From: Diplonema papillatum
Lineage: Eukaryota > Euglenozoa > Diplonemea > Diplonemida > Diplonemidae
Direction: 5' to 3'
Assembly: GCA_030068145.1 (NCBI GenBank)
Contig: JAPJBO010000051.1
Location: 321,501-385,500, forward strand
Length of the DNA: 64,000 bases
The notes beneath the pieces were generated by a model, which did not search any database, was not told where the DNA came from, and worked only from the letters and a program-made list of their open reading frames with translations. The stretch's first letter is position 1. Each line of letters opens with the position of its first letter. The position numbers were made by a program, and so were the translations under genes. Positions 1 to 64,000 of the stretch are shown one piece after another.

Positions 1-3000
1 TGCACTGAACTTGATATGCAGCTACAATCTGTGGCGATAGTCTGCACTGAACTTGATATGCAGCTACAATCTGTGGCGATAGTCTGCACTGAACTTGATA
101 TGCAGCAACAATTTGTGGCGATAGTCTGCACTGAACTTGATATGCAGCAACAATCTGTGGCGATAGTCTGCACTGAACTTGATATGCAGCTACAATTTGT
201 GGCGATAGTCTGCACTGAACTTGATATGCAGCAACAATTTGTGGCGATAGTCTGCACTGAACTTGATATGCAGCTACAATCTGTGGCGATAGTCTGCACT
301 GAACTTGATATGCAGCAACAATCTGTGGCGATAGTCTGCACTGAACTTGATATGCAGCTACAATCTGTGGCGATAGTCTGCACTGAACTTGATATGCAGC
401 AACAATCTGTGGCGATAGTCTGCACTGAACTTGATATGCAGCTACAATCTGTGGCGATAGTCTGCACTGAACTTGATATGCAGCAACAATTTGTGGCGAT
501 AGTCTGCACTGAACTTGATATGCAGCTACAATCTGTGGCGATAGTCTGCACTGAACTTGATATGCAGCAACAATTTGTGACGATAGTCTGCACTGAACTT
601 GATATGCAGCAACAATTTGTGACGATAGTCTGCACTGAACTTGATATGCAGCTACAATCTGTGGCGATAGTCTGCACTGAACTTGATATGCAGCAACAAT
701 TTGTGACGATAGTCTGCACTGAACTTGATATGCAGCTACAATCTGTGGCGATAGTCTGCACTGAACTTGATATGCAGCAACAATTTGTGGCGATAGTCTG
801 CACTGAACTTGATATGCAGCTACAATCTGTGGCGATAGTCTGCACTGAACTTGATATGCAGCTACAATCTGTGGCGATAGTCTGCACTGAACTTGATATG
901 CAGCTACAATCTGTGGCGATAGTCTGCACTGAACTTGATATGCAGCTACAATCTGTGGCGATAGTCTGCACTGAACTTGATATGCAGCAACAATTTGTGG
1001 CGATAGTCTGCACTGAACTTGATATGCAGCAACAATCTGTGGCGATAGTCTGCACTGAACTTGATATGCAGCTACAATCTGTGGCGATAGTCTGCACTGA
1101 ACTTGATATGCAGCAACAATCTGTGGCGATAGTCTGCACTGAACTTGATATGCAGCAACAATTTGTGACGATAGTCTGCACTGAACTTGATATGCAGCAA
1201 CAATTTGTGACGATAGTCTGCACTGAACTTGATATGCAGCTACAATCTGTGGCGATAGTCTGCACTGAACTTGATATGCAGCAACAATTTGTGACGATAG
1301 TCTGCACTGAACTTGATATGCAGCAACAATTTGTGACGATAGTCTGCACTGAACTTGATATGCAGCAACAATTTGTGGCGATAGTCTGCACTGAACTTGA
1401 TATGCAGCTACAATCTGTGGCGATAGTCTGCACTGAACTTGATATGCAGCAACAATTTGTGGCGATAGTCTGCACTGAACTTGATATGCAGCTACAATCT
1501 GTGGCGATAGTCTGCACTGAACTTGATATGCAGCTACAATCTGTGGCGATAGTCTGCACTGAACTTGATATGCAGCAACAATTTGTGGCGATAGTCTGCA
1601 CTGAACTTGATATGCAGCAACAATCTGTGGCGATAGTCTGCACTGAACTTGATATGCAGCTACAATCTGTGGCGATAGTCTGCACTGAACTTGATATGCA
1701 GCAACAATTTGTGGCGATAGTCTGCACTGAACTTGATATGCAGCTACAATCTGTGGCGATAGTCTGCACTGAACTTGATATGCAGCAACAATTTGTGGCG
1801 ATAGTCTGCACTGAACTTGATATGCAGCTACAATCTGTGGCGATAGTCTGCACTGAACTTGATATGCAGCAACAATCTGTGGCGATAGTCTGCACTGAAC
1901 TTGATATGCAGCAACAATTTGTGGCGATAGTCTGCACTGAACTTGATATGCAGCAACAATTTGTGGCGATAGTCTGCACTGAACTTGATATGCAGCAACA
2001 ATTTGTGGCGATAGTCTGCACTGAACTTGATATGCAGCTACAATCTGTGGCGATAGTCTGCACTGAACTTGATATGCAGCAACAATTTGTGGCGATAGTC
2101 TGCACTGAACTTGATATGCAGCAACAATCTGTGGCGATAGTCTGCACTGAACTTGATATGCAGCTACAATCTGTGGCGATAGTCTGCACTGAACTTGATA
2201 TGCAGCAACAATTTGTGGCGATAGTCTGCACTGAACTTGATATGCAGCTACAATCTGTGGCGATAGTCTGCACTGAACTTGATATGCAGCAACAATTTGT
2301 GGCGATAGTCTGCACTGAACTTGATATGCAGCTACAATCTGTGGCGATAGTCTGCACTGAACTTGATATGCAGCAACAATTTGTGACGATAGTCTGCACT
2401 GAACTTGATATGCAGCTACAATCTGTGGCGATAGTCTGCACTGAACTTGATATGCAGCAACAATCTGTGGCGATAGTCTGCACTGAACTTGATATGCAGC
2501 TACAATCTGTGGCGATAGTCTGCACTGAACTTGATATGCAGCAACAATTTGTGGCGATAGTCTGCACTGAACTTGATATGCAGCAACAATCTGTGGCGAT
2601 AGTCTGCACTGAACTTGATATGCAGCAACAATTTGTGGCGATAGTCTGCACTGAACTTGATATGCAGCAACAATTTGTGGCGATAGTCTGCACTGAACTT
2701 GATATGCAGCAACAATTTGTGACGATAGTCTGCACTGAACTTGATATGCAGCAACAATTTGTGACGATAGTCTGCACTGAACTTGATATGCAGCAACAAT
2801 CTGTGGCGATAGTCTGCACTGAACTTGATATGCAGCAACAATCTGTGGCGATAGTCTGCACTGAACTTGATATGCAGCAACAATCTGTGGCGATAGTCTG
2901 CACTGAACTTGATATGCAGCAACAATCTGTGGCGATAGTCTGCACTGAACTTGATATGCAGCAACAATCTGTGGCGATAGTCTGCACTGAACTTGATATG

Positions 3001-3127
3001 CAGCAACAATTTGTGACGATAGTCTGCACTGAACTTGATATGCAGCTACAATCTGTGGCGATAGTCTGCACTGAACTTGATATGCAGCAACAATTTGTGA
3101 CGATAGTCTGCACTGAACTTGATACTT
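1..3127. repeat. 42-bp tandem repeat array (about 74 units)
   Basis: A near-perfect minisatellite with a 42-bp unit. Units vary mainly at three sites: CAGCTA/CAGCAA, AATC/AATT and GTGGCG/GTGACG. Because 42 is a multiple of three, one plus frame (14-residue repeat beginning MQLQSVAIV) and at least one minus frame stay open throughout; this follows from the unit and does not show coding. In gene sense the array lies downstream of the ankyrin exon's 5' splice site, so it most likely sits in that gene's intron. It runs off the left edge of the window. Confidence 0.95.
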
Positions 3128-3163
3128 CAAAAACCCGACCGCCTACTGCAAGAAACAGTCTAA

Positions 3164-3358
3164 AAAAGGTGGAATGTACTTGGTGTCGGTCACAAACAGT
3201 CCCGCACATGGCTAGCCATAACCCATAACGAAAGCGTGCACTAAATATACAACCCGTAACCGTATAGCCCTTGCTTGCTCTGAGAGAACCCATTCGCGAA
3301 CGGTCACACGGAGACCCTGAAACCCCGGAATTGCAAGCGAACTTTAACTCTGAAAAAG
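3164..3358 (-). repeat. RepA dispersed repeat, minus orientation
   Basis: A copy of the family whose plus-strand form begins AGTTAAAGTTCGCTTG and runs through TTAGGGTCTCCG and GGTTACGGGTTGTATATT to GTTTGTGACCGACACC. Here it is reversed relative to most copies. The string AAAAAGGTGGAATGTA occurs at both ends (near 3165 and 3352), which could be a target-site duplication; however GGAATGTA is also part of the repeat, so this is uncertain. Confidence 0.8.
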
Positions 3359-3375
3359 GTGGAATGTATGCATAC

Positions 3376-4352
3376 TTGCTCGGCTTGTCGACGGCGACGC
3401 CCGCCTCAAGCAGCATGCGAGCGACGGCAAACCGTTTGTCGATGACAGCGAAGTGCAGCGCGGTCCACCCGTCGCGGGAGAGTTCCTCGGGGTCGACCTG
3501 GCAGTCGAGGAGGACCCTGACCATGTCCGCGTCCCCCCGCATGGCGGCGTGGGCCATGGGTGACCTTCCGTCGTTGTCGTGGGCCGTGGGCTCCACTCCC
3601 GAGTTCAGCAGCCCGGACAGCTCGGCCATGTTCCCAGTCCTGGCGGCGACCAGCAGCCGCTTCCGCGGGGTCATGACGCTGTTGCCGAAGAGGGCCTGCG
3701 CGAGGCCCGTCTCGGAAGCGGTGTCCTCGTCGTCGGGGCTGTTGTCGTCGGCCTTCGGCGCCAGCCGCCGCTGCACCGAGCGGCTGGACGACGACATGCT
3801 GTTGTCCGACTCTTGGTCGTTGTCCTCGCGCCGGGCGGGCTTCTGCTTCCGCCGGGGCGCCTCGAGGGGAGGGTCGTATTCCTCGTTTTCCAGTTGCTGC
3901 TGCCGCTCTTGTCGTTGTTGTTGTTGTTGCTGCGCTTGTTGCTGTGGTTGCTGCTCTTGATGTTGTGGTTGCTGTTGTTGCTGCTGTTCTTCTCGTTGGT
4001 GTGTGTGTTGTTGTTGTTGTTGTTGTTGCTGCTGCTCTTGTTGTCGCTGTTGTTGTTGAAGTTGAAGCTGTTGTTGTTCTTGTTGTTGCTGCTGCTGCTG
4101 CTGCTGCTGAGGTTGCTGTTGTTGAACCTGGTGCCGCGGCTCTTCTCGGTTCAGCTGATGCTGCTGCTGCTGCTGCTGCTGCGGCTCGTCCTGGCGCTGC
4201 CACACTTCCGCGTTCTCGGGGCGGTGCTTCGCGTCTTCGAACAGGCCACGGGAGCCGTCGTCGCTCGCGGCCTCATCTCCCGACCTCGAGGGCGGCACGG
4301 TGCGGCCGTCGAGCCTGTCCGCGTCAAGCGGCTTGTGGCTGCAGTTTCCCAT
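3376..4352 (-). CDS. PolyQ/ankyrin-repeat protein, N-terminal exon
   Basis: Reading the minus strand from ATG at 4352 gives an open frame of 325 codons plus two bases, ending at AGCAA|GTATGC. This 5' splice site matches that of the adenylate kinase gene. The protein starts MGNCSHKP; Gly2 and Cys4 suggest possible N-myristoylation/palmitoylation, although position 6 is not Ser/Thr. It continues through an acidic linker, about 120 residues rich in Gln (CAA/CAG mixed), a basic and serine-rich stretch, then at least two ankyrin repeats (LLVAARTGNMAELSGLL..., GDADMVRVLLDC..., GWTALHFAV). The remaining exons should lie to the left, beyond the 42-bp array. The frame also stays open if the intron is not removed. 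Role unknown: ankyrin repeats bind proteins. Plus-strand leucine-rich frames here are shadows of the polyQ tract. Confidence 0.8.
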
Positions 4353-4411
4353 CGCCCGGCTCTTTCGGGTTTCCGACGATCCCGTTTATGGGCGGCGTAC
4401 AGATTTTTCTT

Positions 4412-4556
4412 CTTGTATAAGCACCTGCTTTGTAGAAAATGCTTGAGAAAACTGCCAGTTGCGGTAGATCAAAAGAGGTGAATGTGCTGTAGCCCACACG
4501 AAACACAGGTGAATCTGGGTTTAGTGGCGGGCGTAAGCGTTCAACAAAAAAGAAGT
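4412..4556 (+). repeat. RepB dispersed repeat, partial
   Basis: Contains GTATAAGCACCTGCTTTGTA, then a stretch ending GGCGGGCGTAAGCGTTCAAC. A longer copy is at 15838-16080, and an inverted copy is at 41010-41240. This copy lies just upstream (gene sense) of the ankyrin gene start. Confidence 0.75.
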
Positions 4557-4886
4557 GTGCGTATCGTATCTGCTGTAGCGGCAGTACGCGTACTTGTGCG
4601 TGTGTCTTTGTTGCCTTTTGCCGACGATTCGAGACTGTTTTGAGTTGACTGTTTCGAGTTTCAAAAATCCGTGTTTTGTGTCTGCGGTCGACGTCGACAG
4701 TCAAGGCGGGTTGGTGTTCTTTCCTTGGGTGTGGGTACAGCTGGTAATGGTGTCAGTTCGTCTTTGGGCGGTCTTTGCAGCTGTATTTTCAGATTCCGTC
4801 CCCATATCTGCTTTCTTGAACTCCAGTGATTAAGAACCCCTGAAGAACACGCACTGATGGTTCAGCCCGTTTATGTGTCGTCTATT
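4557..4886. other. Unassigned spacer
   Basis: I see no convincing coding frame or RNA here. Short strings such as GTGCGTGTGTCTTTGTTG recur near 5400, 36560 and 58760, so it is probably old repeat material. Confidence 0.4.
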
Positions 4887-4951
4887 GGGGCTATTTCTCT
4901 TCGCTGCCTCAGCAGTGTTGCTATGGGCAATTTGCGTACCTGCTGCCATCC
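4887..4951 (-). rRNA. SSU rRNA fragment (inverted piece)
   Basis: The minus strand reads GGATGGCAGCAGGTACGC, then AAATTGCCCA, a short variable stretch, and TGAGGCAGCGAAGAGAAATA. This resembles the SSU rRNA region just 5' of the 530 loop. It is on the opposite strand from the next piece, only about 50 bases away, so the rRNA has been rearranged and is not a normal gene. Confidence 0.65.
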
Positions 4952-4998
4952 TAAGTTGTACGTTAGAAGCAATGGAAAATATCTAAACCTGTCAATGA

Positions 4999-5097
4999 AC
5001 ACAATTGGTGGACAAGTCTGGTGCCAGCACCCGCGGTAATTCCAGCACCAAAAGCGCATATTAATGCTGCTGCTGCTAAGAAGCTCGTAGTTGGATC
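4999..5097 (+). rRNA. SSU rRNA fragment (530-loop region)
   Basis: Contains CAAGTCTGGTGCCAGCACCC, GCGGTAATTCCAGC, and AAGCTCGTAGTTGGAT, the universal SSU 530 region leading into V4. The GCACCCGCGG form, CCAAAAGCG and TTAATGCTGCTGCTG are typical of Euglenozoa as I know them; most eukaryotes have GCAGCCGCGG. Similarity fades after 5097. The fragment is isolated from its neighbours in the molecule. Confidence 0.8.
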
Positions 5098-5524
5098 CAG
5101 AGCTCAGGTTGCAAGGTGGCCCAGTTTGCTGGGTCATCAGCGTACTGTTGGTATTCAGAAGGGGATAAACCCCTCGCATCAAGACCTGTGCTCTATGAAC
5201 GGTGGTAAGCCACTGACCCCACCGACACCGAGTTCGCGTTGGGTAGGAAAGCGTTCTCAGGCCCACGTTCTACATGTTTTTAAGAGTGCGATTTCACCTA
5301 GAGGTCCGGGGTTTTTACGGTGACCATTGTCGTGAAGTTTTTAAGGTATCGTATATTAATGTGCGTATCGGATCTGCGGTAGTGGCAGTACGTGTGCTTG
5401 TGCGTGTGTCTTTTTGTTCCCTAACGCCGACTATTCGACTTGTTTTAGAGCGCGCTCTCATTTCCTATGTGTCTTGACATTTCCGGGGCTCTTGTGACCG
5501 ACAGCGAGTTCAGATAGTTTTTTA
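5098..5524. other. Possible SSU V4 remainder, then unassigned
   Basis: The first about 180 bases follow the conserved block without a break and may be the variable V4 region, but I cannot recognise it. From about 5350 the sequence matches scattered repeat material (GTGCGTATCG, GTGCTTGTGCGTGTGTC). No coding frame is supported. Confidence 0.3.
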
Positions 5525-5612
5525 GAGTTGTAGTTCGCTTGAGAATCCGGGATTTTGGAGCTGGCTCCGGGTGACCTTCGCAAAGCTAATACGCACTGGG
5601 TGGGTTTGGGGG
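5525..5612 (+). repeat. RepA-related repeat, diverged
   Basis: GTTCGCTTGAGAATCCGGGA followed by CTCCGGGTGACC and CTGGGTGGGTTTGGGGG. It resembles the variant form found beside the adenylate kinase exon copies at 10240, 11036 and 11832. Confidence 0.65.
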
Positions 5613-6029
5613 CTTGCATGGCTTCTTTCGTGTGCCAGGAACCAGGGGTACCAGGGAAAGCCTGCTACACGGGAACCAAGTTCAGCGGTTCTGCAGAGCC
5701 ACGGGCCTACGGGTCAAGTTGCTACTGATTTCCCGAACTAAAGCATCAAGGCGTGGCGCACCTTGGGGCTTGGCGCTTGCTGAACACAAGCTCGTCGAGA
5801 CGGTCAGCCACCGGGCAGAGCGGACGGGGTTGTAGCACTGTGCTGCCTCCGACTCAAGCTTTGCAAGCTGTGGTTGACCGTCACGTTCCTGGACCCGGAG
5901 CGGCCTTTTTCTTTTTCTTCTTCTTCTTCGTGAGCCAGGTTCGTTCCCCCAATTTGTGACCGACACCAAAATCTCACCAGGTTAAGGGGTGCTTTCTTGG
6001 TCTTCCTCCCACGTCTTACACGCTGTTTT

Positions 6030-6200
6030 TTAGAGTTCAAGTTCGCTTGAAATTCCGGGGGTTTAGGGTCTCCGTGTGACCGTTCATGAATGGATTCTCT
6101 TAGAACAAGAAAGGGCTATATGGTAACGGGTTGTATATTTGGTGCACGCTTTCGCTATGGGTTCTGGCTGTACACCAAGTACATTCCTTCGTGGAGTGTT
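6030..6200 (+). repeat. RepA dispersed repeat
   Basis: A near-complete copy with a small internal deletion after GGGTTCTGGCTG. It starts GAGTTCAAGTTCGCTTG and ends near ACATTCCTTCGTGGAGTG. No exon is recognised to its left. Confidence 0.85.
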
Positions 6201-6551
6201 TCTAGTACAACAATTTTGCGGGTTGCCCTGCACGTGTAAAAAGCCGCAAGAACTACGCTCAAAGCCGAATGCAAGAGCTCCGTTGTTTGCAGAGCAAAGC
6301 GGCGCAGAGAGAAAGCGGAAGGGGAGGCCGTTGGTCGTCATCGGGAGCAACTACAGAAGGAGCCAGCAGCGTCGCACGAATTCGAGGGGCAGGGGGTGGG
6401 ATGAAAAAACTGTGAGCGAAGGCGGATTGCGCTCTCGCACGAAATCGGGGTTGATGGATGCCCAGCGAAAGCAGCACCAGCGAGGGTCAAGGTCGAGATG
6501 AGATTTCTCGTGGACACCCTCTGTTCCAAGTTGGAAACTTGTCTGCTTTAT

Positions 6552-6775
6552 TTTTGAGTTAAAGTTCGCTTGAAACTCCGGGGGTTTAGGGTCTCCGTGT
6601 GACCGTTCATGAATGGGTTCTCTTAGAGCAAGAAAGGGCTATGTGGTTACGGGTTGTATATTTGGTGCACGCTTTCGTTATGGGTTATGGCTAGCCATGT
6701 CCGGGACTGTTTGTGACCGGCACCAAGTACATTCCTTCGTGGAGTGTAGTCTTGGGCCCCCCACGTTCTACAAGT
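6552..6775 (+). repeat. RepA dispersed repeat, full length
   Basis: One of the longest copies. It begins GAGTTAAAGTTCGCTTG and ends GGGCCCCCCACGTTCTACAA. It directly precedes the 93-bp array. Confidence 0.9.
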
Positions 6776-7300
6776 TGAGCAGATTTTCTGATCATTTCGT
6801 TTTGCCTCCACGGCCGCCGGGCAATTAGAACGCGTTGCGGTAAAATAGGTTTCAAGTTGGAAACTTGCCTGTTTTATTTTCTGATCATTTCGTTTTGCCG
6901 CCCCGGCTGCCGGGCAATTGGAACGCATTGCGGTAAAATAGGTTCCAAGTTGGAAACTTGTCTGCTTTGTTTTCTGATCATTTTGTTTTGCCTCCACGGC
7001 CGCCGGGCAATTAGAACGCATTGCGGTAAAATAGGTTCCAAGTTGGAAACTTGTCTGTTTTGTTTTCTGATCATTTCGTTTTGCCTCCACGGCCGCCGGG
7101 CAATTAGAACGCGTTGCGGTAAAATAGGTTCCACGTTGGAAACTTGATCATTTCGTTTTGTCTCCACGGCCGCCGGGCAATTAGAACGCATTGCGGTAAA
7201 ATAGGTTCCACGTTGGAAACTTGTCTGTTTGATTTTCTAATCATTTCGTTTTGCCTCCCCGGCCGCCGGGCAATTAGAACGCATTGCGGTAAAATCTTGA
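6776..7300. repeat. Tandem array, unit about 93 bp (6 units)
   Basis: Units contain GGCCGCCGGGCAATTAGAAC, GCGGTAAAATAGGTTCCA and the short palindrome CAAGTTGGAAACTTG, and end TGATCATTTCGTTTTGCC. One unit is shortened around 7145. Open frames on both strands reflect the repeat. Confidence 0.9.
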
Positions 7301-7689
7301 ACAGAGTGGACTACTTTCCGGGTCTGCCGCGGCGTTATTGCGCACCACGCCTGGGTACTTTCAAGATGATGGAGCGAGGCAGTGCACCAGCTCGTTGATG
7401 CCATACAGCGACCCGGGAACGGGCCAGCTCACCAACCACTGCGCCTTCCCCTCAGATCGAAAGTTTTCATTACCGGGAAACCCTCCTGTTCGAATCTCAA
7501 TCTCTGGGCCTCGCCGTGTAGTGGCAAGGCACACATGAGCTCCTCGCGGACTTCGTGCGCGCTATGAGCCCGGATTCGTGCAAAAAGAAATCGACTCCAG
7601 CTTTTGCACGGGGCAGACGGGCTGTCCGCTACACTCTTCCCGACGAGCGAGCTATCCCCTCTCTTCTCTACCCGGCTGCTTACCATCCA

Positions 7690-7852
7690 AGATGATCAGA
7701 TACCGTCGTAGTCCACTGCTGTAAACGATGCCGTCTCAGGATCGAGGGAAGTCATTTTGGCTCCCACGGCACTCCCCGAACGAGAAATCAAAGACTATGG
7801 GTTCAGGGGGGGAGTACAATCGCAAGGCTGAAACTTAAGGGAATTGACGGAA
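7690..7852 (+). rRNA. SSU rRNA fragment (900-1100 region)
   Basis: Contains GATGATCAGATACCGTCGTA, GAGAAATCAAAGACTATGGG, GGGGGGAGTACAATCGCAAG and GAAACTTAAGGGAATTGACG, an order and spacing typical of SSU rRNA. The match starts and stops abruptly. It lies 2.6 kb from the 530-loop piece, so the gene is interrupted or is a pseudogene. Confidence 0.8.
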
Positions 7853-9129
7853 TGACAAGAAGGGTCCAAAATTCCGGTCCAAAATTTCGGTGGCCCAGGA
7901 TTCTTTCGTCTCAACCCAGCTTTGACGAGGACGCACAGTGGACCGGCCACAGTCACGGCACCTTTGACCAAAAAGGTAGGAGCTTGAAACTCCCGAGGAA
8001 AGCCTTAGATACGCCTAGGCAGAACACTGCCCTCTTACGCACGGTTGATGCTGGCGAACTTTATCTGGGCGGAAATGCCGGCGCAAGTTTTTGGCCACAA
8101 GTCTGGAACCACCAGGAGGTCACCTAACCGGAGCTACCGGAGAGACGTTGCGTGTCGAAAGCTGATGAGTGTGCGCATCGATTGCCTGATGGGCTTCAAG
8201 CCCGCAATGCACACGTGTGCCAACTCGGATCTGGAACGAGGCCATGGAGGAGGAGGAACGGTCTCGACTTTTTTAAAGTGAAAGTTCGCGTCTTCGCATT
8301 TGGCATTGGCACATGATCAATTCATTTTGCATTCCCTCCTCCATGTCTTTCGAGCTTGTCGTGTGTCAGTCATACTCATTCCAATCGGCATCCCTCTCTT
8401 TTTTGAATCAATCACGCGGACGCGTTTGCGACAACAACTGAGGGGAAAAGACGTGTTTCTCCCACCAGGACCTTGGCGCTGCCAGACTCAGTCCAGGGTC
8501 CTTTAGTCCATGGTGGGCTTGCGCTATGGCACGCTTAAAGTGCAGCTTTCGCGTATCCTTGGCCGCGAACTCATGGGTAACAGCACGCGCTCGTCGACAC
8601 GTCCCCCACTGGGGTCAGTTTTTATTTGCTTTTTCTTTTTTGGGCCACGGGGCCGTGTGCCAAATACGGACCGGAGTCGGAATCCGGAACACAGTAGCTA
8701 ATCCTCTGGAAACAGCCGCAGGGGGAGATGCCTAATATGTTCGCTTGTGGGCTTTTTGCGTGCCCCAGCAGTATCCATGGTGCACACTGTGCTCCTCCAG
8801 AAAGTCGTGTGTGTTTCGCACGGAAAGGCTTCGAGAGACATGCCCTTTCTACTTCTCCTACTCTCACGGTGTGCGGTTTCCTTGAGCCCACAGTACAGTT
8901 TGAGTTGACAGGAAAAGAAGACGAAGTCGTTTGGGGATTGACAAAGCTTGAGTCCGGGCTAGCACGGCATCTACCACAACCCCTGTGGGCTCGTGTTCAG
9001 TGCAAGCCCGCATTCCAAAACTAGAGTTTTCGTTGACCGCACTACCCTGAGCCCAAATCCCGGACGTGGTCTCAGGTGGCAAATTTGGCAAATGATCATG
9101 ATCAGAAGGTCCTACTCGGGCGGTTCAGT
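7853..9129. other. Unassigned region
   Basis: About 1.3 kb without a coding frame I can support. The first part includes TCCGGTCCAAAATTTCGG, similar to strings near 27065 and 45025. The rest may include further diverged rRNA, but I cannot show this. Confidence 0.3.
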
Positions 9130-9425
9130 GTCCTCACACATTGCATGTGGTGCCGTTTCGCCTGTACGAGACTCCAAGTTTTACAGGAGTGAGGCATCGT
9201 CTTTTTATCGTGCCAACTCAACTGCGCGGTACCGAGAGTTCAAGGTCCAAGGCAGTTACAACTTTGATCGCTTGGAGTTCAGCAACTTGGTCTACCGCAG
9301 CTTTTGGTACTTCGACAGAATCTGCGCCGCCGCGACGTCCTCGGTGCCGCCTTCGATCGCGTAGATGGGGCAACTGTACCCCTTCAGGACCTCGTCGCAT
9401 TTCCACATGTACGGGACACCAAGCT
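9130..9425 (-). pseudogene. Partial copy of adenylate kinase exon 2 (3' part), copy 1
   Basis: Closely matches the 3' part of the intact exon at 9650-9940, including the end of the coding region. It lies downstream of the real stop in gene sense, so it is untranslated or intergenic. Confidence 0.8.
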
Positions 9426-9650
9426 TCGCCGGAGTGAGGCATTCACTGTGTATTTTTCATGTCAACTCAACCGTGCTGTACCGTGGGTTCAAGGCCGTCA
9501 CAAGCTTGCTTGGAGTTCAGCAACTTGGTGATGTAAATTTACTTCGACAAAATTTGCGCTGCTGCGACGTCCTCGGTGACGCCATCGATGGCATAGCCTC
9601 GAGCATGTGCACCTCTTCAGGATTCCGTCGCCTTTTCGCATGTAGAGCAT
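9426..9650 (-). pseudogene. Partial copy of adenylate kinase exon 2 (3' part), copy 2
   Basis: A more diverged copy of the same 3' segment with small deletions. With 9130-9425 and the functional segment it forms three head-to-tail copies. Confidence 0.7.
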
Positions 9651-9777
9651 GTGCACCTCTTCAGGATTCCGTCGCCGTTTCGCCTGTACGAGACTCCAAG
9701 TTTTACAGGAGTGAGGCATCGTCTTTTTATCGTGCCAACTCAACTGCGCGGTACCGAGGGTTCAAGTTCCAAGGCAG

Positions 9778-10219
9778 TTACAACTTTGATCGCTTGGAGT
9801 TCAGCAACTTGGTCCACCGCAGCTTCTGGTACTTCGACAGAATCTGCGCCGCCGCGACGTCCTCGGTGCCGCCTTCGATCGCGTAGATGGGGCAGCTGTA
9901 CTCCTTCAGGACCTCGTTCGCGTTCTGCATGTACGTGTCATAGCGCTTGACGATGGCTTCCGCGGTGTCGTCGGGCCGCTGGATCACTTTAACGCCCGGC
10001 GGCGGCGGGCGGTGCGTCGCGTGGTACACTTTGTTCGTCGCCGGGTCGACCCGGCGGCCGGCAATCCTGCTCACGACCTCTTCCCGCGAGACTTCGAGCT
10101 TCATCACGGCTTGGGGCACGATGCCCTCGTCGCGCATCATCCGCGCCTGCACCGCGGTGCGGGGAAACCCGTCCAGCAACCACCCGTGCTGCCGAGCGTC
10201 CGGCTCCGACAGCCGCTTT
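9778..10219 (-). CDS. Adenylate kinase exon 2
   Basis: Starts after CTTCTGCAG with one base completing Lys and runs to a TAA at 9778. It is the only copy that keeps the whole LID and C-terminal region. The branch region CTCTAACTC lies about 30 bases before the splice site, inside RepA-type sequence. Confidence 0.87.
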
Positions 10220-13200
10220 CTGCAGAAGGTTGGTTTTTACTGAGTTAGAGTTCGCTTGGGACCCCGGGATTTTAGAGTCTCCGGGTGCCTTTTTGTCGAA
10301 TGGGTTCTTTTAAAGCTAATGCGTACTGGGTGGGTTTGGGGGGGGGGGGGGGGGGGTTTGCAAGAACGTGCTTGGAATGGGTATGTGCTCAACACCGCAC
10401 TGGTCCCGTCTGCGCCGTGTTTCGGTCCTTTAAGCCACGGACACATAAGGCGGACCATCATCAGCGCGGAACCTGAGTGTCTGCAGACAGGACTGCGGTG
10501 TGAGTCTGGTTTGTCAGGCGGCTGTTCGTAGCTCGTCACAGCCAGGACCACCCGTGCTACTAGAGCACAGGCGAATCCGTCACGGGGAGAAGGCCCCTAC
10601 AACCGTGTCTGAGCAATCAGTTAAAAAACTCAGGGCACTCGCCCTGATTGTGACTGCGACTCGCTAGGCAGCACTGACTTGTCTTCTCGGTGGGTTTCGG
10701 GGGGGGGGGTTTGCAAGAACGTGCTTGGAATGGGTATGTGCTCGCGTTCTGCACGTACGTGTCGTAGCGCTTGACGATGGCCTCCGCGGTGTCGTCGGGC
10801 CGCTGGATCACTTTAACGCCCGACTTTGTTCGTCGCCGGGGTCGACCCGGCGGCCGGCAATCCTGCTCACGACCTCTTCCCGCGGGACTTCGAGCTTCGT
10901 CACGGCTTGGGGCACGATGCCCTCGTCGCGCATCATCCGCGCCTGCACCGCGGTGCGGGGAAACCCGTCCAGCAACCACCCGTGCTGCCGAGCGTCCGGC
11001 TCCGACAGCCGCTTTCTGCAGAAGGTTGGTTTTTACTGAGTTAGAGTTCGCTTGGGACCCCGGGATTTTAGAGTCTCCGGGTGCCTTTTTGTCGAATGGG
11101 TTCTTTTAAAGCTAATGCGTACTGGGTGGGTTTGGGGGGGGGGGGGGGGGGGTTTGCAAGAACGTGCTTGGAATGGGTATGTGCTCAACACCGCACTGGT
11201 CCCGTCTGCGCCGTGTTTCGGTCCTTTAAGCCACGGACACATAAGGCGGACCATCATCAGCGCGGAACCTGAGTGTCTGCAGACAGGACTGCGGTGTGAG
11301 TCTGGTTTGTCAGGCGGCTGTTCGTAGCTCGTCACAGCCAGGACCACCCGTGCTACTAGAGCACAGGCGAATCCGTCACGGGGAGAAGGCCCCTACAACC
11401 GTGTCTGAGCAATCAGTTAAAAAACTCAGGGCACTCGCCCTGATTGTGACTGCGACTCGCTAGGCAGCACTGACTTGTCTTCTCGGTGGGTTTCGGGGGG
11501 GGGGGTTTGCAAGAACGTGCTTGGAATGGGTATGTGCTCGCGTTCTGCACGTACGTGTCGTAGCGCTTGACGATGGCCTCCGCGGTGTCGTCGGGCCGCT
11601 GGATCACTTTAACGCCCGACTTTGTTCGTCGCCGGGGTCGACCCGGCGGCCGGCAATCCTGCTCACGACCTCTTCCCGCGGGACTTCGAGCTTCGTCACG
11701 GCTTGGGGCACGATGCCCTCGTCGCGCATCATCCGCGCCTGCACCGCGGTGCGGGGAAACCCGTCCAGCAACCACCCGTGCTGCCGAGCGTCCGGCTCCG
11801 ACAGCCGCTTTCTGCAGAAGGTTGGTTTTTACTGAGTTAGAGTTCGCTTGGGAATCCGGGATGTTAGAGTCACCGGGTGACGTTTCGTCGAATGGGTTCT
11901 TTTAAAGCTAATGCGTACTGGGTGGGTTTGGGGGGAAAATGTTTCTTGGGTTTGAAGAGCGCGTGGTGCTTGCACCACTGAGGCCAGGTTATTTAACCGC
12001 GGATTTAGTGAAGGATTGTTCAGGAAACGGTCGCGAGCGAAACCCGACCAGGTAACGACCATTTCACTGTCTTCTTTGTTTTGTGATGCGAACATCACGA
12101 GGTGCTGTCCGAAGACACCGCCCACGTGAGCACTGTTAAGCAGCGGTTGCCAGATACTCCCGTAGCACCTATTCACGGGTTTGCAGGGGTAAAAAGGAAG
12201 CCCGGGTTGGGGAGGGTGGTGGGTTTGGTGCGTAGTATTCTTCTTTTTTTGTTCTTTCTCGGTTCTGGTGGTGCTGCTCCTTCCTTCTCGTCCTGTGTTG
12301 GGTTACGACTTTTTTTGTTCTTTATCGGTTCTGAGCGTTTCCATATGCCTTTTCCTGGGAGGGAAAGGAGGGGGGGGGGGGGCATGTATGGCTTCTTTCG
12401 TGTAAACTTTAGGAGCTATAGTTTTGTGCTATTTTCTGCAGATGCTTTTTTTTAGACTGTTTCGAGTTTTAAGGGTCCGTGTTTTTGTGTCTGCGGTCAA
12501 GGCCGGGTTGGTGTTCTTTCTTTTGGGTGTGGGTATTGCTGCAGAGTGCTATTTTAGCTCTTTTAGTTGTCGAGGCGTTTCGTACGCCTTGACCAAGGGT
12601 TTAGCCGAGGAAAGATAGTACGTGCGCCGGCGCGTGGCGAGACTGGAGGCAGCAGTTAAAGTTCGGGCGAAGCTAAGTTCGGGCAATGCTAAGTTCTGGT
12701 GAAGCTAAGTTCGAGTGATGCTAAGTTCGGGCGTTGCTAAGTTCTGGTGCTAAGCGCTCGCACAGGCTGCGCTGGTACTAAAAAAAAGTTCGGGCACGAA
12801 GCGAAGTTCGGCCAGGGTGGTAAAGTCCGGGTGAAGCCAAGGTCGGTGCTCGTGCCCACCCCTCGGGCCCACCGAGCACGGGTAAAGTTTGGCGCTCGTA
12901 CCCGGGTGGGGCGCCCCCCCGCCGGCCCTCTCCCGGGGCGACGGGATGACCCAAATACCGCGAGATACTGAGAAACTCCGCAGTAGTAGTAGTAGTATGT
13001 GTCGTCTGCCGAGGCAGCCGGAGACATCAGGCGCAGGGGGCAGGTCTTGCTTTACAACTATCTTCTTCATGGAGACCCGCCCCCGGCAATCCCGACTGTC
13101 CAATCACTGTCAAGAAAGGTTTGTGCCCTATAGTGATGAGGTGGTTGACCAGGCCCCCACGAAGCCTTATACACAACACGGCTACAAGATACTGAGAAAC

Positions 13201-15487
13201 TCCGCAAAAAAACGCAAATTTCGGGCACATTAGACCCCGGAACGCAACAAACCTCGAAAACAATCCCCGACCGGAAAAATGTCATGGGCGGCGGGCCACC
13301 ATGCCCGAAGGCCTTCGCCCAACCACTCTGCCACCGGTACGCATATTGGTAGGGGAGGAAAAACCTAGCTCCGCACTATAATCCAGTCCAAAAACAATAC
13401 ACTTTTTTACTGGAGAAAAGTGGGGTTGGCTCGAATAGAGGCTATTCACATTGCATGTTCATAGGACCTCCAGTCTCGAGATATTATGTAGCTTTGTTCT
13501 AAGGTTCCCACTGTTTCTTGTAACAAACGCGTTCGTTAGTGCCGCACCTCCTTCGACCTGTTTTCTTGATTCAATGGGTGAGCGAGGATAATACGCTGCC
13601 ATCGATCGATTTTCTGGACAAAATGCGTTTGCTAGTCAGATGTCTGTTGTGTATCACAACATGGCAGGTTCCAACGCTGCTAACTATCGTTTTTGAACTG
13701 AAACGTCCACGGCGTGATACGTTGTTTCCCCCGTTTGTTCTTCGCTTACACCACACCGTGTATCACTCAGGACTTTTACATAAGCGCCAGCTTGAAAGAA
13801 AATGCTCGACGATGCTGCCCGACAAAGAACAGAAGGGATCCCAAGTGCTGTAACTACCGAACCTCGTGTTGAACGGACGTGATGTCATGCGGGTCTACCC
13901 CTACACGACAAATCACACAAACACAACAGGTCAAAAGTCTGGACGGAGAAAGCAACACACGGTGGTGTAAGCGAAAAACGAATCAGAGAGAGAGAGAGAG
14001 AGACGAGTTAGAGAATACAATACAAATCATTGTGTTTGTATTGTATTTGCCCCTTACCTCTATATGTCCCCCCTTCCATTCGGAGTCGAAGCAGCTTCGT
14101 CGAGTATTTTTTCCCCTGTTGTGTTTGTGTGTCCGGTCGTGTAGGCCGCCTGACTTCACGTCCGTTCAATACGTGTTTCGGTAGCCACAGCACTTGGGAT
14201 CCCTTGAAAGGACCCTAAAAGGACCCTAAAAGACCCCTGTGTTGCCGGAAAAAGAGGGGCCCCCAGCAACCCAAAACTCGAAACCTACCACTCGGGTGGT
14301 CCTGAAATGCTCGGGAAATCCAAAATAAGTGGTCGGATGCTCGATAGGCTGAAAGAATGGCTGCAGAATGCAAAAACAAGGCAGAATCACGTCCACAAGG
14401 CAAATCCTTCGAGCATTTCCTTCCAAGCTGGCGCTTTATGTAAAAGAAGAACATTTCCGGAGTTGGGGCTTGCACTGATAAACGAAGCAACGGACGATCA
14501 GCATCAACTGACCAAAGGTGATACAGGGTATAAACCTCTCTGGGGGGGGTTTCCGGTATTAGCACTTTTTCGTTGGCTTCGTTTTCTCTTTCATGTGCAA
14601 CCGTTGTTCCGGAAAATGTTCCCATCAGTACAGATGTACTATTAACCACATACGGACGGAGGGGGGAGTGGGTTAATCTGGGAAGAAGGGACTTTTTTGG
14701 GTAAGCCTCAGGTCATACTCAGAGGGGGTGGGGGAGATGGGTCAGAAATAGGAACCGAGGGGCGCATATTGCTGCCCGACGAAGGTCGCAGTTGAAAGAC
14801 CTGTGCCATAACGTTCCAATAAAACAAACGACGGCCACTTTCGATGAGTATTTGGCTTCGTACATGCTCACGGGAATACTCTTATATTAAACGACGCATA
14901 TATGCGTCGTTCGTCCGTATGTGGTTAAGAAAAAAACGCATACTTGACGATAGCGATGACGAGCTCATCGCTATCGTCGTCGCTATCGTTGATCGGGGGG
15001 GGGTTTTCCGGTATTAGCACTTTTTCGTTGGCTTCGTTTTCTCTTTCATGTGCAAACCGTTGTTCCGGAAAATGTGCCCGTCAGTACAGATGTACTACTA
15101 AGAAAAAAACGCATACTTGACGATAGCGATGACGAGCTCGTCGGGGACGAGGCTGCCATCCTTCATGAACGCGGCCACCTGCTTGCCGACGCTTGTGCCG
15201 TTTTTGACCTCCGTCCGCAGCAGGTCGCCGGTGCTGATGTGCACTACCCCCAGGTGCCGGACGAGCTTTTCGCACTGCGTGCCCTTCCCTGATGCGGGGG
15301 GCCCCTTGATGACCAGCTTCGGCTTCGGGACGCTTTTGACGAACCTATCGACGAACTCCAGCGGGTCGTCTGGCTTCTCGGTGCGCAGGCGGTCCTGCAG
15401 CGCCTCTAAGAAGTACGGCATCTGGTGCACGTGCAGGTATTCGTCGTCTTTGGGCAGTGGTTTCGTGGAGTGCCGCATCCTCGACAT
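9778..15487 (-). CDS. Adenylate kinase with N-terminal extension (two exons)
   Basis: Join of exon 1 (15487-15117) and exon 2 (10219-9778), about 270 residues. It transfers phosphate between ATP and AMP to balance adenine nucleotides. Residues 1-55 (beginning MSRMRHSTKP) resemble the RIIalpha/Dpy30-like helices seen before AK domains in flagellar or AK5/8-type proteins. The P-loop GPPASGKGT is at about 62-70, then STGDLLR, the AMP-site motif WLLDGFPRT and the LID segment GRRVDPATNKVYH. Splicing CGTCAA|GTATGC to CTTCTGCAG|AAAGCGG restores AAA/Lys in frame and yields continuous AK sequence. The ATG at 15487 is preferred because the frame upstream is RepA sequence. The 4.9-kb intron holds two decoy copies of exon 2, a TTAA element and other repeats. 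Which AK isoform is unclear; the fold assignment is strong. Confidence 0.88.
10360..10545 (+). repeat. RepC dispersed repeat
   Basis: Contains GTGCTTGGAATGGGTATGTG and CGGTCCTTTAAGCCACGGAC, followed by GTGTCTGCAGACAGGAC. Other copies are at 11156-11340, 33889-34030 and 53768-53938, with fragments at 16905, 17918 and 34812. Confidence 0.9.
10744..11015 (-). pseudogene. Decoy copy of adenylate kinase exon 2 (5' part), copy 1
   Basis: Keeps the 3' splice site CTGCAG and the first about 270 bases. It lacks about 30 bases in the LID region after ACGAACAAAGT, which shifts the frame, and stops after CAGAACGCGA, where unrelated repeat follows. It cannot replace exon 2, but its splice acceptor is intact. 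Confidence 0.85.
11156..11340 (+). repeat. RepC dispersed repeat (in second 796-bp unit)
   Basis: Near-identical to the copy at 10360-10545, as part of the tandem duplication. Confidence 0.9.
11540..11811 (-). pseudogene. Decoy copy of adenylate kinase exon 2 (5' part), copy 2
   Basis: Same structure and same internal deletion as the copy at 10744-11015, so the whole 796-bp unit was duplicated after the damage. Confidence 0.85.
11920..12352. repeat. RepD dispersed repeat, copy 1
   Basis: About 420 bp nearly identical to 46908-47335, starting GGGGGGAAAATGTTTCTTGG and ending CATATGCCTTTTCCTG. There is no open frame of note. The two copies lie in introns or spacers of different genes 35 kb apart. 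Confidence 0.92.
12353..13189. other. Spacer with short tandem repeats
   Basis: From 12655 to 12760 a roughly 18-20 bp motif (GCTAAGTTCGGGC and variants) is repeated. The rest is GC-rich with short homopolymers; no gene is supported. Confidence 0.5.
13190..13490 (-). repeat. tRNA-like dispersed repeat, copy 1
   Basis: Matches 58978-59286 over about 300 bp. On the minus strand the core carries TGGCAGAGTGGTTGG, a good RNA polymerase III A box. The B-box part has decayed to GGCATGGTGGCCCG. Flanks end ATTGCATGTTCATAGGACCT on the plus strand. Confidence 0.7.
13775..14168. repeat. RepE dispersed repeat, copy 1
   Basis: Matches 48838-49135, from ACATAAGCGCCAGCTTGAAA through GGTCTACCCCTACACGACAA to GAGTCGAAGCAGCTTCGTCG. 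It contains a GA microsatellite (13987-14004) that the other copy lacks. A reverse copy of its left end lies at 14398-14440, so it may have inverted termini. Confidence 0.85.
14543..14985. repeat. Duplicate of the adenylate kinase exon 1 boundary
   Basis: 14543-14641 and 14926-14960 match 14996-15125, which includes the end of exon 1 and its GTATGC splice site. The copy is split by the TTAA element at 14646-14924. Within it ATCGCTATCG and its reverse complement alternate. Confidence 0.85.
14646..14924. mobile_element. TTAA-flanked small inverted-repeat element
   Basis: A 279-bp insertion flanked by TTAA on both sides, with terminal inverted repeats CCACATACGGACG / CGTCCGTATGTGG. The neighbouring duplicate (15090-15112) lacks it and gives the empty site. 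TTAA duplications are typical of piggyBac-type elements. It has no coding capacity, so it is a MITE. An internal palindrome ACGACGCATATATGCGTCGT lies near 14891. Confidence 0.82.
15117..15487 (-). CDS. Adenylate kinase exon 1
   Basis: 371 bases from ATG TCG AGG to CGTCAA|GTATGC. Encodes the N-terminal extension, P-loop and AMP-binding helices. RepA begins within ten bases upstream of the ATG, so a 5' untranslated exon or a trans-splicing acceptor may lie in that repeat. Confidence 0.88.
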
Positions 15488-15494
15488 CTTTTTT

Positions 15495-15718
15495 TTTAGA
15501 GTTAAAGTTCGCTTGAAATTCCGGGGGTTTAGGGTCTCCGTGTGACCGTTCATGAATGGGTTCTCTTAGAGCAAGAAAGGGCTATATGGTTACGGGTTGT
15601 ATATTTAGTGCACGCTTTCGTTATGGGTTATGGCTAGCCATGTCCGGGACTGTTTGTGACCGACACCAAGTACTTTCCTTCGTGGAGTGTAGTCTTGGGC
15701 CCCCCACGTACGTAGCAG
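15495..15718 (+). repeat. RepA dispersed repeat, full length
   Basis: Starts AGAGTTAAAGTTCGCTTG immediately upstream (gene sense) of adenylate kinase exon 1 and ends near GGGCCCCCCACGTACGTAG. Confidence 0.92.
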
Positions 15719-15837
15719 GGGTTGCCTTGTAGTCCGTACCGGTCTGTCGTCCGCGTTTATATGTATTCTCTCGCAGTGTGGTGCTTGGGTTTCGCGGCAC
15801 TTGCGGTGCTTCACGTGGTGCGGGTTGTTTCCGCCCT

Positions 15838-16080
15838 AAAATAAGGTTTTTGTGTAAGCACCTGCTGTGCAGGAAATACTTGAGGAGGCTGCCAGCTGCA
15901 AAAGATCAAAGGAGGTAAATGTGCTGTAGCCCACACGAAACACAGGTGAATCTGGGTTCAGTGGCGGGCGTAAGCGTTCAACAAAAAAAGACCCATTTGT
16001 AGTTGTATTGTTTCTCCCCCTCTAGCCTCCTTCGAAGTAAGCACAAGGCAGCCCCTCGAGTATTTTCGCCCCCGAAACGC
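15838..16080 (+). repeat. RepB dispersed repeat, full length
   Basis: Runs from GTGTAAGCACCTGCTGTGCA through GGTGAATCTGGGTTCAGTGG to GCAGCCCCTCGAGTATTTTC. An inverted full copy is at 41010-41240. Confidence 0.88.
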
Positions 16081-16214
16081 TTCGAACTTTGTGGGTTCCT
16101 CTACGCTAGCAAAAGGTTGGGATGGGTGGGCGGGTTGGAGTGGGTGCGCTGTGTGAGTGCGTGGGGTGAGGAAACAGTTGTCGCTAACACTACACTGACG
16201 CATTAAACGAGTTT

Positions 16215-16420
16215 GAGAGCCTTCCGGCTACCTATCTTGAAGAGGATGGGAAATCTTTTGAACTTGCGTCGTGATGAGGATCGATGATTGCAATTATTCT
16301 CCTTGAATGAGGAATGCCTAGTAGGCGCAAGTCATCAGCTTGCACTGATTACGTCCCTGCCATTTGTACACACCGCCCGTCGTTGCTACCGATTGGCTGT
16401 GGGATAGAGCTTGGGAGAGG
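16215..16420 (+). rRNA. SSU rRNA fragment (3' region)
   Basis: Contains GGAATGCCTAGTAGGCGCAA, GATTACGTCCCTGCCATTTG and ACACACCGCCCGTCGTTG, the conserved 3' part of SSU rRNA up to helix 44. CCATTTGTACAC and CGTCGTTG are the forms I know from Euglenozoa. The terminal GGTGAACCTGC-type end is not seen; similarity stops near 16420. Confidence 0.83.
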
Positions 16421-16544
16421 GAAGCTCGTTCTTGGCAACAAGTTCAGCGCCCGAATCTAAACTACGTCCAACAATCAGGTTTCGCATCGTTTGATCAAGA
16501 AATTGAGTAATCGCAACCGATAACCGATAACTGCGTCAAATATA

Positions 16545-16905
16545 GCCGTGCGTCGCATTGTATGACTTGTCAAACACTTGAAGCTCCGACGGTAGCGAAG
16601 GCTACCAAGTGTATACGCCGTACAGTCATTTGCCGCATGGAATGATCTGTCAAACACTTGAAGCTCCGACGGTAGCCAAGGCTACCAAGTGTATACGCCA
16701 TACAGTCATTTGCCGCATTGAATGATCTGTCAAACACTTGAAGCTCCGACGGTAGCCAAGGCTCCAAGTGTATACGCCATACAGTCATTTGCCGCATTTG
16801 AATGATCTGTCAAACACTTGAAGCTCCGACGGTAGCCAAGGCTACCAAGTGTATACGCCTTACAGTCATTTGCCGCATTGAATGATCTGTCAAACACTTG
16901 AAGCT
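16545..16905. repeat. Tandem array, unit about 81 bp (4-5 units)
   Basis: Units contain CTGTCAAACACTTGAAGCTC, GACGGTAGCCAAGGCTACC and CATACAGTCATTTGCCGCAT. It ends where RepC begins. Confidence 0.92.
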
Positions 16906-17060
16906 GATTTCGGTCCTTTAAGCCACGGACATACGGCGGAGCATCAGCGCGGAGCCTAAGTGTCTGCGGACAGCGATGTGAGTCAGCCCCGCTAGGGCAC
17001 CAAAGCTACGAGAGCACAGGAAAATCTGCCTCAGGAGAAGGCCCTAACCTACAAGGTGGT
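16906..17060 (+). repeat. RepC fragment, diverged
   Basis: TTTCGGTCCTTTAAGCCACG and the following about 120 bases match RepC including its tail GAGCACAGG...GGAGAAGGCCC, with small deletions. Confidence 0.75.
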
Positions 17061-17775
17061 GGGCATCCCATCTTCGTCGCATTCGTCCCCAGGTAGGGGC
17101 ATCCCACCTTCCTCGCATTTGTCCCCCTCCTTTTAACGCAAACGCTAACCGTTCGTCCAACGTGCAAACGTGCAATGTTTGCCACGAATACTGCCTCGGA
17201 CGGGGTCCTGGGTGGCACGCGCGACGATGCTGAACTGCTTCCCACGCAGCAAGCTGTGTTACTTCAAAGGGAGCGGTGCCTCATCAGAAAACGGCACGGA
17301 CGGAGTACGTGATCACCACAGACAAGGCCCCGGACTGCGGAAGCAACCGAGAGCAAGGCCGGAGGCGGAAATGAAGCGAAGCTAGGCAGGCTGCAGAAGA
17401 AAACTTCGTGCGGCGCTTTCTTTTGTTTGTGCGCAGTAGCGCTCTCTCCAGGTAAGTTCCAGTGTAGTACTGTCAACTACTAGTTTGCTGCACCAGCATT
17501 GCATTAACGCAAAAGAACGCATGGTCGCAAAACGCAAGAATGCAAGAACATGCTCGCCAGTCACAATATAACGACGAGCAGAAAAACTCGTCGAGACCAT
17601 ACAGGTGATCTGAATCTAGATCTGAGATCTGGACTCACTGGATATGTGGATTTCTAGCTTTGGGCCACGTGAAGCGTGTGGGTTCCACCCGACAGGTGTT
17701 AAGGACCCCACGTACCCGCAATGGCTGTGCATGCTGGTCCTGGGGTACTGTGAATCGAACCCAACGCGAAACCAC
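17061..17775. other. Unassigned region
   Basis: No supported gene. GGTAAGTTCCAGTGTAGTAC and the flanking 60 bases resemble 37330-37400, another intron segment. Confidence 0.35.
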
Positions 17776-17917
17776 CAGGTTCGTCTGCATCCTCGTCGTG
17801 GCGTCGTTTCTCTATTCGCTGATCCGGTTCGCGTGCGCGAGGACGGCGCACGTGTGGCGGCGGGCCCTCACGACGCAGCTCGTCGACTCGTACTTCGACG
17901 GCAACTCGTTCTATCTA
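17776..17917 (+). pseudogene. ABC transporter (ABCD-like) exon fragment
   Basis: After a possible acceptor ACCACCAG, the plus strand encodes a hydrophobic helix (FVCILVVASFLYSLIRFAC) followed by HVWRRALTTQLVDSYFDGNSFY. This W-R-x-x-L-T...Y-F...F-Y pattern is what I know from the transmembrane domain of half-size ABC transporters of the peroxisomal ABCD type. Coding sequence stops abruptly at 17917 where a RepC fragment begins, and no Walker motifs follow. It is best read as a broken exon on the strand opposite to the host genes. Confidence 0.45.
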
Positions 17918-17975
17918 CATTGTGTTTCGGTCCTTCAGGCCACGGGAACACAAGGCGGGCCAAGGCCCTTCGGAG
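17918..17975 (+). repeat. RepC fragment
   Basis: GTGTTTCGGTCCTTCAGGCC and the following bases; it directly truncates the ABC-transporter-like exon. Confidence 0.7.
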
Positions 17976-18186
17976 GAATCGGCAAAGAAACCGCCGGTAG
18001 AACTTCCATCAACACACCTTTTGAAGGGCTGTAAGACTGTATGGGAGATAACCTGTAGCCCGCACGAAGGGGGGACACAGAAAGCATTCTGGGAGGCTGC
18101 AGGCCAAAAGTCAAGAGTCTTATGACTCCGACGTGGGAAATTGGGGGCTCCTCAGAAAGGCTTCGCGACACATCTATTCACAGCAA

Positions 18187-19933
18187 CTAACATTCCATCC
18201 TCTTTACTGCCTTTTGACGTGTCTTCTGGGCCATTTCGCGTGAAATTGCAGCCCGAGGGGCCTTACCATGAAGGTGCACGGTTTCCTCAGCGCCTTGACA
18301 CCTGAAAGGTTCGGTGTGTCGGCTGCCAGCGAAAGGATAAAATCCACAGCCATTTCGAGTGAAATGGCAGCGTCGATCACTCGGACGGGCGGCGCGCTGG
18401 CCAGGACGGCAGGTTGCGAAAGACGGTTGCGGCTGCGTGCAGACCCTTGAACAGCTGCTGCGTAACGACAACCCCTGGAACCTACATTGCCTTCAGGACA
18501 ACGCAACGAAGACAAGCTTCTCGAAGCAGCTTTTTCCGGCATCACAGATGCACGGTCTCCTCAGCGCTCTGCTCATTCAGTGCCCAGTTCCTAGCCTCGA
18601 GGGCATCCACTGTACCTGCGAGCGCCTTGATACCCGAAAGGTTTGGTGTGTCGGCTGCCAGCGAGAGGATGGAATCCACGGCCATTTCGAGTGAAATGGC
18701 AGCCCCGGGGGCTTGGAACAGACGGTCGAGCACTCGGACGGGCGGCGCGCTGGCCAGGACGGCAGGTTGCGAAAGACGGTTGCGGCTGTGTGCAGACCCT
18801 TGAACAGCTGCTGCGTAACAACAACCCCTAAAACCTACGTTGCCTTCAGGACAACGCAACGAAGACAAGCTTCTCGAAGCAGCTTTTTCCGGCATCACAG
18901 ATGCACGGTCTCCTCAGCGCTCTGCTCGTTCAGTGCCCAGTTCCTAGCCTCGAGGGCATCCACTGTACCTGCGAGCGCCTTGATACCCGAAAGGTTTGGT
19001 GTGTCGGCTGCCAGCGAGAGGATGGAATCCACGGCCATTTCGAGTGAAATGGCAGCCCCGGGGGCTTGGAACAGACGGTCGAGCACTCGGACGGGCGGCG
19101 CGCTGGCCAGGACGGCAGGTTGCGAAAGACGGTTGCGGCTGTGTGCAGACCCTTGAACAGCTGCTGCGTAACAACAACCCCTAAAACCTACGTTGCCTTC
19201 AGGACAACGCAACGAAGACAAGCTTCTCGAAGCAGCTTTTTCCGGCATCACAGATGCACGGTCTCCTCAGCGCTCTGCTCGTTCAGTGCCCAGTTCCTAG
19301 CCTCGAGGGCATCCACTGTACCTGCGAGCGCCTTGATACCCGAAAGGTTTGGTGTGTCGGCTGCCAGCGAGAGGATGGAATCCACGGCCATTTCGAGTGA
19401 AATGGCAGCCCCGGGGGCTTGGAACAGACGGTCGAGCACTCGGACGGGCGGCGCGCTGGCCAGGACGGCAGGTTGCGAAAGACGGTTGCGGCTGTGTGCA
19501 GACCCTTGAACAGCTGCTGCGTAACAACAACCCCTAAAACCTACGTTGCCTTCAGGACAACGCAACGAAGACAAGCTTCTCGAAGCAGCTTTTTCCGGCA
19601 TCACAGATGCACGGTCTCCTCAGCGCTCTGCTCGTTCAGTGCCCAGTTCCTAGCCTCGAGGGCATCCACTGTACCTGCGAGCGCCTTGATACCCGAAAGG
19701 TTTGGTGTGTCGGCTGCCAGCGAGAGGATGGAATCCACGGCCATTTCGAGTGAAATGGCAGCCCCGGGGGCTTGGAACAGAAGGTCGAGCACTCGGACGG
19801 GCGGCGCGCTGGCCAGGACGGCTGGTTGCGAAAGACGGTTGCACAGCTGCTGCGTAACAACAACCCCTAAAACCTACGTTGCCTTCAGGACAACGCAACG
19901 CAGACAAGCTTCTCGAAGCAGCTTTTTCCGGCA
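18187..19933 (-). pseudogene. Tandem partial copies of the unknown gene's exon 3 (353-bp unit)
   Basis: Five head-to-tail copies (boundaries near 18545, 18898, 19251 and 19604) of the 3' part of exon 3, including its stop codon. Each has an internal deletion that joins the segment for GLHTAAT to that for VLASAPPVRV. The leftmost is most diverged and the two middle copies are almost identical. They lie downstream of the genuine stop at 19934, so they are probably untranslated. Confidence 0.9.
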
Positions 19934-20916
19934 TCACAGATGCACGGTCTCCTCAGCAATCTGCTCGTTCAGTGCCCAGTTCCTAACCTCGAGGGCATCC
20001 ACTGTACCTGCGAGCGCCTTGATACCCGAAAGGTTTGGTGTGTCGGCTGCCAGCGAGAGGATGGAATCCACGGCCATTTCGAGTGAAATGGCAGCCCCGG
20101 GGGCTTGGAACAGACGGTCGAGCACTCGGACGGGCGGCGCGCTGGCCAGGACGGCGGAGGCCAGCTGCAGGTACTCCGCGCGCGGAAGGACGAGCAGGTT
20201 GCGCTGCGACGCGAAGACCGTCGCGGCCGTGTGCAGGCCCTTGACCAGCGGCTGCGTGACCACCACGTCCCACGACGCGCCGAGCAGCAGCGCGCACGCG
20301 TCGACGGGCAGCCCTTCGAACTCACCCAAAGCCCCGGAAAAATGCGCCAGAAGCGGCTTGAAAAACTTCCCCGGAAAACAGTCCGTCGCCGTGTGGACGG
20401 CGGCCGCCTTGAGGACGGGCGTGTCCAACCCCAGGATTTTGTCGGGGGGTGCGCGGGTGAGCCCGCGGGTGTAGAGGAAGCAGGCACGCGCGCAGTCGAG
20501 CCCGAGGGCCCCCGCGTCGAGGTGCAGCAGGTCTACCACCAGCCGGACCCGGGGGTGGTCGTTCCGGTGGTGGTGGCACGCGGTGAGGAGCTCTGCCAGG
20601 CGGACCTGTGCGGCGTGCCGGTCGCCGGACTTGTCCCACAGGACCTGCCGGACGAAGTCCGAGCAGTGCGTGCTGTCCGGGGGCAGCGGCGCACCCCGCT
20701 GGTCGCAGGCCTCCTCCAGAGTGACCCGGTCCTGGATCACGTGCTCCAGCAGCGGCAGCAGCCACGAGCCGAGGCTCCGCAGCTCGACCTTGCCCGCCGC
20801 CCGGACGTCCGAAAAGTGGACCTTGAACGCGTCGGGCACCACGGCGGCGACCTGTGTTCCCGCCAGCTCCTTCTCTGCGGGCTGCTTGCGCGCGTGAAGG
20901 CAGGCGGTGTCCAGAC
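19934..20916 (-). CDS. Unknown coiled-coil protein, exon 3 (terminal)
   Basis: Starts after CCACCCACCACAG; two bases complete Gly with the previous exon. Open for 326 codons to TGA at 19934. A G/C run and RepA lie just upstream. Confidence 0.75.
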
Positions 20917-23900
20917 CTGTGGTGGGTGGGTGGGCGGTTCAAGAGGGAAAATTTTAGTTAGGTAGGGGGGGGGGGGGGGGGGGGGGTCACCACACATTTT
21001 ATTAGAGTTAAAGTTCGCTTGAATTCCGGGGGTTTAGGGTCTCCGTGTGACCGTTCATGAATGGGTTCTCTTAGAGCAAGAAAGGGCTATGTGGTTACGG
21101 GTTGTATATTTAGTGCACGCTTTCGTTATGGGTTATGGCTAGCCATGTCCGGGACTGTTTGTGACCGACACCAAGTACATTCCTTCGTGGAGTGTAGTCT
21201 TGGGCCCCCCACGTTCTACAAGTTGAGCATTGAGTTCTTTAAGGTGCAAGTGCCATCAAGGCAGGCGAGCACTGTTGAGCAGGGGTTGCCTTGTAGCCCG
21301 TACCGGTCTGTTGTCCGCATTTATATGTATTTTCTCGCAGCGTGGTGCTTGGATTTCGCGGCACTTGCGGTGCTTCACGTGGTGTTATTCTTCGCTTTTT
21401 CTCAGCGCAGGCTAAAAAGACGTACGTGTGGTGTCTGTTGTCGCTTTGCGTGGTATTCTTATTGAAAGTATGCCAATACTGCAGGGAATAGTTGACTAGA
21501 CCTCTTGAATTTGTGCTAACCGCGAATTGGGGAGTCGGGAGAACCTACAAAGCCAAAAGCAGGACCGACCCATTCGTGCTCGGCACCGGCAGCCCCCCCG
21601 GCCAAGAAAGGCGAAGAATCCCCCCGTTCGTGAGAAAAAGCGAAGAACAGACTTTGTCCTATAGGTCACTGTGGCCGACGCCCCCCCCCCCCCCCCCCCC
21701 CCCCCCAGTGCTGATGCTAAGGCCCCTAAACTCGGCATCGTTGTCAGCCGGACGGCAACGAGGGTGGGTGGGTCCCCCCCCCCCTAAACACCCCCCCCTC
21801 CTGGGCCTGTGTGCAGCAGGGTGGTGACCGCTCCAAGGTGGTTTCCTCAGCAGCGACCAAGAAAAAAAAATTTTTTTTTGGCCCAAATCCTCCCAAAAAA
21901 GCACTCGAAAAAAAAGATTTTTGACCCACTTTTTCCACCATTTCACCTTAGAGAATTTAGCTAAGGTGGGTCCCACAGTAGGTCCACAGTGGGTTGCACC
22001 ACACGGTGCACTAGTAAAAGTGAAAAAGGTGTTTTGACTAGTCATTTTACTAGTGAAAAAGCATGACTAGTGCACTAGTAAAAATGACTAGTGCACTAGT
22101 AAAAACACTAGTAAAAATGACTAGTGCACTAGTAAAAATGACTAGTGCACTAGTCAAAATGACTAGTGTCCTAGTAGAAATCCACCTGTTCCGAACCGAA
22201 ATCTGGGCTATTTCGTAGATTTCAGAGGGTCCCACGGCACAACTGTGCCCTACCGTTGCGCTCACAACCGTGTTCGGAATAATGTTGGACCGGGAAAAAG
22301 TCGAAGTACTTTTCAAAACCCCCAAAAGTTTGCAGTTTACTGAGGGAACTGGAGCAAGGCGCATGGCTAGACGAGCACGACCACCTCGAATCGACACCAG
22401 AAGAATTCGGGGTGGGGCTGGCTTCGACGACTAGTAATATCCCGGTAAATGGTAGCACTCCTGAACAAGCCTGAACCAACAGGATCAAAGAATGTCAGTC
22501 ACACCTTCCCGATTCTTTTTCATGTCGAGATGAGGGACCTGAAGACGGGCGCTGCGTGGCGCGATTTGGGGTGTGGCCAGCGCGCGGCCGATGTGGCGCG
22601 TGATCTGCAGGTGGAGTACGTTCTGCCGGGTCATCAGTTCGGACCTGGTTGTGCGTGCTCGTTGGAGAGCAGGTTTGCGCCCCTGAGAGAGTGGCTGTAT
22701 GCCGCCGAGTCGCTCGAAGGGTGGCGCAGTCGGCCGCAGTTCAAGGCGCTTGGGGAGTTGCTGCTGCGCGAGCTGCGCATAGAGTTCTTGTGTGCGCAGG
22801 GGGGGTTCTCGCGCGAAGAGTTCCGGATGCACATGCAGCTGGAGAGCGAGGACCCCCTGGACAGAGCGGTGGCCAAGCTGTGGCTAGAACGCCGGGGATT
22901 CGACGGCGGATGTTCCTCTGGTACCGGAGGCGGTGTTCGCGGACGGAAGAGGCGCATTCCCCCCGCGGTCCGACGCCGGCGCAAGCGCGATCAGCGCCAG
23001 TCGATGCCGCCGACTACCGTCTCACCTCCCCAGTCATCCGACGGCCCGTTGCCCCGCTCCCACGTCCGCTACCACGACCCCCAAGCCGCCCCGGTGCAGG
23101 CGCGGTGTGCCCGGCTGGTGCCCCTCTTGCCCGCTCGGTGCACCGCCCCGAGGGGAGATGCGTCGGGAGACGACACGCTGCAGCTTCCCCCCCAATCAAT
23201 CGGCAATCCCCCACATTCAATCAACTTTGCGGGAGTGTCTCTCGTTGGACACCATCCGGGCACCGCCCGGTCGCCTGACTCCCGTGAATCCCATTCTTCC
23301 CCGATTGCAGGGGAACCCCCTGCGCAGCGACTCGGTGCGGCTTCAGACCCGCAGAGTGACGCAGCGCGTGACCCCGCAGGCGCGACGACTTGCGGTTACG
23401 CAGCGCATGACATCGGCCACGGCGGCGGTGTCGGGTTGGGCAGCACATGCCCTGATGCGCAGCGACTCGGTCCGGTAGAAGGTTCCCTGGTGGGACACGA
23501 CGTGGCGTGCTCAGGCGGCGCGCTACGACCCGGTCCGGTTGAGGTTTTTGGGGAGGCGACATGTTTCGCGACAGGTGAATGGGAACCTGCCCTTGGGATG
23601 GCTCCCGGGGCGGTTAGCGGGTTTGACCCGTCATGTTTTACAGGATTCGCTCCGTCTGGTTTGAATCAAACCATTGTTCCATTTCTGTATCCTTGGGGTT
23701 CTCCGCAAGGACCGTTTTTCATGGGTGGTTCTGCACCTCCAGGGTGGTTACCACCAGTTGGTACCGCGTTTTCGCGGTCTCTTCCTCAACCTGGCGTTGT
23801 AGGGGGAACAGCTACACCAGGTGGGCCTGAAAGCTCCGGTGCAGCGGCGCCTGTGCACCACATCTCGGGAGTTTCTCCAGGGGGGTTTTCCCCCATGGCT

Positions 23901-26900
23901 TCCGCGCTTCAGAGCGTTCCGGAGTTCAAGGTTGCTGATCTGCTGCCTGCCGAAGAGTTACCCGCTCCGTCAGCCATGCCCGGCACTGAGTTTACTGCAT
24001 TGCCGCCGCACGTAGGGGATTATCTGGCTCCGCTGAGCGACGTTGTGGGCCGTCGGGTCCACGGCTTTACCAGACGCGCGCACAACACGCGTCTTCCACA
24101 GTCGCAGGCGGAAAAGGAGGCACCTCTCCACGTGGCGGCGGTGCCGGCCATGGACACGGCGGCGCTCCGGCTCAGGATGAAACCTGACGTACGCGCGAGA
24201 TTTGACTCGGTCTGCAATGCCACGTTTTTCCCCGTTCGTGACGATCAAGAAGGAGACTCGTCCGGGGGCCAGCAGAGGAGGAGTCACCTCAGGTGCTCCC
24301 ACGCTTCCGAGCTCGTGAGGCTTGGCATTGCGTCGCCTTCCGACACGCCGGGCACTTTCCGCAACGTGCCTTTTACGGTCGTGGAGGACAAGGCGGGCCG
24401 CCTGCGTCAACGGTTCATTCTGTGGACGCAGGAGGCTAACGATGTGCTAAGCCGCCAAGGCTACGTGGCTCAGGTACCATTGGGCCATGTCTCGGAGTAC
24501 CTCGATGTCGTAGAGTCCGAGTGCGCCACAACGCGTGATTTGCGTTGTGGCTTTTATCAAGTAAAAGTCCCTGAGGAGGCTCGAAAGAACTTCGGTTTTC
24601 TCGATGAAGATGGCAATGCCTACGTCCTAAATAGGCTGCCGATGGGACACTCGTGTGCACCAGAGCTGATGCACACGCTAACAGCTGTGTTAGCAAGCCA
24701 CCCGGACTTCGTTGGGCCTGAATTCACGGCCGACGGGGTAACAGTCCATGCCTGGGTGGATAATATTCGTATTTGTGGATCCCGTGCCGCAGTGCTCTGC
24801 CAGACCGAGAAGCTTGATCGGCTGGCCGCACGGGTCCACGCTTCTTGGAAGCCCGAGGATAGCAACGACGCTTCCTTGGGCTATGATTTTATAGGGGTCA
24901 GTTTTGACCACGGTCGGAAGACCGTCTCTCCGGCGGCTCGCCTGATCGAAAAGATCCGGGCCGTCGATCTCTCTAGCCCCACCGCCGGCGATTTAGAATC
25001 GCTCGGCGGTCGTCTGCTCCATGCGAGCTCAGTCGTGAACGCGTTCCCCGGCTCGTTCTGGTTCGCCGTCAAGTTCTTGCGACGGATAACGAACAGCCTC
25101 AACAAGGGAACCCGCACGCAGTCAGAGACTGTGCGTGTGCCGGCCTCCATACGGAGGGATTTGCGATCATGGATCGATTCTGTCGATGTGAACAGAAAGT
25201 TCACGCGTCCGTCCACGAACCGCCCGTACGCGGTCTACGTGGACGCTTCCTTGCTGGGGTGGGGTGCTGTCCTGGTTGACCGGCAGACAGCAGAACTGAC
25301 TGTGTTGGGTGGCGCGTGGACCGAGCAGGAGACTCGGCACCACATAAACACGCTTGAAGCACTGGCTCTGAAGAGAGCCGTAGATGCGCTACCCCCGTCA
25401 GTGGTAGGGAGCGCGGTCGACATCCATGTCGACAATACGACCGTGGTCGGGGTGGCGCGGAAGAAAAACTGCATGCTCAACAAGGCGTTGAATGACGCAG
25501 TTGTGCACGCGTTGACCCGACTACGCGATTTGAAATGTTCCTGGTCCATCTCGTGGATCAGCACGAAGGAAAACCCGGCCGATGTCCCTTCGAGAGTTGC
25601 CCTTGCCGCTGACGCCTCGGAAGAGGATCGACAGCGACTTTTACTTGCGGTGAGGGCATTCTTTACTCGCGAGGGGGCTGGTGGCGTGACGTCGTCCCAG
25701 CGGCGATCATAGCTTGCCTCATGGTCGGTGTTCTTCCCCTTCGTTTGTTTGTAAGTATCCGCTTTGGTTTCACCCTTTGTTTTCAGATGGAGTTGCACGA
25801 GCCGACCGGAGGAAGGGGTCAGCACAAGCCCCAGGAAGCCAAGCCAGTGCGAGAGGCCAGAAGACGCCAGCTCCAATTCTTGCAGTTTACTGAGGGAACT
25901 GGAGCAAGGCGCATGGCTAGACGAGCACGACCACCTCGAATCGACACCAGAAGAATTCGGGGTGGGGCTGGCTTCGACGACTAGTAATATCCCGGTAAAT
26001 GGTAGCACTCCTGAACAAGCCTGAACCAACAGGATCAAAGAATGTCAGTCACACCTTCCCGATTCTTTTTCCCACCCTCCATCCCCCGCGTGACGTCGTC
26101 CCAGCGGCGATCATAGCTTGCCTCATGGTCGGTGTTCTTCCCCTTCGTTTGTTTGTAAGTATCCGCTTTGGTTTCACCCTTTGTTTTCAGATGGAGTTGC
26201 ACGAGCCGACCGGAGGAAGGGGTCAGCACAAGCCCCAGGAAGCCAAGCCAGTGCGAGAGGCCAGAAGACGCCAGCTCCAATTCCCAAAAAGTTCCGGTTC
26301 AAATATTTTACAGTAGGGTTCACGCCCACAAGGAAGTTTAGAATCCAAGAATACGATAAGATATGATACATGTGGTGTCTACAGTCAAGGGCGCGCCCAA
26401 GTCCGTTAACAGCGCCCTACAACTTGGAGGTCGCTACTGTAGCCAGACGCAGAAGGTGGCGAGTCGCTGAGCGTAGTCGGCACGCGGCGTCGCCGGGCCA
26501 TACGGAGCAGGGCCGGCGGCATGCCCGCGGAAGGACTCGACCTCGGCGAGCTCGCAGTGGAGCGAGCGTCGCTGAGTGAAGGCGACGTCCTGGCCGCCGA
26601 GTGGCGGTCACGCGCGTTTTTGACGGTGGATGCCGACGACAGCGGGCTGCTGGCGTTCAAGGAGTTGATCAAGTATAGCCGGTCCCGGACGTCGTGTTCC
26701 GGCACGTGGTCGGCGACGGGGGCAATCTCATGAGTCGCCCCGCCATGCTCACCCGAGCTGCTTGTCTACGCGACCCAGGCTACGCCCATAGTCATGATCG
26801 TGCAACCACGAGTTTTAAGGACGAACAGAAACTAAAGGTAACCTGAACCAATTTGGACGCGTTTGCGGCCCGGAATTCGGGAAGCTTTGGAATGTTCGCA

Positions 26901-29900
26901 CAATCTGCCGGTCCCATCATTGGTGTAACGGAAACATGAAACGAGTGCAAAAGCTGCTTCGGTCAGACTTCAAAATACCGCCAAAAAGTGAAAACCCCAG
27001 GGAAAAGTCCACAACTTTCAGAACCTCCAAAGCCCAAAACTTTAACTCTAAAAAGTCCAAAAAAATTCCGGTCCAATATTTTTCCGAATGCGGTTCCCAA
27101 CGCGATTCCTTACTGTGCGATAGACGAAAGCTGGGGGTCATGTCTGCCACGAGCGTCATTCAACAAAGCCAGTTCTGCAGGAATAAGTTACGATTACTCG
27201 TCGGTTTGTGTTTTGCGGCTGAACATGCAGAACTGTGGTCGCTTTTTTGGTGGGCCACCCCGACTCTTTACCCACAGGAACCGGGCTGAGTATTGAGTTC
27301 TAGAAAGTGCAAGTGCCATGAAGGCAAGCGAGCACCACAGCTGAGGGCGGGGAGTTTCTGGGAACTTGTCGCCTACTGGGAGCGTTATACAGTGCCTGCC
27401 TCATGCTCTTCCGCACTTACTACTAGTAGCTCTCAATGCCCGATAGACAGTGCGTTGTGAATTCAAGCTAATCCGAGGCGGTGACTTTTATTGTCGTTGT
27501 GAACAACCGAAGATGCGAAAGAAGCTGCTTTCACAAAATTCACAAATAGTACACCGGCTACGCGATTCACCTTACTGTGCGGTAGACCCGACGAGTAGAA
27601 ACCAGAACCTGCTCGTGTCCCACCCGACGGAAGCTTTGAGCAGTTGATCGGTGGGCTCAATGGTCGTTAGCACGTCCCGAACCGACAAAGAAACGTGACT
27701 TCCAGGCATTCGAAATGCCTGGACAAAGCACCACGACGTGTTGACTGGCACACAACGCGCGCGCCACAGGCTACAAGACTGGTTTTCCGCGGCGGCGTGA
27801 AAGAGGAAGCACGCAATGGGAGAGTGCCTCCAACACTAGAAAGCGGAGCACATAGCAGTGAGCAACGACACTATTTGTGGAATGTGCGCAACACAAAGCC
27901 TTGCATGCAAACAGTTCACAGGCGGACAAAGCCAGCACCTGTTGCACATTCATGTTGGGAAGCTCGGCAAGAATCGTGGGTTTTAGGGAACCCACTACTG
28001 TAAATGCACTGTGTCCGGTGCGATGCCATCTACGGACCAGAGTTTGAATGTGGTCGGAAGCCCGCATTATTCCAGTGTCTGAAACCTGTCACGACATGTC
28101 TCTGACCTCACCGTGCAGGGATAGCACTGTCGTTTGCACTATGTTTGCTAAGCCATACAAGCTCAGGGACTTTCCCAAGAAACCAACCAAAACCCTCGCA
28201 ACTCGGCCTGTCTCGCGAAAACTGGGGTTGCCCAGGTGGTTTGTGGTGTCTGGGCACCGGTGGTCACGGTAGTGCCGTGGAACCCCTCGAAAACTCTCAA
28301 AACACCCAGGACTTGGGTCCAGGTTAGGTGGATTTTGTCTAAATTACTAGTCATTTTTACTAGTGCACTAGTCATTTTTTACTAGTGCACTAGTCATTTT
28401 TACTAGTGCACTAGTCATTTTTACTAGTGGCACTAGTCATTTTACTAGTCAAAAATTTGACTAGTAAAACCACTAGTCAAAGTCAAAAAAGTCCTTGACT
28501 AGTGCACCGTGCAGGAGGGGGGGGGGTACCCACCCCCACCCAGGGTTAGCAACTTCGTTTTGGGTCTCAGGCTTAGTATCAGCACTGCCCCTCCCCCCCT
28601 TTTTATTATCCCGGGTGGCGGACATATGGCGGCACGGCAAACCATAACTCATAAGGCCCGAGACCTCCCTCTCCCCAAGCCGGACATTGCCCGCCAAAGT
28701 CTAACCCCTCGGCTTCTTGTGTAACAAAGAAGGCCCCCAAGCGGAGCAAACAGTGAACAAAAAAAGTGCGCGTACGACAGACGAGGGCACAATCGCTCGG
28801 TAAATAACAACGGGGTTCACGATAGACCGGCCACAGGCCGACCCACCGAGTTGACTGCCACGTTCCCTTCCCTTACACACAATGAAAAAGGGCGCACCTG
28901 GCGCTGCTTTCGCGCAGGCTTGTAGTGTAACAAAGAAGGCCCCCAAGCGGAGCAAACAGTGAACAAAAAAAGTGCGCGTACGACAGACGAGGGGCACGAT
29001 CGCTCGGTAAATAACAACGGGGTTCACGATAGACCGGCCACAGGCCGACCCACCCGAGTTGACTGCCACGTTCCCTTACACACAATGAAAAAGGGCGCAC
29101 CTGGCGCTGCCTTCGCGCAGCGGCTGGGGAGTCCGGGCCACGGCGGGGGCCGGGCCGAGATGCTCGCCTTCCGCCGGGGGGTTCTCGGCGTCGTCGCGGA
29201 GGGCAGCGCCGGGTTGGCCGGCAGGAGGAGTTGCTCGTAGCCCGCGGCCAACGGCGCGGGAGGCTCCTCCACGGTGGCCGAAAAAGACGCCCGTTTGCCC
29301 GCCGCGCCGGCGGCGTGCGCGACGGCTGAGCTCAGGCGCCTGGCCGCCGGGCTGGACGGCCCTAGGCGGCTGTTCTTCCGCGCGATTTTCGTGGCCGTCA
29401 GCAGGATGCTGTTCGACTTGTGCATCTTCCGGCTGCTCGGCACCGGCAGCAGGTCCGGGGTCCCCGCGCCGCCTGGCGCCGGCTCCGGCGCGCCAGTACT
29501 GCCCCCGGCGGCTTCCGTCTGTGTGCTGGCGACGCGGGTGGGCCACAGAGCGGCGGGCACGGCCTTGTCGGCAGTGTCACGCTCGGGCAGGGCGCAATGC
29601 TCCAAGTCCGACAGGTCGGTGCGGTCTGCTCCGCCGAGTAACTCGTGCGCCTTCGCGATGACCTGTGTGCGTGGTTACAGTACAGTTCGCTCGTGGTTTG
29701 AGAGTCTGAGGACTTCAAAGTCTCCGGTGACCATCGTCTTATGATACCGTGTATACTTCGCTCGTGTTTTGAGAGTCTGAGGATTTCAAAGTCTCCGGTG
29801 ACCATCGTCTTATGATACCGTGTATACTTCGCTCGTGTTTTGAGAGTCTGAGGATTTTAAAGTCTCCGGTGACCATCGTCTTATGATACCGTGTATACTT

Positions 29901-32338
29901 CGCTCGTGTTTTGAGAGTCTGAGGATTTCAAAGTCTCCGGTGACCATCGTCTTATGATACCGTGTATACTTCGCTCGTGTTTTGAGAGTCTGAGGATTTC
30001 AAAGTCTCCGGTGACCATCGTCTTATGATACCGTGTATACTTCGCTCGTGTTTTGAGAGTCTGAGGATTTTAAAGTCTCCGGTGACCATCGTCTTATGAT
30101 ACCGTGTATACTTCGCTCGTGTTTTGAGAGTCTGAGGATTTCAAAGTCTCCGGTGACCATCGTCTTATGATACCGTGTATACTTCGCTCGTGTTTTGAGA
30201 GTCTGAGGATTTTAAAGTCTCCGGTGACCATCGTCTTATGATACCGTGTATACTTCGCTCGTGTTTTGAGAGTCTGAGGATTTTAAAGTCTCCGGTGACC
30301 ATCGTCTTATGATACCGTGTATACTTCGCTCGTGTTTTGAGAGTCTGAGGATTTCAAAGTCTCCGGTGACCATCGTCTTATGATACCGTGTATACTTCGC
30401 TCGTGTTTTGAGAGTCTGAGGATTTTAAAGTCTCCGGTGACCATCGTCTTATGATACCGTGTATACTTCGCTCGTGTTTTGAGAGTCTGAGGACGACCAC
30501 ACCCGCGACGGCGGCACGCTTCTGTCTGCGTGCCGCCGTCGCGGGTGTGGGTCCCACAGCCCGGCTCGCAGCGCAATTATCCAAGTCCGACAGGTCGGTC
30601 CAGTCTGCTCCGACGATTAACTCGTGCGCATTCGCGATGCCCATCTATCGCGGCCGGGTATTTGTACCGCACATCCACAAGCTCACATGCAAAAAGACAA
30701 CCCGCGGGTCTTCTTCACACAGCAATATAATCAGAAGATTTGATACGCCTGACCAGCCGAAATCAAGTTTCCTTACACGCTGCAACTGTGGCCAAATAGT
30801 TTTCTCGCAACAGCGTAGGCGGTTGTGTGGGGGGGGAGAGAAGTCCTGTATCACCGGACTACGCTATTAGTCAGTTAATATCAACATTCTAACACTAGGG
30901 CAGTTGTAGTAGTAAAGTTATAGTACTGCTATACGACACAGAAACTAGAGGGTCAAGGCCTAGCAACAGAAAAGAAACAGTCTAGAAACACAAACCGTGC
31001 GTGCCGCTGTCAAACGCGTGTCGAGGTCACGGATCTGCTTCTTGAAGCCGTCGACCTGTCCGTGCAGAGGCGACCCCTGCGCCTCGGCCCCCGGCTCGCG
31101 GGGCTGCCCGGCCTCCGGCGGCGGCTCACCCGGATACGCGCGCCGCGCAGGCGGTCCTCGTCGATGCCCCCTTGCAGGGCCCGCTTTTCCCGCTCTCGCT
31201 CGCCTCCGCCGCCGCCGCCTGCGAGAGCAGCAGCGCCTCGGCGCCCTCTACCGCAGCCAGGTAGTTGTACCGCATGTCCGCAAGCTCACATGCAAAAAGA
31301 CAACCCGCGGGTCTTCTTCACACAGCAATATAATCAGAAGATTTGATACGCCTGACCAGCCGAAATCAAGTTTCCTTACACGTTGCAACTGTGGCCAAAT
31401 AGTATTCTCGCAACATGTGGGGCGGGGAGAGAAGTCCTGTATCACCGGACTACGCTATTAGTAAGTTTATAGTATCAACATTCTAACACTAGCGGTTGTA
31501 GGAGTAAAGTTATAGTACTGCTATACGACAGAAACTAGAGGGTCAAGGGCTAGCAACAGAAAAGAAACAGTCTAGAAACACAAACCGTGCGTGCCGCTGT
31601 CAAACGCGTGTCGAGGTCACGGATCTGCTTCTTGAAGCCGTCGACCTGTCCGTGCAGAGGCGACCCTTGCGCCTCGGCCCCCGGCTCGCGGGGCCGCCCG
31701 GCCTCCGGCGGCGGCTCGCCCGGATAGTGCAGCGGCCGCGCGCCGCGCAGGCGGTCCTCGTCGATGCCCCCCTGCAGGGCCTGCTTTTCCCGCTCGCTCA
31801 CCTCCGCCGCCGCCGCCTGCGAGAGCAGCAGCGCCTCGGCGCCCTCTACCGCGGCCAGGTAGTTGTACCGCATGTCCGCGAGCTCCGAGCGCAGCCCGGC
31901 TGCCAGTTGGTCTGCCGACACCACGGAATCGTCGTACGCCTGGCAGACGGCCTTGAAAAGCTGCGCTTGCCGCTTCCATATAAGGGATGCCAGCGTTGCG
32001 TGCTGGTGGTTCTCCAACGAGAGGTCCCGCACGATGGACGTCATCGCGTCCCCATAGACCGCGAAGCAAGACCGGAGAAAACAGCTCTTCTTCTCCGGGA
32101 GAGCCTGGCACTCAGCAGGGTCGGGTTGGAGGTCCGAGATGCGCTGGATCGTGGCTTCTTCCAAATCCGTCAGCGGCCGGTGCCCCGTCGCCGGCGCAGC
32201 GCCGCCCGTGCGTCCGCCGGCGGCGGCGGCCGGCGGCTCGCTCTGCTTCAGCGGCGGCAGCTTCGGCAGCGGCAGCGACTTCTCAACGGCGACAGTCCTT
32301 CGCAGGCTCTTTCCCCTCGCGGGCTCCGCGAATTTCAT
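19934..32338 (-). CDS. Coiled-coil protein of unknown function (three exons)
   Basis: Join of 32338-31586, 29662-29101 and 20916-19934, about 765 residues. The link is inferred from matching phases: ...CGCACG|GTTTGT to CACACAG|GTC (phase 0), and CGCCAG|GTGCGC to CCACCACAG|GTCTGG (phase 1). Exon 1 has a proline-rich N terminus, a helical region (about 75-160) and an alanine/glutamate-rich coiled coil ending KKQIRDLDTRL. Exon 2 is rich in Pro, Ser and Ala with a basic KIARKNSRLG patch. Exon 3 looks all-helical and Leu-rich, perhaps an ARM-like fold. I do not recognise the family. Intron 2 (8.2 kb) holds a retrotransposon and a TIR element, and intron 1 the 70-bp array. Each exon is flanked by partial copies of itself. 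Splitting into separate genes is possible. Confidence 0.6.
20967..20987. repeat. Poly-G run
   Basis: About 20 consecutive G on the plus strand, preceded by GAAAATTTTAGTTAG. Similar G runs sit at 10337, 11133, 36127, 53054, 53350 and 56130. Confidence 0.9.
21003..21218 (+). repeat. RepA dispersed repeat, full length
   Basis: Lies about 90 bases upstream (gene sense) of exon 3 of the unknown coiled-coil gene. CTTTAACTC on the minus strand is the nearest good branch-point match. Confidence 0.92.
21462..21590 (+). repeat. RepF dispersed repeat, copy 1
   Basis: GAAAGTATGCCAATACTGCA to GCAGGACCGACCC; a second copy at 49185-49300 is about 90% alike. Confidence 0.8.
21676..21996. other. Low-complexity spacer
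   Basis: Poly-C run (about 27 C), then C- and A-rich stretches. ACCATTTCACCTTAGAGAATTT near 21940 recurs at 53000. Confidence 0.5.
22331..22520 (+). repeat. Split direct repeat A1 of element 1
   Basis: TTGCAGTTTACTGAGGGAAC to TTCCCGATTCTTTTTC; identical or nearly so to A2 at 25878-26070. A diverged solo copy is at 53225-53580. Confidence 0.9.
22530..25712 (+). CDS. Gag-like/reverse transcriptase-RNase H polyprotein
   Basis: About 1,060 residues from ATG at 22530; the frame is open from 22449, but that part lies in repeat A1. Residues 1-160 have a possible Gag-like helical region, then a long Pro/Ser/Gly linker. The RT follows: motif A DLRCGFYQVKV, motif B LNRLPMGHS and motif C HAWVDNIRI, where the usual second Asp is Asn. 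RNase H has YVDASLLGWGA, INTLEALALKRA, IHVDNTTVVG and NPADVPSR, matching the D-E-D-D layout of YR-element RNases H. The stop falls inside repeat B1. It copies element RNA into DNA. There is no integrase or recombinase domain. The long open frame suggests recent activity. Confidence 0.85.
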   Translation: MRDLKTGAAWRDLGCGQRAADVARDLQVEYVLPGHQFGPGCACSLESRFAPLREWLYAAESLEGWRSRPQFKALGELLLRELRIEFLCAQGGFSREEFRMHMQLESEDPLDRAVAKLWLERRGFDGGCSSGTGGGVRGRKRRIPPAVRRRRKRDQRQSMPPTTVSPPQSSDGPLPRSHVRYHDPQAAPVQARCARLVPLLPARCTAPRGDASGDDTLQLPPQSIGNPPHSINFAGVSLVGHHPGTARSPDSRESHSSPIAGEPPAQRLGAASDPQSDAARDPAGATTCGYAAHDIGHGGGVGLGSTCPDAQRLGPVEGSLVGHDVACSGGALRPGPVEVFGEATCFATGEWEPALGMAPGAVSGFDPSCFTGFAPSGLNQTIVPFLYPWGSPQGPFFMGGSAPPGWLPPVGTAFSRSLPQPGVVGGTATPGGPESSGAAAPVHHISGVSPGGFSPMASALQSVPEFKVADLLPAEELPAPSAMPGTEFTALPPHVGDYLAPLSDVVGRRVHGFTRRAHNTRLPQSQAEKEAPLHVAAVPAMDTAALRLRMKPDVRARFDSVCNATFFPVRDDQEGDSSGGQQRRSHLRCSHASELVRLGIASPSDTPGTFRNVPFTVVEDKAGRLRQRFILWTQEANDVLSRQGYVAQVPLGHVSEYLDVVESECATTRDLRCGFYQVKVPEEARKNFGFLDEDGNAYVLNRLPMGHSCAPELMHTLTAVLASHPDFVGPEFTADGVTVHAWVDNIRICGSRAAVLCQTEKLDRLAARVHASWKPEDSNDASLGYDFIGVSFDHGRKTVSPAARLIEKIRAVDLSSPTAGDLESLGGRLLHASSVVNAFPGSFWFAVKFLRRITNSLNKGTRTQSETVRVPASIRRDLRSWIDSVDVNRKFTRPSTNRPYAVYVDASLLGWGAVLVDRQTAELTVLGGAWTEQETRHHINTLEALALKRAVDALPPSVVGSAVDIHVDNTTVVGVARKKNCMLNKALNDAVVHALTRLRDLKCSWSISWISTKENPADVPSRVALAADASEEDRQRLLLAVRAFFTREGAGGVTSSQRRS
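25684..25877 (+). repeat. Split direct repeat B1 of element 1
   Basis: GCGTGACGTCGTCCCAGCGG to CGCCAGCTCCAATTC; overlaps the ORF end and is repeated at 26088-26282. Confidence 0.9.
25878..26070 (+). repeat. Split direct repeat A2 of element 1
   Basis: Second A copy, directly joined to B1. It is separated from B2 by CCCACCCTCCATCCCCC. Confidence 0.9.
26088..26282 (+). repeat. Split direct repeat B2 of element 1
   Basis: Right end of the element; near-identical to B1. Confidence 0.9.
26521..26667 (+). pseudogene. EF-hand-like exon fragment
   Basis: The plus-strand frame encodes a helix (LSEGDVLAAEWRSRAFLTV) followed by DADDSGLLAFKE, a good 12-residue EF-hand calcium loop (D1, D3, S5, G6, E12), and LIKYS. 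The exon seems to end ATCAA|GTATAG, resembling the host 5' splice sites; continuing gives a stop at 26733. A possible acceptor GGAGCAG is at 26514. No partner exons are found and it lies inside a TIR element on the opposite strand to the host genes. It may be a captured exon. Confidence 0.5.
26734..28330. other. Interior of the TIR element, no gene recognised
   Basis: About 1.6 kb of mixed sequence. TCCGGTCCAATATTTTTCCG at 27065-27085 resembles the inverse of 22268-22300 near the other end, so inner inverted repeats may exist. Short frames are not supported. Confidence 0.4.
28721..29100. repeat. Two-copy tandem duplication at exon 2 boundary
   Basis: 28721-28920 and 28926-29115 match, from GTGTAACAAAGAAGGCCCCC to GGGCGCACCTGGCGCTGC. 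The left copy carries only the last few bases of exon 2 and its splice site, a downstream boundary duplicate. Confidence 0.88.
29101..29662 (-). CDS. Unknown coiled-coil protein, exon 2
   Basis: From CACACAG|GTCATCGCG to CGCCAG|GTGCGC, 562 bases, phase 0 to phase 1. A partial copy of its 5' end lies upstream at 30553-30641. Confidence 0.65.
29688..30493. repeat. 70-bp tandem array (about 11 units)
   Basis: Units TTCGCTCGTGTTTTGAGAGT ... AAGTCTCCGGTGACCATCGT ... TATGATACCG, differing mainly by TTTCAAAG/TTTTAAAG. The unit is a relative of the RepA end (TTCGCT-N-CTCCGGTGACC). The first unit directly abuts the 3' splice site of exon 2. Confidence 0.95.
30495..30552. repeat. Perfect hairpin (23-bp arms)
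   Basis: CCACACCCGCGACGGCGGCA... is followed by an 8-base loop TTCTGTCT and the exact reverse complement. It sits between the 70-bp array and the exon 2 partial copy and is GC-rich. Confidence 0.92.
30553..30641 (-). pseudogene. Partial copy of unknown gene exon 2 (5' part)
   Basis: The minus strand reads ATCGCGAATGCGCACGAGTT and following bases, matching the start of exon 2 with several changes. It breaks off at the hairpin. Confidence 0.8.
30655..31600. repeat. Two-copy tandem duplication around exon 1 3' end
   Basis: 30665-31001 and 31275-31586 match, from AGCTCACATGCAAAAAGACA to GAAACAGTCTAGAAACACAA. Between them lies a shortened copy of the exon 1 3' region. Confidence 0.88.
31001..31281 (-). 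pseudogene. Partial copy of unknown gene exon 1 (3' part)
   Basis: Matches 31586-31870 with small deletions and keeps the ACG|GTTTGT splice site. It lies downstream of exon 1 in gene sense. Confidence 0.85.
31586..32338 (-). CDS. Unknown coiled-coil protein, exon 1
   Basis: 251 codons from ATG at 32338 (MKFAEPARGKSL) to ACG|GTTTGT. The ATG is the first in frame after RepA. The helical region contains FKAVCQAYDD and ELADMRYNYLAAVEGAEALL. Confidence 0.7.
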
Positions 32339-32391
32339 CGCACCTCATCCAAAGTCTTTTTCCTTCTTTTCGGGACCGGTGTATTGTTTTA

Positions 32392-32560
32392 GAGTTAAAG
32401 TTCGCTTGAAATTCCGGGGTTTTAGGGTCTCCGTGCGACCGTTCATGAATGGGTTCTCTTAGAGCAAGAACGGGCTATGTGGTTACGGATTGTATATTGC
32501 GTGCACGCTTTCGCTATGGGTTATGGCTAGCCATGTCCGGGACTAGTTTCGAGTTGTAAG
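32392..32560 (+). repeat. RepA dispersed repeat
   Basis: AGAGTTAAAGTTCGCTTG about 50 bases upstream of the exon 1 ATG; ends at CATGTCCGGGACTAG where another sequence joins. Confidence 0.9.
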
Positions 32561-32619
32561 AATCCGTGCTTTCATGTCTTCGGTCGACATTTTGAATGAA
32601 CACATTGCAGCATGTTGTT

Positions 32620-32976
32620 TGTGTGCACGAGCGTCGCATGCTGGTGGTTCTTCAGAGAGGTCCCGCACGATGGACGGCATCGCGTCCCCGTAGACCGCGA
32701 AGCAAAAGACTGGAGAAAACAGCTCTTCTTCTCCGGGAGAGCCTGGCACTCAGCAGGGTCGGGTTGGAGGTCCGAGATGCGCTGGATCGTGGCTTCTTCC
32801 AAATCCGTCAGCGGCCGGTGCCCCGTCGCCGGCGCAGCGCCGCCCGTGCGTCCGCCGGCGGCGGCGGCCGGCGGCTCGCTCTGCTTCAGCGGCGGCAGCT
32901 TCGGCAGCGGCAGCGACTTCTCAACGGCGACAGTCCTTCGCAGGCTCTTTCCCCTCGCGGGCTCCGCGAATTTCAT
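32620..32976 (-). pseudogene. Partial copy of unknown gene exon 1 (5' part), copy 1
   Basis: Same 5' end, ATG and first about 110 codons as exon 1, then breaks off near CGCATGCTGGTGG. Part of a 794-bp tandem duplication with the next copy. Confidence 0.88.
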
Positions 32977-33019
32977 CGCACCTCATCCAAAGTCTTTTTC
33001 CTTCTTTTCGGGACCGGTG

Positions 33020-33345
33020 TATTGTTTTAGAGTTAAAGTTCGCTTGAAATTCCGGGGTTTTAGGGTGTTTTCTGAGTTAAGGACTCGAGGGGGGGTAGGG
33101 GTAATTCCCGAGCTTCCTTTTCCACAGACTGTTGTTTTCTTTGAGAGGTAAAATTCGCTTCAGATTTCCGGGACTGTAAGTTTTAGAGTTAAAGTTCGCT
33201 TGAAATTCCGGGGTTTTAGGGTCTCCGTGCGACCGTTCATGAATGGGTTCTCTTAGAGCAAGAAAGGGCTCTGTGGTTACGGATTGTATATTGCGTGCAC
33301 GCTTTCGCTATGGGTTATGGCTAGCCATGTCCGGGACTAGTTTCG
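33020..33345 (+). repeat. RepA copies (one truncated, one near full)
   Basis: 33025-33065 is a short RepA start. 33150-33175 is a diverged start (TAAAATTCGCTTCAGATTTC). 33178-33345 is a longer copy like the one at 32392. Confidence 0.85.
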
Positions 33346-33414
33346 AGTTGTAAGAATCCGTGCTTTCATGTCTTCGGTCGACATTTTGAATGAACACATT
33401 GCAGCATGTTGTTT

Positions 33415-33771
33415 GTGTGCACGAGCGTCGCATGCTGGTGGTTCTTCAGAGAGGTCCCGCACGATGGACGGCATCGCGTCCCCGTAGACCGCGAAGCAAA
33501 AGACTGGAGAAAACAGCTCTTCTTCTCCGGGAGAGCCTGGCACTCAGCAGGGTCGGGTTGGAGGTCCGAGATGCGCTGGATCGTGGCTTCTTCCAAATCC
33601 GTCAGCGGCCGGTGCCCCGTCGGCGCCGCAGCGCCGCCCGTGCGTCCGCCGGCGGCGGCGGCCGGCGGCTCGCTCTGCTTCAGCGGCGGCCAGCTTCGGC
33701 AGCGGTAGCGACTTCTCAACGGCGACAGTCCTTCGCAGGCTCTTTCCCCTCGCGGGCTCCGCGAATTTCAT
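33415..33771 (-). pseudogene. Partial copy of unknown gene exon 1 (5' part), copy 2
   Basis: As copy 1 but with a one-base insertion near 33690 that breaks the frame and small swaps near 33625. Confidence 0.88.
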
Positions 33772-33888
33772 CGCACCTCATCCAAAGTCTCTTTCTTTTT
33801 TCGGCGCTGGTATATATATCAGCGTTGAAGGGCGAGGGTACTTTGTTATTGGCGCTGGTTTTGAGGGATAAGGAAAGGGCGGGGGTAT

Positions 33889-34030
33889 TGCAAGAACGTG
33901 CTTGGAATGGGTATGTGCTCAACACCGCACTGGTCCCGTCCCGTGTTTCTGTCCTTTAAGCCACAGACACACAAGGCGGACCATCATCAGCGCGGAACCT
34001 GAGTGTCTGCAGACAGGACAGCGGTGTGTT
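33889..34030 (+). repeat. RepC dispersed repeat
   Basis: CAAGAACGTGCTTGGAATGG through CACTGGTCCC and GTCTGCAGACAGGACAGCGG. Confidence 0.88.
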
Positions 34031-34560
34031 TGAGGGATAAGGAAAGGGCGTCCTTTTCTGTGACTTCGTTTGATTGAGATTTCCGGAACGTTAACTTTTA
34101 GTCGGTTTCGAGTTGTGTAAGGATCCGTTCTTTCATGTCTTCGGTCGACATTTTGAACACATTGCAGCATTGTTTGTGTGCACGAGCGTCGCATGCTGGT
34201 GCTTCTTCAACGAGACGTCCCGTCAAATGGAAAGGAGAAGGATGATCATCGAGTCTACGCCGTCGCCCTCGTGCAGGCTAGGGAAGAGAGAGCGTGCGAG
34301 AGAGAACACAAAACAAAAAAGAGATTCCGTGTCGGGGGGCTGGCTAGTCTCGGACTGGGTTTCCTGGGGGGGACGGACAGGGGCGGGTTTGTCACGCCTT
34401 AGCAGTCCCAGTGCCCGGTCCCACCCTCCTGTCATTTTTTCGTATCCTCGTTGTCATCGCTATCGCGCTGACTTTCCGAAAGAGAGCGAGAGAGAGAGAG
34501 TGGGACAAAAAGAGAGAAAAAGTCAGCGAGAAAGAAGACAGAGAGCCAAAGGCGTGCCTT
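34031..34560. other. Spacer with GA-rich stretch
   Basis: 34113-34215 repeats a segment also at 32570-32660 (TTCATGTCTTCGGTCGACAT). From 34260 the strand is rich in GAGA. No gene is supported. Confidence 0.45.
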
Positions 34561-34815
34561 CGCCAGAGAAAGACGATGAGGGTGAGCGGCACGATCGCGA
34601 TCAGCGCCACGTCGTTTTCGTCCAGGTCCTTCGAGCTTGTCCTCGGTCTGCCGGACGAAGTACGAGTCCATGTCGATGGTGTGCCAGTGCGAGAAGGCCA
34701 CGTTCGGCGTCGCCGTGGCTAACGACTCTGCGACGGGCAAGCTCACGATGACAGGATTCTTCGATCGGGTGGTTGTCGAGGATTTCGCACCGCCGCTTCG
34801 TCAACACCTCGTACA
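34561..34815 (-). pseudogene. Partial copy of EFL1 exon 3 (3' part)
   Basis: Matches 35370-35660 with two internal deletions and many substitutions. It lies downstream of the EFL1 stop in gene sense. Confidence 0.85.
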
Positions 34816-34885
34816 CCTTGTTCGGTCCCCTTTAAGCCAGGGACTCGTGAAGCGGGCCACCATCAGCGCCGGAGCCAAAGTGCCT

Positions 34886-35228
34886 GACCAAGAATTTGGA
34901 CCTAAGAACTTGGACCCATTTGGACCCAAGAATTTGGACCAAGAATTTGGACCCAAGAATTTCGATCCAAGAATTTGGACCCAAGAATTTGGACCCAAGA
35001 AAATGGACCTAAGAACTTGGACCCATTTGGACCCAAGAATTTGGACCAAGAATTTGGACCCAAGAATTTGGACCCAAGAATTTGGACCCAAGAATTTGGA
35101 CCCAAGAATTTGGACCCAAGAATTTGGACCCAAGAATTTGGACCCAAGAATTTGGACCCAAGAATTTGGACCCAAGAATTTGGACCCAAGAATTTGGACC
35201 CAAGAATTTGGACCCAAGAATTTGGACA
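34886..35228. repeat. 14-bp tandem array
   Basis: AAGAATTTGGACCC repeated about 24 times, with a few diverged or shortened units in the left third. Three units equal 42 bp, so all frames repeat every 14 residues. It lies immediately downstream of the EFL1 stop. Confidence 0.96.
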
Positions 35229-35287
35229 GACAGGACAGGAACGCTGGGCATGTGGGGGGGTAAGCCGTGAAGAGGAGAACGAACGCA

Positions 35288-36070
35288 TCAGCCGGCGCGC
35301 GTGGAGTACTTCATCTTCTCGGCCTTCTGCACGACTTGCTCCGCCACCGGCAGGCCCTTGCGCCGGCGGACCTTGTTGATGAGGGTGAGCGGCACGTTCG
35401 CGATCAGCGCCACGTCGTTTTCGTCCAAGTCCTCGAGCTCGTCTTCGGTCTGCCGGACGAAGTACGGGTCCATGTCGATGGTGTGCCAGTGCGAGAAGAC
35501 CACGTTCGGCGTCGCCATGCCGCTGGTTTTGATGCGAAGTTCGTCGGTCAGCCCAAACGACTCTGCGACGGGCAAGCTCGCGATGACAGTGAACGCCTCG
35601 GATCCTTCGATCGGGAGGTTGTCGAGGATTTCGCACCGCCGCTTCTTCAGCACCTCGTACACCTTTCCGTGGCAACTGTTCGCCGCCATGATGCTGCACT
35701 CGTAGATCGGCTCCACGAGTCGCTTTCCCTCGTTCATGAACGCTTGCCGGCAACCGGTGCAGATCGTCGACATCACCTGCCCGGACAGCAAGCCGGCTGA
35801 TGCGGCGGTGGTTTTCACGTCTTCGACGACGAAGCAAACACCGCTCATCGGCTCGTCGCACATCGGCCCCTTGTCGCACGCGAGTTGGAACCCGGCCACG
35901 ATCGAATCATTCAGCTGCCTGAGCAGTCGCTTTTTCGTTTCGCCGGTGCTCGAAGCGTCGGACCGGGCGTCCTCCTCCACCGCACCCGCCGTCTCGTCGG
36001 GCGCGGACGCCGCCGCGGGAGGTGCCGCGGCCGGCGGGGCGCATGGGGCTTCGGGCGCCGCTTGCCGCGC
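35288..36070 (-). CDS. EFL1: EFL1 exon 3 (C-terminal)
   Basis: Starts after CAAAAAAAAACAG with an Ala/Pro-rich linker, then domains IV-V; ends in TGA at 35288. A RepA variant (AGCGAACTTTAACCC on the minus strand) touches the splice acceptor. Confidence 0.88.
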   Translation of the reverse strand, partial: ARQAAPEAPCAPPAAAPPAAASAPDETAGAVEEDARSDASSTGETKKRLLRQLNDSIVAGFQLACDKGPMCDEPMSGVCFVVEDVKTTAASAGLLSGQVMSTICTGCRQAFMNEGKRLVEPIYECSIMAANSCHGKVYEVLKKRRCEILDNLPIEGSEAFTVIASLPVAESFGLTDELRIKTSGMATPNVVFSHWHTIDMDPYFVRQTEDELEDLDENDVALIANVPLTLINKVRRRKGLPVAEQVVQKAEKMKYSTRAG

Positions 36071-39000
36071 CTGTTTTTTTTTGCAGGGTTAAAGTTCGCT
36101 TGAGAATCCGGGATGTTAGAGTCTCCGGGGGGGGGGGGGGGGGGGGGGGCGTTGTCGACAATGGTTCCTTTCAATTATGGTGCGTATCGTATCTGCGGTA
36201 GTGGCAGTACGTGTGCTTGTGCGTGGAATTCAATGATGGGTAACCTCTGTGGCGGAATATAGCCCAGGATCTTCGCTTTCTCGCGTCACAGCTGAGGTTC
36301 CTGCAGACTGCTCGCGGTGGCCGCGCGGTGTTCGGAACTGCAGCCTTGTTTGATCTTGGCTCCCTGCTTCGTGGCCCATGTGCTGCATGGCGCAGCATGT
36401 CGCCGGGGGTAGCCGTCGCCTTTTGCATGCGCTGCACCGAGGCGCATCATGCTTTCGCACATCTCGCTGTCGCATTCACGGCTCGCCTCGCTGCTGGTCG
36501 GGATCGTTGACTGCTTGTGCCCTTTTGCTCCTTCCCTTCCACTCTGCTGCCTCCTCCCCAGTCGTGTGCTTGTGCGTGTGTCTTTGTTGTCTACTGCCGG
36601 CTACTCGACATATTTTAGAGCGCGCTCTCATTTCTGATGTGTCTTGTCATTTCCTCCATTTTTTGTAGAGTTGAAAGTTCGCTTGATAATCCAGGACTTA
36701 GGGGGGAAAATCTTAGGTATCGTGTTACACATTGTTAACACACAAAAGACACCTGACTGAAAGCCTTTCTGGTGCAGCGTGATGCAGAGCTTCGCCAGCT
36801 TCTTGCTGAACGCATTGCATACAAAAACAAAAAGAACGCAGCCCACACCAATTTTTCGGCGGCTTCGGGCGCCGCGGCGCCGCCGGCGAGGAACTCGGCA
36901 AACCGGGTCCACACGGACGCGACCGCGACGTCGGCCGCGGTGCAGACGAGCATGCACGTGCCGCAGTGCTTCGGGCCGAGCGCCCAGAGGCCGGCTTCGA
37001 AGTACTCGAGCCACCGGCCCTTCGTATCTGCCGCCTCCTTTGATCTTTCGTGGATGGCAGCCTCCTCAAGTATTTTAGAGTTAAAGTTCGCTTGAAATTC
37101 CGGGGTTTTAGGGTCTCCGTGTGACCGTTCATGAATGGGTTCTCTTAGAGCAAGAAAGGGCTATGTGGTTACGGGTTGTATATTTAGTGCACACTTTCGT
37201 TATGGGTTATGGCTAGCCATGTCCGGGACTGTTTGTGACCGACACCAAGTACATTCCTTCGTTCGTCATTTTCTACAAAGCAGGTGCTTATACATACTTA
37301 TATATTTTGTTTGTGCTCACTAGCGGAACTCACCTGCTTTGGTAAGTTTCATGTAGTACGCTGCCAACTACTCATGTTTAGTACCAACAATGCAGCCTTT
37401 CTGGTGCAGCGTGATGCAGAGCTTCGCCAGCTTCTTGCTGAACGCATTGCATACAAAAACAAAAAGAACGCAGCCCACACCAATTTTTCGGCGGCTTCGG
37501 GCGCCGCGGCGCCGCCGGCGAGGAACTCGGCAAACCGGGTCCACACGGACGCGACCGCGACGTCGGCCGCGGTGCAGACGAGCATGCACGTGCCGCAGTG
37601 CTTCGGGCCGAGCGCCCAGAGGCCGGCTTCGAAGTACTCGAGCCACCGGCCCTTCGTATCTGCCTCGGCGAACGCGGCCCGCAGGTCCTTCCCGGCTGCG
37701 ATCAGCTCCTCTGGTGCAGAGGCAAACGCGTTGTCGTACTCCGTCAACGCACGGAGTGCGTCGAGGTTGCCGTCGATGCATTGCACGACCTCTTGCGGAA
37801 CTTCGAACGCTTTGATGGTGAACGTGCACTGCTTGTTCGCGGTCAGCACGGTGGCGGGCGTCTTCTGCACCGCGACGACCGTCTCCCGGAAGGAAACGAG
37901 GGGTTCGGAAACCATCATCTCGACCTTCGCGTACCGGTCCTGCAGATCGCGGATGCAACGCTCGGCGTGCACTTCACCGGCGGTGCTGATGACGAATTCG
38001 CCGTTTTCGCTGACCGCGACCTGGACCTGGGGGTCCGCCTTGTTGAGCAGGGACAGCCCGTGCTCCAAGCGCTCCATGTCGGCGGCGTCTTTCGGCAGGA
38101 CCGTCTGCCGGATGACCGCGGTGGACTGGAACACCATGTGTGTGAACCCGCAGACGTCTGGAGACCCGGAGAGCGTCGCGCTCTTCAGCACAGCCTGCCC
38201 GAGCCCTCCGATGCCGAACACCGCGCCGGCCGAGACCTCCGGCACGGGCTCGAGCCCGCGGCCCATCAGGAGGTAGAGGCTGCCGACGGTCACCTTCTTG
38301 ACGGTGTCCGGCTGCCCCGGCTTGTGCTTCGGGTCGAGGACGTACGCGGCGTCGCCGACGCGGAGCCGGCCGGAAAAAATGCGGGCCATGCCGACGAACG
38401 AGGTGCCGGGGGCGCCCTCCTCGGCTTCCACCTCGACGTTGCCCTGCAGCGCGGTGCCGGGCAGGACGTCGATGTCGAGCATCTTCGCAATGTACACCAT
38501 CGGGGTGCCGTCGGGGTCGCAACTGGTCAGGCCCTCCTTCGTGAGGCGTCGCACGTCTGTGGGTGCAGAAAGAACGTAGGTTTGGAGAAGATGAAATTCT
38601 TAAGTCCCAGTAGGGTCACAAAGGATACCCAGTGAATACGGTGGGTATGAAGACACACAGTACACAGACACTGTAGCAGACACTGAAAGTATGCCACGCT
38701 GACGCAGCCCACACAAGTAGATAACTGTACTATAAGAGACACTGTACTAGACACGGATAACAAGCATGCTAATGCAGGCGTAGACAGTGTAGCTCATACG
38801 GTCCTATAAGAGTACGCTGGATTTTCAGAGACACTGTGGCATCACTGGCATCAAGACACGCTGACACTGACACACACACAGACACAGACACAGTGTCAGA
38901 GTAGTAGATGCTGAAAATGAGCCAACGCACATTACTTTACGGTGTCCGGCTGCCCCGGCTTGTGCTTCGGGTAGAGGACGTCCGCGGCGTCGCCGACGCG

Positions 39001-41272
39001 GAGCCGGCCGGAAAAAATGCGGGCCATGCCGACGAACGAGGTGCCGGGGGCGCCCTCCTCGGCTTCCACCTCGACGTTGCCCTGCAGCGCGGTGCCGGGC
39101 AGGACGTCGATGTCTAGCATCTTCGCAATGTACACCATCGGGGTGCCGTCGGGGTCGCAACTGGTCAGGCCCTCCTTCGTGAGGCGTCGCACGTCTGTGG
39201 GTGCAGAAAGAACGTAGGTTTGGAGAAGATGAAATTCTTAAGTCCCAGTAGGGTCACAAAGGATACCCAGTGAATACGGTGGGTATGAAGACACACAGTA
39301 CACAGACACTGTAGCAGACACTGAAAGTATGCCACGCTGACGCAGCCCACACAAGTAGATAACTGTACTATAAGAGACACTGTACTAGACACGGATAACA
39401 AGCATGCTAATGCAGGCGTAGACAGTGTAGCTCATACGGTCCTATAAGAGTACGCTGGATTTTCAGAGACACTGTGGCATCACTGGCATCAAGACACGCT
39501 GACACTGACACACACACACAGACACAGACACAGTGTCAGAGTAGTAGATGCTGAAAATGAGCCAACGCACATTACTTTACGGTGTCCGGCTGCCCCGGCT
39601 TGTGCTTCGGGTAGAGGACGTCCGCGGCGTCGCCGACGCGGAGCCGGCCGGAAAAAATGCGGGCCATGCCGACGAACGAGGTGCCGGGGGCGCCCTCCTC
39701 GGCTTCCACCTCGACGTTGCCCTGCAGCGCGGTGCCGGGCAGGACGTCGATGTCGAGCATCTTCGCAATGTACACCATCAGGGTGCCGTCGGGGTCGCAA
39801 CTGGTCAGGCCCTCCTTCGTGAGGCGTCGCACGTCTGTGGGTGCAGAAAGAAAGTAGGTTTGGAGAAGATGAAATTCTTAAGTCCCAGTAGGGTCACAAA
39901 GGATACCCAGTGAATACGGTGGGTATGAAGACACACAGTACACAGACACTGAAAGTATGCCACGCTGACGCAGCCCACACAAGTAGATAACTGTACTATA
40001 AGAGACACTGTACTAGACACGGATAACAAGCACTGTGGCATCACTGGCATCAAGACACGCTGACACTGACACACACACACAGACACAGACACAGTGTCAG
40101 AGTAGTAGATGCTGAAAATGAGCCAACGCACATTACTTTACGGTGTCCGGCTGCCCCGGCTTGTGCTTCGGGTCGAGGACGTACGCGGCGCCGCCGACGC
40201 GGAGCCGGCCGGAAAAAATGCGGGCCATGCCGACGAACGAGGTGCCGGGGGCGCCCTCCTCGGCTTCCACCTCGACGTTGCCCTGCAGCGCGGTGCCGGG
40301 CAGGACGTCGATGTCGAGCATCTTCGCAATGTACACCATCGGGGTGCCGTCGGGGTCGCAACTGGTCAGGCCCTCCTTCGTGAGGCGTCGCACGTCTGTG
40401 GGTGCAGAAAAAAAGTAGGTTTGGAGAAGATAAGATTCTTAAGTCCCACTAGGGTCACAAAGGATACCAAATAATAAGACACGCTGATGCGGCGTAGAGT
40501 GTAGTTCATACGGTACTATACACATGCGGAACGTGCGGAAACGGTCCAAAAAGGAGAGTAGTAGTAGTATGCTTGAACTGTTATGCAGCAACAATCTGTG
40601 ACGATAGACTGCACAAGCCGCTACAGACTACCTCTTTGCACGCGTCGTGTCATGCTTCGGTCGCTTCTTGCCCCGCGTACTGTTTGTCTCCGGCGCACGC
40701 TTCACGTCCGATGTGCATGAGTGTTTGATGACGGCCAGTCTGTCCATCTCCCGATACTCCGGGATTTGGTTGCATGGTGGGACGAGGGCGAGTCAGGTCG
40801 ATGGGCTGATACCCAGGCATGGAGCGCGGGGCGTTCCAGGGCGGGACCTCCGAGAGAGACTGAGCCAGGCGCCCGAGCTCGGACCCGGGGCCCCTTCGAG
40901 GAGGCTGCGGGGCAGAAAGATCCAGCAGTGGGGGTACGCCTGCAGACAAGGCAGACCCCCGCTCGAGCTGGAGCCCTCGGGGGTATGATCCTGGACGACA
41001 GGCCGGGTGCGGGAGGGGGAAAATACTCGAGGGGCTGCCTTGTGCTAACTTCGAAGGAGGCTAGACTGGAGGGAGAAAGAAAACAACTGCAAAGTGGGTC
41101 TTTTTTGTTGAACGCTTACGCCCGCCACTGAACCCAGATTCACCTGTGTTTCGTGTGGTGCTACAGCACATTTCCCTCCTTTGATCTTTTGCAGCTGGCA
41201 GCCTCCTCAAGTATTTCCTACAAAGCAGGTGCTTACAGTGCTCCCGCTAAGGAAAACCCCGGGGGAATTCCT

Positions 41273-41305
<33 letters not shown>

Positions 41306-44300
41306 TTGCTGAAAAATGCCCCGGAGGAATTCCTCCGGAGGAAATCCTCCGGCCTGGTACCTGAGGTGGTCTGATCATGAAGTCTTTGCAGAATCGTTCT
41401 ACCTCGACTCTGGCACCTGCGGCACGGACTGGCCCAGTGGCCTCAAAAACTTCCACGCCTGGGGCACAAGATATGGCTGATGGTACGAGCATCTTGTCAC
41501 ATTGGGCGTCAAAACTGACTGAGTCCAACACAAAACTGTGAAGAGGGATGGACAGTGCTGTCCTCATGCTTATCAGCACGCTACCGCTCTGAGATACCGC
41601 CCCTGACACGAAAAGCCTCCAAGTTTTTTCCGCGCCTGCGGCGCAGGTATTCCTGACTATGTAGGACTATCTCATTATTTGCTTGTTTTGTTCAAAGTGT
41701 CCGCCGGCAAATGATTCATATCAAATTTATAAGGTGTGCTGAGAACTGGCAGAGTGCAGTGACATCCCGACATGAGACCCGACGTGAGATCTCGCTTATG
41801 AGGATTTCCAGTGCACAGCCACTGCAGTGGCATCTACTACCATCTATCTGCACGAACAGCATGAAACTGCTGGTGTTTGCTTCCTCCGGCATGTCGGAGG
41901 TTGGCGGTGGGAGACAATCTCAGAAGCTGGAGTCAAAGCTGCAGTGAAAAAAGCGGATTCACACGCAATTTGGTTGTGGTGGAGCAACCCCTCTCTAGCA
42001 CCATGCGACAGCACCAAATACCGGTAATAAAATCCTCACTCCTATGCTTGTGTCTGTCACTCTCGTCCTCCGCTCCTGCTCTGCTTGCCGCGCGCCGTAT
42101 AGTTGGAGTAAAAAGTGAAGCCAGAAAGCTGCTAATCTTGCTGCTATTATTAGTCTTCAAAGAAACAAGTTTCTTTTCCTACAAAAAAAAGGTGTAATTC
42201 CCTTATATCCCAACACTTGAAATTTGTTGGTTGGGATATAAGGGAACAAAATTTGTTGTCCCATTGGGATACCGTCTTCGGAAAAATATTGGATAGGAAA
42301 ATATTTGGATAGGAAAAATATTTGGATAGGAAATATTTTGGATAAAACGGCCTTCCGCGGAACATTTGGATATTTTTCCGGAAAATTCGTTTTCGATTTT
42401 ATGTCTCCTAGCTGCTTTGCCCGGACGGGATTTTCGGTTCGGCGCTCTCTTGGTGTAAGAAACGGTCAAATAAGAAGGCTATGTATCAGTGCACAAACGA
42501 AGCAGGGATATCAATCAGAGGTACTGCAAGAGGAACAGTAATAGCTACAATGTCACTCAAGAGGCTGGCCGACGAGGTGGAGCAGAGTCTACCGCAGAAC
42601 GCTCCGCAGAAAAAGCGCGGGAAGTACAGCTCGTGGGAGGAAAGAGACCTTCTTGAAATAGGTGAGCTTGTTGCCCGTCTAGGACTCACAGGAGGGATGC
42701 AGAAGTGGAACAGCATGCCAGGCAAAAAGAAGGTTTCGTGTGCAACGGCCACTCGTGCTCGGACGCTGTATGGGAAAAACAACTCCATTGTGCACGCTCT
42801 AGGCGGAAGTCGGGGTGAACCGATCGACGTTGACGAACCAAAGGCCAAGAGAGGCCGTCCATCGACATTGAGAAAAAAGGAGACCGCGATCCTTTTAGAA
42901 TTGATCGAGCGAAAACGAACGAACGGGGCCGCTGTCACTTACTCGCTCGTGAGCGTGCTTGCGCAGACCGTCGCCCGAACTACTGGGTTGCCAGTCATCG
43001 AATCAGAACTTGGCATAGAATGGGCTCGGAAGTGGTGTCGGAAGCACAACTACGTACGCAGACGAGCTACGACAAGCAGAGTACTGGATGAAACCCAGAC
43101 GGAACAGAAAAAAGAAGAGATGCGGTCTGCTGTTCATGCTTTAATGGAACAACACGACATCCCACAAAGCTGCGTCTTGAACTGCGACCATACTGCGGCG
43201 CTTTTCATGCCCAGCCCGACTGCGACACTCGCCCCGAAAGGTGCTCGTGATGTGCGCATTGGCTACATGGGCGACAAGCGAAGCGTTACTGTTGTGACTG
43301 GTGGGGCTGCGGACGGGACTCCTATCCCCTACCAAGTGATCTTTGCGGGGAAAACGAGCCGGGTCATTCCCCAGGTTGCAGACACGAAGGGGTTCCACTT
43401 GACCCAGACCCCGAATAAATGGGCCAACACCGCGACGACAAAGCAGTACATCGACTGTGTTCTCGGACCGTTCAGGCTGCGTAGAATTGCCGAATTGCGG
43501 CTGCCAGAGACGCAATGGTTTTTGCTGCTCATGGATAGGTTCACAGGCCAGACTGGCGAGGAGGTACAGGAGCTTCTTGAACAGGCCCACTTCAAAACCC
43601 ACTACATTGCGGGGGGATGGACTTCTGTACTTCAGCCGATGGATATCACCGTCCACGGGCCTCTCAAATCAAGGCTGCGAGAAAAGTTTTCGTTGTGGTA
43701 TGCGAGACAGCTCTCGGCAGCCCTTCGGCGACAACGGCGCAGACTGCAACGTGCTCAGGGAGCAGACCCGGCGTCTGACGTTGCTATCGCGCATGGTGCC
43801 CTGGTCTCCGTTGATACCCGGACCCGGACCATGAGACCTCTGGTTCTCCAGTGGCTCATGGAGGCCCATGAGAGCATTACGGCTCAGACCATCAAAAACG
43901 GCTTCCGATTCTTGTTCCCTCATGTCTTCCTTGCAACAAAGACCAGCTGCGTTGTTGGTGCTGTCGTTTGCGTCTGCCTCGCATTCGTGGAAGAGAGCAA
44001 TTTGCTATTTCCTGCCATCGACGTGGACTTGGTGCTGCCACCGCCGATTTTCGATGTGGATGTCGTGGGTGCTGCAGTTGAAAGAGAGATGTTGATGGCA
44101 ATCGATGTTGACGCGGACGAAGATGCTCGTGAGAACGGAGAAGACGATCGCGAATTGATGCCTGCAGTCGAGGGACATCGACCTGCACCAGAAGTTGGCA
44201 ATCCAGCCGTCGCAGAAGAGTCTCGTGCGGAAGGGGAAAATGACTGTGAGCTAGTGCCTGAAGCTGAGCTAGCCAACGATTCGTTGACGTCGATCAAACC

Positions 44301-47300
44301 TCAGTCAGTAAACCAACAAGACATCGCTGCAATTATGACGGCTTTCAGGGTCCTGGAAATTGCAGGAAACGACGAGTCCAACGACTACGCGTCAAGCAAC
44401 GATCGTACGACTCCGACGAGACTGATGACGACGAGGACAGCGGGGTTGACGCGCAGGTTCCCGCCCCCCAAAACCCTGCTCCGATAACATGTCCGAGGAA
44501 CGGCTGCAACCGCGTGATGCGGCGTGTCATAAAGCCCAGACAGGGGTTAATTTGCAGTACGTGCTCCACTACGATTGCTGGTGCCTCCGGTACACGCCGC
44601 TGTGCCAGCTGCAACAAGAACCTATGCTCGACATGTGTTGCTGAAAAGCTGGCAGACGAGTCGCGCTAGCCGAAACCGGTAACGCCCCTTCACATCAATC
44701 GATAAAGCGTACGAAATATCAGATGGTTTGCGTTTTCAACAATCTCGTGGGTTTTTTTTCTTTTCAAGGTGAAAGATGGTAGGGCGTAAGAAACGGTTCC
44801 ATCAGCAAGTGTTTTTTTCCTTCTGCGAATCAAACCATCAGCGTCCTCGTTGCTTCCTAGTACCGGCCGCAAACCGAGCCCCAGACCCGCTGGGTCGGAG
44901 CGTCCAAAGCGCTCTCAGTCTAGGATTTTGGGTGGCTCATAAGGCGCGGGGGGGGAACCCACAGTTAGGGGGCGGGGGAATACGTTCTGGACTTAACAAC
45001 CGGAAAATCGCCTGGGACTTTGATCGGACCGGAAAAATATTTGGATAGGAAAAATGTTTGGATAGGAAATATTTTGGATAAAATGGCCATCCCAGAAATT
45101 TGGATATTTTTCCTATCCAATATTTTTCCGAAGACGGTATAAGGGAACAAAATTTGTTGACCACAGAACCTGGCCACCAGTCAGTCCGACCAGCCTGGAC
45201 AGACCAGACAGCCTGGACAGCCTGGACAGCCTGGCCAGACCGGTCAGTCCAACCAGCCCGGACTGACCAGACAGCCTGGACTGACCAGACAGTCCGACCA
45301 GCCTGGACAAACCAGACAGCCCGGACAGCCTGGACAGACCAGACAGTCCGACAAGCTTGGCAGGCTGGAGGCTGGAGCCTGACCAGTCTAGTCCGGCTGA
45401 CCCAGAGTCCGACCAGCCTGGACTCCCTGACCAGACCAAGCCCTGGCGGTTGGTGCTGCAAGATCAACAGGAAGGGTGGGTCTTCTAGGTCCTTGGTTTC
45501 TTTCAAAACACCGCAACGGAGCAGGCGCCCGGCAGGCAATAGGCTCGGTCAGGACTGATCCCTCACACCGAAGTGATCACGGGTTGCCTTGTGAGCGTAG
45601 ATGCGCGGGGCTGAACTCAGGCTGCATGAGTGGGTTTTGTCAGGTAACAATGGCCCTCCACACCGGATCTCAAGAGTAAGCTTCGTTTCCAAAAGTCGTG
45701 ATCAAGTCTGTATTCCCACAGAAGGCGCGAACTTAACGCAAGGACCCTTCAGACGTGGAACGCATTGGTCAGAAAAGCAAACACCGCAACGGAGCAGGCG
45801 CCCGGCAGGCATTAGGCTCGGTCAGGACTGATCCCTCACACCGAAGTGATCATGGGTTGCCTTGTGAGCGTAGATGCGCGGGGCTGAACTCAGGCTGCAT
45901 AGTGGGTTTGCGGAACTGCCGTAGCATCGATCAGCGAGTAAACGTATCCATCCCTGGCCGTGGCGCTCGATGGCTTCGGTAAACCGCATCGCGTATACAG
46001 ACGAGACTTGACTCCGTACTTAGAGAGCGAATTCCGTCGATCATGGTGCAGATGACTTTACGCAGGACGATGCAATATTACCCCTCCCTTCCCTCTTTGC
46101 CCTCCCGAAAAGAAAAGGCGTCGTTGAGCAGAGTGTAAAAAAGGATACGGGTGCACGAGCACGCGGGGCTCATGCAGATGGAAAAAATCGGCCAATTTAT
46201 CTGTAACGTAAAACACGCAACATGCAAGAAGCTGCAGCGCAACCGGATGCGAAGTAGGGCAGTGCTAAACATGTGCTGACTGCTTCCAGGATTGAAATTG
46301 CTGGTGCTGGTCCTGCTGCCAATCTTGTTACGACGGTTGCTTCCTCTTCCTCTGGCCGCATGACCACAAGGGCCGAAGTGGCAGTAAAATTTGAGAAATT
46401 GAAACCTCATTTTGGAGGTAAACGCAGCCTCAGAATTGGAATTTTTTGTTTCAACGGCACCAAACGTCCCCGAATAGTCACTTTGACCCCCGGGAAAATT
46501 TTTAAAGGGGTCCCCCAAAAATCGTCATGACAACAAATTTTGTTCCCTTATATCCCAACCAACAAATTTTGTTCCCTTATATCCCAATGGGATTGCCTTG
46601 CCCAAGGTAATCCCATTGAGATATAAGGGAACAAAAATTGTTGTCCCATTGGGATATATATAAGGGAACAAAATTTGAAGTGGTGGGATATAAGGGAAAT
46701 TCACCCAAAAAAAAAAAAGGTTTTGGCATTAAAAAGGACCGGTTAGGACGCTAAGAGTGAGGGAGGACGCATATCAATAGAATGAAAATGACAAAGAGAG
46801 CGAAATAGGAAATAAAAAGCCGAAGGGCGACCATCATCCTGGACCCAAGCAAACTCTGGACGGGGGAGACCCTGCCTGAAGGAATCAACCACCCCCGGGT
46901 GGGCTACTGGGGGGAAAATGTTTCTTGGGTTTGAAGAGCGCGTGGTGCTTGCACCACTGAGGCCAGGTTATTTAACCGCGGATTTAGTGAAGGATTGTTC
47001 AGGAAACGGTCGCGAGCGAAACCCGACCAGGTAACGACCATTTCACTGTCTTCTTTGTTTTGTGATGCGAACATCACGAGGTGCTGTCCGAAGACACCGC
47101 CCACGTGAGCACTGTTAAGCAGCGGTTGCCAGATACTCCCGTAGCACCTATTCACGGGTTTGCAGGGGTAAAAAGGAAGCCCGGGTTGGGGAGGGTGGTG
47201 GGTTTGGTGCGTAGTTTTCTTCTTTTTTTGTTCTTTCTCGGTTCTGGTGGTGCTGCTCCTTCCTTCTCGTCCTGTGTTGGGTTACGACTTTTTTTGTTCT

Positions 47301-50300
47301 TTATCGGTTCTGAGCGTTTCCATATGCCTTTTCCTGCTTTGACATGCAGTCCCTTCCAAACTGTACCTCTCTTGGTGTTCGGGGGTTGGGCCGTATGGTA
47401 ACGTCTCGGGAAACGAAGTTTGTGGCGTCACAAAAGCGACAGGTTGCCAAAGCAACCGGGTGCCGAGCTTAAGCAAGGCGTTTGTCAATGGAGAACCAGT
47501 CCTGTGCCGTTTTAGGGCCGGCAGGTCTCAACGGGGGGAAAACCTGGGACACCCGCCCCCATCTTGGGGGGGAAAATCTTAGTTAGAGGGGGGGGCCAAT
47601 TACAATTGAGTTCAATTGTAATATAACGATACACGGCGTGGAATTGGGGGGTCTCAGACCCCCCCAAAAAACAATAGTGTATTACAATTGAAGTGCAGCT
47701 TGCCTGTTAGAAACACGTTGTTGTCGTGACTAAATGACACAGTCACGGTGACAGTGTGAGTACAATGCAACTCCGAGCAAAAACTGAAGGGAAAACCTTC
47801 ACACAACAAGCACCGGGTCGGAAAATAACCAACTGGTGCATGCCGTGGGTGTCTCCACCAACACCTGGGAAGACTCCTGCCAAGACTCTTGGGAAGAGAG
47901 TACCCTAACTTGGGCCTAAGGTTCACTTTTTCTGGGGGTTGCTCAGTATCAGAGTTTCCAACAGCATGGCGACCGCAGTCCGACGAACTTACTGCTTCTC
48001 TTTTTGGACAGAGAGCGCTGGCGGCAGACGGGCACCACCGATAAATCTGGGGCTAACAAGATGTCCCATCCGATAGGCCATCGCCCCCATGCCGGGCCAC
48101 GGTCACGATTGGCAGTGTCTCCGGCTGGCTCCGAAGCTCAACTCCGGAGCTGGCTCAGCAGCTCCGGAGCCACCGCCACACTGCGATTGCCTGCCCATTG
48201 CCATGTTTGTGCTTCATGATCCCCCGCACACAGCCAGCTCCAAGACTTTGGCACGAGCAACGGCATCAGCGACATCATCATGTAAAAACCTTAGGAAGCC
48301 CCGGGTTTGGAATGCACACCAAAACCTCGTTTTGGAGGTCCAACATGACTTTTCCAAAAAAGCCGAAACGAAAACGGCCCTGAAACCGCCTCACTGGCTG
48401 GCTCACACTCAGCCGTACAGTAACATTACAATTCAGTTGTATTATACGGCTGGGATGCGCCGATTCCCCGAAAAAAAAGTTCAATTGTATTATACGTCCT
48501 TTTGTGTGGAAGAGAGGTCCTTCTGTGTGGGGGAGAGGTCCTTCTGGGTGGGGGAGAGGCCCACTTTCGTGAAAGGGACGCCTTCTTGGTGTGAGTCGTT
48601 GGTTGCTCGCATAGCTGGCCGAGGCCCTCGTTCGCGTAGCCGAGCCTTACACCGGCTTTCACAGGCGGGAGCAGGCGAAGAGGGAGGCGGCAGTCCCTCT
48701 TCTTTTCTACTCTTCTTTTTTTGTGTACACACCCAGTGCTCCCGCTTACCTCCGAAATGCAGGAGGAAAAAGCCTAAATCAGGAAAAGCTTTTTTTTTTT
48801 TTGGAGCGCGGGACACTGTACTTGCCTTTTTTTTTTTTTTACATAAGCGCCAGCTTGAAAGGAAATGCTCGACGATGCTGCCCGACAAAGAACAGAAGGG
48901 ATCCCAAGTGCTGTAACTACCGAACCACGTGTTGAACGGACGTCAGGTCATGCGGGTCTACCCCTACACGACAAATCACACAAACGCAACAGGTCAAAGT
49001 CCTGAGTGAGAAACCAACACACGGTGGTGTAAGCGAAGAACAAAACAGATTGTGTTTGTATTGTATTTGCCCCTTACCTCTATATTTCCCCCCTTTCATT
49101 CGGAGTCGAAGCAGCTACGTCGAGTATTTTTTCCTGTTGACAACTTGTCGTCAGACTACTGGGGGGAGCGACCTTTTTCTTTTTGAAAGTATGCTAATAC
49201 TGCAGGGAATAGTTAACAAGACCTCTTGAGTTTGTGCTAGCCACGAATTGGGGGTCGGAAGAACCTACAAAGCCAATAGCAGGACCGGCCCCCATCTCGT
49301 ACAGGAAGGCACCACGTTAAAACGGGTCCGCAACACACACACACACATACACACACACACACACGGCATACCTGGGTTGGTGATGAGCGGAAGGTCTGGG
49401 ATGAGGCGGGACATGCGGTATTGCTGGGCTTCGACCGGCGAGGGGAGCATGGTCACGGCGGTGTCCATCATCTTGCGGGACAACGGAAGCCACGCGTTCA
49501 TGACGGCGGCGACCGCGTTTTCGGGCGTCAGCTTGCGGAGGACGTTCTCCTTCACTTTGAGGCCGAGCGCGTCTGTCATCTTGAGGAGCTTGAGGACCCG
49601 CTCTTCGCTGTTCTTCTCGCGCATGGTTTCGTAGACGCGCCAGATCTGCTCGAGGACGAGCTTGACACAAAGCGGAGACGCGTGGGCCCGCGGCGGCTTG
49701 CGCGTGATCTTCTTCTTCTTCTGGTCGAGGTACCACTCGCCCCATAGCGCCTTTACGAGCGTGTTCTCTTTCCAGCCCATTTTCCGCGCGTACGCGACCG
49801 CGAAGTCCTTCGTCGTGAACCCCCAGCCGTCCACCGACGACGCGAAGACGACATTGCCCTTCGACGGCTCGAACCAGCCTTCTTCGATCTCCTCGTCGAG
49901 TTCGTCGGTTCGCGCGTTCTCGGCTTCCAGCTGAGCGCCGGTGATACGGTCGGCGGCGACGAATTCAGCCATCAGCACGTTCGCGTTCTGGATGATCTCA
50001 GCGAGCATGTGGTAGATGACGTCGGGGTCCCTCTGCACGGAGGTGAACAGCAGGTCGATCTTGTTGATGACCAGGCAGCACTTGACCTTCTCCTTGTACG
50101 CCTGGTGCAGCACCGCGCGCGTCTGCGTCGCCACGCCGTCCACGGCATCCACCAGCAGGAACGCGCCGTCACTCAGCCTCACCGCCGTGCTCACCTCACA
50201 CGAAAAGTCGACGTGCCCAGGGGAGTCTATGAGGTTGAGGCAGTACGCAACCCGGTCGAGGGTGTGCCGGAGCGCGATCGTCGACGCCTTCATCGTGATC

Positions 50301-50503
50301 AGCTTCTGCTGCTCGTCCTCCCGGCAGTCGAGGTACCGCACCTTCCCCGCCAGCGCCGTGCTGATGACGCCGTTGCTCGATATCAACACATCGGACAGAG
50401 TCGTTTTTCCGTGGTCCACGTGCGCCAGCATGCAGAAGTTGCGCACCTTCGTCGGATCCTTCGATATCTCGAGGATGCGACGAGAAGCTTCGACATCGTT
50501 CAT
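35288..50503 (-). CDS. EFL1: EFL1/Ria1-type ribosome-biogenesis GTPase (three exons)
   Basis: Join of 50503-49372, 38556-37481 and 36070-35288, about 995 residues; known EFL1 proteins are about 1,000-1,100. EFL1 is the EF-2-like GTPase that, with SBDS, releases eIF6 from pre-60S subunits. Exon 1 has AHVDHGKTT (27-35), DSPGH (93-97) and NKID (147-150). Exon 2 has domains II-IV (CDPDGTPMVYIAKM, STAGEVHAERC, SEPLVSFRET). Exon 3 has domain IV-V (GKVYEVLKKRRCEIL, LPVAESFGLTDELR, FSHWHTID, VRRRKGL). AACCCAG|GTATGC joins CACAG|ACGTG to give Asp in frame. The exon 2/3 junction (AAATTG|GTGTGG to AACAG|GCGCGG) is less sure. The 10.8-kb intron 1 holds the pogo-like element and three exon 2 decoys. Confidence 0.9.
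36074..36150 (+). repeat. RepA variant plus poly-G run
   Basis: GGTTAAAGTTCGCTTGAGAA, TTAGAGTCTCCGG and a run of about 24 G. Confidence 0.85.
36151..36660. other. EFL1 intron 2, unassigned part
   Basis: Strings GTGCGTATCG and GTGCTTGTGCGTG recur from 5360 and 4570. A diverged RepA start (TTGAAAGTTCGCTTGATAAT) follows at 36668. No coding frame is supported. Confidence 0.4.
36766..37030 (-). pseudogene. Partial copy of EFL1 exon 2 (3' part)
   Basis: Identical or nearly so to 37390-37655, including the exon end, its 5' splice site and the first bases of intron 2. It starts at GGCAGATACGAAGG. Located downstream of exon 2 in gene sense. Confidence 0.9.
37076..37265 (+). repeat. RepA dispersed repeat
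   Basis: Full start AGAGTTAAAGTTCGCTTG, ending TACATTCCTTCG. It precedes (gene sense) the exon 2 partial copy, with CTTTAACTC about 50 bases before GGCAG. Confidence 0.92.
37266..37480. other. Start of EFL1 intron 2
   Basis: TTCTACAAAGCAGGTGCTTA near 37270 matches one end of RepB. From 37384 leftward copies are shared with 36760-36860. Confidence 0.5.
37481..38556 (-). CDS. EFL1: EFL1 exon 2
   Basis: 1,076 bases from TGCACCCACAG|ACGTG to AAATTG|GTGTGG. It carries domain II, III and the start of IV. It is the only full copy; three 5' partial copies follow at higher coordinates. Confidence 0.9.
38943..39194 (-). pseudogene. EFL1 exon 2 decoy (5' part), copy 1
   Basis: Acceptor CACAG and the first about 250 bases of exon 2, then a break at GGACACC followed by GTAAAGTAATG, which happens to look like a 5' splice site. 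The frame stays open. Confidence 0.9.
39583..39834 (-). pseudogene. EFL1 exon 2 decoy (5' part), copy 2
   Basis: As copy 1 with one or two substitutions, and the same break. Confidence 0.9.
40144..40395 (-). pseudogene. EFL1 exon 2 decoy (5' part), copy 3
   Basis: The first decoy met by the spliceosome in gene sense. Same acceptor and break; a GTCG/GCCG change gives Asp to Gly. Confidence 0.9.
40573..40614 (+). repeat. Single diverged unit of the 42-bp satellite
   Basis: GAACTGTTATGCAGCAACAA then TCTGTGACGATAGACTGCAC matches the unit of the array at 1-3127 with about four changes. Confidence 0.85.
40615..41009. other. Unassigned part of EFL1 intron 1
   Basis: The minus strand has a 99-codon Pro-rich frame (40650-40949) after a good acceptor TTGTCTGCAG, with NAPRSMPGYQPIDL-type sequence. 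It might be a fragment of an exon from another gene, but no family is recognised and no partner exon is found. Confidence 0.3.
41010..41240 (-). repeat. RepB dispersed repeat, inverted full copy
   Basis: The reverse complement matches 15838-16080 closely. Confidence 0.88.
41241..42190. other. Unassigned part of EFL1 intron 1
   Basis: Poly-A run (41274-41303), the palindromic CCGGAGGAATTCCTCCGG, then about 800 bases with only short frames. I see no gene. Confidence 0.45.
42550..44487 (+). CDS. Pogo/Tigger-like DDE transposase (frameshifted)
   Basis: About 645 residues from ATG at 42550; the frame is open from 42481. The N-terminal half has helix-turn-helix-like DNA-binding segments (GRPSTLRKKETAILLELIE, WARKWCRKHNYVRRR). 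The DDE core shows LNCDHTAALFMP (first Asp), WFLLLMDRFTGQ (second Asp) and GGWTSVLQPMDITV (third Asp), as in pogo-like transposases. An acidic tail follows. Near 44405 the reading frame shifts: the plus-one frame continues the acidic tail and a zinc-binding end to 44669. The present product thus ends with an unrelated short tail. It lies within EFL1 intron 1, on the opposite strand to the host gene. Confidence 0.82.
   Translation: MSLKRLADEVEQSLPQNAPQKKRGKYSSWEERDLLEIGELVARLGLTGGMQKWNSMPGKKKVSCATATRARTLYGKNNSIVHALGGSRGEPIDVDEPKAKRGRPSTLRKKETAILLELIERKRTNGAAVTYSLVSVLAQTVARTTGLPVIESELGIEWARKWCRKHNYVRRRATTSRVLDETQTEQKKEEMRSAVHALMEQHDIPQSCVLNCDHTAALFMPSPTATLAPKGARDVRIGYMGDKRSVTVVTGGAADGTPIPYQVIFAGKTSRVIPQVADTKGFHLTQTPNKWANTATTKQYIDCVLGPFRLRRIAELRLPETQWFLLLMDRFTGQTGEEVQELLEQAHFKTHYIAGGWTSVLQPMDITVHGPLKSRLREKFSLWYARQLSAALRRQRRRLQRAQGADPASDVAIAHGALVSVDTRTRTMRPLVLQWLMEAHESITAQTIKNGFRFLFPHVFLATKTSCVVGAVVCVCLAFVEESNLLFPAIDVDLVLPPPIFDVDVVGAAVEREMLMAIDVDADEDARENGEDDRELMPAVEGHRPAPEVGNPAVAEESRAEGENDCELVPEAELANDSLTSIKPQSVNQQDIAAIMTAFRVLEIAGNDESNDYASSNDRTTPTRLMTTRTAGLTRRFPPPKTLLR
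44405..44669 (+). pseudogene. Out-of-frame C-terminal zinc-binding tail of the transposase
   Basis: In the frame displaced by one base: acidic DETDDDEDSG, then Cys pairs in CPRNGC, CSTC, CASC and CSTC, ending in TAG at 44667-44669. Four CxxC-type pairs suggest a small zinc-binding domain. A one-base loss between AACGATCG and TACGACTC would explain the split. Confidence 0.7.
45165..45440. repeat. Degenerate CCTGGACAG/CCAGACAGT array
   Basis: Short units of 9-27 bp (GACAGCCTGGACAGACCAGA) in many variants. Long frames on both strands are artefacts of this repeat. Confidence 0.85.
45507..45913. repeat. Spaced direct duplication (about 135 bp, two copies)
   Basis: 45507-45640 and 45779-45912 match, from AAACACCGCAACGGAGCAGG to CTGAACTCAGGCTGCAT. 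Confidence 0.9.
46706..46907. other. Unassigned intron segment
   Basis: Poly-A followed by purine-rich sequence; no feature recognised. Confidence 0.4.
46908..47335. repeat. RepD dispersed repeat, copy 2
   Basis: Near-identical to 11920-12352; only a few substitutions over about 420 bp. Confidence 0.92.
47336..48837. other. Unassigned part of EFL1 intron 1
   Basis: Contains GGGGGGAAAATCTTAGTTAG (47570), a GGGGGGTCT-C-AGACCCCCC hairpin (47647-47665), and short inverted strings ATTACAATTGAGTTCAATTGTAAT near 47595 and around 48430-48500. From 48500 a CTTCTGTGTGGGGGAGAGGT motif repeats three times. No gene is supported. Confidence 0.45.
48838..49135. repeat. RepE dispersed repeat, copy 2
   Basis: Matches 13775-14168 without the GA microsatellite. 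Confidence 0.88.
49185..49300 (+). repeat. RepF dispersed repeat, copy 2
   Basis: Matches 21462-21590. Confidence 0.8.
49331..49365. repeat. CA microsatellite at the EFL1 5' splice site
   Basis: (CA)n begins directly after the GTATGC donor of EFL1 exon 1 (GTGTGTGTG in gene sense). Confidence 0.9.
49372..50503 (-). CDS. EFL1: EFL1 exon 1 (GTPase domain)
   Basis: 377 codons plus one base from ATG AAC GAT at 50503 to AACCCAG|GTATGC. Two GTG/TGT codons extend the frame upstream, but CAG|TAGCGGG there looks like an acceptor, so a non-coding first exon is possible. Confidence 0.9.
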
Positions 50504-50757
50504 GTCTTTCCCACACACCCGCTACTGCTCAAAAAAGACAAAAAAGATGGCGCAAGTATCGCTAAGCTCGCTTGGAGAGTCCGGTACTTTTGACGGACCC
50601 CCCTCCCCCTTTCCCTTCTTTTTCCCGCGCTTTTATTTTGCTTTGCCTGAGAGATGTGTGTGCTTGAGAGAGAGAGAGAGAGACGGAGAGAGTTTTCTAA
50701 ACGGTTGTTCAAGATGAACAGGTCTGTGCAAAGGGGGGTAAGGGGGGTAGGCACGGT

Positions 50758-50997
50758 GTGCCGGAGCGCGATCGTCGACGCCTTCATCGTGATCAGCTTC
50801 TGCTGCTCGTCCTCCCGGCAGTCAAGGTACCGCACCTTCCCCGCCAGCGCCGTGCTGATGACGCCGTTGCTCGATATCAACACATCGGACAGAGTCGTCT
50901 TTCCGTGGTCCACGTGCGCCAGCATGCAGAAGTTGCGCACCTTCGTCGGATCCTTCGATATCTCGAGGATGCGACGAGAAGCTTCGACATCGTTCAT
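50758..50997 (-). pseudogene. EFL1 exon 1 copy 1 (5' part)
   Basis: Start codon through ...TIALRHT with the GTPase P-loop, then a break at CGGCACACC. The frame is open but leads into repeat. Confidence 0.9.
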
Positions 50998-51235
50998 GTC
51001 TTTCCCACACACCCGCTACTGGCGCAAGTATCGCTAAGCTCGCTTGGAGAGTCCGGTACTTTTGACGGACCCCCCTCCCCCTTTCCCTTCTTTTTCCCGC
51101 GCTTTTATTTTGCTTTGCCTGAGAGATGTGTGTGCTTGAGAGAGAGAGACGGAGAGAGTTTTCTAAACGGTTGTTCAAGATGAACAGGTCTGTGCAAGGG
51201 GGGGTAAGGGGGGTATGAGGTTGAGGCACGGTGTG

Positions 51236-51472
51236 CCGGAGCGCGATCGTCGACGCCTTCATCGTGATCAGCTTCTGCCGCTCGTCCTCCCGGCAGTCGA
51301 GGTACCGCACCTTCCCCGCCAGCGCCGTGCTGATGACGCCGTTGCTCGATATCAACACATCGGACAGAGTCGTTTTTCCGTGGTCCACGTGCGCCAGCAT
51401 GCAGAAGTTGCGCACCTTCGTCGGATCCTTCGATATCTCGAGGATGCGACGAGAAGCTTCGACATCGTTCAT
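51236..51472 (-). pseudogene. EFL1 exon 1 copy 2 (5' part)
   Basis: As copy 1, with minor substitutions and the same break. Confidence 0.9.
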
Positions 51473-51744
51473 GTCTTTCCCACACACCCGCTACTGCCGT
51501 CTCTCTCTCTCTCTCTCAAGCACACACATCTCTCAGGCAAAGCAAAATAAAAGCGCGGGAAAAAGAAGGGAAAGGGGGAGGGCGGTCCGTCAAAAATACC
51601 GGACTCTCCAAGCGAGCTTAGCGATACTTGCGCCATCTTTTTTGTCTTTTTTGAGAGAGTTTTCTAAACGGTTGTTCAAGATGAACAGGTCTGTGCAAGG
51701 GGGGGTAAGGGGGGTATGAGGTTGAGGCAGTACGCAACCCGGTG

Positions 51745-51940
51745 TGCCGGAGCGCGATCGTCGACGCCTTCATCGTGATCAGCTTCTGCTGTTCGTCCTC
51801 CCGGCAGTTGAGGTACCGCACCTTCCCCGCCAGCGCCGAGCTGATGACGCCGTTGCTCGATATCAACACATCGGACAGAGTCGTCTTTCTGGTCCATGTG
51901 CGCCAGCCTGCAGAAGTTGCGCACCTTCGTTCATGTCTTT
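51745..51940 (-). pseudogene. EFL1 exon 1 copy 3 (5' part, decayed)
   Basis: Has lost about 55 bases near the start codon and several bases in the P-loop region, so it is the oldest or least constrained copy. Confidence 0.85.
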
Positions 51941-51960
51941 CCACGTACACACGCTACGAT

Positions 51961-52800
51961 TCACGAAAAGAGAAGAAGTGTTAAAATGGGTTTTTGCCTT
52001 GAGGCTTTTCGTGTTATTCTGCAGGCGCAAGTATCGCTAAGCTCACTTGGAGAGTCCGGTATTTTTGAAGGACTCTCCCCCCCCAGGGGTGGCCCTAAGC
52101 GGCCAGATTGCGGAGTCGTTGGCAGAATCTGACCTGACCCCCCCCCCCCCCCCCCCCCCCTCAGGCTATTTTCACTGTGGAGGGGGGAGACGCTACCTGT
52201 CACACTCTAAGGTGGTCACCACGGTGGACGGTCAGAAAAAAAAAAATTTACTGCCTGTCACCTGACTTTTCTGCATCCTTGAGAGCTACTTTTCTTACAC
52301 GCATAGCTACTTTTCTTGCACGCATAACTACTTTTCTTGCACGCATAACTACTTTTCTTGCACGCATAGCAGTTTTGGTTTCCAGGTGCTTTTGTGGGCA
52401 ATACAGGTGCATTCGTGGGCAATCCGGTGTCTTCGTGGGCAATTCAGGTGCATTCCTGTGGAAGTCACAGTGCCAAAGAACAGCAAGGGACAAGGTTGAC
52501 GCGCATGATCTGACACTACTGAGCGAACGGAAGAATGATTCGAATGGCAGGACCAGCTCATTCGTTGCAGGATGCGGAGCAGGAGTCGGAGACCGCCAGT
52601 GCCATGGAAACTTGGGATGCTGACGTGCAGCGTACACTGTGTGAGCCGACTGTGCTGTTGTACACGACAGGAACTTGGCCAGTAGCTGGTGTGTGGCACG
52701 CCATCTTTCTTGGCCTTCGGCGTCTCCCACACCCTGTGCGTAGCTCTCTCGGACGCAGAAAAGTCAGGTGATGCGGCAGTAAAGCAATCTTCTTACCTCG
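51961..52800. other. Intergenic spacer between EFL1 and the PPR gene (left part)
   Basis: Poly-C run at 52139-52161. 52282-52365 is a 22-bp tandem repeat (AACTACTTTTCTTGCACGCAT), and 52385-52460 a roughly 23-bp one (GGTGCATTCGTGGGCAAT). No gene is supported. Confidence 0.5.
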
Positions 52801-52802
52801 AG

Positions 52803-52902
52803 ACGTCGTTTTCTTGCACTCGGTTTTCCAGATTGCCACTCGAGCCCTGCGGGCTCTCGTGGCAATCTGGAAAACCTCGTGCAAGAAAACGACTTTTCTC
52901 TC
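52803..52902. repeat. Long imperfect hairpin (about 43-bp arms)
   Basis: GTCGTTTTCTTGCACTCGG... pairs with ...GTGCAAGAAAACGAC. The arms include GGTTTTCCAGATTGCCAC and GTGGCAATCTGGAAAACC, with two small symmetric mismatches and a GCCCTGCGGGC tip. It could be a small inverted-repeat element or the source of a structured RNA. Confidence 0.9.
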
Positions 52903-53039
52903 GGTGAATAAATAGCTATTTTTTTTTGGGCCCCCAAATACCCCAAATACCACACTTTGGAAAAATTGTGTGGGCCCACTTTTTGTCAGGAAATCTTGAC
53001 CATTTCACCTTAGAGAATTTGACCACCCAGCCTCCAAGG

Positions 53040-53224
53040 CAACTGCACTGTAGAGGGGGGGGGGGGGGGGGGGGTCTGGTTTATCCGGCCATCCGGCCAA
53101 AGTGGCTGATCCTTAACAAGAGCGCTGCCCCCCCCCCCTTTCCCTTTTTCCCCCCGCGCCTATTTTTGCCTTGCGGAATAGGCGAAACACACACAACCCG
53201 GCTCGAAGCGTCTTCGGGGAAACT
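53040..53224. other. Spacer with poly-G
   Basis: A run of about 22 G at 53054, preceded by ACCATTTCACCTTAGAGAATTT (also at 21940). Confidence 0.5.
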
Positions 53225-53580
53225 TGCAGTCTACTGAGGGAATAGGAGCAGGACGCATGGCTAGATGAGCACGACCACCTCGAATCGACACCAGGAGAAT
53301 TCGGGGTGGAGCTGGCTTCTACGACTAGTAATATTCCGGTAAAAGGTAAAGGGGGGGGGGGGGTCGAATAATAACACTGTGTTATTATTCGATTTGTCGA
53401 ATAATAAAAAAAGTTCCGGGTAGCCGAACAGTAGCAGGATCAAATAGTGGTAGTGTTTTTCGACAACCAGACGTGTGTCAAATAACTGTTATTATTCGAC
53501 CCCCCCCTTTAGCACCTCCTGAACGAGCCCGAACCAACAGGATCGAAGAGTGTCAGACGCACCTTCCCGGTTATCTGCAC
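53225..53580 (+). mobile_element. Solo diverged A repeat of a YR retrotransposon, interrupted
   Basis: 53225-53347 and 53511-53580 together match repeat A of element 1 (about 88% by eye). The two halves are separated by the TA-flanked element at 53348-53510. No ORF or B repeat is nearby. Confidence 0.8.
53348..53510. mobile_element. TA-flanked small inverted-repeat element, copy 1
   Basis: AAGGGGGG(n)TCGAATAATAAC ... GTTATTATTCGACCCCCCCTT with TA on both sides. The uninterrupted A repeat (GGTAGCAC at 22450 and 26000) shows the empty site. TA duplication fits Tc1/mariner/pogo-type mobilisation. Confidence 0.85.
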
Positions 53581-53767
53581 ACTTTCACACAAGCGCGGCA
53601 GCGGCCGATTTTTAGCCCGTCCACCCCGCCTCGCTGTTGGAACTGGAAAGCAGTGGTACATCGTGGTCGACTCTTCGATGGGGCAACTCGTCAGCATTTG
53701 CACGGCACCACCAAAATACCGTGCTGACCACAGCAGGACCCTGCCTGATACTGTGTGTGTGGGATCG

Positions 53768-53938
53768 CAAGAACACGCTTGGAATGGGTATGTGCTCAAC
53801 ACCGCACTGGTCCCGTCTGCGCCGTGTTTCGGTCCTTTGAGCCACGGACACATAAGGCGGACAATCATCAGCGCGGAACCTGCGTGTCTGCAGACAGGAC
53901 AGCTGTGTGAGTCTGGTTTGTCAGGCGGCTGTTCGTAG
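53768..53938 (+). repeat. RepC dispersed repeat
   Basis: CAAGAACACGCTTGGAATGG to GGTTTGTCAGGCGGCTGTTC. Confidence 0.9.
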
Positions 53939-54059
53939 CTATACTGTGCGTGTGGGGGGAAAATCTTAGTTTAATGTTTGGGGGGGGGTGTGAGAGAGGA
54001 AATTCACCACACCCACACGACCCACTTCTTATGGATGTACAAGTGGCTTCACAAGTTCT

Positions 54060-54715
54060 GCTGACAACTCCGTGGCGCAACACGCGATCGCATGTTTTTT
54101 AGACCTGGGATCCTATCGGAATGATTGCACGAGGTCATTTCGACCGGCCGCTCAACAGGAAAGAGTGCAAAACAGGAGCGAATGGCTAAAAAGCTACTGA
54201 GAGGGTGTGCGATACACGCACGAAAGCAAGGCGAGCATGGGCCGCCGTGACAGTTTTGCTGGTCTGCCGGCGCCGTTGTAGCTGACACTGCGCAAACAGG
54301 AGAGACAAAGCGTACTGAGAGACGTGCGATACGCACTAAAGCAAGATTAGCATGAGCCACTGCCACAGCGGACAGTTCTGAGGACAAGTTTCTGCTTGTT
54401 GGTCTGCTGGTGATGTTGTAGCTGACGCTGCGCAAACAGGGGCAGGTGACCCAAAGCTACTGAGAGACGTATGATGCACACACGAGCCGCTGCCACAGTA
54501 TTGCGGAGGAGTATCTGCTTACTGGTCTGCCGGTGCTGGTGTAGCTGACGCTGCCCAAACAGGAGCGGATGGCCCAAAGCGTACTGAGAGACGTGCGATA
54601 CACGCACGAAAAGCAAGACTAGCATGAACCACTGCCACAGTTTTGAGGACACGTTTCTGCTTGTTGGTCTGCTGGTGCTGTTGTAGCTGACACTGCGCAA
54701 ACAGGGGCGGCGCGC
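54060..54715. repeat. Degenerate tandem array, unit about 120-150 bp
   Basis: About five units with GTTGTAGCTGACACTGCGCA, TACTGAGAGACGTGCGATAC and CATGAGCCACTGCCACAG, with insertions and deletions between units. Confidence 0.85.
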
Positions 54716-56125
54716 ACTCGGCTACGGTTCCTTGGCAGCCTCGTCTGGTACAACTAGCATCGCCCGTGTCCTGAAGTTCTTGAGTGCGTCATGCCGCCCT
54801 CCGGTGCGCTCTTTGTCCCAGACATGTGTCACCACTTCAGATCTCTGCATCCGGGTTGCGGAATGTTCACGCATTTCCTTCGGCAATCCTGCACGTCCGA
54901 GCAAGCACGTCAGTGGCAGCTTTGAGGCGAGCAATTACACCTTGCCTTACGACCCATGTCCAATTGCTGTTGACACGGAAACCTTCTCCACTTCGGCCTT
55001 CAATGTTCTCCATTGAATATTCGCTGCTACAACCAAGATCTGCACTCATCCACCCTCCATCGCGGCTCACGCCAACGACTTCGCGGCGTGGACCACGCAC
55101 TCCTACGCACGCCTGGCTTTGTGTGTGATACCAGTACGCGGCCAACTATCTGGTGGCAGAACCCTCCCCCGGGACGACGAAGGCCGGGGAGACCCGCGGG
55201 CAGTGAAGTAACGAAGACCGCGAACGGTGGGTGGTGACCCCTCCGAACAGCCTCCCTCCTGGCCCACGCCTGATGCCGCAACCCCTTAACCCGGGCGGCG
55301 GCGCTTTGGCATGAGCCAGGAACCTCAAGGGGAGCAGCGCGAGAGGCATCATCCACGCTTCAAAGGCCCACACACACTTAGCCCCAGACTTACTAGTCGG
55401 ATCTCTGTGTCGCGTCCGCTTCCTTCTTGCGGTGGCCTGGTCTCGCAACTCGTGCGCACCGCCTGTGCCCTCAGGACAGGCGTAAAAGTTGAGCTTTGGG
55501 TGCGTGAGCCCATTCCTACCCGGAGAAGGGTATCCCGTAAGGTTGCCCTGGGATACGACTTCTGCGTCTTCCCCTCACGTGTCGGGCACTAAATAACGAA
55601 CGCGAACGCCGGCGTCGGAAGCTGGAGCAGTCAGAACGTGCCTCAGAAGCCGATAGGCGTAGACGGCGTGGGCAGGGCATCACCACTCAGGTTTGTCTGT
55701 GGGTCGTTGTTATTGGTGCTGGTTTTGAGGGATAAGGAAAAGGCAAGAAATCTTTTTGCGGTGGCCTCCGCCGGTCTGGTAGCTCGTGCTACCTCCGTTC
55801 TTTTACACTCGTTCTCTTCTCTACTCACTACTGTGCGTACCACTCTTTTTCTCTCTTTGGCTTAGCCAAAAAAGACTCCTGCGGCCGACACCACGAACAC
55901 ATTCGCAATCAGGTTTGTCTGTGGGGGGGTTTTAGTTGTTCGATTGAGGATCTGGGGCTCCGGGCGACCATCGTCAAAAGGGTTTCATTCTGGTATTGTA
56001 TGCCGGGGGACGTGTTCGTATGTGTGTGTTCAAGTCCGTGGCTTTAAGTGGGGTACGGCTTAATCGAAGTATAGCAGGCCGAGTTTGGGCCCTCTCTTCG
56101 GGTCGTTATTTTTCTTTTTCACCTG
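54716..56125. other. Unassigned intergenic region
   Basis: About 1.4 kb of mostly unique-looking sequence. Frames of 90-110 codons exist on both strands, but none resembles a known protein. 55700-55740 (GCTGGTTTTGAGGGATAAGG) also occurs near 33850. A later exon of the PPR gene could be hidden here. Confidence 0.35.
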
Positions 56126-56297
56126 GTAAAGGGGGGGGGGGGGTCGAATAATAACAGTTATTTGACACACGTCTGGTTGTCTAAAAACACTACCACTATT
56201 TGATGATCCTGCTACTGTTCGGCTACCCGGAACTTTTTTTATTCTTCGACAAATCGATTAATAACACAGTGTTATTATTCGACCCCCCCCCCCTTTA
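56126..56297. mobile_element. TA-flanked small inverted-repeat element, copy 2
   Basis: Same element as 53348-53510 in the opposite orientation, again between TA dinucleotides, with about 95% identity by eye outside the G/C tracts. Confidence 0.85.
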
Positions 56298-56797
56298 TGT
56301 CTTTGAGTTAGGGATCTCCATGTGAAGCACGGACATGTATACTGTGACAGTGACAAGACAAGTATGTGGTATTGGTTCGCTCATTGCTCAGGCCTACATT
56401 TTTGGAACGTATTGCAATGTCTCGAAAACCCCCAGTGCAGCAGGATGAAAACAGAAGTCTTGAGCCGAGCACCGCATGGAGAAGCCGACAACTTCCCGTA
56501 GAGCCCTAATTTGGCGAAGGGCGGCCCGGAACGCCTTCCTTCTTCGCCTTTTTCGTCTTTTTTGTAACTAACAATCTTGCGGGTTGTCCCGCAATGTAAT
56601 GTGCGGGCTAAAAAGATGCAGGCCAGCGTGTTTTGGGGTTGATCAGAATCCCTAACCTGGACGTGGAGACAAGTTGGGAAACGATCAACCGGCACGCACA
56701 AACAAAAGTTGGAAAGGGGGCATCCTACTTCCGCCGTCCCCTCCGGGTTCCCGTGTGCCGAATGTTTTTTTTCTCCGAATCCCAAGCGGTGGCATAC

Positions 56798-58374
56798 CTC
56801 TTTGTTCATGTGCGACGGCTGCGTGCGCGCGTAGCCGTGGGGCCGGACCTTGGCGGGAAGGACCTGGTACGAGCCCTTGTGCTGCATGGCCTGCACTTCG
56901 AACGGGATGTTCCGCTCGCGCAGCTCGTTTTCGAGCATGAACAGTGCCGTGGCGCGGTCGCCGCCTTGTTCCCGAGCAGTCCTGAAGAGTGTGGGTGGTT
57001 GTAAAAGCGTGTCCAGCCGGCATGCGCCAGTCGAAGGACTGTACGAAGCCGTGGTACATCGTGAAATTCCGAGGTAAGAATGCAGAGGATCTAAAGCATT
57101 GGTCTGCATCAATCACACAGGTGAGCCTCGTTTGAAACAAGTGACCCAAGCTCTTACTTGACTGGAACAGACAGTCGTGGTACACCATGAAACCCCAAGG
57201 TAAGAGCAGAGGATCTGTGGCAATGGTCTGCATCAATCACGCAGGTGAGCCTCGTTTGAAACAAGTGACGCAAGCTTTTATATTTGACTAGAAAAGACAC
57301 AATCGACCGCCGTTGCGGACGGACCCACCCACTGTTTAAACACACTTGACGACTGTAGTTTGTACGTGTGAAACCCCTCTTTCAAGTGATTTGGGCACAG
57401 CACGCTGCCATCCGACAATGTTTCGATGTGGACAAGCAAGCTTGCTACCATGAACAACTCACTGTCGCCAACAAGTCGTAGACGCTAGTAGTAGACGATA
57501 GCCATACAGCGCAGAGCAGGCCGTGTGTGTGCTGCGGAGTGAGTGGGAAGCTGCCATACTTGAGCATCTCCCAATGGTGGCCTTCGAGGGCGTTGCCAGC
57601 GAGGCCCGCGAGGTCCTTCAGTTTCCGAACCTCCTCGGGGTCGGCGGCCTTCGTGAAGACCCACATGGCGCGGGTCACGAAGTGGTAGTCCGCCTGGAAG
57701 CCGAGCCGGGTTGCCCCAGATACCACCTCGCGTGCCAGCGCGGCGTAGCCGTCGCGCTTGTGGCGGACGTGGGCTAGGCACACGCCGAGGACGGAGCAGA
57801 GCAGCTCGGGTGTGATGTCGGTATCCAGCAGCTGCGTGAGCATCCTCCGGTACACTTTGGCCACGTCTTTGGCCGATTCCTCCGACTCCACCGTCGCGCG
57901 GAGCGACATCCACGCGATGTACGCGTCTGGCGGTAGCTCGACTTCCCCTCGGCACATCTCCGCCACGATTTCCTCGCCGTACCCGACGGCCTTCGCCTTG
58001 CCCGCCACCCGGAGCAGGGCGGAGTAGTGGGCCACGTCGAGTCGGCCGTCCGGCGGGCGGCCCATGAGGGCGACGACCCGCTTCGCGCTTGCGACGGAGT
58101 TGCACGCCGATATCGCGTGGGCCCACGCGTCCGGCGACAAGGGCAGGGGCGGGCCGCCGTCGCCGACGCCGGCGGCGTGCGGGTGCGCCTGCCGCAGGAG
58201 GCCGCGCACGTGGTCCAGCACGGCGAAGGCCGCCTCCTCGTCGTCGTCGAGGGCGCAGCCGTTCAGGAGCCCCGCGTACACCCAAGGCGGCGCGAGGCAT
58301 TCCAACGAGATTTCGGGGGCGGCTTCCGCGTCGGACAGCTCCTGCGATGGGTTTGGAATGTTCCGGTTGACCAT
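56798..58374 (-). CDS. PPR-like protein (two exons seen, 3' end missing)
   Basis: Exon 58374-57560 and exon 56981-56798 join GCTCAA|GTATGG to CTCTTCAG|GACTG, completing Lys in frame. The second exon ends AAAGAG|GTATGC, so at least one further exon is expected. About 333 residues are seen. The first exon has helical pairs of PPR character: VYAGLLNGCALDDDEEAAFAVLDHV, AWAHAISACNSVASAKRVVALM, HYSALLRVAGKAKAVGYGEEIVAEM, ITPELLCSVLGVCLAHV. PPR proteins usually bind organelle RNA. The second exon (TAREQGGDRATALFMLENELRERNI...) is not typical PPR. The start may be ATG 58374 or 58404. No targeting peptide is obvious. An upstream exon, perhaps the one at 63916, is possible. Confidence 0.65.
57045..57290. 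repeat. Two-copy tandem duplication in PPR intron
   Basis: About 127-bp units: GTGGTACATCGTGAAATTCC ... CAATCACACAGGTGAGCCTC ... AAACAAGTGAC, repeated from about 57176. Confidence 0.85.
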
Positions 58375-58375
58375 T

Positions 58376-58735
58376 GTCGAAAGGACTCCGTAGTGGTACC
58401 GCATACTGCGTATCCTATTTAGTCGAAAGGACTCCTTAGTGGTACCGCATGCTGCGTATCCTATTTAGTCGAAAGGACTCCTTAGTGGTACCGCATGCTT
58501 CGTATCCTATTAGTCGAAAGGACTCCTTAGTGGTACCGCATACTGCGTATCCTATTTAGTCGAAAGGACTCCTTAGTGGTAAGGCATGCTGCGTATCCTA
58601 TTTAGTCGAAAGGGTACCGCATGCTTCGTATCCTATTTAGTCGAAAGGACTCCTTAGTGGTACCGCATACTGCGTATCCTATTTAGTCGAAAGGACTCCT
58701 TAGTGGTAACGCATGCTGCGTATCCTATTTAGTAG
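58376..58735. repeat. 46-bp tandem array (about 8 units) upstream of the PPR exon
   Basis: AGTCGAAAGGACTCCTTAGT then GGTACCGCATGCTGCGTATC. The last unit reaches into the first codons of the PPR exon, so the array grew from the exon boundary. Confidence 0.95.
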
Positions 58736-58977
58736 TGTGGCAATGTGGTGCACGTGCTGTGTATCTTTGTCGCCAATTACCGACGATTCTACATATTTTG
58801 AGCACGCTCTCGTGTCGTAAGGTGGCTAGTCATGTCCAGGACTCTTGTATCTAACAAAACAGAGAGTAGTCTACGCTTCAAGGATTCTCAAAACCCCTTG
58901 AAGGTCTTGCGCAGGAAGGTGTATTGCGTGGGAGCTACAATTTCCGTCGCCGCCTTCGCCTCACCCGTGACCCAATT
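58736..58977. other. Unassigned spacer
   Basis: Includes GTGTATCTTTGTCGCCAATT-type sequence seen near 4600 and 36570. No gene. Confidence 0.4.
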
Positions 58978-59286
58978 AACGCAAGATACTGAGAAACTCC
59001 GCCAAAAACGCAAATTTCGGGCACATTTGACCCCGAAACGCAACAACCCTCGAAAACAATCTTCGACCGGAAAAATGTCAAGGGCGGAATTCGAACCCGG
59101 GCCTACCGGCCTGAAGGCCGACGCCCCGCTCACTCTGCCACCCGTTTGCATTTTGGCAGGGGAAAGAAAAGCTAGCGTTGCACATCCCCCAGCTCCAAAA
59201 AAACAATGCACTTTTGAGTGTCGAGAAAAGTGGGGTTGGCTCGAATAGAGGCTATTCACAATGCATGTTCATAGGACCTCCAGGCT
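58978..59286 (-). repeat. tRNA-like dispersed repeat, copy 2
   Basis: The minus strand holds TGGCAGAGTGAGCGG (A box) and GGTTCGAATTCC (B box) about 45 bases apart, with a CGGCCTTCAGGCCG stem-loop between. The acceptor and T stems do not pair well enough for a functional tRNA. Flanks match copy 1 on both sides, so this is a SINE-like family or a duplicated tRNA relic. Confidence 0.7.
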
Positions 59287-59528
59287 CGAAAATAAGACGC
59301 GTCACTGGCTAACCACGGTTGAAACCGGAAAATGATGAGGGGAGGGAATTGTTTTTCGTTGAACGCTTTGCCCTGGACGTTTGTTTCTTGGTACAGGGCG
59401 CAAGGAAACGCCGTGGAAGGCCTGTGACGCGTTCTTATTTCCTCCAACATTGCATGTTTGGTAAAAATAAGACGCGTCACTGGCTAACCACGGTTGAAAC
59501 CGGAAAATGATGAGGGGAGGGAATTGTT
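59285..59528 (-). repeat. Right-hand B1-A2-B2 block of element 2
   Basis: B copies 59465-59528 and 59285-59340 flank A2 (59345-59462). Both B copies read AAGACGCGTCACTGGCTAAC on the plus strand. Confidence 0.9.
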
Positions 59529-59617
59529 TTTCGTTGAACGCACAGCCCGATAGGTCCGCAAAGCGGCACAAACCATGGGGTACGTACACCGCCTCAACGG
59601 TGCTCTTCTTTCGTAGG

Positions 59618-61390
59618 CTAGAGTGTCCTGCGGAGCCAGGACTCAAACGCAGGCGAGAGGCTGAAGGCCTCGAGATGATCCCTCAAGGCGGGGTGCGAGG
59701 TCGCCAGGGCGCGCGACCCGCGCGTGTACTCATCCGCACGCTGCTCGTCTGTCGGCACCCAGGAGGGGTCAAGGATGATTCCCGCCTGGTCCGCGATCCC
59801 GTAGACCAAGCACAAGATTTCATTCGCCCAGAAGTTCTTGCTATGGCCCTTTTGCAGGGCGAAAACGGCGGCCTGGTTGTCCACCTTCGCGGACAGGAGA
59901 CAACGGGGCACCTCCAACGACGCGAACCAGACTGCCTGTGCAGCGGCCAGCAGTTCCTTCAGATAGATGTGGACCGATGAGTCCGTAAACATCCCCTGAA
60001 ACGCCAACTCCGGACACGTCTCCAGAACGACCGCCCACTCGCCGTCGGATGCGTCGGACCACGCGAGCAATGCCTGCCGATCCATTTCGACCCGACTGAC
60101 CCAATGATTCGACGCCAGGTCGGTGAGCACCGACCGCAGGTCGTGCAGAGCGGAGGGGGGAATGTCGACCTCGTCGTCCCACGAAACTACGCCCTCGCCA
60201 AGAAGCGACGCAGCTCTCCGCAAGAAAGCCATCGCTGACCTCAGGAAGCACAAGCGCCGCCTGGTGGAAAAAATGAACCAGACGACCCCTCCAAAAACAG
60301 TAAAGACCTGCCGAGGTGTCGCTCTCCCGGCAAGGACCAGGCCGAGGGCACTGCTCTCTAAAAACTTCCGCACCCACGACGGAGCCGACCGGTAGCGCGG
60401 GGTCGCGGCCTCGAGGTCGAACTCCAGACCGAGAGCTTCAAAACGGCTGAGGGGGCGGCCGTACATGGCGTCCCGGGTGTTGATGTCCGCGCCCACGAGG
60501 CGGCAACGGTCAAGGAAGCTCCGGTAGCGCTCCTCGACCTCGTCGTGTGTTGCACCGACCACAAAAAAGTTGTCTACCCAACACAGCCCCTCCGACTCCG
60601 GGAGAAGCACCCGAGCAGACCTCTGGGCTATACACGGGGCCCAGCTCCATCCCATGCACATCACCGACAGTTGCACCTTTGTAAAGCGACCCCTGGGGCC
60701 TGCGAGGTTCATACCGAAGTACGGAGAGACAGAATCGTCCAGGGGGAACTGGTAAAACCAGCTCACGGCGTCCGCCTGTGCCACGAACCTCGATGCCAGG
60801 AACCTGTCCACCACGGTATCGATGCCCGGGAGCATCATCGCGGGTGGTTTCCGCATCAACGAATTCAGCTTGCGGCCATCGGCCACAAGGCGGAGCCCGC
60901 CGGACTTCTTCTCTACCGTAAAGGCTGGCAGAACAACACGAGCGTCGGTGCTCGCTCGCACGACCCCGTAGGTCTCTAGCTTCGGCAAGTGTCGCAGCAT
61001 GAACCGAGACAAACCCCTAGCGTAACGCGGGTTTTCCAGCTCGCGGAGCGCCCCGTCGCGCATGGCCTCACGGAATGAATCCGCCGAGCGTAACACGTCG
61101 AGAACACCCGCAAGAACGCCTTCGGAGTCGAGCCTAACTAGTGCGTCCAGGTCCAGTCGAGCCGTCGAAATTTGCGCCAGCTCACCTCTCGCCTTTACCG
61201 CCGGGGGCGAAATCTTTCCGCCCGCCGCCTCAACGCAGAGCGCTTGGCTGTAGGGGAGAGAAAAGTCTGGGCCGTCCTCTAGATGGGACGGGTCGTACGC
61301 AGCGTTTGGCGCGTACTTCGGAGGGCGGCGGAATTTGGGGAACGCAGGGGAAAACGGAAGCACGGGGGCTCCGCTCAAAGATCGCTGCCG
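59618..61390 (-). CDS. Reverse transcriptase-RNase H of element 2
   Basis: The frame is open from 62521, but the first about 380 codons overlap the recombinase gene in another frame and look like shadow sequence, so the meaningful part is about 61390-59618 (590 residues). RT: AFTVEKKSGGLRLVADGRKLN, motif A QADAVSWFYQFPL, motif B MCMGWSWAP and motif C CWVDNFFVV with Asn in place of the second Asp. RNase H: WSDASDGEWAVV, YLKELLAAAQAV, KVDNQAAVFALQKGHS and ADEYTRGS. The RT frame is -1 relative to the recombinase frame, whose TGA lies at 61375, so frameshifting or reinitiation is expected. Confidence 0.85.
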   Translation of the reverse strand, partial: RQRSLSGAPVLPFSPAFPKFRRPPKYAPNAAYDPSHLEDGPDFSLPYSQALCVEAAGGKISPPAVKARGELAQISTARLDLDALVRLDSEGVLAGVLDVLRSADSFREAMRDGALRELENPRYARGLSRFMLRHLPKLETYGVVRASTDARVVLPAFTVEKKSGGLRLVADGRKLNSLMRKPPAMMLPGIDTVVDRFLASRFVAQADAVSWFYQFPLDDSVSPYFGMNLAGPRGRFTKVQLSVMCMGWSWAPCIAQRSARVLLPESEGLCWVDNFFVVGATHDEVEERYRSFLDRCRLVGADINTRDAMYGRPLSRFEALGLEFDLEAATPRYRSAPSWVRKFLESSALGLVLAGRATPRQVFTVFGGVVWFIFSTRRRLCFLRSAMAFLRRAASLLGEGVVSWDDEVDIPPSALHDLRSVLTDLASNHWVSRVEMDRQALLAWSDASDGEWAVVLETCPELAFQGMFTDSSVHIYLKELLAAAQAVWFASLEVPRCLLSAKVDNQAAVFALQKGHSKNFWANEILCLVYGIADQAGIILDPSWVPTDEQRADEYTRGSRALATSHPALRDHLEAFSLSPAFESWLRRTL

Positions 61391-62478
61391 CTGTTGATGA
61401 TAAGGTGGCCCGCGGTCACCGCCGTCTCGCGGGCTATCGCTAATTTCCCGGCCGGTAGGTAGCGGACCAGAGCATCCAGGCAGCTGTGCCGCGACACCTG
61501 GCGTATCGCCTCCAAATGGAGCCCTTTCTGCAGGAGGCGGAAAAGAGCGCCCCGGCGGATGGAGTGACACGACAACTCCGGCCGCACACGCTTCAGAGCT
61601 GCCTTGATCCTCGGGTAGGTGGCCGAGAGGAGGGGCTCGGATGCAGCCCTGCCGTTGGTCCGTCTCCTCAACACTTCTGACCACTCCTGCGAGAGGACCA
61701 AACCTGTGGTGACACCCAGACGAAAGGGGTCGGACTTCGTCTGCGACCAGTTCACCGCCACATACCCGTCCTCCCAGGTGATGTCCCCGACGCTCAGGCG
61801 AATCACGTCCGAGACCCGGGCCGCCCCGGCCCACGCAAGCGCAATCGCAAGCCCTACGTCCGTCGATGCCTGCGGCCCCAACGCCTTTCGAATGTCGCGC
61901 AGCGTCGCCGGGACTGCCTGACGCTTCGGGCGCATGGCACCCTGCCTTCTCAACGACCGCTCGAAATCGCGAACTATCTGTGAGTCTCCGATTGGTGTCC
62001 CGAAGCGCCGCTGGGCTGACTTCAGGTCCTGCATGTACTGCAGGGCGGAAGAGCAAATTATGGGCTTGCGCCCGGGTTCGCCCAGCATCTTCCGCGAGAG
62101 CCACAGCACCACCGCCGTCGGAACATCGATCTCCTGCCCTGACTGGGCCTCCCAGTTCCACTTGAACTGAAGCATGCGGCGGTGCACCGACTCCAGCGAC
62201 CTCCACGTTGAGTCCGCCAGTGCCTGCGACAGGTGACAATTTGCCGCCGCGGTGACCCGCTTCATCTCCTGCACCGTCGGCGGCACCTCGACCAGGGGCG
62301 GACGCCCGGGCTTCTTTTTCTCCGGTTTCACAGCTTTTCCGGCGCTCCTGAGGAAATCGGTGACAGGGAGGCTGGGTCCGGTTGGCGGGGGGTGGGTGGG
62401 CGACGTCGTAGGTGAGCGCGCTGGGTGGGGGGGTGGGAGGGGAAACCCGGCCGGGTCTTGTTCTGTGGACGAGCCGAC
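61375..62478 (-). CDS. Tyrosine recombinase of element 2
   Basis: The frame is open from 63003, but the part before about 62478 overlaps Gag. The catalytic domain is C-terminal: Arg in WAGAARVSDVIRL, Lys region SQTKSDPF, H-x-x-R in CHSIRRGALF, His in VSRHSCLDAL and the nucleophile Tyr in VRYLPAG. The N-terminal part (PTVQEMKRVTAAANCHLSQALADS...) matches the helical SAM-like region of phage-type recombinases. It is expected to integrate a circular DNA intermediate without long target duplications. It is the only recombinase seen in the window and could also serve element 1. Confidence 0.87.
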   Translation of the reverse strand, partial: VGSSTEQDPAGFPLPPPHPARSPTTSPTHPPPTGPSLPVTDFLRSAGKAVKPEKKKPGRPPLVEVPPTVQEMKRVTAAANCHLSQALADSTWRSLESVHRRMLQFKWNWEAQSGQEIDVPTAVVLWLSRKMLGEPGRKPIICSSALQYMQDLKSAQRRFGTPIGDSQIVRDFERSLRRQGAMRPKRQAVPATLRDIRKALGPQASTDVGLAIALAWAGAARVSDVIRLSVGDITWEDGYVAVNWSQTKSDPFRLGVTTGLVLSQEWSEVLRRRTNGRAASEPLLSATYPRIKAALKRVRPELSCHSIRRGALFRLLQKGLHLEAIRQVSRHSCLDALVRYLPAGKLAIARETAVTAGHLIINSGSDL

Positions 62479-63716
62479 TAGGCCTTCCCGCCGCCCGAGG
62501 CCTTCTTGGCGCGAAAGGCACCCTTTTCTCCCTTTTCCTGTGTGGTGTACCCCCTTTCCCCCTTCTCCGACTTCTGCTTTTGTGGACGGCTTTTCGTCCG
62601 GTGCTTGTCTCGCTGTGCCAGGGCTTGCTTCAGGTACTCCGGTTTTCTCGGACCCCCGAAGTAGTCGTCGGAAACTGCTTGGGCCGCCTCCCACGACATT
62701 TCGTACCCCGTCTGGAGTACGATGAGGCGGACGACCACCTTCCTGGCGAGACGGACGGCGAAGCCGTCCTCCACTTCGCCCGTGCCCATGCCATGCATGA
62801 GATCTTCGAGCTGCTCGAAGAGAAACGCCGTTTCGTGCGGCGCCTTTGTGAGGGGGGTCGCGAAGTGCCTCTCGAGCTCCACGCGCAACACCGCTCTTTC
62901 TGTGCGGTCCATGTCGACCCACATTGCCGGATCGAGTAGCACCGCTTCGCGCGGCGCGGTAGTAGAGGCCGCGCTCCCTGCATCGCTCCCTTCTCCGCGG
63001 CACGAGGAAGGAGCGTTCCCGTTTTCCGAGATCGCCGGGTTGGAGCGGGGGCCTCCGTTCTTCAACTTGGCCATCTCCGATCTGAGCTCGGAAAGCTCGG
63101 CTCTTTGCTGGGCCCTTTCTGCCTTCTGCTCCTCCCGCATGCTCTCTAGCACAGCGAGCAGGTCGTTGGTTGGACGGGGGGGCTGAGCCGGGACTGGTGT
63201 AACCGCGGGCGAGACGGAGGTGGAGGTGGTTGTTGGGCTCCGGGCAGAACGGGGCATGTTAGGAGGTGGGAGCTCTGTTCCACGACCCCCCGACGGCTGC
63301 CGACGATTGTCGTCAACCCCTCCGCCTGCCACCGGCGTGTCCTCTTCGTCACTGTCCGACTCAGAGTCAAGGTCGGTCTCCTCCTCGGGTACCAGCCCGA
63401 GCCGTACCATCTCTCCCTCCACGGGGACCGGGGCCTTCTGCTGCAACTGCCAGAAAGCCAGCAGCAGCTGGGCTCCCTCGAGCGCCTCCACGGCGTTATC
63501 CGGTGCTGCCAACACCCGAGCGACGACGGTGCGAAGCTGTTGCACCGCGGTGGCCTCGTCCGAGGAGAAACGCTCGCCGACGAAGCCGGCGGCTGCCTCG
63601 GTCAGCAGTTTTACCCCCTTCAGGGGGCGCTGTCCCGTCACCCGCTCGAAGGCTTCTTGCAGCGGGGGTGGGTAGGTGAACTTCACCTTCCTGCTGTGAG
63701 GTTTCCAACTTGACAT
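62478..63716 (-). CDS. Gag-like protein of element 2
   Basis: 412 residues from ATG at 63716. Acidic, proline-rich middle (EEETDLDSESDSDEED), a short coiled coil (SMREEQKAERAQQRAELSELRSEMAKLK), a conserved-looking helical block (AMWVDMDRTERAVLRVELERHF...), and a Lys-rich C terminus. There is no CCHC zinc knuckle. Gag role is inferred from position, first ORF of a YR element. Confidence 0.75.
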   Translation of the reverse strand: MSSWKPHSRKVKFTYPPPLQEAFERVTGQRPLKGVKLLTEAAAGFVGERFSSDEATAVQQLRTVVARVLAAPDNAVEALEGAQLLLAFWQLQQKAPVPVEGEMVRLGLVPEEETDLDSESDSDEEDTPVAGGGVDDNRRQPSGGRGTELPPPNMPRSARSPTTTSTSVSPAVTPVPAQPPRPTNDLLAVLESMREEQKAERAQQRAELSELRSEMAKLKNGGPRSNPAISENGNAPSSCRGEGSDAGSAASTTAPREAVLLDPAMWVDMDRTERAVLRVELERHFATPLTKAPHETAFLFEQLEDLMHGMGTGEVEDGFAVRLARKVVVRLIVLQTGYEMSWEAAQAVSDDYFGGPRKPEYLKQALAQRDKHRTKSRPQKQKSEKGERGYTTQEKGEKGAFRAKKASGGGKA

Positions 63717-63734
63717 ACTTTTCGTTCTAGTATT

Positions 63735-63845
63735 TTTCGTTGAACGCTTTGCCCTGGACGTTTGTTTCTTGGTACAGGGCGCAACGAAACGCCGTGGAAG
63801 GCCTGTGACGCGTTCTTATTTCCTCCAACATTGCATGTTTGGTAA
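63735..63845 (-). repeat. Split direct repeat A1 of element 2
   Basis: TTTTTCGTTGAACGCTTTGC to ATTGCATGTTTGGTAAAAA on the plus strand; matches 59345-59462. Confidence 0.92.
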
Positions 63846-63915
63846 AAAAAAATTTAAACGTACAAAAGCTCCCCCACGTAAATTGGCTTGAGTTGCATAT
63901 TTGTATAAGGGTTAC

Positions 63916-64000
63916 CTGTTCTTCCCGCTGGTGGTCCGGCCAGTTGCGCATGGCGATTTCGCTGTGGTGGCGGCCGAGGAGGCTGAGGGCGGCCGCGAGG
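63916..64000 (-). CDS. Partial exon at the window edge
   Basis: The minus-strand frame LAAALSLLGRHHSEIAMRNWPDHQREEQ ends at GAACAG|GTAACC. It may be an upstream exon of the PPR gene or the end of another gene. Too short to classify. Confidence 0.4.

Follow-up and report, generated by a model that had tools for sequence, protein, structure and literature searches.

Half-exon copies around Diplonema papillatum exons: very probably a product of ordinary local tandem duplication

Results

Partial exon copies in the window

The window, the whole 64,000-nucleotide stretch of Diplonema papillatum DNA analysed here, contains 24 partial copies around 8 exons of three genes, 11 upstream and 13 downstream of the intact exon, and we consider it very likely that frequent local tandem duplication, together with the geometry of such events, explains half-exon copies of this kind in D. 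papillatum. The copies were identified by a per-exon scan, requiring E ≤ 1e-5 and a minimum of 18 exon nt, combined with self-alignment of the window, which between them recovered every copy listed in the original prediction at the adenylate kinase (AK), coiled-coil and EFL1 exons. A match to the flank of AK exon 1 at 37046-37262 was dropped from the count as a dispersed repeat. The EFL1 of the window is matched by the database EFL1 protein of D. papillatum (P0001) in tblastn; EFL1 is a ribosome assembly GTPase, and the organism a marine flagellate. The exon borders of the coiled-coil gene are inferred from reading of the sequence, without homology support. The features are as follows (nt, position within the exon).

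AK gene
15117..15487, minus strand: exon 1, intact; ADK Pfam match, ends read from sequence and per-exon scan
14926..14970, minus strand: exon 1 3' end with donor, downstream copy; 97.8% over 45 bp, offset 173
9778..10219, minus strand: exon 2, intact; ADK Pfam match
10742..11315, minus strand: exon 2 upstream copy 1 (nt 1-302 of 442), acceptor and upstream flank; 94.2% over 603 bp
11538..11935, minus strand: exon 2 upstream copy 2 (nt 1-302), with acceptor; 90.2% over 427 bp
9375..9644, minus strand: exon 2 3' part, degenerate downstream copy; 71.9% over 288 bp
9152..9413, minus strand: exon 2 3' part with stop, downstream copy; 95.8% over 263 bp

Coiled-coil gene
31586..32339, minus strand: exon 1, intact (borders inferred); open frame, donor read
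32630..33066, minus strand: exon 1 upstream copy 1 (nt 1-348 of 754); 97.7%
33424..33815, minus strand: exon 1 upstream copy 2 (nt 1-348); 94.4%
30683..31287, minus strand: exon 1 3' part with donor, downstream copy; 92.4% over 618 bp
30641..30684, minus strand: exon 1 44-bp scrap, downstream, reaching neither edge; 81.8%
29103..29663, minus strand: exon 2, intact (borders inferred, within 2 bp); sequence reading and per-exon scan
30571..30642, minus strand: exon 2 5' part, upstream copy; 88.9% over 72 bp
28711..28917, minus strand: exon 2 last 18 nt with donor and intron, downstream copy; 94.7% over 209 bp, offset 206
19935..20917, minus strand: exon 3, intact (borders inferred); sequence reading and per-exon scan
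18289..19822, minus strand: exon 3 3' part, five tandem downstream copies; per-exon scan

EFL1 gene
49372..50503, minus strand: exon 1, intact; tblastn of P0001, 100%
50755..51278, minus strand: exon 1 upstream copy 1 (nt 1-243); 92.8% over 552 bp, residues 1-82 of P0001
51230..51497, minus strand: exon 1 upstream copy 2 (nt 1-243); 99.6%
51715..51930, minus strand: exon 1 upstream copy 3, distal (nt 52-276); 93.3%
37481..38556, minus strand: exon 2, intact; tblastn of P0001, 100%
38935..39494, minus strand: exon 2 upstream copy 1 (nt 1-260), with acceptor; 99.3%
39575..40032, minus strand: exon 2 upstream copy 2 (nt 1-260); 96.4%
40136..40468, minus strand: exon 2 upstream copy 3 (nt 1-260); 97.9%
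36762..37032, minus strand: exon 2 3' part (nt 893-1076) with donor, downstream copy; 100% over 271 bp
35288..36073, minus strand: exon 3, intact (acceptor within 3 bp); tblastn of P0001, 99.2%
34575..34819, minus strand: exon 3 degenerate downstream copy (nt 409-696 of 786, without stop); 80.3% over 289 bp

The original prediction held that upstream copies keep the 5' part of the exon and downstream copies its 3' part. This polarity applies to the 20 of 24 copies that reach the exon edge expected for their side, while none reaches the wrong edge. Four copies stop short of both edges: in EFL1, the distal copy of exon 1 and the copy of exon 3; in the coiled-coil gene, the 44-bp scrap of exon 1 and the fifth copy of exon 3. 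The EFL1 exon 3 copy had been listed among those keeping the 3' part, donor or stop, and this description has to be corrected, as the copy comprises nt 409-696 of 786 and lacks the stop. The edge-reaching blocks are in direct orientation, as simple tandem duplication predicts, cross exon-intron borders and sit in existing introns or flanks. Their offsets are a multiple of 3 for 5 of 18 values. As listed, the exon-edge blocks make up 5,077 of 27,226 intron bases across five introns (18.6%), and the introns are thus not "filled" with exon copies as had been proposed.

A head-to-tail arrangement without insert was found for the upstream copies of AK exon 2 and EFL1 exon 2 and for the downstream copies of coiled-coil exons 2 and 3. 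The AK array has a near-constant unit of ~796 bp, and the spacings in the coiled-coil exon 3 array (333, 353, 353, 353 and 332 bp) correspond to a near-constant 353-bp unit; four copies of that array comprise nt 763-983 with the stop and the fifth is cut, comprising nt 763-905. Inserts between copies were observed at the EFL1 exon 2 downstream copy and at coiled-coil exon 1, and also at a locus outside the window (C383). Not everything here is simple tandem duplication, as inverted pieces in the vicinity of EFL1 exon 1 show. The EFL1 copies came out the same when P0001 was mapped onto the window by tblastn; acceptors in EFL1 copies lie near 39835, 40396, 50997 and 51472. An extra short EFL1 exon in the exon 2 region was considered and rejected, P0001 passing directly from exon 2 to exon 3.

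The same AK copies occur in two redundant contigs (13-14 kb) at ~99.98% identity. In a redundant contig the exon 3 array is longer by one 333-bp unit, which speaks for tandem duplication. A reading of C2526 and C2647 as haplotypes was rejected in favour of redundant contigs, the genome being described as haploid in the D. papillatum genome paper (Valach et al. 2023, PMC10161547).

Recurrence and frequency outside the window

Outside the window, the same polarity was obeyed by 15 copies at ten loci (10/10 loci), although at two of these, L017 and L033, the case is marginal, with ~15 and ~31 coding bases copied. Two further pieces that reach neither edge were left out of this count, namely a lysine-rich copy in L026 (79.6%) and, in L015, a fragment of 66 bp. 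Pfam profile matches at C383, C18 and C507 establish that six of the 15 copies are coding, and the C18 copies are head-to-tail without insert. Edge offsets were a multiple of 3 in 2 of 14 cases. Conversely, the three clear internal coding arrays, at 225, 261 and 687 bp, are all in frame; in a fourth candidate (L015, 8956-10000) five of the listed offsets are multiples of 3 and one, 175 bp, is not. Short repeats (64-87 bp) inside the L017 frame were excluded from this count.

Local duplications are common, with 28 clusters in 16 unselected 10-kb regions, and local direct clusters outnumber inverted pairs by 28 to 6 in these 160 kb. Arrays remote from exons are frequent. Half-exon copies were found in at least 5 of the 16 regions, a lower bound drawn from eight frames picked by eye rather than from every cluster. 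Coding calls here were made with a codon score whose training set comprised AK, EFL1 and part of a polyprotein, and a Pfam scan of the test frames other than L032 and L033 returned no match in 9 of 10 (including L013, L015, L017, L023, L026 and L028).

A hand count in six protein families, two of them partly scored, gave in-domain copies at 3 of 118 gene loci, a candidate copy being defined by more than 20 overlapping profile positions within a locus. In the two partly scored families, where scoring covered 49/133 candidates (DEAD) and 70/105 (HSP70), weak copies may be missed. Only for HSP70 was a tandem array treated as a single locus; partial copies inside tandem gene arrays are indistinguishable from neighbours. 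The choice of families departs from the list set beforehand: PF00133 and PF00493 were added, small families being scored in full, while PF00225 and PF00004, and PF00009 as a later addition, do not enter the count. Adenylate kinase was left out, since AK had led to the window. Proteasome loci C970 and C859, with overlapping profile ranges, were rejected as copies, duplicated DNA being absent there. The original prediction had named genome-wide rarity as the outcome that would refute it, and this outcome is partly borne out: the feature does recur, but at a level far below the "nearly every exon" of that prediction.

A dispersed repeat lying before several exons was also considered as an intron-making element and rejected, most of its copies not being beside clear exons (3 of the first 20 of 100 places listed have a sense coding score ≥ 7 within ~420 bp).

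Discussion

Proposed mechanism

Repeated tandem duplication over exon-intron borders that leaves a single intact exon was the mechanism originally suggested and is still the best reading. In D. papillatum nuclear DNA, segments of ~0.1-1 kb would frequently be duplicated locally and in tandem, sometimes with junction inserts, probably through a replication- or recombination-based process. Where one breakpoint lies within an exon and the second in the non-coding DNA beside it, X[AB][AB]Y results, which always contains one intact exon and one half-exon; upstream, the half-exon is the 5' half with the acceptor, and downstream the 3' half with the donor or stop. The polarity therefore follows from the geometry of the event and needs neither an additional rule nor a special mechanism. 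Indeed, among enumerated uniform tandem duplications all 37,890 of 37,890 one-edge events comply, which is true by construction, and the events touching one exon divide into 76% one-edge, 19% internal and 5% whole-exon. One-edge duplications are presumably near-neutral, as the intact exon is retained and the half-exon, lacking one of two splice sites, would be poorly recognised. In-exon duplications would survive mainly when in frame, and whole-exon duplications would be rare since exons here mostly exceed the unit length. Some half-exon arrays may have expanded further afterwards.

Half-exons give a clean, countable trace of local tandem duplication: selection keeps the intact exon constant, and by comparison with it the breakpoint and age of each event can be read. 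Where a genome is rich in such traces, the rate of duplication, the length of its units and their position-dependent survival become measurable, which would test whether tolerance of half-exons reflects exon recognition that needs both splice sites. A passage of PMC12621601 describes D. papillatum as open to genetic manipulation. Annotators should be warned that D. papillatum introns contain convincing false exon starts and ends.

Alternative explanations

Active targeting of exon borders, with breakage or template switching via transcription or splicing signals making introns grow outward from exons, appears improbable. It would agree with the window itself, where duplication clusters cover 11 of 16 exon edges (5.3 expected with random placement, P 0.003) and 9 of 14 clusters lie at exon edges (4.6 expected, P 0.009), P values to be read with the window having been chosen post hoc for these duplications. 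However, the 16 unselected regions display no coding-edge excess, with 4 of 28 clusters touching edges against 6.4 expected at random (6 vs 7.75 and 3 vs 5.65 at other score cut-offs), and both the frequent arrays away from exons and the low count among family loci argue against it. The pervasive exon-border amplification of the original prediction is consequently not upheld. A more restricted version, in which exon edges are true hot spots in some gene clusters like this one (e.g. by transcription-coupled template switching), introns lengthening outward and half-exons accumulating as a lone acceptor or donor is not recognised as an exon, is unlikely, if less so than general targeting. The edge excess in this post hoc window may reflect some bias towards genes at the local scale.

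False tandem repeats from misplaced or collapsed reads might be suspected, as redundant contigs exist in the assembly and one differs by one additional 333-bp unit in the exon 3 array. Yet substitutions and indels separate copies from their sources (19 of 24 at 88%-99.6% identity, 4 lower and 1 identical), one copy contains a transposon-like insert with inverted ends, and three contigs share the AK structure, though possibly from shared reads. Long reads moreover span one such array elsewhere in the genome, as described in PMC10161547, and an artefact is very hard to credit. We assign a similarly slight chance to retroposition or repair patches having inserted exon pieces near their source, for which the unique or repeat-derived inserts separating some copies could be invoked. 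Random insertion should place 5' and 3' pieces equally on both sides, whereas the arrangement is tandem at 10/10 outside loci and in 20/20 edge-reaching window copies; furthermore, the copies include intron sequence and so did not come from mRNA. Selected functions as decoys or alternative exons, to which the acceptors kept by several upstream copies might point, are no more plausible: deletions or degeneration are evident in several copies, P0001 is built from intact exons only and skips all EFL1 copies, and the copies of one such array are reported in PMC10161547 to be missing from mature mRNA.

Relation to known systems

The window represents an unusually dense instance of a feature already reported for D. 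papillatum. According to the passages of PMC10161547 on these structures, the 5' region or the 3' end of a first exon is repeated in tandem in "dozens" of gene models, one of them with PacBio and RNA-seq support. The likeness is close, with the same genome and a 5' part upstream or an exon 3' end in tandem beside the gene; there, the 3' end of the first exon is copied in the first intron or 3' UTR and the 5' region upstream. Those passages concern gene ends or first exons, whereas in the window internal exons are affected too, on both sides. Relative to them, the present analysis adds the internal exons, the geometric explanation and the frequency estimates.

Tandem duplication across an intron-exon border is also described for the potato RdRp gene (PMC4974935), where the duplication is described as giving rise to a novel spliced intron and bringing in exonic sequence, whereas the D. 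papillatum copy remains in an existing intron or flank. Intron gain of the Rogers type is likewise a tandem duplication that leaves the protein unchanged, but the duplicated segment, which contains AGGT, is wholly exonic, and a new intron arises between its two copies. This arrangement was not seen among the edge-reaching window copies; in D. papillatum, existing introns lengthen.

Polar partial exon copies

The window is C51:321501-385500 of a 271-Mb assembly. Three minus-strand genes lie between its positions 9130 and 51940: an adenylate kinase (AK) gene, a coiled-coil gene and that of the ribosome assembly GTPase EFL1, the protein of which is the database entry 'Ribosome assembly protein 1 [Diplonema papillatum]'.

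Exons and intronic elements of the three genes
15487-15117, 10219-9778; minus; AK gene (Pfam ADK)
near 32339-31586, 29663-29103, 20917-19935; minus; coiled-coil gene, no assigned identity, borders by eye
50503-49372, 38556-37481, about 36073-35288; minus; EFL1
22449-25712; intronic element with RNase H match
42412-44487; intronic element with DDE endonuclease match

Scanning the eight exons, each with 300-bp flanks, against the window gave 24 partial copies after removal of one dispersed-repeat match; relative to the direction of the genes, 11 lie upstream of their exon and 13 lie downstream. The original prediction, that upstream copies keep the 5' part of the exon and downstream copies the 3' part, proved correct for the three genes: 20 copies lie on the named edge, the 5' edge being crossed, with the other end inside the exon, in 10 of the 11 upstream copies and the 3' edge in 10 of the 13 downstream ones, while the remaining four reach neither edge and none of the 24 crosses the wrong one. 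Copy identity ranges from 71.9% to 100%, with 19/24 at 88%-99.6%. The AK copy structure is present again in two redundant contigs, and one redundant contig carries an additional 333-bp unit in the coiled-coil exon 3 array. As the D. papillatum genome is described as haploid in PMC10161547, this extra unit is array variation in culture or an assembly effect.

The accompanying claim that the introns are filled with such copies was overstated, since exon-edge duplicated blocks in our own listing make up 5,077 of the 27,226 bp of five introns (18.6%), and other elements (RNase H, DDE endonuclease) are also present. The RNase H-like element (22330-26283) has split direct repeats at both sides (22330-22521 equals 25880-26071, and 25684-25879 equals 26088-26283, both at 100%), an arrangement reminiscent of PAT/DIRS-like elements. 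An insert of about 280 bp (14646-14925, by eye), with inverted ends ACCACATACGGACG / CGTCCGTATGTGGT, lies within the copied AK exon 1 block; the duplication therefore predates the insertion.

Geometry and selection

If a gene is written X-A-B-Y, with A within the exon and B within the flank, a tandem duplication would yield X[AB][AB]Y, in which one AB copy would remain attached to the exon remainder and the other would form a half-exon on the flank side, bearing the edge that faces that flank. The polarity is forced by tandem-duplication geometry. In a simulation that merely enumerates the geometric outcome, using unit lengths near the observed ones, events touching one exon were 76% of the one-edge half-exon type, 19% internal and 5% whole-exon; an array with just one complete exon is therefore the outcome to be expected. 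Selection is visible elsewhere, in internal arrays, where all three clear coding cases (units of 225, 261 and 687 bp) are in frame, unlike the offsets between intact exon blocks and their edge copies, which show no frame preference (multiples of 3 in 5/18 cases in the window and 2/14 outside). A fourth candidate internal array, in the genome stretch L015, has mixed offsets: five of those listed are multiples of 3, and another is 175 bp. At C468:73437-86084, 18 adenylate kinase domain matches, several identically scored, follow one another in tandem within one open frame of 4,528 aa; the spacings among eight domain starts are multiples of 3, and 6/7 are multiples of 687 bp.

Frequency outside the window

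Sixteen unselected 10-kb regions were taken at fixed positions from contigs picked by number (13 + 3). Direct repeats at offsets of 100-2000 bp formed 28 clusters spread over 12 of these regions, beside six inverted pairs, and covered a mean of 11.3% as against 32.6% of the window. At least five regions (L017, L023, L028, L032 and L033, two of them marginal) hold partial exon copies, a lower bound from eight frames looked at by eye, as do two non-random regions (L013, L015). There is no sign in the 16 regions that exon edges are targets of duplication: four clusters were found at coding edges vs 6.4 expected under random placement, and other cut-offs also fell below expectation (6 vs 7.75, 3 vs 5.65). 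A similar test on the window, itself picked for the feature, gave 9 of its 14 clusters touching an edge vs 4.6 expected (P 0.009).

Six protein families were surveyed by hand, a locus being scored if partial copies overlapped by >20 profile positions; the resulting 3/118 loci is a lower bound, as only edges within a domain are detected.

Loci with partial copies, by family
CCT chaperonin: 0/15
DEAD helicase (partly scored): 0/48
Proteasome: 0/15
Class I tRNA-synthetase: 1/5 (C383)
MCM: 0/9
HSP70 (partly scored): 2/26 (C18, three copies; C507, two)

Two proteasome candidates (C970, C859) were dropped as they lacked duplicated DNA. The DNA of C383, C18 and C507 confirmed upstream copies with the 5' part, the acceptor being retained in every C18 copy. 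Across ten loci outside the window, seven of which were called coding by codon score without Pfam support, all 15 copies agree with the polarity: 13 upstream ones hold the 5' part of the exon and two downstream ones the 3' part. None contradicts it, and two more pieces touch neither edge. In L028 the copied stretch begins at the presumed start codon, not beyond.

Mechanism and prior accounts

The structure itself establishes that tandem duplication of short segments is frequent. Its source could be replication template switching or unequal exchange; template switching is suggested by inserts at some junctions and by segments in inverted orientation close to EFL1 exon 1 (50528-50686 vs 51497-51655). 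Half-exons may be retained because neither a lone acceptor nor a lone donor would be defined as an exon, which agrees with the database EFL1 model, where every EFL1 copy is skipped, and with one comparable array reported missing from mRNA in PMC10161547.

Valach et al. 2023 (PMC10161547) is a prior account for D. papillatum: "dozens" of its gene models are described with tandem repeats of their 5' region or of the 3' end of a first exon, one of them backed by PacBio data. In a potato gene (PMC4974935), the duplication geometry is the same but the outcome there is a new intron. No published statement of the geometric rule or of a genome-wide frequency was found in the literature searched. The window feature is real, largely known in D. 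papillatum, ordinary in mechanism and unusually dense here; what is added is the reason why the polarity holds, examples at internal exons on either side and an initial estimate of how often the feature occurs.

Other repeats and loci

Five of the eight exon starts are preceded, at a distance of no more than about 100 bp and in gene sense, by a dispersed repeat with the end CGGAATTTCAAGCGAACTTTAACTCTA and an A-rich tail, two of these exons having variants of it.

Dispersed-repeat copies in the window
10234-10316, 15490-15709, 20993-21229, 32384-32549, 36074-36129; near exon starts
6545-6781, 37071-37262; further copies

This repeat has 2,880 genome matches with <=1 mismatch (reversed control, 0). 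Clear coding sequence just downstream was antisense in 0/20 copies fetched and sense in 3/20; by hand count among the first 100 matches listed, 63 of 79 neighbouring same-contig pairs share orientation.

A 42-bp satellite array occupies window positions 1-3124, and the preceding 10 kb (C51:311501-321500) is filled by an array reading as the same satellite. Four ribosomal RNA gene fragments, three small and one large subunit, lie at 4937-5051, 7678-7802, 16121-16369 and 54720-55030; about 3,600 scattered 28S pieces are mentioned for the genome in PMC10161547. At C79:145245-146940, an HSP70-like locus has its inner part on one strand and both ends on the other, as would result from inversion of a segment.
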